Shown here piece after piece: positions 1-40,852 of a stretch of 40,852 nt of DNA. The notes under the pieces are model-generated. The model had not been told where the DNA came from and searched no databases. It saw only the letters and a list, made by a program, of their open reading frames with translations. This stretch comes from Chloromonas sp. AAM2 (Eukaryota; Chlorophyta; Chlorophyceae; Chlamydomonadales; Chlamydomonadaceae): the NCBI GenBank assembly GCA_004335635.1, contig QAXH01006253.1, positions 1-40,852 of the forward strand, given 5' to 3'. The position numbers were made by a program, and so were the translations under genes. Numbering within the stretch: the stretch's first letter is position 1; each line of letters opens with the position of its first letter.

Positions 1-444
1 GGGCTTACAGGCGTTTCGAACAGCACAGGTGGTGGTTTGAACACCAGCAGCGGCTTGGGGTCAATGAGCGGGTTGGATTTCACAAGCGGTCTAGGATTCA
101 TGGGTGGACTGTCAGGCGGGCTAGGCAGCACGACAGCACAGGGCCCGGCACAGCCTGGCATAGGCAGTACGGGAATGGGGTACGGGACGGGTATGGCATC
201 GGGGTATGCACCCAGCGGGGGCATGGGTATGCCAGGAGGTAGCCAGACCATGGGCGCTTCAGGCATGGGCGTGGGAGGTGCACCTGCATGGAGCTTGAGT
301 AGTCAAGGCATGGGTCAGAAAGGCCCTACGCAGGGGGGCATGGGGGCGTTTCAGGGGCTGGGGCAGCCCCAGCCTGGCGTCATGGGCAAGGCACCCCAGG
401 CTGCACCGCAAAAAGCTGCTGACCCCTTCGCTGACCTCATTTAA
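1..444 (+). CDS. C-terminal end of a Gly/Met-rich protein with a terminal DPF motif (5' partial)
   Basis: The first reading frame is open from base 1 to a TAA at 442-444, so this is the last exon of a gene that starts left of the window; 147 residues are visible. The segment is low-complexity and rich in Gly, Met, Ser, Pro and Gln (repeated GLG, GMG and GM steps), has no membrane segment, and ends in AADPFADLI. Disordered Gly/Met/Gln-rich tails carrying DPF or DLL/DLI-like motifs are known from clathrin-associated adaptors (epsin/ENTH, AP180) and some ArfGAPs, where DPF binds adaptor-complex ear domains. That assignment is inference from the tail alone; no globular domain is visible. That this is coding is fairly sure; the family is not. 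Confidence 0.7.
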   Translation, partial: GLTGVSNSTGGGLNTSSGLGSMSGLDFTSGLGFMGGLSGGLGSTTAQGPAQPGIGSTGMGYGTGMASGYAPSGGMGMPGGSQTMGASGMGVGGAPAWSLSSQGMGQKGPTQGGMGAFQGLGQPQPGVMGKAPQAAPQKAADPFADLI

Positions 445-704
445 CGTCCAAGAGAGACAGTCAAGACGCAGGACGAGTGGGGCGTAGGGATGGGCTAAGG
501 ATCATACGAATGATGTCGTATTATTGAGCCATGTACCGGTATTCCGGACAGGGAGCACTCTCGCCCCTCGACATACATTACCGCATGCTTTTGCGGCCTG
601 TTCCCTTAGAGTTTCAGGAGCGTTGCCTTGTGCAAGTGCTGATTGAAGTTGTTTCTGGTAAACAAATGCTTCAACGTCCTGCTGCTAGGCACTGATAAGC
701 TTCT

Positions 705-709
705 TGTAA
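705..709 (+). terminator. Candidate UGUAA polyadenylation signal
   Basis: TGTAA lies 261 bases after the stop codon at 444. UGUAA is the usual poly(A) signal of chlorophyte algae. The spacing gives an ordinary 3' UTR, with cleavage expected near 720-730. The motif is only five bases long, so chance occurrence is possible. Confidence 0.4.
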
Positions 710-1235
710 CACAACACTTGGGCTTCAGTAGTACATGGAATAGGAAAAACAGCCGGAAAAACAGCTTGCAGGACAGGCTGTGCACCCTGCACACAAAGCT
801 GCAGGCAGCAATGCCTTTCGCCTGCCGCACAGGCCCCGCCTTGGCAGTTCTGCTATGTGCCATTGACTGCTGTGCTCTCCTGCCCCCCTCCTGCTGCACT
901 GCTCTGAATGCAACAGAGGGTTCTTGACTGCTGCCACATGCACAGAGCATGGGATGTGCATCGCATGGGATGTCAAACTGAGAATCTCAAGCGAGTTCAG
1001 GGTTCTGGCTGAACCAAACGCCTGGACAGTGGCGATACGTTGTTTGATTGTCTGGCCCAGTCACACGCCACTGTGATATCCAGTAATATCATAAGTTGCC
1101 ATCGACGAGCCTGCGTTTCTTCGTGTCTTAGAGCACCAACCCTGCTCCAGTTTTTTGGCGGTGTGCCTCAAATGTGGGGCGCTGTGGGCACGTGGCATCA
1201 TGTGGTAAGTAGCACTTCCCTCGTTCTACACCACA

Positions 1236-1301
1236 GACTGCTCTATGAGAAGCTGCAAAGAATCCAGGGACTGTTCTATGAGAAGCTGCAAAGAATCCAG
1301 C
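1236..1301. repeat. 33-bp tandem duplication, two copies
   Basis: Two adjacent units starting GACTG at 1236 and 1269 differ at about one base over 32. No function suggested. Confidence 0.8.
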
Positions 1302-1964
1302 ATAGCTGCATCTATGAGCCCATGTTGACCAATGATGTGCGTAGCCCAGGTCTTGCAACTCCAAATGCAACTGCAGTGCCTGCATAGAGCACATGCAAAC
1401 ACTGTAAGGGAGGTGCTTGCGTGTATGCATGGCTAAAGGTAGCAAGACAGCTAGCGTACTCACAATTGACAGGCGTCAAGCCTGGCCACGGAGCAGAGAA
1501 AAACATGTTCTTTGTGATCACCTGGTGCGTCAGCACATATAAGCATGGCCGCACACCTGATGTGGAAGCAATGCTTGGAAACAGTGAAGTGAACTCTTTG
1601 GCCTTTGGGATGGGTTGGAGTGTCCCTCTTGTGATGATCCAGCATTCTTCACCTGCTCCAGCACTTCAGTCTGGCGGTACATGTAAAACGAACAAAACGC
1701 AAGCTGGTGAAACGAATAAACGCTGGTAAACTGAGCAAAAAGCAAGCTTGTTAAACGAACAAAAAGCGTGTGAGAGCAGCATTCAGCATAATGATATGAA
1801 AGGAAGAGAAGAGAAGCGAACGAGTCAAAGAAAGGAGCAAGATCATAAGGTCATAAGCAAGGTGGCTGAGCAGTCAAGCACAACCTCTAAATTTAGACCA
1901 GAGGACCTTTTGATACCATCCCAGCACCAACTGCTAACGGAACTGATGCTTGTGCGGCAGGTTC

Positions 1965-2227
1965 AAAAAAAAAGATGTTTGCCACTGGGTGCCTGCACCA
2001 GCAGCCCCACGAAAGTCTTGAGGCCTAGACCCTACATGGCTGGAAATGTACCAGTCCACAGTTCAATAGCACATCCCAGTCTCGGACCAGCCTGGGCATG
2101 CTGTAAATGTTCAACTAGTGCCAGGAATGATTGGTAGACTTAGCAAAGTAACCCACTTCTACCAAGCCCAACACTGACTCAAGTGCTGCTCCAGGAAATT
2201 GTCCCAGAACTGGCAAACATCTTTTTT
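1965..2227 (+). mobile_element. MITE-like element, copy 1 (both inverted ends present)
   Basis: The left end is a run of A followed by GATGTTTGCCA (1965-1984). The right end is TGGCAAACATCTTTTTT (2211-2227), its inverted complement over about 17 bases; the next inner bases CTGGG / CCCAG also pair. The interior of about 225 bp recurs at 11124-11361. There is no coding capacity, so this looks like a non-autonomous DNA element. No clean target-site duplication is seen at the edges. Confidence 0.6.
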
Positions 2228-2459
2228 CGTTGATCATCTGTAAAAGGTAGTCTGGCACAGGACGTGTGTCTTTCTATGCAAGGCTGCACATCTCCAGAGT
2301 GCAACGGTTGGCATGTCGAGGCACTCCGGCTGTGTGCCCCCAATGGTTTGCCATGGTGACACTCGATGCGATTGGTGATAGGTTACCATCTGTAAACATT
2401 AGGCTGTGACAGGGAAAAAAAGCGCAACATTGTCAGGTGACACCAGCTGCTTCACTCTC

Positions 2460-2494
2460 AAGAGCTGTCCCAGAACTGGCAAACTTCTTTTTTT
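2460..2494 (+). mobile_element. MITE-like element, partial copy 2 (right end)
   Basis: The right-end sequence GTCCCAGAACTGGCAAAC followed by a T-rich run matches the right terminus of the element at 1965-2227. The left part does not match clearly. An A-run at about 2411-2420 could be a degenerate left end, which would give a roughly 85-bp internally deleted copy. Confidence 0.45.
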
Positions 2495-4228
2495 GCGTGT
2501 GTTGCATACGCGTGGTAAGACGTACCAATGTTCTGCTGATGAGCTGCTACCAGCTGGTCTTGTGCGAACAAGCAGGGTCCTTCAATACCACGTCAATGCG
2601 AGCAGCCATCCAATGAAAGGCATCTCCGGTAGCCTTTATGCAGCTCCTGTGGCATTTCACACACCCACGTGGGCACACTTTCAATCATGACCTGGTGCTG
2701 CTTCATGATGAAGCCCGTAGGAGATTTGTGGCCCCTGCTGGCATTGTGAGTGAGCCCATCTCCAAAGAACATCAGCTGACGAACAACTCGCTAGCATACT
2801 CATGAGCCACACAACAGGATACACGAGTCATTTCGTGGATACAGGCCTCACAATTCCCTACATACCCTTCCAGAAGCGGGCCGGAGCGGTATCGCACTAT
2901 CAGTTATGACTGGTACTTGTGACCGTTAGTTCTCAATGGTAGTTGTCAATGGCAATCTCACTGGTAGTTCACTAGTGTATATCCACTTTCCCACTCGTGC
3001 CACTCTGGAGCCCCACCGCCTCAATCATCAGGGCCTGGCTGGGTGACATGCAGTTCAGCAGGCCAGCAGCTTTGATGGCTTGCCGGGTACCGCCTCCAAC
3101 TACACACCTTGAATGTGCATTTTACACACCAGTGTGTGGGCTTCTGCCTCACGCCTGCAAGCTGCAGCATCGAATGCATGGTGGAGTGCCAACTCTGTGG
3201 CCATGAATCGACACCGCCGCTCTCTGCTCGTCATCGAGGACTTTGGCTGGCTTGAAGGGCGTTGATGAGTGGCAATCTTTATGTCAGGGTCCCAGTATTT
3301 CCGACTTTGTGTACAGGACGGACCCCCTGCTATACCCAGTATCCCACAGAGCCGCACTGTGTCCCAGCACGCAGCACATGTGGGTAGGCAGCACATGCCG
3401 GCAAAGCAAGAGCTATCACACTGCTAAGCTACGAAAGCTAGCATGACATAAGCGCAGCCAGTGGCCTCAAGTTAAAGACGCAGATTTGTTCCCGGCAGAA
3501 ACGGCACGTGCGTCACACCCTGCCGTACATGGTCCCCCCGCCTACCAATGACCTTCCGGGCTCAAGAGTTCCGCAGCAAAGCAACCAATCCGTCGCCATT
3601 TCTTTACTTTTCGCTGCAACATCGCAGTAGTATCAACAAACACTGCGCACCGCAGAGGAGAACTTTGCTGTAGTGTACGAGGACAAGAAGTATCTTGGGC
3701 AATTTGCGGCCCGCAGAAGGCTCAATCCTTAAGCAGCATCCTAGAAGTGGGCACAGTCTCAGCACATCACTGGTAAGCGAACCGGGCAGGTTGTCATGCG
3801 CGGTACAGAGAAAGGGAGAAGGAAGAATCGTGGCGGAAGGGGCCGGAGCCAGCAAAGGAACAGAATGCATGCAAAGCGCAGACAAAAGCCGCAGACATTG
3901 AAGCATTCGCGGCTGGGTGCGTCTGTGAGGAAAGCTGGTGCCAACTTTGAGGGCCTTGGTTTTCTTCGAAGGCCGCGACTGGCCTGGTTCTAGTTGTCGT
4001 GATTAATGCATCAGCCCAGGCCTGCAATCATTTTGCATTATTCATGCTTCGTGCCTTTCCAAGCGCGAAGGTTGCTTGCCGGGAGCTGCTGCTGCTGCTG
4101 CTGCTGCCTGCCGTACACTGACGCATCAACCGGTCTTTGCATCAGAATTCGCTTTCTCACATCATGTGCAGGCTTAGGCGTGCCATCCAGCTTCCATTTT
4201 AGCCTCGCAGGCCCTGGAGCCGGCTACA

Positions 4229-7200
4229 ATGTCCCGGACAAATGTACTGCTGGCCGGGCTTCTAGTTTTTGCCCTGGCCTCCAGCGTCACCGCGCAGAAC
4301 CCATACAACAAGCGCCCAGTACCAAACAGTAAGTGCAAACGCATCACTGCCATTCAAGACTGTTGTGAGGAAAATACGTCATTTGAGTCATGGCGCCCGT
4401 GGCTCAACCTTTTCCCACGTTGCTTCTCCTGCAGACTTCACTGGCTCGTGCTTGCAAGGCCACTATCTGATCAATCATCGGGTGGCCGCTGGCGCCGGTG
4501 TGGGAACATGTGGTGAATGCCCGCTGGGAACCTCTTCCATGGACGGCAAGCGATGCATTGAATGCGCAGCGGGCACCTATGCGAACGCCACCAAGAGCGC
4601 ATACTGTCACATTTGCCAGCCCGGCACGATCTCAACTCCTGGCTCTAGTGCTTGCACTGACTGTGGCCAGGGCACATACAACGGCAAGGCAGGCGGCACC
4701 GTCTGCCAGACATGCCCAGCAGGTATGCAAACCTGCATGCACCACGTTCAACTGTATGTTTTTGACACCATACTTGGGTGGTGCACATACCTGTGAAATA
4801 TCCGAAACAAGTCCAACTCAACCGTACAACCGGGAACATGCTCACACTGCACCTTGACTACCTTCAAATGCACTTCTGAATTCTTACATTGCAAGGGAAC
4901 CCGAACACTGTTCCAGCATGTGACCTTCACGCCCGCCACATCCACGCAGGGTACACTTCTTCCGCTGGCTCGCCCAACTGCACTGCCTGCGCTGCTGGTA
5001 CCATTGCTGCTAGTGCTGGTCTAGGCACTTGCACCAGCTGCCTAGCCAACGAGTTCGCACCATACGCTGGTGGAAGTGTGTGCAGGTATGCCACACTAAC
5101 ACTTCCTTTTTGCATCTCAACTCTGTGTCTTGACCATCCTTGGTAATTCTATCTGCTTACAACTGGCCTGCACACGCATAGACACATGCACATTGCAGGG
5201 CTTGACTGCCTGGTTCCCATCAGTTTGCCGCTGGTCTTTTCACACGAGCCATTGACACGACATTATCCTGATGTTGAATCCTCTCCTGTGCATCCTTCCA
5301 GTGTTGCCTGTCTGATGCTCAATTGGTGCTTGATTGGTGCTTGCAGAAAGTGCGACCTGGGCTACGTTGCTGCAGCTGGTTCAAGCGTGTGCACGGCTTG
5401 TGGCACGGGCAAGTTCCGCAACACTGCCGACACCGTATGCACGGACTGTGCTGCAGGATACTACGCCAGTGCATTAGGTAAGGACCGCCAGATAGAGGCT
5501 ACTACGCCAGTGCATTAGATAAGGACCGCCAGATAGAGGCCACTACACCAGTGCATCAGGTACGGACCACCAGATAGAGGCTACTACGCCAGCGCATTAG
5601 CCACCAGATGGAGTGAAAGAAGCTGTCCCAATCGCTTTGACAGGTTTCTAGCAGCAGATACCTAGTTACTGGTGAAGGTAACCAGCATGTGCGTGACATC
5701 TCAAGCGCGCCATCTGTCATGGCAGCTGTCAAACGGCTTTTGCAGAAGCCCACTCTAGTGTTGCTCACTCACGTGTCTAAAGCCCCCCAAGCAGATGTAG
5801 CAGAGAATAGACACGAGGAGAGTTTGCGACAATCCACTCATTGATGTTAGAGACGAGGTGTTGAATGCCTCACTGACTGATTTGAATCGTGGCTGTGTCA
5901 CTGTAGGCTCTGTCACGTGCAAGATCTGTCCAGCCGGCACGTTCAGCGCTGCCGGAGCCTCCGTGTGCATAGATTGCCCTGCTGGTCAGACCTCAGAACC
6001 CGGTGCTACAACCTGCACTGATTGCCCCCTGGGTGAGTGCCTTTGACTCCACCTGTTTATAGCAGGGAGGGCGTCAAAGGAGCCGGGGCTGCCCAATGTC
6101 AACTTCTTCTGCTCTTGCGGCTGCCCTTACAGCCTGTTGGGGTGCTTCTGGTGGCTAGCCTGCTAGTCTGTCGTATTGACCTGTTGCCTTTTTCCGTTCG
6201 TCAAGTCGAGGCGACCAGCTGACTGGCTAATTCGCGCCTTCTCGCTTTTAGTGTCCCCGTTCTTTTGTGCTTCTGGAGTACTCATTGGGTGTGTTTTTCC
6301 CCACGCTTGCAGGCACATACACCGATGTCGACGGCTTGCCAATCTGCTACCCGTGCCCCCAAGGCAGCTACCAAGACGTGGTCGGACAGACATCGTGCCT
6401 GCCTTGCGATCCTGGCAACTACCAGCTGTGGCCAACAATGGCTTTCCAGTCTTGGCCAACTATCTCTGCTTACGTCGCCTCTGCTGTGGGAGGTACTACC
6501 ATGATCAGCAGCGGAATCGCTGCCGCCACCGACGTTTACATGGCATCTTGCCAGAAGTGCCCCGCCGGCATGAACCAGCCCGCTGCTGGCCAGAGTGGCT
6601 GCCAGCCTTGCCTCGCCGGTACCATCAGCGCAGGTAAGGCTTTCAAACAACCGCATGATCTCATCAGCGCAGTTCAGTCACATCGCACTCCCATCACATA
6701 GCTGTAGATTTAGAATTCTGGTTACCGTTACCGGGGATATGGCCAGCAGCCTGCTTCAAAGATTTGTTGTCCGTTATCGTACCAATGCGCGAATGTACAA
6801 ATGCTGCTGTCACGGACAGCCGCCCATCAAGCGCCCACCGGCGAAATGATCAGGAGGCCTTTGCGTGAGCGTCGCCTGTGCACCACAACAACACGACCAG
6901 GCTGTATACCTAGCATTCAAATTACCGGGACGATGATCAGCTTCGTGCTCGAGCAAGCCTGTCAACTGAAGTCGTTCGCGTTGTTGTCCGTTTCCGCAGC
7001 GGACGCCGCCACAACCTGCACAGCTTGTCCCCTGGGCCAGACCAACATGGGCAACAGCAGTACGTGCACAGGCTGCAATGCCGGTTACTATGCCGACGCA
7101 CAAGCCTCCAACACCTGCCGCGCCTGCGCTGCTGGTTTGTACTCGAGCGCTGGTGCGACGAACTGCCAGCTGTGCGACGCCGGACAATACTCTGCAGCTG

Positions 7201-7833
7201 CTTCATCGTCTTGCACGGATTGCCCCAAGGGTTGGTTCACACGCAAGGCTGGCACTGCTCGCTGCCAGGAGGCCTCTGCCGGCTTCTTGGCTAATGCGGT
7301 GATCAAGGCTACCGGACAAACTGCCTGCCCTGCTGGTACAATTTCCTACAAAGGTAAGATCCCCAATGTCGTACTTGGTTTTCCAGCACGGTATGCACTC
7401 AACAACCTTGGCAGGCAACAGACCCAGTTTCTCGGTTCTTCGTCTAGCAGGTCTAGCAGCCGGCTGATCTTCGGGTACGGGCAGCCTGGCAAAACGAACA
7501 GAGATTACTTACCAGATTACGAATATATAGACCTGTACGTCAGCATCGCATCGCGTTGCAAATATTCCGTTTGTGTCGTTGCGCTGCCTGCCTGCAGCCT
7601 CTTCTGTGTCCGCTACTTTCACAACTGAGGAGTGCATTTCTTGCCCACTCAACGAGTTCAACAATCGCGTGGGCAGCCACAACTGCACGGCTTGTCCCGT
7701 TGGGACCCACACATGCACCTTTGGTGCCACTGCCTGTATCTCGGACAATATCCTCTGCAGCAACCCCCTGCCCCCAGCCCCACCGCCCCAGGCCACCTCA
7801 CCACCACCTGCCTTCAACCCGCCACCACCATAA
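4229..7833 (+). CDS. Secreted Cys-rich protein with tandem ephrin-receptor-like (GCC2/GCC3-type) modules and Pro-rich tail
   Basis: Eight exons join in frame: 4229-4328, 4435-4722, 4950-5085, 5347-5477, 5907-6032, 6313-6633, 7000-7353, 7598-7833 (563 aa). Residues 1-22 form a signal peptide (MSRTNVLLAGLLVFALASS, then VTA|Q), so the product enters the secretory pathway. The body is a train of 35-45-residue modules of the form C-x2-C-P/A-x-G-T/Y-x(10-14)-C-x2-C, typical of the ephrin-receptor-like/GCC2-GCC3 family. The last 25 residues are PPP-rich, like hydroxyproline-rich cell-wall proteins. No transmembrane or kinase segment follows, so a wall or matrix role is likely; the ligand is unknown. 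All introns are phase 1 except intron 3 (phase 2), and most interrupt the Gly after CPAG/CPLG. The start is chosen for the signal peptide and the good context (ACAATGTC). Confidence 0.85.
5459..5610. repeat. 41-bp tandem repeat made from the end of exon 4 and its splice donor
   Basis: Units of 41 bp with equivalent positions at 5462, 5503, 5544 and 5585 begin inside the last codons of exon 4 (TACGCCAGTGCATTAG) and include the donor. The first unit keeps GTAAGG at 5478. Unit 2 has ATAAGG (dead). Unit 3 has GTACGG at 5559-5564 (a possible cryptic donor). Unit 4 is truncated. Units 2-4 lie in intron 4. Confidence 0.9.
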
Positions 7834-10142
7834 ATTGGTTGTCCAGCCACACGAGTTGGGTGGCACTTGGACTGCAGCTTGTGGCATGCCGTGGCTTCTA
7901 GCGGGTGCCAGCGGGTTGCAAACTGAGGCCGTTGTGCAATGCTGCAGCGTGGGTGACGGTAATTTGTTTTCCTGACAAAATCTGTTATCATTGCCAATGT
8001 CGCACGGCAAGCCCACTTGAGTCGTGAAGCACCTTTCGTTGCTCTTGCACCTCAAAGGAAAACAGGCTGCAGAGGCAGGTATCGCAGCTGTCACGAATCT
8101 GTCGTTACTGACACGTGACTGTATGGTCATGCGTTTACGTGTGGTTTGGTTGAAGGAGGGGCTAAGTTCAGATTGCAAGTACCGTTGCTCTATGTTGGCA
8201 CGAACGCGCGCCAAGAAATGTGAGCAACAACACACCGCACTCTCAGCCTTACATTGCTTGTATCTATGCATGGGATACTGCATGCATCAGACGCTGTGCA
8301 GCATGCCTTGGCGGTTGCAACAAACCATGGCTATACCAGTCAACTTTGGATTTACCTGGTCGCCTATCTAGAAAATTGAGGTGTGCGTTGCCCTTATTGA
8401 ACCTTCCTCCCGACCTGGGGTAAGGTTTGCCATTTGGCTTCCAAGTATGGACACAGTGGCAGTTTCTGACTGTACTTGAAGCACGTGGTTTGCAAACCCT
8501 CGTCCTTCCTAATCAGTGTCGCAATTGGTTGTACAACATTTGGCAACAGCTGCCCCGCCTTGCTATTTCATACGTTCAAATCCACACCCTGGGAAAAAAA
8601 AGGCAGGGGCACACTGACATGCAAGGTTCACAACAGTGTTACGCACAGCTTGTCAACTGCGGTTGAAAACGGCTGCAGCACGTGTGTTGCTGTCTGGTTG
8701 ATGCATGTGAGTGCTGTTGGTCCCCCTGCCGGGTGTACGGATAACATGCCGCCATGTGGGTTACTGTTTTTAGACATGATGCCCAGTGTCATAGGCAATG
8801 GAAGGCTGCTGTCTCAGGAGCTGGAAGGCCTTGTAAGCTTGGTGTACCACAGTGCAGTGGATTCGGCTGGGAAGAGCCCAACTGCAAGTGCAGCCAGGCT
8901 GTGCAATCACAGCCTAAGCACCAAAGAGCAGCACCACCGTTGAATGGAGACTTTAAGAATTAAGATCCAACCACATGGGCATGACTGATATGTCAGTAGC
9001 AGAGAACATGGTGATGACGCACGCCTAGGGCACATGTCGTGTGAGGAGCCCACCTCATGAGTCCTGTCACTGGTATAGTGCCGCTTGATAGTAAAGCACA
9101 CGTGAGCTAGGCCGTCACCAGCGCCAGGCGCACGCTGTCAGTGCTGGTCGTTCCACATTCCTCCCCCCCAGGCTGCAGCTCACGGTGTGAACGTGCTGGG
9201 CCGTAGGAGTTGAGAAGATGTAAGATGGATAGTCAATGATGACTGCGGCGACATATGCGAGCCCGGTGGCGACCATTTAGGATCTTTACGTTACAATGAC
9301 CCACATCATGTGACACGTCCCTAAAGAGGAGCAGCTTGAGATCATTAATGATGATTCCGAGACTGGTGCTCAATCATTCCAAGACCATGCTCATTGGCGC
9401 CTGTTCCAAACCAGACAAAGCCCTGGTTCAAACAGCACGTAAAAATATGTACGGAAAGCAGCAGCAACAGATCTGATGTGCATGTATTCAAGAATCTCAG
9501 CCACAGTTGCATACCCAGGCCACAAGCAACAGTCTTCATTGCGAGCCACAAATCCATACGACGAATTTGTTGCAGCAACTCGCAGCAAAGTCGAGGCAAG
9601 TGCCGTCACATGACACGGAGCGGGATGGGCCCTGCCCAGACCTACCCTGTAGTCGTGATAATGCTCGTCCAGCCCCGGGAAAGGCAGGCTGACCAACAGA
9701 AAGCAGACAACAATCAATGCAGACCGGCAAGCCGGCAGCTGAGAAATCAGAAACTTGTGGTCTTCGCATTGGGGCTATGCCTTTGAGAACCGCAGACTTC
9801 TCAATACTAGATTCTCTACTCCCTTCGGCCCCACCACTGCCCATCATGGCAGCCCTGCAGCACCCCTTGAGCCCTTCAGCCCTTCAGCAGAGCCTTATAA
9901 GCGTGTAACCTGAACAGTGCGCATGTTGGCGGTGCTGCATGTGGGACCCCAGAGCACCCATGGACCCACAGCACTGTCATACCCTAGGTATCATTTGTGA
10001 CGGCAGTTCTGCTTATGGACGGACACTTCTAATGACTACAATTCTTGTAATGGGCAGACACCAGCAAACAAAGACACTCAAAACAGTGTTACAAGTTGCT
10101 GACTGAACTTTTTGCTGACTGGACACGATGCCCAAGTGCTGA

Positions 10143-10367
10143 GATATTGGTTGTCACCCAGAGGTCCACAAACACGAACTCGAAGCTCCAGAACGGGACA
10201 TGATGACACCTTCCCCCTCCACCCCCACCTCGAGAAAGAAGCGGGCCACCGTGACCAACGAGACATGCGAAGACCCGTCGCTGGACGAAGGGCAGGCACC
10301 GCCTCCACTGCCTCCTCCTCCAGCCCGGCCGGACACAGAGGCAGAGCGACCAAGAAGGGAGTGTTGA
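10143..10367 (+). other. Short unexplained ORF, Pro/charged-rich (74 codons)
   Basis: The frame is open from 10143; the first ATG is at 10200 and the stop at 10365-10367. From the ATG it encodes 55 residues with TPSPSTPTSRKKR, then an acidic stretch, then PPPLPPPPARP. Composition looks more protein-like than the neighbouring shadows, but no partner exon, domain or homologue is recognised. It may be an exon, a decayed transposon ORF, or chance. Confidence 0.2.
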
Positions 10368-10631
10368 AAACAGGCTGTGGGGCGTCTCCGGGCGCAGCAC
10401 ATGAGTTTGCTAAAGAGAAGGAACACTTGGTGGCGACTTACATTACTGACTTCTGAAGCCAGTCAGTACAACAGATCGGTAACCATGTTTTGTCCTACAA
10501 AAAGGTGAAGTGGCACTACGCCGTCCACCAACACCACAGACCGTGGTAGAACAATGCACGCAATACACACGCACAATGTCAACTTAGGTCTGCTGCACTC
10601 GAGCAAACGTGTCAGAACTGGGAGTCACACA

Positions 10632-10653
10632 GGAACTGGCAAACATCTTTTTT
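10632..10653 (+). mobile_element. MITE-like element, right-end fragment (copy 3)
   Basis: AGGAACTGGCAAACATCTTT and the following T-run match the right terminal inverted repeat of the element at 1965-2227. No interior matches beside it, so it is a solo end or a deeply deleted copy. Confidence 0.4.
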
Positions 10654-11123
10654 CTTTATGCAGACCCGCCCCACACCAGTCAAGCGTGGCTGGCCGCAGC
10701 GCATGTCAGAGGACAGTGAGCTGACAGATGGCCTGGGCATACCACCTCAGCTGGTCTATGTGCCTGGCCAGGTCAACCCACTGCCTAAGCTGAGGAATCA
10801 GATTGAGCAGTGGGACAGGAAGGGTTGGCAGTAAGGACAGAGCAGTGACCTTGAACACAGTCAAGTTACTTTTGCAGCTGAGCCAGCAGCTTGTTACTTG
10901 TGCTTCTGCATTGCTGGACACCGGACACTGATGAGCTTCTGAGTTTGCTGATGAGGTTCTGCATTTGGCTGTTGAGCTTCTGCATCGCTTTGGAGTGTGC
11001 GGTGCGAATGGTTGTAATGTAGTATGCATATGTCCCAGTACTGGCAGCACTTCTTCGTTGCTACGACACTCATCACAACACCACAGCACACCCTGAACTG
11101 TGTAAACCCTGGAGACTGTCTCA

Positions 11124-11361
11124 GACTGGGTGCCTGTACCAGCAGCCCTACGAAAGTCTTGAGGCCTAGACCCTGCCTGGACCAATCCACAGTTCAATAG
11201 CACATCCCAGTCTCGCACCAGCCTGGGCATGCGGTAATTCTTCAACTAGTGCCAGGAATGATTGGTAGACATAGCAAAGCAACCCACTTCTACCAAGCCC
11301 AACACTGGTACCAGTGGCGTGTCTGGAAATTGTCCCAGAACTGGCAAACACTTTTTTTTTT
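11124..11361 (+). mobile_element. MITE-like element, copy 4 (left end decayed)
   Basis: From ACTGGGTGCCTG (11124) to the T-run ending near 11361 this region aligns almost base for base with 1984-2227. Shared blocks include CACAGTTCAATAGCACATCC and GGTAGAC followed by CCCACTTCTACCAAGCCCAA. The A-run/GATGTTTG left end is missing; the right end reads CTGGCAAACA then a long T-run. Orientation is the same as copy 1. Confidence 0.65.
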
Positions 11362-11866
11362 ACACTGGCCCCAGTGCTGGAGCACAAGAACTGTTTCAAA
11401 AGTGGCATTGTTGATTGTGGCTGTGAAGACTTTGGCGCTGAAAGGACAACTGTTTGTGTGCGGGGGTATTGGACCTGATGCCACGGTACGGATTACGAGA
11501 CGAGCAAGCTTAAAGGGCCATCACGGGCACGGGCACTCCTGGCACTTGGTTAGGACTAGCAGGAGTATATTGCAGCGCTGCACAGTCAGCTGAGCCTTGC
11601 CCGAGCGATGATGACGTGCAACCGTAATAAACAATCCGCCTCTAGCAGTTGGCTGAGAGTTTGCGGTTTGCGCCCCACCCATTCATCGGCAGGTGCATGC
11701 TACTCCCCAGCTCGTTCAGTTCGACTAGGCATGAGGACTTTGAGCTCAGCGGAGGCAGAGGCTCAACTTCATGTGAACTTTTCTGCACGACACATTTTTT
11801 TAGCGACTTTTGTTAGCCGGCCACTTGCGGCTTTCTAGGAATTAGGCTTCTGCTTCTTTGGTCAGC

Positions 11867-14800
11867 ATGGTGAGTTTTCCTCCAGCAATCAGATCGACGC
11901 ACTCAACAGCTTCAAACCTTAACACATCGTGTTTTGCGATGGACGCAGGGGTGTGCCAGTTCTACCCCTGCGGATGAACAGCCTGCCCAGAGTGGGGCCC
12001 CGGCTGCAAAGTACGTAATCCCGCCCCATTTGCGCAGCCCACCCGGGTCCTTGAATGGGCTGGGTTCTGCCTTGGCAGGAACAGCAACAACCCAGGGTCC
12101 ACCATCAGCCCAAGGCGGCCCAGTCAGCCCCACCGCTGGTCTTGGCAAACAGGCATCTACTTCCGCACCTGGCCTTGTGCCTCCCAGCACCGACCCCCGC
12201 TTGTCGCAAGAAACTAAACGTAGTTCAGCGCAGTTTGTGAACAACCCACCGCAAACACCAGGGTCTTCTGAAAGCTCAGCTGTGAACCCCAGCCTCAAGT
12301 CACTGACTGTGCAAGAGGTGCACACAGTGCAGAGCACGCTCATGAAGGTATGTACCCTTGCTGCTATCTGCAGGCTTTAGGCAGGAGTATCTTTTGGTCT
12401 CGGCGCGCTGGCCAGCGCCACAACATTGCACCCTGCCGACATGCCTTGCACAGGTCAGCACGCTAATTCAGAAGTTTGCGGAAGGCAGGACCGAGCGCAC
12501 AACACCTATTCAGGCGCTGAGGCGCGCTCTGGACCTGGTTGTTGCGGACGCCCATGCCAACTACGCCAGGTACGAGCAGGCCAGATGATTGTGCCACACC
12601 CAACACCATGCAGCCTTGGCCCTCAACTGCTCATGCTGCTGCTGCTGCAGTGTACAAGTTGTGCACGAAACTCTGGACTCAGCCCTGCTAGTTGCTCTGG
12701 TCGGTGCACCAGACCAGTTCTTAGAAAGCAACCGGCTACAGCGGCTAGGGCAATCTGGGTATGCAGCTGAGCTCATGACCGCCTCTCAGACGGACTGCCT
12801 CACATGGAACCCGAGTGCGGGTGCACAGCTTCCCACGGACTGGCACCAGCTGGTTACAGGCGCAGGTACGGCATTCTACTCCATTTTGCATGCCTCGGTG
12901 CACATGCGAACCAGGTGAAGTCATGCCATGCGTTGGGTGCACATGATTGTGCCAACAGGAGGCAGCCAGAACAGCTGATTCAGTTCTTGGCGCCGCTAGA
13001 ACGGCAACAGCGGCAGTTTGGGCAACGTCACTGCTGTTGCTAGCGACGGTGCAGGGGCTGGCAAATGCAGCAGCGGCTGCAGGTATGCAGCAGCAATCCT
13101 GGTGCAAGTGCAGCTACTACCACCAACAGCAGGGGTAGAAGCGGCAGGCACGACAGCAGCAGGATTGGCAGTAGGGGCAGGGGCAATGCCAGCAGGGGTA
13201 GCGAGGCAAGTAGCACTGGCAGCAAGAGGAGCAGTACAATGGCTACATACAGCGCGCCAACAGCAAGGGCAGCATGTGGGTTCAGCAGCAGCGGATGCTG
13301 CAGCGGCAATCCTTTGGGATTAGAAGGCAGCTTGCAGCGACTGGCAGCAGTGGCAGCTGGTCAACACTTCTGCAGGAGGTGCCCATGCCTGTACCCATCT
13401 CTGTGCACATTTCATCATGTGCCCATGTCATGCATGCTGTTCCTATGCCCGTTCCCATGTCTGTTTCACGTCATCCTGTGCCCATGGCTGTTCTCATGTC
13501 ATCATGTGCCCATGTCTTGTGTGGACTTGCTTGTGCATTCATACATGCATGCATGCATGCAACTGGTGTGCATCTCATGTCACATGTGTGTCTGCCTGTG
13601 CAGCCGTCCGCCACCTGTCGGCTGTGCCCATTCGGATCGCTGAGCGGATGGTCGGCATTCTTACTCTTGGCTTTACTGAGGATGGGGAACAGCATGCCGA
13701 CCATGCATTGTGAGTTTGAGAGCAGCTCGCATGGGGTCGTTTACCTCAGATGGAATCACATGTAGCTTCTATGGGCTTCCACGTGTAGCCACACGGGTGT
13801 TGTCAGGTAGGGTGTTCGCATGTGGTTACTTAGCTGACATGGGATTGTGGGCATCGCCAGATGGCAGGCTGCACACTCGGCAGCATGGCTGCTCTGCACA
13901 CTCAGTTGTGGGTGTGATAGAACCTCACATGAAGTTGCAGGAGGCACATGCGGGCAGCACACAAGAGGCAGCCGGCTGGTAGCGCAGCAGCATGCACAGC
14001 AGCATGCGTTACATGGATACATGAGGGCAGCTTGCATGGGGTTACATGGATACATGAGCGCACTTTGCATGGGGTTACATGGGGTACATGTGGGCAGCTT
14101 ACGTGGGTTAGAGTGCATGGCAGCATGATAGACTGCATGCGCAGCGACGTGGTTCAGCATGCGCTACAGGCCACTTCGCATGGGTATGCGCACCATGCAC
14201 TGGTAAAGACCATGTCATGGACACAGCAACATGGCGTTTTCTGCTCTGTGCAAGAATGGTTGGGTGAGCTGCTCGGCCAGGTAGTTGCATAGGCGCATGC
14301 GTGGGGTGGCTTTCCATGCACCCTGCAGTGCTGCTGCTGATGGATGCAGTGTCTAATGATGGATGTGTTCTGCATAGCGAGTATGGATGTGTCTGCACTG
14401 CACGTACTCAGCATCATGTTTCATCAAACCATGCAGGTGGACTACTTACATGCAGCTAGTAGCAGCATCACTATCTTCGGTGGTCAAGGACACCTCCATA
14501 CCCAAGTACCTGACATTGGTCAAAGAGGTGTGTAAGGGTGCATTGCCGTACTGCACCAGGTTGCAAATGGTTTCTCGCAATTTAGTTATGCTGGCAATTT
14601 GATGTCCGAAACGGCAGTATCTGGTTTTAATACTACGTGAAGTGCCAGGAGCAGGTGGCATGTCCCATGATAGCAGCTTCTTGGCTGAAAGGCCTGGGCT
14701 CGGCTGAAAAGGTTTGGTTGAGCCTGCTGGTTTTGGGTCATCAACATGCTTCAGGCTTACTCTGTACACCTTATTCTCTCACATGATTCACCATGCATGA

Positions 14801-15615
14801 TTGCAGACGGCACAGACCTCCTGATCCACATGAGAGACGCGCACATGACGTGCCTTTTCAATTCCTGTTGCATGCTTCACGTGTTTTCGATTCTTGTCAC
14901 TTGCGTCACGTCCAGTTCCTGTCGTATGCATCACCTGCCTTCTTAGTTCCTGTTACATGATGCACGTGCTTGCCCAGGACCTACCTTGCAAATGGCGTTG
15001 AAGTTCTGATCTGACATGCTAGAGACTCCATGCTTCACAGCTCTTCCAGTTCCTGTCGCATGCTTCATGCATGCGCGCCCCAGCCGCTGTCCTGCCGGTT
15101 TGGCTCGCTTGTTCTTGCCTTGACTTGCCTTGCCTTGCCTTGTGCCCTGCCTTGACAAGCCTGTGTTTGTCGGTTTTCCCCCAGGTGTACCTTGCAAAGG
15201 ACGTTGAAGTTCTAATTCACATGCTAGTGACGCACATGCGTGGTGTGCTAGGCCACAGCAACAACCACCACAACTGGTACAGGGTGGCGCTGACAGGCAG
15301 CAGCAACATGGCAGCAACCATTTTTGACGACCTGACTCAGGTTAGAGGGGTGCATTTGGTTCTGCATTGGGAGTGTTTTTCCAAGCCATTAATTAAGATG
15401 CAGCAATCAGAAGCTAGTAGGTTGAAGAACATGTTTGGGTGCAAGACAGGAGGTGCAGTTTTCATCAACTGTTTTCATCACAAGGGGGTTGTGAAAGCGG
15501 TTCCAACCGCGGTTCACTAGAGCACTAAGACAGGCCAAGACGGCATCCATTCTTGCCTGATTCATGGCTCGTTTCTGGTGTCTGGTCATGGTGCATGTGC
15601 CTGGTCTCTGCTGTA

Positions 15616-15654
<39 letters not shown>

Positions 15655-18600
15655 TCTCTCTCACTCTCTCACACTGCACTGTGGAGCAAATCGTCATCTC
15701 TTGGATTGCTGCATGTGGGCTGCATGTGGGCTGCTGGAATCAATCTGGTGTCATGTCCACAGAGGATTTGACATGGAACAATGATGCCCAGCTTTGCCCC
15801 TGGCGTTCATCTGCATTAACAGCCACACAGTTTCATCCACACACTCGTCCATACTTGCAACAAATTTGTACTATGCTTCCTGACTGCAGGTCCCTGCCAG
15901 CCTGATGCAGCGCGGCCTGAGCAGTCACACAGGCTCATCTAGCCATCGTCTGTTGAAAGAGGTTCAAGCATCGGGCGGTGTGATGAGGACTGTGGTGGCC
16001 ATGAAGAGCACAGTGATGAAAATCAGCGTACACAACAGGCAGCAGGTGGGTGGTTGAGTCATTCTTAGTCGGTTGGTTGCAAGGAATGCCAGTCAAGCAA
16101 GTCACAGAACATGCTGCTGGGTATGGCGTAAGGCTAGTACATGGTTACTGAGATCAGAGGGATGGTGCTTGGGCCATGGGGGTACCATGGGGCTTGGGCA
16201 GTCAGGCATGCAGACCAGGCAGGCTATGGTTTGTCTTGCTCCAAGGCAGTGATAGTGTGTCAGCTGCAGCACCAATCAAGCGACTGAAAAAGAGACTCCC
16301 CGGCAGTAGTGGCCCTGCAGCAGCGTAGGCTCACCTGCCGTCGTTTGCAAGCGTCTGCGAATGCCATGTGATGATGATGAGCAGCAGCCAGACAGGTCAA
16401 GCATAATACTTGGCATGGTGTGATGGGCAGAAGTAGGCTGCTTCTGGGCAATTTGGTTGTTCCAAATCAGCTTGCATGCAGTTGGGCCTAATGATGATGA
16501 CGATGATAATTCAAGTAGCCGAATGAGCTTGTTAGAAATAGAGTTATATCCCCCTCACCACAGGTGATGATTCCTGACGTCCAGAAGCTGATCAACCAGT
16601 CAGGCAACGTTTCCGTTGACATCTTCAACACTCGCCTGATCAAGCCGCCCACCTCGGTGCTGGTGTTTCCGCTCAAGGTCAAACACCACATCTTTGGGGT
16701 CGTCTTCTGTATGTCCAGGTGAGCACCTGCCAACCTGGCCTGCTCACTGCCCATTGCTTACTGCTAAAGACGTTCACTGCCTAGCATGGAAGCTGCTCCC
16801 TGCTAAGCATTGTTCTTTGTTCCTGCATGTCTAGGCAAGCACTGACTTCACACCTTACTCTTACACTACGATCTGAATTCAGTTGATGAAGTAGCACATG
16901 TGTTTCAGCTTTGTTTTCACACACCCTTTCGTCTGTTGGGTGCCACTTCTCCAATCACCCACTCACAGTAGTCACCCCCAACCACAATGCAATGAGTGGG
17001 AAGCGTAGTGGTTAATAAAGCAGGAATGAGAAGCGTGGGCATAATGAATGAGAAGCCACAAACCGACGGCCCACCCTCGCTGGCATGCAATGAATGAGGA
17101 GCGTGGGCGTAATGAGGGGTGCAACAAGGAGAAGGAACCATTGGCCCACACTTGTTTGCACGCACAGTGTTGCCACTGACTTCTCGGACGTGTCGCCCCG
17201 CCTGCGGGAGCTGTGCGAGGTCATCTCTCCCCATCTGCTCACACTGCTCAACACCATCCTGGCAGTCGAGTACTCAGTAGTGCAGGTGCGTTTGTTTAGG
17301 GTTTGAAGCTTGGGTTTAAGGACTGGGTTAGGGTTTGGGCGTGTAAATATTTGCTCACAATGCTCAACACCACCCTGGCAGCTGAGTATTCAATAGTGCA
17401 GGTGCGTCTATCAAGTTTCTGCCAGTGTTCTCTGTTTCCCTTAGTTTATCAGAGTATGAAATGTGCACGATGGAAAACGATGAACAATAGCGGTAGTGCA
17501 GGTGAGACGTGTCTCGTCAACAGAAGGCGTGGCATGTTGCTCGCTGTCAGACCAGCAAGGCAAGCAAACAGTCTGGTGGCTGCCCAGGGTGGGTTAGGGA
17601 GTTTAGGCTGTAGCCCAGGTGGGTTAGGGGGTTTAAACCTTACCCCCCTAAGTAAAGTAGGTAAGGCTTACTTGTAAATCTTCCCTTGGTGGCTACAGTA
17701 ACGGTCATGATAGTGATGATGATTCTCATTTGTGTTGCTTTGTCGCAGAACGCCTTACCCACGACTCCTGAGGGTGGCTCGATGAGCGGCATCATGATCT
17801 CCCAGTCGTCGCGCAACGCCAGCTTCAGCGGCAGAAGCATCGGTGGCAACAACGACACAGCAGCCAGCTTTGCGTCCAATGACAGCTTTGTGTTTACCCA
17901 GGTGCATAACTCTTTGTCTTTGTTATGAATCATGACCTTCAGTCTGGTGCTGAACACGAAACCGCATCTACAGAATTTTGGTGGAGCGACAAGAATGAGC
18001 TCAAACCCGAATGCTAAGATGCCGGTGGTTGGGTGATTTTCCAAACGAGAGTGCTGAAAGGAGTTTGCTAGCGTCTGACGTGAATGCATTGTGGGTAAAG
18101 CATCATCACGTGGGTCACATGTGGTGATGCAGAGTTGAAAGTTGCATGTGGGCCACATTGTCGCATCAAGTCGCACGTGATGACATCAATGTATAAAGTA
18201 GAAAAGTACAAAAATGCTCCTCATCGGTGTACCTACTGAACCCAATCAGGTTGCTGTGTATATCTTGCATGCATGGTTTGGGTCGCATGCGGTGCTGGTG
18301 GGTGGTGGGTTGCATGTGGGTCACATCATTGTGTTCGGTCACACGTGGTGATGAAGGGCTGCTTTTTCTTCATCCATGCAATTGCAGAGTCGTAGCTCCA
18401 CGGGCGCGCTGGTGACAGGCCTGACAGAGAAACTGAACCAGAAGCGCATCAAGAGCAGCATGGACTTCGCAGGGGTGAGCACAGCCAGTCAGGGTTGGTA
18501 GGCGTTTACATGGGGTTGCTGTTGGTTGTGTACCGCTTTGCCAAGCCGTCAATTGGATGTGGGAAGGTCTACTGGGCCGGGGTCACTGGGTATCTTATGT

Positions 18601-21600
18601 GTCGGGCGGGGGCAGCTGGTGAGCAGACACCCCCTTCTTGGATACCCAGCCTACTTAGATGCCCCCCTTCTTGGAGGACATTCCCTTTTTAGATGACTCC
18701 CCCTTCCTAGATGGCAAGCCTTTGACTGGGATTGCATCAGAACGATGCTCGGCTGTCGCCTCGTATTCATTTGTACTGCTTTGCAGACCCACGCCCTGAG
18801 TGAAATCCATTGCCTGTGTCTTTACTCGTAACCCAACGTTCATACTTTTACTTGTCTTGTTGCTCTGCATCACGTTTCACATAAACACACCAAACGTTTC
18901 ATGACACCAAAGGTCTCTGCCGTGTTTCCCTGCAGACCCACGCTCTGGGCGACCTCCAGGTCCAGGCGCTGCTGGGCGAGGGCGGGTTCGCCAAGGTATT
19001 CAGAGGCCTGTGGAGGGGACTGGTGGTTGGCATCAAGGTGAGAAACAGGGATCTGGCTTTGGAAACAAGCGGCTTTACCGACTGTGGGGGAGTTTGGCAA
19101 GGTTTGGAGGCCTGCGGAGGTGACTGGTGGTTGGCAACGTTTGGGTAAGAATCGCAGCACCGCAACAGTCAATTCAGGGATGCAAGCTGCCGACGCCTGA
19201 GAGGACGAGTCGAGCGGATGATGCACTGTGCTGGGCAAACGTGTGGGTGCACTGCAACAGTTGACGCTGCAGTGGACAGGCCTGGCCACAAGTCTGTGAT
19301 GTGGCCAATCAACGCCCACACAACCACCGACTAGCAACACTCGTACGTGCTGTTGCGTTGCTCAGGTTGTGTGTGATGACGGCAAAAATGAGAAGATGGT
19401 CATGAAAAACGCACACGAGATCGCCATTCTAGGGTGAGTGGAGTGGAGTGGGTGTGACTGGTGTGACCAATATCAGGTTCGTGTGAGTTGTGACAGTGCC
19501 AGCAGCCAGCCTTGCACCCTGGTTACTTGATTGACCAGCTATGATTGAGTGCCTGGTTACTTGATTGACCAGCTATGATTGAGTACCTGGTTACTTGATT
19601 GATCAGCTATGATTGAGTACCTGGTTACTTGATTGATCAGCTATGATTGAGTACCTGGTTACTTGATTGACCATCTATGGTTGAGTAACTGGTTGGTTGG
19701 TTGCAGGTCGCTTTCCCATCCCAACATCGTCCAGGCATACACGTGCTTGACGGACGTGGCAGTGCGAGACCTCCTCTCCTCGTCCTTCCGAGGCGCGCCC
19801 CCAGGCGTGCTCTTCTCGCCTGCCTACAAGTACCTGGCAGGGATGGAGGAAAGGCCGTGCCACATTGAGGTCATTGAGTACTGCGATTTGGGCAACCTCA
19901 GCACAGCGCTCAAGTACGCAGTTTTCCAGGTAAACGCCGTTTTCACCGGTGTGGCTGAGAGCAGCCTGCGTGGACTGGCACGAAAACGGCACTGAAACCG
20001 CGGTTTCAGGACTAGTAGTTCCTTTCGTTTGTCCATGCTAAGTGGGGATGGGTGTTTGGCCCATTCCTTTATGCATGTGTGCGATAATTGCTAGAAACAC
20101 ACCTTGATGACGCGGTTGTGATGTGCGGTTACAATTGCACCAACTTATTTGCATCCAAACCGCATCACAAGCAGGTAGTCAAGCACCCATGTGCCTTGGC
20201 CTGTACACATTCATGCGCTCAGCCATTCATTCGACCACTTGATGATTTCCAGATGAATTTTTCATCTTGTACAGTCCGCAGGCGCCCCATCCCAACAAGG
20301 TGTTGGCAGTGCTGATTGTGGCTGCTGAATTAATCAGCATCCTCCATTCATTCATTCATTCATTCTTAGTCTTTACTCTTTTGTTTACTTGACTCATGTT
20401 TTACAGATGGATTCATGCGCTTTGTTCCTTTCTCAGGTGGCCCATCCCGACAAGGTGTTGACGGCTGCGGTGACTCTATCCAGCCGGGACGGGGGCTCGG
20501 CAGACTCCCCGGCAGGAGACGGGACCGTGCCGGCATCCAACGCACTGCTGGCCGAGGTGGGTTTTCGTCAGTGTGTCTGTGTGTGAGAGAGTGAGAGCGC
20601 GTCGTTGCCGTCAGTTTGGCTGTGGAAGTTGCAGAACAACCATTCCAGGCGCTGAACAGCCCCCTAAGCACAGCATGAGCATGACGCCCTCAAAAAAATT
20701 CGTTTCTGTGGTCGTGTTTCTGGCCAAAGGTGGAGCCAAGGGCAGTTTGTATGCTTGTGCTTCTTGTCTGTTTGAGATGCTCAACAAACTTTTTTACCCG
20801 CAATGCCCGAAATCCCCCACAATGGAATTGCAACGCAAAGGTGTGCCGGAATGTGGTTGCTATCACCTTGCACTCTCAGGCTACGGCTACACCAGTCGTT
20901 TGCTCGTTCCATCGGTCACTCGTGTTGCATGTTCAAAGTTCTCTTTTCTCTCTTTTGCACCTGCCTTCTCCACAGTTGTCTGCATGGTGATGGTCTTTGC
21001 AACACCTGCGTTTGTGTGCACATTTCAGACTTTGCCCGCTCAATCAGTAACGTTGTGTTCTATGTGCTCTGCATGAATGTTTGTGTTGTTTGTTTGTGCG
21101 TCTGCAGGTTCGCAGCCAGGCGGGACGTGTTCAGTTGCGCACCCTCCTGCTGACCCTCATCGAGATAGCCTCGGCCATGGGATACCTGCACCGCATGGGT
21201 GAGTGCGGCCATGGGATACCTGCACCGCATGGGTGAGTGTGGCCATGGGATACCTGCATCGCATGGGCGAGTGCGGCCATGGGATACCTGCACTGCATGG
21301 GTGAGTGCGGCCATGGGATACCTGCACCGCATGAGGGAGTGCGGCCATGGGACACCTGCACCGCATGGGCGAGTGCGGCCATGGGATATCTGCACCGCAT
21401 GGGCGATGGGATACCTGCACCGCATGAGGGAGTGCGGCCATGGGATATCTGCACCGCATGGGCGAATGCGGCCATGGGATGCCTGCACCGCATGAGGGAG
21501 TGCGGCCATGGGATATCTGCGCCGCATGAGGGAATGCGGCCATGGGATACCTGCACCGCATGAGGGAGTGCGGCCATGGGATACCTGCACCGCATGGGCG

Positions 21601-24600
21601 AGTTCGGCCATGGGATATCTGCACCGCATGGGCGATGGGATACCTGCACCGCATGAGGGAGTGCGGCCATGGGATATCTGCACCGCATGGGCGATGGGAT
21701 ACCTGCATCGCATGAGGGAGTGCGGCCATGGGATATCTGCACCGCATGGGCGAATGCGGCCATGGGATACCTGCACCGCATGGGCGAGTGCGGCCATGGG
21801 ATATCTGCACCGCATGAGCGAGTGCGGCCATGGGATATCTGCACCGCATGAGGGAGTGCGGCCATGGGATATCTGCACCGCATGAGGGAGTGAGGCCATG
21901 GGATATCTGCACCGCATGAGGGAGTGCGGCCATGGGATACCTGCACCGCATGAGGGAGTGCGGCCATGGGATACCTGCACCGCATGAGGGATTGCATCGT
22001 TCAAGACACTACCCGAAATGCGCCCAGGCGTCAACACAGCCTTTCACCACTTGCATGTGCCGTGCGGGTATGTCAGGGACCGTGGCATCCACAACTCAAG
22101 GCTATGTGGGGTATGAGCGAGAGAAAGCCATGTGTTGAAGGGTGTGCTGCTATGCCTTGCATGCATGCCATGCTTTGCATGTGTGCAGGCCATGGGTGTG
22201 TGCATGCCACGTCATGAAGGCATGCATGCTATGTGTTGCGTGCTTGCCATGCTTTACCATGTGTGCATGCCATGGCTGAGTGCATGTCACGTCTTGCATG
22301 CCATATCTTGCACGCGTGCCATGTTTTGCCATGTGTGCTTGTTTCCTTCTGGTGCATGCAGGTGTTGTCCACTGCGACATCAAACCAGCCAACGTCCTCC
22401 TTCGCAGCTCAAGTACCGATACACGTGGTTTCACAGCTAAGGTTAGCAACGCACATGCACTGCAGTTTAGCCGTTTAAAGCCTGCTGCGTGCATGACAGC
22501 GCAACTGTCTGCACCTTCACATGCTTGCAACTCATCGCTACATGCATGCATGCTTGTTGCATCAACACTCAGTGCTCAGCTGTTGACATGATCGCAACAG
22601 GCTATGCGAATGTGTTGCAAGGAAAAGACCTGTACTATCAGTTGTGCTGGAGTGGCCGATCGAGAAGTCAAAAACTGAAGGTTATCCGTGATGCTAACTT
22701 CCATTCGCGATGATGACTCACCCACGTGCCTCTCACTCTCTCTCTCTCTCTCAGGTCAGTGACTTTGGTCTCTCTCGCGTTGAGGACGACGACATGCACG
22801 CTTCCTTCCCCTTCAACAGCTGCGGCACTGCGGCGTATGTGGCGCCTGAAGCGCTCATCTGCAACAAGAAGGTCAACAGCAGCGTGGATGTGTACGCCTT
22901 TGGCATACTGATGTGGGAGGTGAGAGGCGGGGCAGGGGTACAGACCTCGTTGCTTTGGAGCTTGGTGCATCTGGGATTGCAACACACTGGACGAGCAGTC
23001 TGAAGGCATGGCAACACATGCGAAGTCGCCCTAATGTTGCTAAGAGAACGATAGCCGGTGCTGCAGCCCCTCTGTCCCTGCAATCTCTTGCCACCAAGTT
23101 TTTCTACCTATCCGCTGTGGTAGTTGATACTAGTGGTCGCGCATGTTATGGTGGTAGATTAATGCATGCATACGTTATCTTGTTCGTACAGATGTTCACT
23201 GGCGCTCGTCCATACGGCAACATGAAGCAGCAGGCGCTGGTTGAGGAGGTGGTGATGCGTGGCCTCAGGCCGCGCTTTCCCTCGCACACGCCGCCTGCGT
23301 ACGTGCTGCTGGCCCAAGCCTGCTGGTCGGGCTCCGCACAGTCAAGGCCTACGTTCGATGAGGTAAGCAGTACTACTATGATTGTTAGTATTAACAGTAT
23401 TTCTATTACTATTTTGGTATCATTGTTTTTGACGAGGTTAGTTATGGGTTACGGCTTAGCCAGGGGTTGGGCTTGTGGGTTGGGGTTTACAGTTAGCTGC
23501 GTGCGTGCTGCTAGCCCAGACGTGCTTGTCAGGCTCAGAACAGTCAAGGCCTGCCTTTGATGAGGTGAGGTGTGGCCATTCTCTTTGACTAATTTGTCAA
23601 GAATTGCGTCATGAAAAGTCATGGAGGTGCGCCTGCCAGGACAGGGGAGTCTGGGAGAAAAAACAATGCCTTAGCTGCAGCACTGCAGGCCCACCTGCTG
23701 CCTTGGTATTTTGTCTCTATAATCCCAGTGGTACTGGGTAAGTTCTGCAAAAATGTGCGCGTCCGACTCCACTTTGTGCGGGCCCTGACCACTCTGACTA
23801 AGCCCTCCCTCATTGCACCACAGTGACACATGTGCACGCACACCCTCATACTCACACACACACATACGTGCTCTCCATGTGTTGCAGGCCCTGACGACCC
23901 TCAACACCATGCTGAGCGCGCTTGAGAACCAGGAGTTGGCCTCGACAGCCTCAGCCTCATTCTCATCCAACGCAGATGTGGTGGAGTACATGGCAGCAGC
24001 TACGCCCACACTGCAAGGAAACGGCCTGCAAACGGCCCATCAACAGGTGTGTCATCTCAGTTGTCTTCAGTTCTGTGCACGTTTTAGTTTTCAGGTGCAG
24101 TGCTTTTGTGTGCAGCATTGTGTGTGCACATCGGTCCGTGTGCGTTGGGCGTCATTCTCAGTGTCTTGCGTTGATGTGAATGCGTCATCGTATGCAGGTT
24201 ACCTTTGCCAACAGCCCGGCGGACCACAGGCCAGCAAGCCCCGCAATTGTCCAGGACAAGTCACTGACCGGCCGCAGCAGCAACGGCGCAGGTATTCTTC
24301 GAGGCATGACCGTTGGTGACGCCTCCATTGCCCGCAGCAGCGGTGGCGTGAGCCACGTGGTTGGCGGGAACGGCCCCGCAATGACGTCGGTTTTTGCCGC
24401 GCTCAATACGGGTGTGGGCAGCGGTGGGAGCGGGCGGCAACGGGCGCTCTCACGAAATGCAAGCATGACAGGCGATAACGGCGGCGCAAGCGGCATAGCC
24501 AGCAAGCACGCTGCATTTCCTGCTCAACCGTCTGGCCTATCTGCGATGACTTCCCCTTACTTCTCGCCATCAGCAGCTGAGGCCTTGCCAATGACGGGAT

Positions 24601-24623
24601 CTGTCACCATGCCGGTTCAGTAA
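11867..24623 (+). CDS. GAF-domain TKL-type protein kinase with candidate N-myristoylation site
   Basis: Twenty-three exons join in frame (about 1152 aa): 11867-11869, 11949-12347, 12454-12569, 12651-12865, 12984-13082, 13604-13709, 14437-14527, 15185-15340, 15890-16045, 16564-16718, 17168-17285, 17749-17901, 18388-18474, 18936-19037, 19366-19433, 19707-19929, 20437-20556, 21108-21198, 22362-22441, 22755-22919, 23192-23362, 23888-24046, 24198-24623. Exon 1 is only the ATG; splicing gives MGCASSTPADEQPAQSG, a myristoyl-Gly2/palmitoyl-Cys3 type start. Residues ~150-340 and ~400-540 look like GAF-type sensor domains (VPIRIAERMVGILTLGF; VFPLKVKHHIFGVVFC). The kinase domain spans ~624-960: GEGGFAKVF P-loop, VGIK lysine, HEIAIL helix C, HCDIKPANVLL loop (Cys for the usual Arg), SDFGLSR, GTAAYVAPEAL. 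A Ser/Ala/Gly-rich tail follows. Catalytic residues are intact, so an active Ser/Thr kinase is likely. The exon 4-5 join (acceptor 12981-12983) is the least certain. Confidence 0.8.
13087..13330. repeat. CAG/GCA-rich low-complexity tract in kinase intron 5
   Basis: The tract is dominated by CAG, GCA and GGCA steps (for example CAGCAGGGGTAGCGAGGCAAG). It follows the donor at 13083 and lies between two halves of the first GAF domain. One frame is open and Ser/Gly-rich, another Ala/Gln-rich; neither extends the GAF fold, so intronic is the better reading, but retention cannot be excluded. Confidence 0.6.
14003..14100. repeat. 33-bp tandem repeat, three copies, in kinase intron 6
   Basis: Units start GCATG at 14003, 14034 and 14067 and share GTTACATGG and a GCAGCTT or CACTTT end. 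The surrounding intron is full of scattered CATG and ACATG steps. Confidence 0.7.
14806..15035. repeat. Decayed upstream copies of the start of kinase exon 8
   Basis: Bases 14973-15035 align with the exon 8 start and its acceptor at 15181-15240. Both carry CAG, then TACCTTGCAAA, then GTTGAAGTTCT and ACATGCTAG, with several substitutions and a two-base insertion that breaks the frame. A second, weaker copy is at about 14806-14855 (GCAGACGGCACAG, then TGATCCACATGAGAGACGC). The frame-compatible acceptor is the last one, at 15182-15184. Confidence 0.65.
15616..15677. repeat. (TC)n(AC)n(TC)n microsatellite in kinase intron 8
   Basis: A run of CT repeats passes into about 12 AC repeats and back into CT/AC. 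It is an ordinary simple-sequence repeat. Confidence 0.95.
17351..17410. repeat. Downstream copy of the end of kinase exon 11, donor included
   Basis: Bases 17351-17410 repeat 17235-17294 at an offset of 116 bp with about 85% identity: GCTCACA, TGCTCAACACCA, CCTGGCAG, then ATAGTGCAG|GTGCGT. The reading frame and donor survive (LLTMLNTTLAAEYSIVQ), but no acceptor precedes it, so it is an intronic relic, not an exon. Confidence 0.85.
17624..17651. repeat. Short inverted repeat in kinase intron 11
   Basis: TTAGGGGG (17624-17631), an 8-base core TTTAAACC, then a CCCCCCTAA arm ending at 17651 form a near-perfect hairpin. It follows two GCCCAGG/GGGTTAGGG direct repeats. No function is assigned. 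Confidence 0.6.
18778..18810. repeat. Upstream copy of the start of kinase exon 14, acceptor included
   Basis: TTTGCAGACCCACGCCCTGA at about 18781-18800 matches the exon 14 acceptor and first codons (CTGCAGACCCACGCTCTGG at 18931-18949) with two or three mismatches. The copy loses the frame soon after. Confidence 0.7.
18936..19037 (+). other. Kinase exon 14: ATP-binding P-loop and invariant lysine
   Basis: This 34-codon exon encodes the glycine-rich loop (GEGGFAKVFRG) and VGIK with the catalytic lysine. It is listed separately because both of its edges have decayed copies in the flanking introns (18778-18810 and 19096-19140). Confidence 0.85.
19096..19140. repeat. Downstream copy of the end of kinase exon 14
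   Basis: GGCAAGGTTTGGAGGCCTG, then GGAGGTGACTGGTGGTTGGC, aligns with the exon end at 18990-19037 (GCCAAGGTATTCAGAGGCCTG, then GGAGGGGACTGGTGGTTGGC). A few bases are deleted and the frame is broken. The segment is followed by GGGTAAG, a donor-like motif. Confidence 0.8.
19519..19705. repeat. 34-bp tandem repeat running into the acceptor of kinase exon 16
   Basis: Units begin CTGGTTACTTG at 19519, 19553, 19587, 19621 and 19655, exactly 34 bp apart. A sixth, truncated unit (19689) decays into GGTTGGTTGG and then TTGCAG, the acceptor of exon 16. The unit is not derived from the exon. Confidence 0.95.
20275..20322. repeat. Upstream copy of the start of kinase exon 17, acceptor included
   Basis: TCCGCAGGCGCCCCATCCC, then AACAAGGTGTTG, aligns with the true acceptor and exon start at 20431-20465 (TCTCAGGTGGCCCATCCC, then GACAAGGTGTTG). 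The copy keeps an AG but diverges after about 35 bases. Confidence 0.7.
20344..20366. repeat. (CATT)n microsatellite in kinase intron 16
   Basis: About five CATT units lie 70 bases before the exon 17 acceptor. Simple-sequence repeat. Confidence 0.9.
21167..21992. repeat. 34-bp minisatellite, about 24 units, seeded by the end of kinase exon 18
   Basis: The first unit is the coding end of exon 18 (AMGYLHRMG) and its donor: GGCCATGGGATACCTGCACC, then GCATG|G|GTGAGT. Equivalent positions at 21177 and 21211 are 34 bp apart. Units continue to about 21990, with a few shortened ones (GGGCGATGGGATACC). GTGAGT survives only in units 1, 2 and 4; later units read GGGCGAGTG or GAGGGAGTG and cannot be donors. 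The array sits in intron 18, immediately before the catalytic-loop exon. Because stops are rare in the unit, ORFs over 260 codons exist in all three minus frames; they are by-products. Confidence 0.95.
22140..22345. repeat. Degenerate CATG-rich repeats in kinase intron 18
   Basis: Repeated blocks such as TGCCATG, TTTGCCATGTGTG and GCATGCCATG recur irregularly every 30-60 bases up to the acceptor of exon 19. They are distinct from the 34-bp array. Confidence 0.6.
23497..23572. repeat. Downstream copy of the end of kinase exon 21, donor included
   Basis: It aligns with 23293-23368: GCGTGCTGCT(A)GCCCA, then CAGTCAAGGCCT, then GATGAG|GT. The frame is broken upstream, yet the exon/donor edge (GATGAG|GTGAGG) is better preserved than the rest. 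It lies about 200 bp downstream of the original, within intron 21. Confidence 0.85.
23776..23812. repeat. Possible upstream copy of the start of kinase exon 22
   Basis: GGGCCCTGACCACTCTGACT resembles AGGCCCTGACGACCCTCAAC at the exon 22 start (23887). The match is short (about 16 of 20) and could be chance; it is included because it fits the pattern at other exons. Confidence 0.4.
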
Positions 24624-25811
24624 GGCGCCTTGTGTGATACCTTCCTGCAGCGACATTACGTCGTGCAGCACGGGTGCTGAACGTCATGACAGCATAGGTG
24701 CTATACGCCATGACAGCATGGGTGCCCCAAATGATTCTTGAACAAGGTCTGGGCGCCTTGGCTCTCTGGTAGACGGCGTTGCAGCAAGGCAGTTGGCAGC
24801 GGAACACTCAACCCCTGCTGGACGCACAGCTGCAGCATTGGTTCTTGGCTCTTCCGCATGCTTGCACAAGGGCCTTGCGTCATGCTGGGACAGGGGCTGA
24901 CCTATGAATGGCTTGGCTCCCTCAGCCTTTTCGTACAGAACATGGGAGGCGACATGCTGCCTTTGCTGCATAGAACACGGAAGGTACCTGGTGCATGAGC
25001 AATAACACGTGCTAGCAACGGCTTGGTGCAGGGGCTTGGTAAGCATGGTCAGTGACCATGTAGGCAATAACATGCAGGCGACACCAGCTTGTAGTATGGA
25101 TGCACATGGAAGTGACTGATGTAGAAAACATTTGGCTTTTGCATGGCATGCCTAGTGCTCATGCCATACGGATTCATCATTGGTGTCATAGCAGGGATGG
25201 CCCATGGGCCCATGGACTGCTCATGTGGACATGCACATGTGAGGCGCGCATGCATTGAGCAGTGCCGGCACAGCATGGGGTCTCATGCATACATTGAAGT
25301 GCTTTGTCGTGGGCATGGCCCATGCCTACTTCTTGACATTGACGTGCTCAATTCGCATGAACTCCACGGTTCGAGTTTGACATGCTGCACATTCTTGGTT
25401 TGGCGCTGGGTGCGTGCTCTTCCTGCTCTGGAACAAGCACAGTGCAAGAGCAGGCAAAGGGCGCATTTGCTGTCTGAGTGGTCATGACTGGGCAGGCCAG
25501 GCCAGGCTGGAAACTCAAAGAGGCAAACGAACAGCAAGACACATCCCATCAGAATAGCACAAACACAGGAAGTTGTTCGAACGAGGGGAAACACAGTGAA
25601 TGTGTTCATCATACCACACTGCACTATCAGTGGCTAAGAGCCGGGATTTGGGGAGCGTGCAGCCAGACTTTGGAAGAATGCTGTCGGGACGAGGTCGGTC
25701 AGAGGCCGTGCAAGGGCTTTGCAAATGCTGGGTGTAGCAGGGATATGGGTTGCGTGTGTATGGGTGTGAGTAAGTGGCTGCCGAGCCACACTGTTTAGCT
25801 GCATAAGCAGA

Positions 25812-26003
25812 TGCCGGATTAGGCATCCTTTTGCAAGTCTGCCTTTCCTGTGCATGTCCGTTTCTCTGGGGCATGGAAAAATTAAGTAACTGCATGTTTG
25901 AACCAGCATATGCCGGATTAGGCATCCTTGTGCGGGTCTGCTTTTCCTGTGCATGTCCGTTTCTGGGCGTGGGAAAAGTGAGCAACTGCATGTTTGGAAC
26001 CAC
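25812..26003. repeat. 99-bp tandem duplication, two copies
   Basis: TGCCGGATTAGGCATCCTT begins at 25812 and again at 25911, and most of the two units match (CCTGTGCATGTCCGTTTCT; AACTGCATGTTTG). Ninety-nine is a multiple of three, so a chance minus-strand frame reads through with a 33-residue repeat. Confidence 0.9.
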
Positions 26004-27790
26004 AATTCATGCAATGAGTGACTGAGATTGATGAACTCAGGCGGCAATGTGTAGCATAAGGGCTCGGTGGAAGAAAACGGCCTCACGTTTTGTGGTCTTC
26101 TTGGATTGGAAACGGACAAGGACTGTTGACTGTTTGTTGCCTGACACTCTGGTGCTCTTCGAGTGTCAAGGCAAGCAATGTGTTGCTCGAATAGCTGAGG
26201 TTTCTTGCATAGGCCGATGCCACTGGTTTGGCACAAATTCCCAAATTTCCTTTGGGTGGATGAGGAGCCTGCGTTCATGAGTGACTGTCGTATGGGGTCA
26301 CACGCGTGCTGTGTTTGTGAGTATCAGGCTTGTGGGCAAACCCTGAAGGAAGTGCAGTCATACATGGACATGAGTGCCAAGTGGCTTTGCTGTTTCCAGT
26401 CACATTGCCACGTGACAAGCTAGCCATGGTCATGTGACGGGCGTGGTACGTAGAGCATTGCTAAGGCGTGATGCAAGGCAAGGACCTGCCTGTTTGGTTT
26501 CATTTCAGCTGGTACGCAGATGGTGCGAGTTTTTCATGCACATCGTGCGCGCATGTCGCAGCACATGGCACGGACTGGGCATCATGCATGATCTAGGCTT
26601 TGCGTACGTGCACTGCTTTGCCCTCACGTAGCTTTTTCCATCTGGCTACATGGTTTGATGATACGTAGGATGTCACATCACGTGGCCGTTTGCTTACGTG
26701 CCAGAGACATGCGCTTGATGACCAACCGTTTCTTATCGTGCTTTTAGAAACGCTTTGTGCTGCGGTTGTGGCTGTCGGACGCACACCTTGGATCAAGAAC
26801 TGCATTCTTCGGAACCTGCGTTCACTTCTCCCATCTGTACTGGTAGCCAGATCAAAGTACATTAACTGCTGTCTGGCCATGCAGGCTTCACGGGCCTGCT
26901 GACCAATCAGACTTCTCATGCACGTACATGAAACACTGTTACAACATCCGTTGGCTGACCATCTGACAAACGTCTGGCATCAACTACGTTCCACAAATGT
27001 TATACCTGGCAAAGCTCTGTAGGATGACCCCATAGTCCACTAAGCTGCAGCGCTTTGCTGTGTAATTTGCACGTCTTGTAGTCACGATTGCTGAATTGTG
27101 ACAGGTCTATTCATGGGCGTCCTGAGAGACACATGCTGGATGATGAGGTTTGCCGTTCCGTGGATAGGGACTGCATCCGGCTGCTGCACACAAGGTTCAA
27201 CTTTGGCTTTGTGTTTGCACTAGTGGCAATGCGCTAGTGTAGCCAGCTGTCGTCATGCACTTGTTGTGGTCGATGATTGTAGTACCATGCAGTACAAACT
27301 GTTGTCCCTTGCATGCCTATGTGGCCCTTCACGCTTGCCAGGGCAATGGCAAAGATGGCCAAGCGCTGAACACAGGCGGTTCTGTGCTGTTTTCAAAAAC
27401 GTGTGACAGTGATTGACAGGTGGCATGTGCAGTTGTGAGGCGCTTCAGCATCTATTAAGCATTCGTCTAGCTCTGCTGCAAATGTGTGCTAGCCATAAAT
27501 TGAGGTGGGCCTCCTGTGATGCTTGATGCAGGTTTGCATGAGCAGATTCAAGACGAAATGTTATCATTAAGAATCGTGGCAAAAGACCATTGTACACAGA
27601 CCTTGGCGTGATATGCGGAAGATGGTTGAATGGAACTTTGCCCACGCCTGCGTTCTGTTGCTGCCTACTCTGCATGCTAGTGCGTATGCAGGCATCATGT
27701 AATACACATTGCAGCGATGTTCTGACCAATCATCGTGTCCAGTATCCCGTCATGGCAACTGCACATGAACAGTAAATCATCCAGCAGCGT

Positions 27791-27836
27791 AAGCTTGCTA
27801 GCGTTCGCGCTCGCCCCATTGATGTAATATATAGGA
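27791..27836 (+). repeat. Dispersed short element, right-end fragment (copy a)
   Basis: AGCTTGCTAGCGTTCGCGCTC, then TGATGTAATATATA, matches the second half of the element at 33594-33690. It is only the right end. Confidence 0.6.
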
Positions 27837-28100
27837 TGAAAGCAGGACCGAAGTCATAGCGGAAGCAGGATGGAAAACATGTCAGCAGCAGGGTTGAACA
27901 CCGGAGAAAGCAGGACCTGTGATGTTCAACCTGGTTGAAGACAGACTGTAAGCAGGATTGAACATAGGATGGAGGCATGGTGCCGTCACAGCGTGGATTG
28001 GTTATATATAGTGGATATAGTTGAGCACAAGCGCAAGCTGCGCAGTGGAGTACCATCCCAGGCGGCACTGACATGTAAGTGCACATCTCAGGCGTGATAC

Positions 28101-28125
28101 AGCAACAACAACAACAACAACAACA
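28101..28125. repeat. (CAA)n microsatellite flanked by a 13-bp direct repeat
   Basis: About eight CAA units lie between two copies of ACATCTCAGGCGT (28083-28095 and 28123-28135). Confidence 0.9.
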
Positions 28126-28230
28126 TCTCAGGCGTAGCAAGCACATATTTTTGAGGAAATATTCTAACTTCACGTCGGCTGTGAGCACTGTTCCTATGAC
28201 CCTCAGTATTTACTCTTGACCTGGCAGTTA

Positions 28231-30332
28231 ATGGCGAACTTCTTCTCCCTTTATGATGCCTTCAGTTATGCGCGGCAGAGCCACATAAGTAAGTCTGTAT
28301 GATCTGAAAACCTACTTCAATGCTGCCGAGATTAAATCACGACATGAACATCATGCGAGCCTGCACCCGTATCTGTGGCCCGGAAAGGTTGGTTGGGTGG
28401 AGGGCTGAAGCAAGGTACGACAGGCACTTGGCAAAACGGCCACGTCTGCATGACCGTTGCAGACACGCAACATTTCACCGGGCTGGCAGTGTGCGTAGGC
28501 GCAGAACAGGCCTTCACCACTTGGTTCCCGGCACAGCCCATTGGCGTATTTGGCGGTAGGATGATGGACGAAGTGGAATGGCAGGAAGTGATGAGCAGGC
28601 TGGCTGCCTCGGGCGGCGCGAATGATACGGATTGCAGCGAGCAGCAAAACGATGCGGTAAGTGCATTTATTATGCCGCATGGTCTGGTACTAGTAACCAT
28701 CCTTCATTCTTGCCCTCTCGATTTCATTATGACGAAAACCCCGGCTAATGTGCGTGGCTGTCATGGACAGCCGATGCTACTCTCACCGCATTTGTTCAGT
28801 GAATAATCGCGAAATTGAAGCGGCCTTTGAAGGTATGCAATTCGCCAGCCTGTCTGATGACTCCAAAGCTGGACCAGTATTTGCCACATAACAAGTGTCT
28901 GCCACATGACGGGCTGCCACATGACAAATGGACGTCGCCACATGCATGACCTTGGTCAGACCCGCCACATGCCAGCTGCTCACACTTTTCACTGTACATG
29001 CATGCAGTTGACAGCACAATGCCAGGCGCCCAGCTACCCAATCGCTGCTGCCCGACCTCATCCACCTGACACTCCCCTTAAACCCAAGCATGACAGCTTG
29101 AGCAGCCCAAGCACCCTTCGTCGGTCAACTGCTGGTGGCCAGCTCTCAGGCAGAATTACAGCTGCTGAGGTAGTAACAGGCGAGGCCAGTCCACGCATGC
29201 AAGCCAGTTCTTTCACCAGGACGCACAACCAGGATGAAACGGCCTTGGACTATTGCATGGAGCCAAGCAGAGCGCCAGGGCAAACAAACTTGGCCAGAAC
29301 CAAAGGTATGGCATATAGTCAAGGTCAACCAACACGCAGGGTACATCACCAGCTTCAAGGTTGTTGATAGCATTGAGTGACAAACCGTGATGCATGATTG
29401 AGGCCTTTGAGCAGACTCGCAGCACCCCGCGAATGGTCTACGCAACTGTTGGCCGCTGCCTCTGAAGTCTTCTATCCATCAGAACTGTCACCAGCAGAAC
29501 TGCAGTCAGTGCTTCTACTGTGTGCAATTAATGTCAACGACCTGCTGTCGGTGTTTCTGTAGGTGGTGTGCGCCGCAATGTGACCGAAGGCGTCCTCTGC
29601 TCGTCCCGCGGCATCCGCCGCATGCCGCGCTCCGACCTCTCCGCCGAGGACGGCGACGAGAACTCCCGCACATCCTACAGTCGCTCATCCAGTAACCTTG
29701 CCCTCTCTTCCGGCATATCTGGGTCCATTACGCAGGGCGCCCCACCCACTGCTTCATCGGGCGTTTTCCTCCGTAACGCCACTGGGCCGCTTATCAGCGG
29801 GCCCCTCAGCCCGCACCGGATCTCCAGCTCGTCAGTGCCAGTCGAAAGCGCGTCATCCAGCCCAATGGCCATGCGCAGGCGGTTTCAAAACCCGTCTCAG
29901 CCAGATCGTGTTTCTTCCTCGGGCACGTGTCATGACGAGGCCAATTCGGCTGGCGTGCTTGGTAGCAGTTCACGTGACAAGGCCCTCAAGCCAACCGGCC
30001 TGTCCAGGCAAAGTAGTAATGCGCTGGCGTTTCTAACGGACGCGTTAGTGGCGGCCCTGCCCATGTGCCGTCGCTCCAAGGCGAACGACAGCACATGCCA
30101 GGACGTGGCAACCGGCGGGGCTAACCTGCATGGCAGCGGTTTGTACCGCAGAATGGCTGGTGATGATGTATCGCCTGCTAGACTTGGTCCATCGAGAAGT
30201 GCCTCACAGTCGCAGTTGCTAAGCTATTGCAGCACGCACCGGGCCCCGCATAAGAGGGCTTCACGCCTTTCAGAAGTTTTGGCAACGCAACTTGCTAATG
30301 CTGTGCCAACACGGCCTGACTGCACAACCTGA
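28231..30332 (+). CDS. Ser-rich protein of unknown function (4 exons)
   Basis: Four exons fit with matching phases: 28231-28288, 28424-28656 (acceptor could also be before 28388 or 28415), 29008-29305 and 29563-30332, giving about 452 aa. Donors are GTAAGT, GTAAGT and GTATGG; the last acceptor is TTTCTGTAG. The start MANFFSLYDAFSYARQ lies in a short first exon in good context (TTAATGGC). Exon 2 encodes a compact stretch (CMTVADTQHFTGLAVCVG, then EVEWQEVMSRLAASGG) that may be a small folded domain I do not recognise. Exons 3-4 are low-complexity, very rich in Ser with Arg, Pro and Gly (SRSSSNLALSSGISGS), with no membrane segment or signal peptide, so a disordered, perhaps phosphorylated cytosolic or nuclear protein. 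No function is proposed. Exons 3 and 4 are the surest. Confidence 0.6.
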
Positions 30333-30806
30333 CTGCACAAAACGAACGCGCGCCTGTCTTGGCTGTACCAAGTCCGAAGTTCGCAGCACTGGCAGAGGAG
30401 TGGCTTGCGATCGGATCCAAGGGTAGTGGCACATGGATTGGCAGGCCCAAGCGCGATCAGGACACGATTAAGAGTCGTGAGCAGGCGTTGCGGACAATTG
30501 CAAGGCAGGTATGAGTCTGCATGCCAGACCGCATGCAGCTTCTGCTGCAAAGACATGGCTGGCCAGACCAATGCGGCCTATTCCAACTGGGTGTGGAGTG
30601 GGAGTGGAGGGGGAGTGGGTGTGGGGTGGGAGTGCATGTGGGTGTGGGTGCACACTCTGCGTTCTGTATCATGCCAAGGTATTCTGTGGCGCATTCTGGC
30701 GTATTCTGGTAATAACAAGTAGTAACAGATGTGCAGTGTTGGTTGATGGTGCTTGCGCTGCAGCTCGCACCCAATCCGGGGATAGAACTTTCCCCCTGAA
30801 CGTTTC

Positions 30807-30880
30807 CTTGCTCAGGTTGGCCAGGACGGCGCCCTCGCCTAGCTTTCTAATATTAACGCTCGGTGTATGTGGGGCCCCTG
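30807..30880 (+). repeat. Dispersed short element (copy b)
   Basis: TTGCTCAGGTTGGCCAGGAC, then GCGCCCTCGCCT, then CGCTCGGTGTATGTGGGGCC, align with the element at 33594-33690 and with the reverse strand of 35996-36088, with substitutions and an altered middle. Confidence 0.55.
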
Positions 30881-31757
30881 GTGACGTCCTCTCTATTTAT
30901 GTTCCGGAGCAATCTGGATAGTGCTGCAATGGTAATCATGCCAGAGCGCATTTCGTGATCTGTACCTGCATCATAAGCCTATGATCCAAATAGGCTCCTT
31001 GTGTTTGCTACGTTTTTATGCATTGAGAAGAGCCTTCATACTCGTTCTTACCTTGTGTGTTATGCACTAAGCTACCTTTCACCGCCTTAAGTCTGTGGAT
31101 GTCTGTTGACCTTATCTTTCCATCTCTGATAAACCCACTTCCCCTCGACCAAGGATGAATGTCACAGATTCATAATAGATGTAGCTAATGCTACTGCACG
31201 TGATTAATAGCACGTTTATGGCAAGCAGTTGCTGCTTTGCTTCAAATGTAGAGTCGTATGACTCATTTGCTTGTGCCAAAGATGTGGAACGTGGCAAGCA
31301 GTTGATAATGCTTAGCAAATGCAGCTGCTTGCCTACGATGTGGCTGTTGCTGGTCCTGGTGATTGACGGCAGGTTTGTGTGTGGAAATCACTTGCTGCTG
31401 TGGAACAACTGAAACTGTTTGCAGGGAGTGCAAATATGACCCTAAATAGCAGGGCTATGTTATGTTGTTTACGGCAGTGGTAGCCCAAACCGGATCCTTC
31501 AAGAGCGACCACTTGCCGTGGCAGGGTTGCATAATGTTGGCCACCTGGGGTATTGCCCACCTTGAATGTAGAAAGGCTGGTGACTGCTATGAAAGGTGGT
31601 GTTGAGTTGAATCTCACTCAGCTGACTGCCAGCTCGTGAGTCAGCCAGGCTGTTCCTACACCCATGAGCTGATGGCTTTGAATGGAAGAAGGCAAGCCGC
31701 CCTGATCCCTCAGACTCGTGTGTCTACCCTCTGGGCGTTTCCTAGGCGAGTCTTTTT

Positions 31758-31830
31758 GTTGCTCAAGCTTGGTCAGGACAGTATTCAGCCAGTGCGCGCT
31801 CGGTGCATGTGGGCCTCTCCTACTGGGGTC
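31758..31830 (+). repeat. Dispersed short element (copy c)
   Basis: TGTTGCTCAAGCTTGGTCAG, then GACAGTATTCAGCC, then GCGCGCTCGGTGCATGTGGG matches the same consensus. The CTTGCTAGC block is deleted. Confidence 0.6.
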
Positions 31831-32570
31831 TGTCCTGTGTTACTGTTATGCATGTGTGGTACTGGGTTGTCTAATGAAGGCTGTAACTAGGGAGGTCAGT
31901 CCGGGAAGGGTGTTTGTTCGCTATGAGTCTTTGGCTTGTGAGGTTGTAATGAGCACTGATGGGCTGTACTGTGCGTGTTCGCCACTGATGTAAGCATGTA
32001 GGGTCATCATCATGGTGCAGATTTCAGACATGCAAGCACTGCATACCTGCACGTCTGTGGCGTAGGACCTGACAGCAGATGGCTGCTAGGCAACATGCCG
32101 TTGTCTTTTTCTTCAATCGACTGTCCCTCAATGCTTCAGTGTGACAGATGATAACAACTGTATATAGAGTGAGACTGCAATACTCTATTTCTGCCTCAAT
32201 CTTAGCCATAGTACGTTAGAACGGACACGGTGGCGCACATGCGCCAAGCACAAACGTTAACAAGTCATTTCTCAGATGTGGCGGAAAATTGACTTGAGCA
32301 ACAAGTGTGAAGCAGAATGAAAATGAAAAGTTTGAACGATGAATATGAACAATGAAAATGAGAAGGTTAAAGGGGCAAGTAAACGCAGCCCATGACAAAG
32401 CATGCAAAGAATCCATCTTCCCTTCAATCATAATCAATTAGTGCCAAGTACTCAGTACGTTCCTGGTCAAACAACAAGAACCTGCGCAACTCAATTCAAT
32501 CTTACTGAAATGCGACAGGGTCACAGTCATACATCGGGATGACAGCAGCGTAGCCATTGCTTCAACGGTT

Positions 32571-34669
32571 TCACATCCTCCTTTTCATTCTCCTTTTCAC
32601 TTGGTCACGAATCTCGCCTTGGGGATGGCTTGTTGTGTGAAGCTGCATGCACAGGTGATTGTCAGTTTGCACAGGTGGCTGCTGTGTTCGCATGGACGTG
32701 TAATCGTTTGTGAATGGCATGCACACAGTTCAGAGAGATACAAGGGCTACCCAAGGTGCGTGGATGCTAGCAAGCCAAGAGACGAGGCATGACACCGATC
32801 TGAGCAACCCTGGCCAATACACAAAAACGCTCAGGAAAGCAGAGGCTCCAGGGGCAAGGGCGAAGAAGCATAGGTCGTCTGTTATCTTTAAGTGTACATG
32901 CCGAGTAACTGAACAGCATGCTTGCGTGCGTGCGTGCGAGCAACACCGTGCTCTATCAGGCTAACACTGACAATGTGCACAGAATTTGCATAGCTTACGT
33001 TGTAGTAGATGTCGCCTGCATCCAGCAGTTGCTGAAAGCTGGCCCAGTCGGGCACTCGGGCGCTTGTGGTTAGGTCAGTGGAGTTGGCCGACCAGTAGAA
33101 GGTGAACTTGGAGCCGCTCAGGGGCTGGGAGGTGGGCCGGCGGACTGCAGTACATGATACGGCAGCAAGTGGTGTTACGGCAGCCAGTGGTGTCACAGCA
33201 GCAAGTTGTGTCACGACAGTACAAGTGTCATGATGCCTTTTGCTGCAATCTCTGTACCCGGGGCCACAAACTGTCGCCCTCTCTCCCAAGAGCAGTGCCT
33301 CGCCCTGCTTGCGGGCTGCAGCTCACGTCACGATACTGAAAGGGGTGATTGCCTCTCCCCCTCTCTTGGGGTTAGCGGTGAGGAACTGGGTGTGCAGCGG
33401 TGAGGGTATGGCAACTCAGAAGTATGTGAGTGTGAGGCAATGCCAATTGTGCATTGCTTGCATGACTGCGCCTCGCCCCAGCTTGTCCTGTCCTGCCCAC
33501 AACCCCACTCCCACCTCATCCCCGTCCGCCTTTGTTTGTCCACAGTGCTTTGACTCCTGTTTTCTTTGCTCTTTGCACCTTGAGATTGCCTTCTGTTGCT
33601 CAGGGTTGGTTAGGACGGTATCCAGCCTCATCTCTTGCATGGCTTGCTAGCGTTCGCGCTCTGTCCTGATGTAATCATAAGTATATAACCCTTCCACCCC
33701 ATCACCAAGGCTTGTCTTACCTAGGCTTGTCTGCCTACACACTACTTGGCGACTCACTATCTAAAGGCCAGATCCAGAGTACGATGGGCCCATTCTGCGA
33801 CTTGTTGCCGACGTGAAGGTGGGCCTGCGATGAATAGAGTTGCATGACTGGCAATCTAATGAAAAGCACCTTATTGGACCCTGATGTCTGATGTAGAATA
33901 CCACTAATTAAGGCACTCTGATGTCCGTGGTCACGTGGTTTTTGAAAGCCTCAGGGACCTGATCTTATATGATGAGGTGCATAGAATCAATACAAGGATT
34001 CGCGCGCCATGCATTGCAGTCCAAGGAGGTCCAAGGTTCTCAACAAAACTTTTCGAGTTGATGTAGAAGTCATAAGGTTATTACCTTCTTACCTGCGTGA
34101 AGTTGACGATGTCATGGACTGTGACGACGCCGGAGATCGTGCCGTTAGTCTCAAAGAACGCGAGCTCAGAATACGCAGGGGTGAGAACCTGCAAGCCATA
34201 CGAGGGCATGCATGACGAGGGCGCCACATCGGCAGTGCGCAGCTCCCGCGGAAGATGTGACCTGCGGCCGCTGGCTGCCGCCTGGTAATTGAACTCGCAA
34301 GCTTGGAAGCTAGAAAAACGTGGTGACATCACAGTGACGATGGCTTGACTGGGCGCACACTGGCCGCACTGAAGCGCATTGCTTATCGCACCGGAGGCAA
34401 CTGATTCCGGCCGTGAGCGTCAGCGTAGTGGACGTGGCGCGCGCCCATAGTCATATTTTCCGCTCCCATGGTCATATTTTCGGCTCCAGTTGTGGTCATG
34501 TTGAGCATCGCATCTTGGGCATTCACCGCCTGCGACATTGATCAAAGGTGTTGGCTGATCAGAAGTGCCGCGAACCGATGTGCGGTAGTTTGGAACTGCA
34601 AGTTGACCGTACCTGAGCGGCGAATGCGATGCACAGGAGTAACACCGCGACACTGCTGAGCCTGAACAT
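32571..34669 (-). CDS. Secreted CHRD-domain protein
   Basis: On the minus strand six exons join in frame: 34669-34613, 34529-34392, 34281-34093, 33824-33758, 33144-32999, 32642-32571 (222 aa). The short fourth and last exons were found by frame and phase. MFRLSSVAVLLLCIAFAAQA is a signal peptide. A short linker follows with a duplicated GAENMTM and N-glycosylation sequons (NMT). From about residue 85 to 212 the sequence has the CHRD (chordin-type) pattern: GTISGVVTVHDIVNFTQAH, LHVGNKSQNGPIVLW, DAGDIYYN, and HTTSHPQGEIRDQV (family form NVHTxxxPxGEIRGQ). It ends in basic KRRMKRRM. CHRD domains are immunoglobulin-like beta modules of secreted proteins; in algae their role is unknown, probably wall or matrix. 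No transmembrane segment is seen. The acceptor before 34281 (ATTACCAG) is the least certain join. Confidence 0.8.
32762..32815 (-). repeat. Dispersed short element (copy d)
   Basis: Read on the minus strand: GGCCAGGGTTGCTCAGATCG, then GCCTCGTCTCTTGG, then CTTGCTAGCATCC. It lies inside the last intron of the CHRD gene. Confidence 0.6.
33594..33690 (+). repeat. Dispersed short element (copy e, best preserved on + strand)
   Basis: TGTTGCTCAGGGTTGGTTAG, GACGGTATCCAGCCTCATCT, then GGCTTGCTAGCGTTCGCGCT, followed by a TGATGTAATCATAAGTATAT tail. GGTTGGTTAGGAC resembles a tRNA D-arm/box A, and GCGTTCGCGCTC, about 40 bases on, loosely resembles box B. A tRNA-derived SINE is possible but unproven. It lies in the fourth intron of the CHRD gene, opposite to its transcription. 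Confidence 0.6.
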
Positions 34670-37094
34670 CTTTCGTGGTACCATCTTGAGGGTCGCACGA
34701 GCATTTTGCGTGGTACGATTGTCGTCGTATCATGACAGACCGGCGGTTGGAATCACACTCTGTCGTCATCAAGCCTGACGTGCTTTACGTGACAGCATCT
34801 GACCTGCCCTCGGCTGTCGGTCCTCAGCACAACATGACAATTGCATGGCCTCACAAGCTGCAGCTGGTCTCATCAGGTTCGATTGGCTTTGGTGGGCTTT
34901 TACACAGCACAGGGCAAGCTTGAAAGCCTTTCCAGGGTAGAAACAAGCAGTTTTCACATAACACTAAGCTGCTGTTCAACCAGAAAGCCATTTGCCTTAT
35001 TTCTTGATATTTCTGAAAGCCCGGGATGTGTAAAGAAAAGGGGCAAAAAAAGGGGACGAAAGCCTTGATCATTGACCATTGACATGCCTTAGGGAAGGGG
35101 TCAATAGTGAGCGTTTCCATACCCATGTGGACAATTCCGGACAGTATGCAATAGCTCACCCAATACATGGCCAATTTGATGATCAACATACCTACAGGTA
35201 GCCCTGGGTGTGTGCCATGGGCTAGTGCAGTTTGAGCCCAAGTTAAGAACTGCTTGGGCAGTAGAAACGGTTTGAAGCACCAAACCGTTAGTGTTTCGCC
35301 CCCCTGCGTCGTTTCTATCATAATGCAGCATCTGAGATGCATCTCGGCCTCATCAAGCCAGAACTAGATAGCTTACGACTCCAGCTTTCCGAGCTAGGGA
35401 TGGGCATTCAGGTTCACTTCTTGAAGGGCTGCTACCCTTAAAGCTCTCCTCATGGCGACTGGCGCCTTGCTGTTGGTGCTGGGCTGGGACAGCCAATGGT
35501 CATCCCAACCCGCATGCGATTTGTAGGATGCCACTGGCCTCTAGGCCCACTCAACCTGATGAGTGAATGCCATGCATGGCTTTGTAACGAAGTCTGTCCC
35601 TCAGTGCGAATCTGTCTGGAATTGTCCCCAGTACTTGTAATAGGACTTTTCCTATCCGTCGTCAAACAGTGTGGCATCCCCCACGCAGGGTGAGACATGG
35701 GGTGAGAAGAGCAGCTGCCCCATCATGTAAACGGCTGAGAAAGCCCATACAACACGTACCAGTCGTTTCTTCACTCATGAGTCAGAGTCTGAGCAACTGA
35801 CCTACTGGCCTTGTTAACCTGCAGCTGAACAAACAGCCGCTGGCATTAAACAAGAGCACTCTGTACCACTGTTCCACAGTCCGATAACGACTGTTCAAGA
35901 GTCGGCAAAAGATCTTGCCGACTGCAAAGCAAATCCTAGAATAGTCTGGTGTCTGTATGGAGTGTCACTAGAGTGTATATATATCGGGAAGGGGGGGGAG
36001 GGGCCCACCCGCACCGAGCGCGAATGCTAGCAAGCCACCCAAGAGACGAGGCTGGATAACGTCCTAACCAACCCTGAGCAACAGAACAAGGCGTACTGCC
36101 AAAGGTTGTCAGACAGGTGGGTTGACCTGGCGCAGCTTGAAACAAAGGACGGGAAATAGAGTCTGCGCCTAAGATGGAGTGTTGCAACGACAAACACATT
36201 CATCGTAGCCAAAACTCTGTGTATTTGCTCCGGTGCAGCAGAGCGTGGGGCACGTTCCTAGCACTGACACCGCTGTCTCAGTGAAAACGTTGTAGTATGT
36301 CACAAGAGTATGTGCTTACTTCCACAGACCTGGGTAAACATGCTAGTCAGAGCTCATACCGGCAGGGGTGAAAATACTACCCTTGAAAGTTTGCATGCCA
36401 GAGCCAACGCACATGTGAGAAGAAAGCCTCCTCCTCTTGCCAAATTGTGATGATGCACTGTGTTCTGACAGGTAATCCTGCTCTGCACTGCATTTGGAGA
36501 GAGGGGGGCAGTCAAATTGCAGATCGAGTGCCCTCTCCGGGCTGAGCTGCACAGATAGCATGTCTTGCACCAGTCTTGCAAAGAGTGTCTTGCGGCAGCC
36601 TTGCAACATATGTCGAGAGGAAACCTGCGAGGTGGAGTGACGTTCCTGACGGCCAAGACGTGTCCTGGCATGGCGGCAACTGCTGTCACGGGGGCAGTGG
36701 TGCAAACCCTAGGCCCTGCAACAGCAGCTGCCAGCCACAGGCGTTGTGGTGGTGCTTGTGTGACATGTTCCCAGATATGATTGCATCTGACGTCAGAGTG
36801 TCGCCTGTGACCGGTCAATCCGTGCCCACACATCGCCACCACACTGTCAGGCCATCTTGGCGCTTACGGGGTTTGCGGTCAGGATAGCACCCCGAGGGGT
36901 GGCCACCACCGTCGCAATCGCGGTGTGGCATAATCCCCTTCACACGTATGTTGGACGGGTTGCAGTCCCTCACTGCATGCCAGTGTGACAGATCGGCCGC
37001 TAACCACGTGTGTGGTGGTGTGACGTTTTGCCAGTCACAGTGTGGTGGTTCGACGCACTGCCTTTGAAAGGCATGTAAAAAGGCCAATGGTTGA
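34670..37094. other. Gap between TFIIB and CHRD genes, no gene seen
   Basis: This stretch separates the end of the TFIIB gene from the start of the CHRD gene, both on the minus strand. It should hold the TFIIB 3' UTR and the CHRD promoter, but no clear TTACA (minus-strand UGUAA) or TATA motif stands out. The one recognisable element is the dispersed repeat at 35996-36088, beside a G-run at about 35988-36003. Confidence 0.5.
35996..36088 (-). repeat. Dispersed short element (copy f)
   Basis: On the minus strand: TTGTTCTGTTGCTCAGGGTT, GGTTAGGACGTTATCCAGCC, TCGTCTCTTGGGTGGCTTGC, TAGCATTCGCGCTCGGTGCG, then GGTGGGCCCCTCCCCCC. It is about 90% identical to copy e up to GCGCTC, after which the two copies have different tails. 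Confidence 0.7.
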
Positions 37095-40000
37095 TCACAA
37101 CCGGTTAGCCCCTAGGAGACTGCCGCCTGTTGCTGCCATGGACACTGCTGATGATCGCGAGTCGGGCTGGGGCAGCTTGGCTATCTGTGCCGGGGAATTG
37201 AAGCCGGGCGGCAGCAACTGGGAAAAGTACGGGTACAGATCCCTGCGGACAGGGCAAGGGAACATGGACCAGGAGAAATATGTACATGGATTACATCAGG
37301 GGGTTCCACATGCATCGAGCGCAAACTCAAGTGAGCCAGGATGGGTGATTTGATTGGGCACAGTATAAGGGCATTTATAAGGCGATTGTTGTGCCTATCC
37401 TGACAGAGCATCACAGGTAGTAAGCAGCTGGGGCAGGTAAGGATGCAGGTCAGTGGTGCTTTGTTTTGTGCTTTGTTTTTTCCCCGCCAGTGGTGCTTTG
37501 TTGGCTGTTGCCCGTTTTCTGCCTGTTTCCTGCTGCCATTCTTTGGCCAGTTGTGCTTCTCGTTTCTTGCAAGTGATATAAAGTTTGTCTTCTGAGCCGA
37601 CATTGACCAGGATGGTTGATTTCAGGAACTAAAACCGTACGTCACCGTACAAACACGACCAGCTCGAACAACGACTGAAACAAGTAGTACACGAGCTGGA
37701 AAGACTGATGAATCACAAGCCACGCGAATGCCAAGCTGCGCTCGGTGCACCACGGGTCCCTGGGTGAAGTTTTCCGCGCTCACCTGTAAACTGCTTTAAT
37801 CGTGACTTCGGCCACGTTGGTGACGGTGCAGATGGCTTGCATGGAAATCGGGTCCTTCGAATTCACATCCCGGTCCTGCAATCGCACATCACAGACATCC
37901 GCACGGAGCATGGTTAGGAAGAATAGTGCGGTTTGGTCGACGCGATCTCCATGTGTGCGCGGGAGGCCATGGAATGACGATGAGAGGCGGAGAACTCCTT
38001 GCCTTTTGACCTGCTTGGCTATGGCCTGGCCTTTCATGTCATCTCCTTCATAGCGCACATCACATGGCTCATCACATGCCCCATCGCATGGTCCATCGCA
38101 TGGCCCATCGCATGGCCCATCACGTTTCACGTCACATGGCCCATCGCATGGCCCATCACATGGCTCATCACATGGCCCATCGCATGGCCCATCGCATGGG
38201 CTCATCGCATGGCTCATCACGTGGCTCATCACGTGGCCCATCGCATGGCCCATCGCATGGCCCATCGCATGGCCCATCGCATGGGCTCATCGCATGGCTC
38301 ATCGCATGGCTCATCACGTGGCTCATCACATGGCTCATCACGTTTCACATCACGTGGCTCATCACATGGCTCATCACGTTTCACATCACATGGCTGATCA
38401 CATGGCTCATCACGTTGCACATCACATGGCTTATCGCATGGCTCATCGCATGGCCCATCGCATGGCCCATCGCATGGCTGATCACATGGCTGATCACATG
38501 GCTGATCACATGGTTTGCATGGGAACGGTCCTGCATGAGCGGGTGGTCCCCCACAGTGACTTGTCGGTGACTTGTGGCTGGTGTGGCTTACGAGCCTGGG
38601 CTTCCAAGGAGAGCAGACTGATAGCAACAGTTCGCAGCACGAGACAGCAGTGGGCGTGCACGATGGGTGATGAGTTTCTTGTAATATATGTAATAAATAG
38701 TATACATATAAATGATATACATAATATAATATGATATGATATTAAATATAGTATATGACTCACCTTTATAAGTGTGAGGATGTAGAGGATGGCTGCGGCC
38801 ACTGACAACGGGGAGCGCGAGTCCCAAGCGCGCAGCGCGGTGTCAACACTCTCGTCCTGAAAAGTGTGTGATCAAGTGTGGGAACGGATGAGTGGTGACG
38901 TGTCACAAGATGTGAAGATGTGGGAACGGATGAGTGGCGACGTGTCACAAGAAGTGAAGATGTGGGAACGGATGAGTGGCGACATGTCACAAGGTGTGAA
39001 GATGTGGGAACGGATGAGTGGTGACGTGTCACAAGGTGTGAAGATGTGGGAACGGATGAGTGGTGACATGTCACAAGGTGTGAAGATGTGGGAACGGATG
39101 CGTGGTGCCATGTCACAAGGTGTGAAGATGTGGGAACGGATGAGTGGTGACGTGTCACAAGATGTGAAGATGTGGGAACGGATGAATGGTGACGTGTCAC
39201 AAGGTGTGAAGATGTGGGAACGGATGAGTGGTGACATGTCACAAGGTGTGACGATGTGGGAAACTGACGTGTACAAAAAGGATTCTGCCCTGCCCTGTCA
39301 ATTCATGCCCTGCACAGACACTCGCCTGTGTCTGGCATGCATGTCTTTACTTGTGCAGGCTTTGCTTACCGTCTGCCGCCCCTGCCTTGACCTTGTGGCT
39401 TTGCCTGCCCTTGCGCCATGGCTGTTCAAGTCTCACCTTTGGTTTCGCAGCCAGAGCCATGGCCTGACACGCCTTGAACACATCATGGCCCAGCTTCAAA
39501 TCTGAACGCACGGGAGCAAGGAAGACGAAAACATGACCGGCATGGTACGGGACAGAATGAGCACATCAATAAGCGCGACAAAACCAGGGTTCTCTTCTCC
39601 AGACAGGTCCTTGCCAATCCAGCATGAACTTGGACAGAGAACACATGCATTTGCCTAGGCTGGAAAGAGGAGGCATGATGAGGATGGGCAGAAATGAAGA
39701 AAATGCATCTGCTCTTGCCATGCGTCCTTGATGCATTTAACGAGCCATGCTTTTTTGACCCTAATCCCGACCTTTCCAAAGCCAGTTGTCCCCGCGGTGC
39801 CTTTCCTGACATCACCAGCTGCAAAGCCCCAAGGTCTTAAACATCGCCATGCTTTCAAAATGGCAATCACCTGTTACAAATCTCATCATGTCCGGTGGGT
39901 GCTACAGGTGCCATGTACGCCTGCTGGGCCCCTTCCCTGCCCATGTCTTTTCCGTTACCTTTACCGTTTCGAAACCGTTCTGTCCGTTTCTGTTTGTCTG

Positions 40001-40852
40001 TTCGCACCTGTGATGAATCGCCTCATGTAGTCGGCCGGGTGCTGTGCCACTGGCGCCATGTACGCCTGCTGCACGCCGTCCCTGCCCTTGCTTTTGTCCT
40101 TCTGTATGGCTAGCACCTCCTTAAAACAAGCGCTGATGTCCTTCTTGCGGACCTGAGGACGAAGATTACACAGCTGATATGATTGACTTGCACGCCGCAT
40201 TCAGATGGTATGTTGAGAGATGATGTCCTTCATGCAAAACTGAGGACCAAGAGCATTACCAGGGCCAGACTCAATATCTGCCTGCATCATTTCTTCTTCC
40301 TTGCTCCAGGTGGGCCAGGGCGGTGCCCATCAGGGCTCATGTAAAAAACAAAGTTTGTCCAGAAAAGTTTGTCTGAACCAGTTGGCCCAGAACTGCAGGC
40401 GCTGCCTGCGAAGCGCCCCTTGCAGCAAAGAGCGCTGCCTACGAACCGCCCCTTGCAGCATAGAGCAATGAGGAATCGCATGCGACCGTTGGTAGGGCAT
40501 GCAACAGCGGCCCCTGCTCTCCTGGTGACCAGTCTGAGCCTTTAATTGCCTCCTGCCTCCTGCTCTCCATTTGCCCTCGATCGTTCCAACCGTCTGCCAT
40601 GGGGACCAGGCTGTAAGGAACGCCTAGTAACGCTGATAGCAACAGGCTGAGGAACTTACAAAGTGAACATGGCCTGAATAACGGCCCTGCACCGTACCTA
40701 GCCGGCCCCACTCACCTCTGGAGGCATGACGGCTGTGATTCCCTTGCACGACTCAGTCATCAAACGCACAAACTCTCTAGATAACCAGAAATCAAATCAA
40801 ACGATCGCTCACCTCTGGAGGCATGACGGCTGTGATTCCCTTGCACGACTCA
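37095..40852 (-). CDS. TFIIB: Transcription initiation factor IIB (TFIIB family), N terminus outside window
   Basis: Minus-strand exons 40776-40716, 40152-40008, 39501-39437, 38856-38764, 37875-37784 and 37242-37095 join in frame, giving about 200 residues and a TGA at 37097-37095. The order matches TFIIB: end of the first cyclin repeat (EFVRLMTESCKGITAVMPPE, VRKKDISACFKEV, DYMRRF), then the second (LKLGHDVFKACQAMAL, SRSPLSVAAAILYILTLIK, VNSKDPISMQAICTVTNVAE, VTIKAVYRDLYPYFSQLLPP) and a short polar tail. TFIIB recruits RNA polymerase II to TBP-bound promoters in the nucleus. A roughly 20-residue basic insertion (QKDKSKGRDGVQQAYMAPVA) and a Lys-poor link after the first repeat are atypical. 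The zinc ribbon and the start of cyclin repeat 1 lie beyond 40852. A BRF-type paralogue is less likely, given the short C terminus. Confidence 0.8.
38054..38515. repeat. 12-bp tandem array, about 38 units, in a TFIIB intron
   Basis: The unit is CCCATCGCATGG with CTCATCACATGG and CATCACGTTTCA variants. It fills half of the intron between 38763 and 37876. Twelve is a multiple of three and the unit lacks stops, so several frames on both strands stay open (MAHR-, HGSS- or CDGP-type repeats). These are artefacts of the array. Confidence 0.95.
38676..38757. other. AT-rich tract next to a TFIIB splice donor
   Basis: About 80 bases made almost only of A and T (repeated ATAT, TATA and GATAT) sit just inside the intron after the donor at 38763, between the exon and the 12-bp array. 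The rest of the window is near 50% GC. Confidence 0.8.
38866..39262. repeat. 42-bp minisatellite, about 9 units, in a TFIIB intron
   Basis: The unit is ATGAGTGGTGACGTGTCACA followed by AG(A/G)TGTGAAGATGTGGGAAC and GG. It starts about 10 bases from the acceptor of the exon at 38856. The 42-bp length keeps frames open on both strands (WERMSGDVSQGVKM on the plus strand). It contains the palindrome TGACGTGTCA. Confidence 0.95.
39895..39955. repeat. Decayed copy of the middle of a TFIIB exon, in the following intron
   Basis: GCCATGTACGCCTGCTGGGC, then CCCTTCCCTGCCCATG, aligns with 40055-40098 (GCCATGTACGCCTGCTGCAC, then GCCGTCCCTGCCCTTG) inside the exon 40152-40008. It is downstream in the direction of the gene. 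Confidence 0.75.
40222..40256. repeat. Decayed upstream copy of the start of a TFIIB exon
   Basis: GATGTCCTTCATGCAAAACT, then GAGGACCAAGA, aligns with GATGTCCTTCTTGCGGACCT, then GAGGACGAAGA, at the exon start and acceptor (40136-40166). On the gene strand this is acceptor plus first codons, duplicated about 87 bp upstream. Confidence 0.75.
40297..40340 (+). repeat. Possible fragment of the dispersed short element (copy g)
   Basis: CTTGCTCCAGGTGGGCCAGG, then GCGGTGCCCATCAGG, resembles copy b over about 30 bases (CTTGCTCAGGTTGGCCAGGA). Weak. Confidence 0.3.
40711..40852. repeat. 97-bp direct duplication of an exon end and donor in TFIIB, identical over 45 bases
   Basis: Bases 40711-40755 and 40808-40852 are identical; the second copy runs off the window. 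On the gene strand each is the last codons (TESCKGITAVMPPE) plus GTGAG. Either donor yields the same peptide. The left copy has an acceptor-like ATCTAG at 40782-40777; whether that copy is an exon or an intronic duplicate depends on sequence beyond 40852. Confidence 0.9.

Follow-up and report, generated by a model that had tools for sequence, protein, structure and literature searches.

Exon-edge copies in the introns of a Chloromonas kinase gene probably descend from local tandem duplications

In the potato RdRp gene, a boundary-crossing tandem duplication made a new spliced intron and an added exon (PMC4974935); small tandem duplications arising by fill-in at staggered breaks are described for mouse cells with induced breaks (PMC8355091). 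The copies analysed here, which lie beside their source exons in Chloromonas sp. AAM2, resemble the potato case in that a tandem duplication over an intron-exon boundary carried the splice site along, whereas here the protein shows no added segment and the copy lies within the old intron. With the AGGT tandem-duplication route to introns they share a duplicated splice-site motif and direct repeats; unlike that route, no new intron is seen, and the unit is an exon end plus the start of an existing intron, not an exon-internal AGGT. Small tandem copies at overhang-bearing breaks (PMC8355091) would be a natural source of such units. Repair-mediated proximal duplications (PMC2671141) are likewise close, short and non-adjacent and may include splice sites, yet they are bound to no side or orientation, whereas only right-sided direct copies occur here at scores of at least 18. 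Searches of an open-access library brought up no description of decoys in algal introns that consist of copied exon edges.

The window, i.e. the whole stretch of 40,852 nucleotides that was analysed (contig QAXH01006253.1), contains on its forward strand a Cys-rich gene (8 exons; 4229-7833) and a kinase gene (21 exons; 12079-24623), both with exons read in frame, and on its reverse strand a TFIIB-like exon; exon numbers are those of the initial annotation. Exon edges were compared with the adjacent intron by Smith-Waterman alignment at a main cut-off score of at least 18, edges whose target was shorter than 40 bp or contained N being dropped, and the 54 edges counted are those of the kinase and Cys-rich genes, without the TFIIB exon and the contig-end repeat. 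Eight of the 54 have a copy in the adjacent intron (shuffle expectation 0.00). The edges listed in the initial annotation, namely the 3' edges of Cys-rich exon 4 and kinase exons 11, 14, 18 and 21, the 5' edges of kinase exons 8, 14 and 17 and both TFIIB edges (scores reached by 0 of 300 shuffles), are confirmed.

Within the kinase gene, all features lie on the forward strand, and the source exons are supported by the gene model and homolog alignment, except exon 17 (gene model). The start of exon 8 (15185..15340) recurs, with gaps, in the upstream intron at 14973..15033 (shift 207, score 34). Downstream of exon 11 (17168..17285), the last 53 exon bases plus GTGCGT are repeated at 17349..17407 (52/59 identical, shift 116, score 45), and the last 68 bases of exon 21 (23192..23362) plus GTGAG recur at 23497..23569 (60/73 identical, shift 202, score 47). 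Both edges of exon 14 (18936..19037) are copied: the upstream copy (18782..18809; 23/28 identical, shift 149, score 18) includes the CAG, and the downstream copy of its 3' part (19086..19136; score 31) ends at -5 and has no in-register GT. For exon 17 (20437..20556), 15 intron and 24 exon bases of the 5' edge are found upstream at 20267..20305 (shift 155, score 21). The last 26-27 bases of exon 18 (21108..21198) are part of the unit of an intronic array (21199..21995; score 33) with a 34-bp period and about 25 units, counting the one in the exon; of its 22 segments, 3 retain GGTGAG, which in the first of them is the real site. At the start of exon 22, the copy that had been called weak does resemble its source (score 13, P 0.01) but has lost the AG, and it was left out of the counts.

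The Cys-rich gene holds a second array at the 3' edge of exon 4 (5347..5477, forward strand, in-frame model), whose unit joins 23 bp of exon to 18 bp of intron and which extends over 5496..5600 with a 41-bp period (score 27); its unit 2 has AT for GT and its unit 3 retains GTACGG. The claim that the GT or AG edge is present in every copy thus fails at this unit 2, at the downstream copy of exon 14 and in most segments of the exon 18 array. On the reverse strand, the TFIIB-like exon (40008..40152; Pfam TFIIB E 0.0015, below the family cut-off) has a gapped 3'-edge copy downstream, running through CAG/GTG (39868..39951; score 35, or 38 with a longer query), and a 5'-edge copy of 13 intron and 24 exon bases upstream (40216..40252; score 20, or 23 with more upstream sequence). 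Also on this strand, an exact 45-bp repeat within 40711..40852 (40711-40755 and 40808-40852) is a possible, uncounted edge copy, which we suspect to be an assembly artefact; its second member stops exactly at the contig end, and an exact-match search of the genome outside withheld stretches returned these two sites only.

At scores of at least 18, the right side of the exon is matched at 8/54 edges as against 0/54 for the wrong side (Fisher 0.006), 0/108 for inverted copies (Fisher 1e-4) and 0/844 for non-adjacent introns of the same genes (Fisher 1e-10). The copies are therefore adjacent, direct and on the side set by a tandem unit, with none of the freedom of side and orientation of repair-mediated duplications and none of the many dispersed similar copies of introner-like mobile introns; genome-wide, the only stretch searched in this way, 23295-23569, matches only itself, and a search of a phage collection with the exon at 23192 gave no match. 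Exon-internal stretches gave no match in introns at scores of at least 16 (0/21 in the window, 0/215 outside; this and the within-exon control used the sample without L028-L030). Both this absence and the one-sidedness are forced, since a tandem unit enters the intron only across an edge and no site but the one that keeps the frame survives. Exon-internal copies being geometrically barred, their count, which the initial annotation had proposed as the refuting test, could not discriminate, and we dropped it as the deciding comparison. The rule that 3'-edge copies lie downstream and 5'-edge copies upstream is a product of geometry and reading-frame selection. One-sided exon-edge copies are to be expected from neutral duplication together with selection on the frame, and alone they are no evidence for a splice-linked mechanism.

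We therefore read the edge copies, with a probability of about 0.77, as what is left of local tandem duplications of an ordinary kind, tens to about 200 bp long, whose unit straddled an exon-intron boundary, and the suggestion of tandem duplication as their cause fits these local, direct, right-sided copies. By analogy with PMC8355091, a staggered-end break that was filled in and rejoined would leave two tandem copies of the edge. The site that keeps the frame, namely the first donor of a duplicated 3' edge or the last acceptor of a duplicated 5' edge, would stay in use, which homolog colinearity supports at the judgeable junctions; the second copy would turn into intron, which grows by one unit. 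Purifying selection on one copy would keep the exon-side half recognisable, and the intron-side half would decay on both copies, leaving the copied splice sites as probable decoys.

Intron-side homology is present at some copies, and its decay is presumed at others. The unit spans exon and intron sequence in the two arrays, at L003, and at the 5' copies of exon 17 and TFIIB. Colinear intron-side homology was found at L003 (4634; score 23, 0/500 shuffles), at the exon 17 5' copy (P 0.028), where weak colinear homology continues further upstream, and at the TFIIB 5' copy (P 0.04); at the exon 21 3' copy it is less closely colinear (P 0.04). It was not seen beyond +6 at exon 11 3', at exon 14 3', or beyond -5 at exon 14 5'. 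Under two indel settings of a model of decay with small indels, the exon 11 copy (P 0.000-0.007) and both exon 14 copies (P 0.000-0.057 and 0.000-0.003) have less of it than predicted, and it is also low at exon 17 5' (0.000-0.020) and exon 21 3' (0.003-0.09). Homology frequently breaks off no more than 8 bases from the splice site, which is short if breakpoints are uniform. Spacers beside the exon 11 and 21 copies look telomere-like by eye; TTAGGG counts are unremarkable.

Copied splice sites differ in quality. In the copies at exons 11 and 21, the donors equal the real sites in strength (7.4 vs 7.4 and 7.1 vs 6.6), in keeping with the proposal that the duplications lengthen introns and supply spare sites, and three copied acceptors fall below theirs (2.9 vs 7.1 at exon 8, 4.9 vs 8.3, 5.8 vs 7.6). 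Use of any of the 5 kinase copies tested is predicted to bring in stop codons, with a frameshift as well in 4 of 5; at exon 8 the frame would be kept and two stops encountered. Spare sites are thus predicted to be harmful if used. Two gap-free copies are not clearly different from neutral (borderline when all changes are assigned to the copy, P 0.051 and 0.067, one measure per copy), and indels occur in the exon 8 5', exon 14 3' and TFIIB 3' copies. The copies look noncoding, and their interpretation as coding or paralogous exons is unsupported by the neutral comparison and by the single genome match of 23295-23569. All 20 kinase junctions were compared by alignment with 9 homologs from algae, and they are judgeable except on either side of exon 20437-20556 and at the final junction, where divergence or gaps are too great. 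The closest homolog retrieved is that of Haematococcus lacustris (74% protein identity). No new intron was seen, each copy lying inside one intron, and at alignable copy-bearing junctions 8 of the 9 homologs are colinear without an added copy; the exception, P0009, has three copies of the start of the exon at 15185. In another homolog, P0002, four residues are missing where exon 18936-19037 has its 3' edge.

Part of the breakpoint evidence can be read otherwise. An intron break might have been mended by copying a proximal stretch, not necessarily in tandem and possibly with its splice sites (Pace et al. 2009, PMC2671141), which would account for the approximately 50-150 bp of not visibly duplicated sequence between copy and source at non-array copies and for the three copies without the expected intron-side homology; intron splice-site duplications of this kind are described in that paper. 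Such capture, for which the same paper reports an inverted exon, could proceed in either orientation and should obey no side rule, whereas inverted, wrong-sided and non-adjacent copies are all lacking here at the cut-off of 18, as are exon-internal stretches at that of 16, and we consider it rather unlikely. The three copies without intron-side homology would also suit a splice-site-directed process that copies exon ends with their splice site and breaks at the junction, as would the ends of the exon 11 and 21 copies at +6 and +5 and a repeat at L011 (4826-4863) that stops 2 bases past the AG. Against this, other breakpoints fall at -5, +18 and -13, homology at L003 runs on through the intron, and edge events show no pooled excess and number none in the sample outside the window; the process is very unlikely. 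That breakpoints are anchored at splice junctions, so that copying stops at the final bases of the donor or acceptor motif, and that this recurs at the same kinase edges in different algae, as the P0009 copies of the exon 8 start might suggest, is an unlikely variant.

The full-strength donors of exons 11 and 21 could also suggest alternative or decoy sites under selection. This is highly improbable given the stop codons in all tested copies, the weak acceptors, the lack of clear constraint beyond neutral in the gap-free copies and the array units mostly without GT; regulation through poison exons is conceivable from the sequence. Assembly artefacts, which the 45-mer ending at the last base of the contig and the fragmented assembly (2324 contigs) might bring to mind, have a practically negligible chance of explaining the copies, since the non-array ones show about 7-25% divergence from their source or have indels, which collapse or stutter errors do not yield. 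This divergence argument protects the two arrays less well, their units being more alike.

The initial annotation regarded the copies as signs of an ongoing general process, which the wider sample contradicts. In 239 kb (window plus outside sample; low-complexity repeats and 3 exon-exon rows dropped), 8 of 29 duplication events cross an edge, as against 9.1 expected by random placement. Outside the window, where genes were modelled by HMM alone and exons with a coding score of 5 or less or under 40 bp were removed, 0 of 14 events lie at edges (under-represented, P 0.002), and 3/272 predicted edges score at least 16, one of the three (L010) not being at an edge, and 0/272 at least 20; an upstream copy of an intron end at L011 lies outside any gene prediction and was left uncounted. 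Among events in the two genes of the window, edges have more than their share (8/15 events, expected fraction 0.28, P 0.035; window vs outside, P 0.002), and 7 of the 8 edge events belong to the kinase gene. At scores of at least 16, intron-interior segments yield copies no less often than edges do (41/190 vs 8/54 in the window, 42/864 vs 3/272 outside), although arrays are counted several times among these segments; an apparent fourfold richness of the window's introns reflected this repeated counting, within-intron events amounting to 0.62 per kb in the window and 0.42 outside. Within-exon duplications at the same cut-off occur in 6/150 exon segments outside and 0/25 in the window. Strong splice sites shared within homologies were few in an annotation-free search of 125 pair-strand cases (7 donors, 11 acceptors). 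Overall, duplications do not appear to be steered towards exon edges, and the clustering of edge copies in the kinase gene is explained only in part.

The copies illustrate how an intron can lengthen and gain full-strength, probable decoy splice sites with the protein unchanged, because boundary-crossing tandem duplications can be silent whereas exon-internal ones alter the protein. Should the clustering in the kinase gene, or its return at a single exon edge in a second alga, turn out to be general, splice-anchored duplication would become testable.

The window comprises the entire contig C2025, 40,852 b long, from an assembly of 74.4 Mb divided among 2324 contigs. Its main gene, with at least 21 exons, encodes a kinase (12079-24623; Pfam PK_Tyr_Ser-Thr, E 3e-46), the nearest homologs of which come from green algae of the Chlamydomonadales (Haematococcus lacustris, 74%; Volvox reticuliferus, 69%). 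A Cys-rich gene (4229-7833) contains Ephrin_rec_like domains, and a TFIIB-like gene with a weak Pfam match, below cut-off, is situated at around 37.8-40.8 kb on the minus strand; arrays with periods of 12 bp (CATCACATGGCT) and 42 bp occur close to the TFIIB-like exons (38058-38513 and 38877-39262).

When the last or first 80 bases of each exon, together with 8 intron bases, were compared with the adjacent intron, 8 of the 54 exon edges in the kinase and Cys-rich genes had a copy scoring ≥18 (donors 5/27, acceptors 3/27), the expectation being 0.00 with dinucleotide shuffles and 0 with reversed introns. The TFIIB-like exon 40152-40008 has one further donor-edge and one further acceptor-edge copy. 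The copies listed in the initial annotation were thus recovered, except that of kinase exon 22 (score 13, P 0.01) and a 45-bp exact repeat (40711-40755 and 40808-40852). The latter was excluded because its second copy stops at the final base of the contig and exact search of the available genome sequence detected no third occurrence; it is possibly an assembly-graph overlap. The presence of GT or AG in every copy was not borne out: the 3' copy of kinase exon 14 (18936-19037) stops at position -5, the second unit of the 41-bp array at Cys-rich exon 4 has no GT, and in the 34-bp array at kinase exon 18 (21108-21198) GGTGAG occurs in 3/22 segments, the real site among them.

At ≥18, no copies were found on the wrong side of the edge (0/54; Fisher P 0.006 vs 8/54), in inverted orientation in introns (0/108; P 1e-4) or in non-adjacent introns of the same gene (0/844; P 1e-10). 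With the looser cut of ≥16, the corresponding counts for the window genes were 2/54, 0/108 and 1/844, and outside the window 1/272 were wrong-sided and 1/544 inverted. Such a one-sided, direct and adjacent pattern is the necessary outcome of tandem duplication across a boundary. A unit lying wholly inside an exon would leave its second copy exonic as well, altering the protein, whereas with a unit spanning the edge the frame-keeping site would stay next to the exon and the other copy would be displaced into the intron. The direction rule proposed earlier therefore describes the copies correctly but adds no information beyond this geometry. The same applies to the internal-exon control: exon-internal stretches were indeed absent from introns at ≥16 (0/21 in the window, 0/215 outside; 3/215 outside at ≥15), but their absence is forced by tandem geometry. 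Repeats within exons at ≥16 numbered 0/25 in the window and 6/150 outside.

Whether edges are favoured was assessed against 269 kb from elsewhere in the assembly, taken in sets of 20, 4 and 2 pieces of 10 kb and one of 9 kb; with about 71 kb of this unavailable and the window included, readable sequence came to 239 kb. Outside exons were predicted by a small gene finder trained on the window genes and its own predictions. In windows of identical geometry at ≥16, with arrays counted repeatedly, edges did not differ significantly from intron interiors in the window (8/54 vs 41/190, P 0.34) and had fewer copies outside (3/272 vs 42/864, P 0.004). Counting each array as one event and placing units at random as the null, the two window genes yielded 8 events at edges (7 kinase, 1 Cys-rich) and 7 within introns (P 0.035 against an expected edge fraction of 0.28), and the 102 outside intron spans yielded 0 and 14 (expected 0.35, P 0.002; 3 exon-exon rows dropped). 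The edge share differs between window and outside (P 0.002); selection of the window after copies had been spotted there inflates its share and may account for part of the excess. Since the pooled count is 8/29 edge events against 9.1 expected, exon edges overall are not a duplication target; they are over-represented in the window and under-represented in the remaining sample, and the sample does not bear out a general process of the kind suggested initially. Gapped, lower-scoring edge-like matches occur outside in sampled pieces L003 (19) and L018 (18), at HMM exons with modest coding scores (10 and 11). Further local duplications of the same kind as the exon-edge copies lie in introns or intergenic sequence of the window (18111-18351, 22113-22269 and 25806-25964).

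A tandem unit crossing an edge should also duplicate the intron side. Such homology is present at L003 4634 (score 23, 0/500 shuffles as high) and weaker at the 5' edge of kinase exon 17 (20437-20556; P 0.028), the TFIIB 5' copy (P 0.04) and the 3' edge of kinase exon 21 (23192-23362; P 0.04, offset about 23 bases); it was not found at the 3' edge of exon 11 (17168-17285), at either exon 14 copy or at the TFIIB 3' copy. In simulations run under two indel settings, with a single exon copy conserved and the other exon copy and both intron copies free to change, decay accommodates the TFIIB 3' copy (P 0.29-0.64) and L003 (P 0.53-0.98). The values were 0.003-0.09 for exon 21 3', 0.03-0.31 for exon 8 (15185-15340) 5' and 0.08-0.30 for TFIIB 5'. 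Exon 11 (0.000-0.007) and exon 14 (3' 0.000-0.057, 5' 0.000-0.003) fit poorly, and homology at exon 17 5' is below the simulated expectation (0.000-0.020). Large intron indels, filler at repair joints or capture of proximal DNA could each explain the misfits, and the data favour none of them. Just ahead of the copies of exons 11 and 21, the spacers (17292-17348 and about 23430-23496) resemble degenerate TTTAGGG repeats by eye; in the sample, TTAGGG was unremarkable in number. In sampled piece L011, an apparent intron 3' end with AG|GT (36 bp) is copied 486 bp upstream (4826-4863 and 5312-5349, 36/38 identical), the homology ending 2 bases beyond the AG, in mirror image of the exon-edge copies.

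Homologs are colinear at the judgeable kinase junctions, making it very likely that the exon-side splice sites are those in use; predicted use of the tested kinase copies introduces stop codons in 5/5 and a frameshift in 4/5. The suggestion of spare splice sites fits two copied donors, which match the real ones in strength (exon 11, 7.4 vs 7.4; exon 21, 7.1 vs 6.6), but three copied acceptors are weaker (2.9 vs 7.1, 4.9 vs 8.3 and 5.8 vs 7.6). The two gap-free copies revealed no clear constraint, the lowest P values (exon 11, 0.067; exon 21, 0.051) being obtained with all changes assigned to the copy, and P ≥ 0.24 if 30% are silent exon changes. On sequence grounds, we take the copies to be putative decoys, chance leftovers of duplication.

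A protein from a second alga (P0009, EukProt source, 61% identity) contains, at residues 110-195, the opening 16-27 residues of its homolog of exon 8 in triplicate; exon 8 is the one with a 5'-edge copy in the window's intron. P0009 is the only one of nine aligned homologs with extra copies of this exon start, and no repeat of the segment was found elsewhere among the best three self-repeats of each of the 22 best homologs. The P0009 gene model may include intronic copies as exon, and the exon 8 5' edge may be prone to duplication, though one case is no proof. Another kinase homolog, P0012, carries a short repeat distinct from that of P0009, nearly tandem and 17 residues long (239-278).

Tandem duplication as a route of intron gain has been reviewed (PMC3443670), and other reports describe a potato gene in which a duplication crossing a boundary created a new intron (PMC4974935), proximal repair duplications that can include splice sites (PMC2671141) and small tandem duplications arising from fill-in at staggered breaks (PMC8355091). 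Boundary-crossing tandem duplication is therefore already known; what differs in Chloromonas is that the copies appear silent and recur along one gene.
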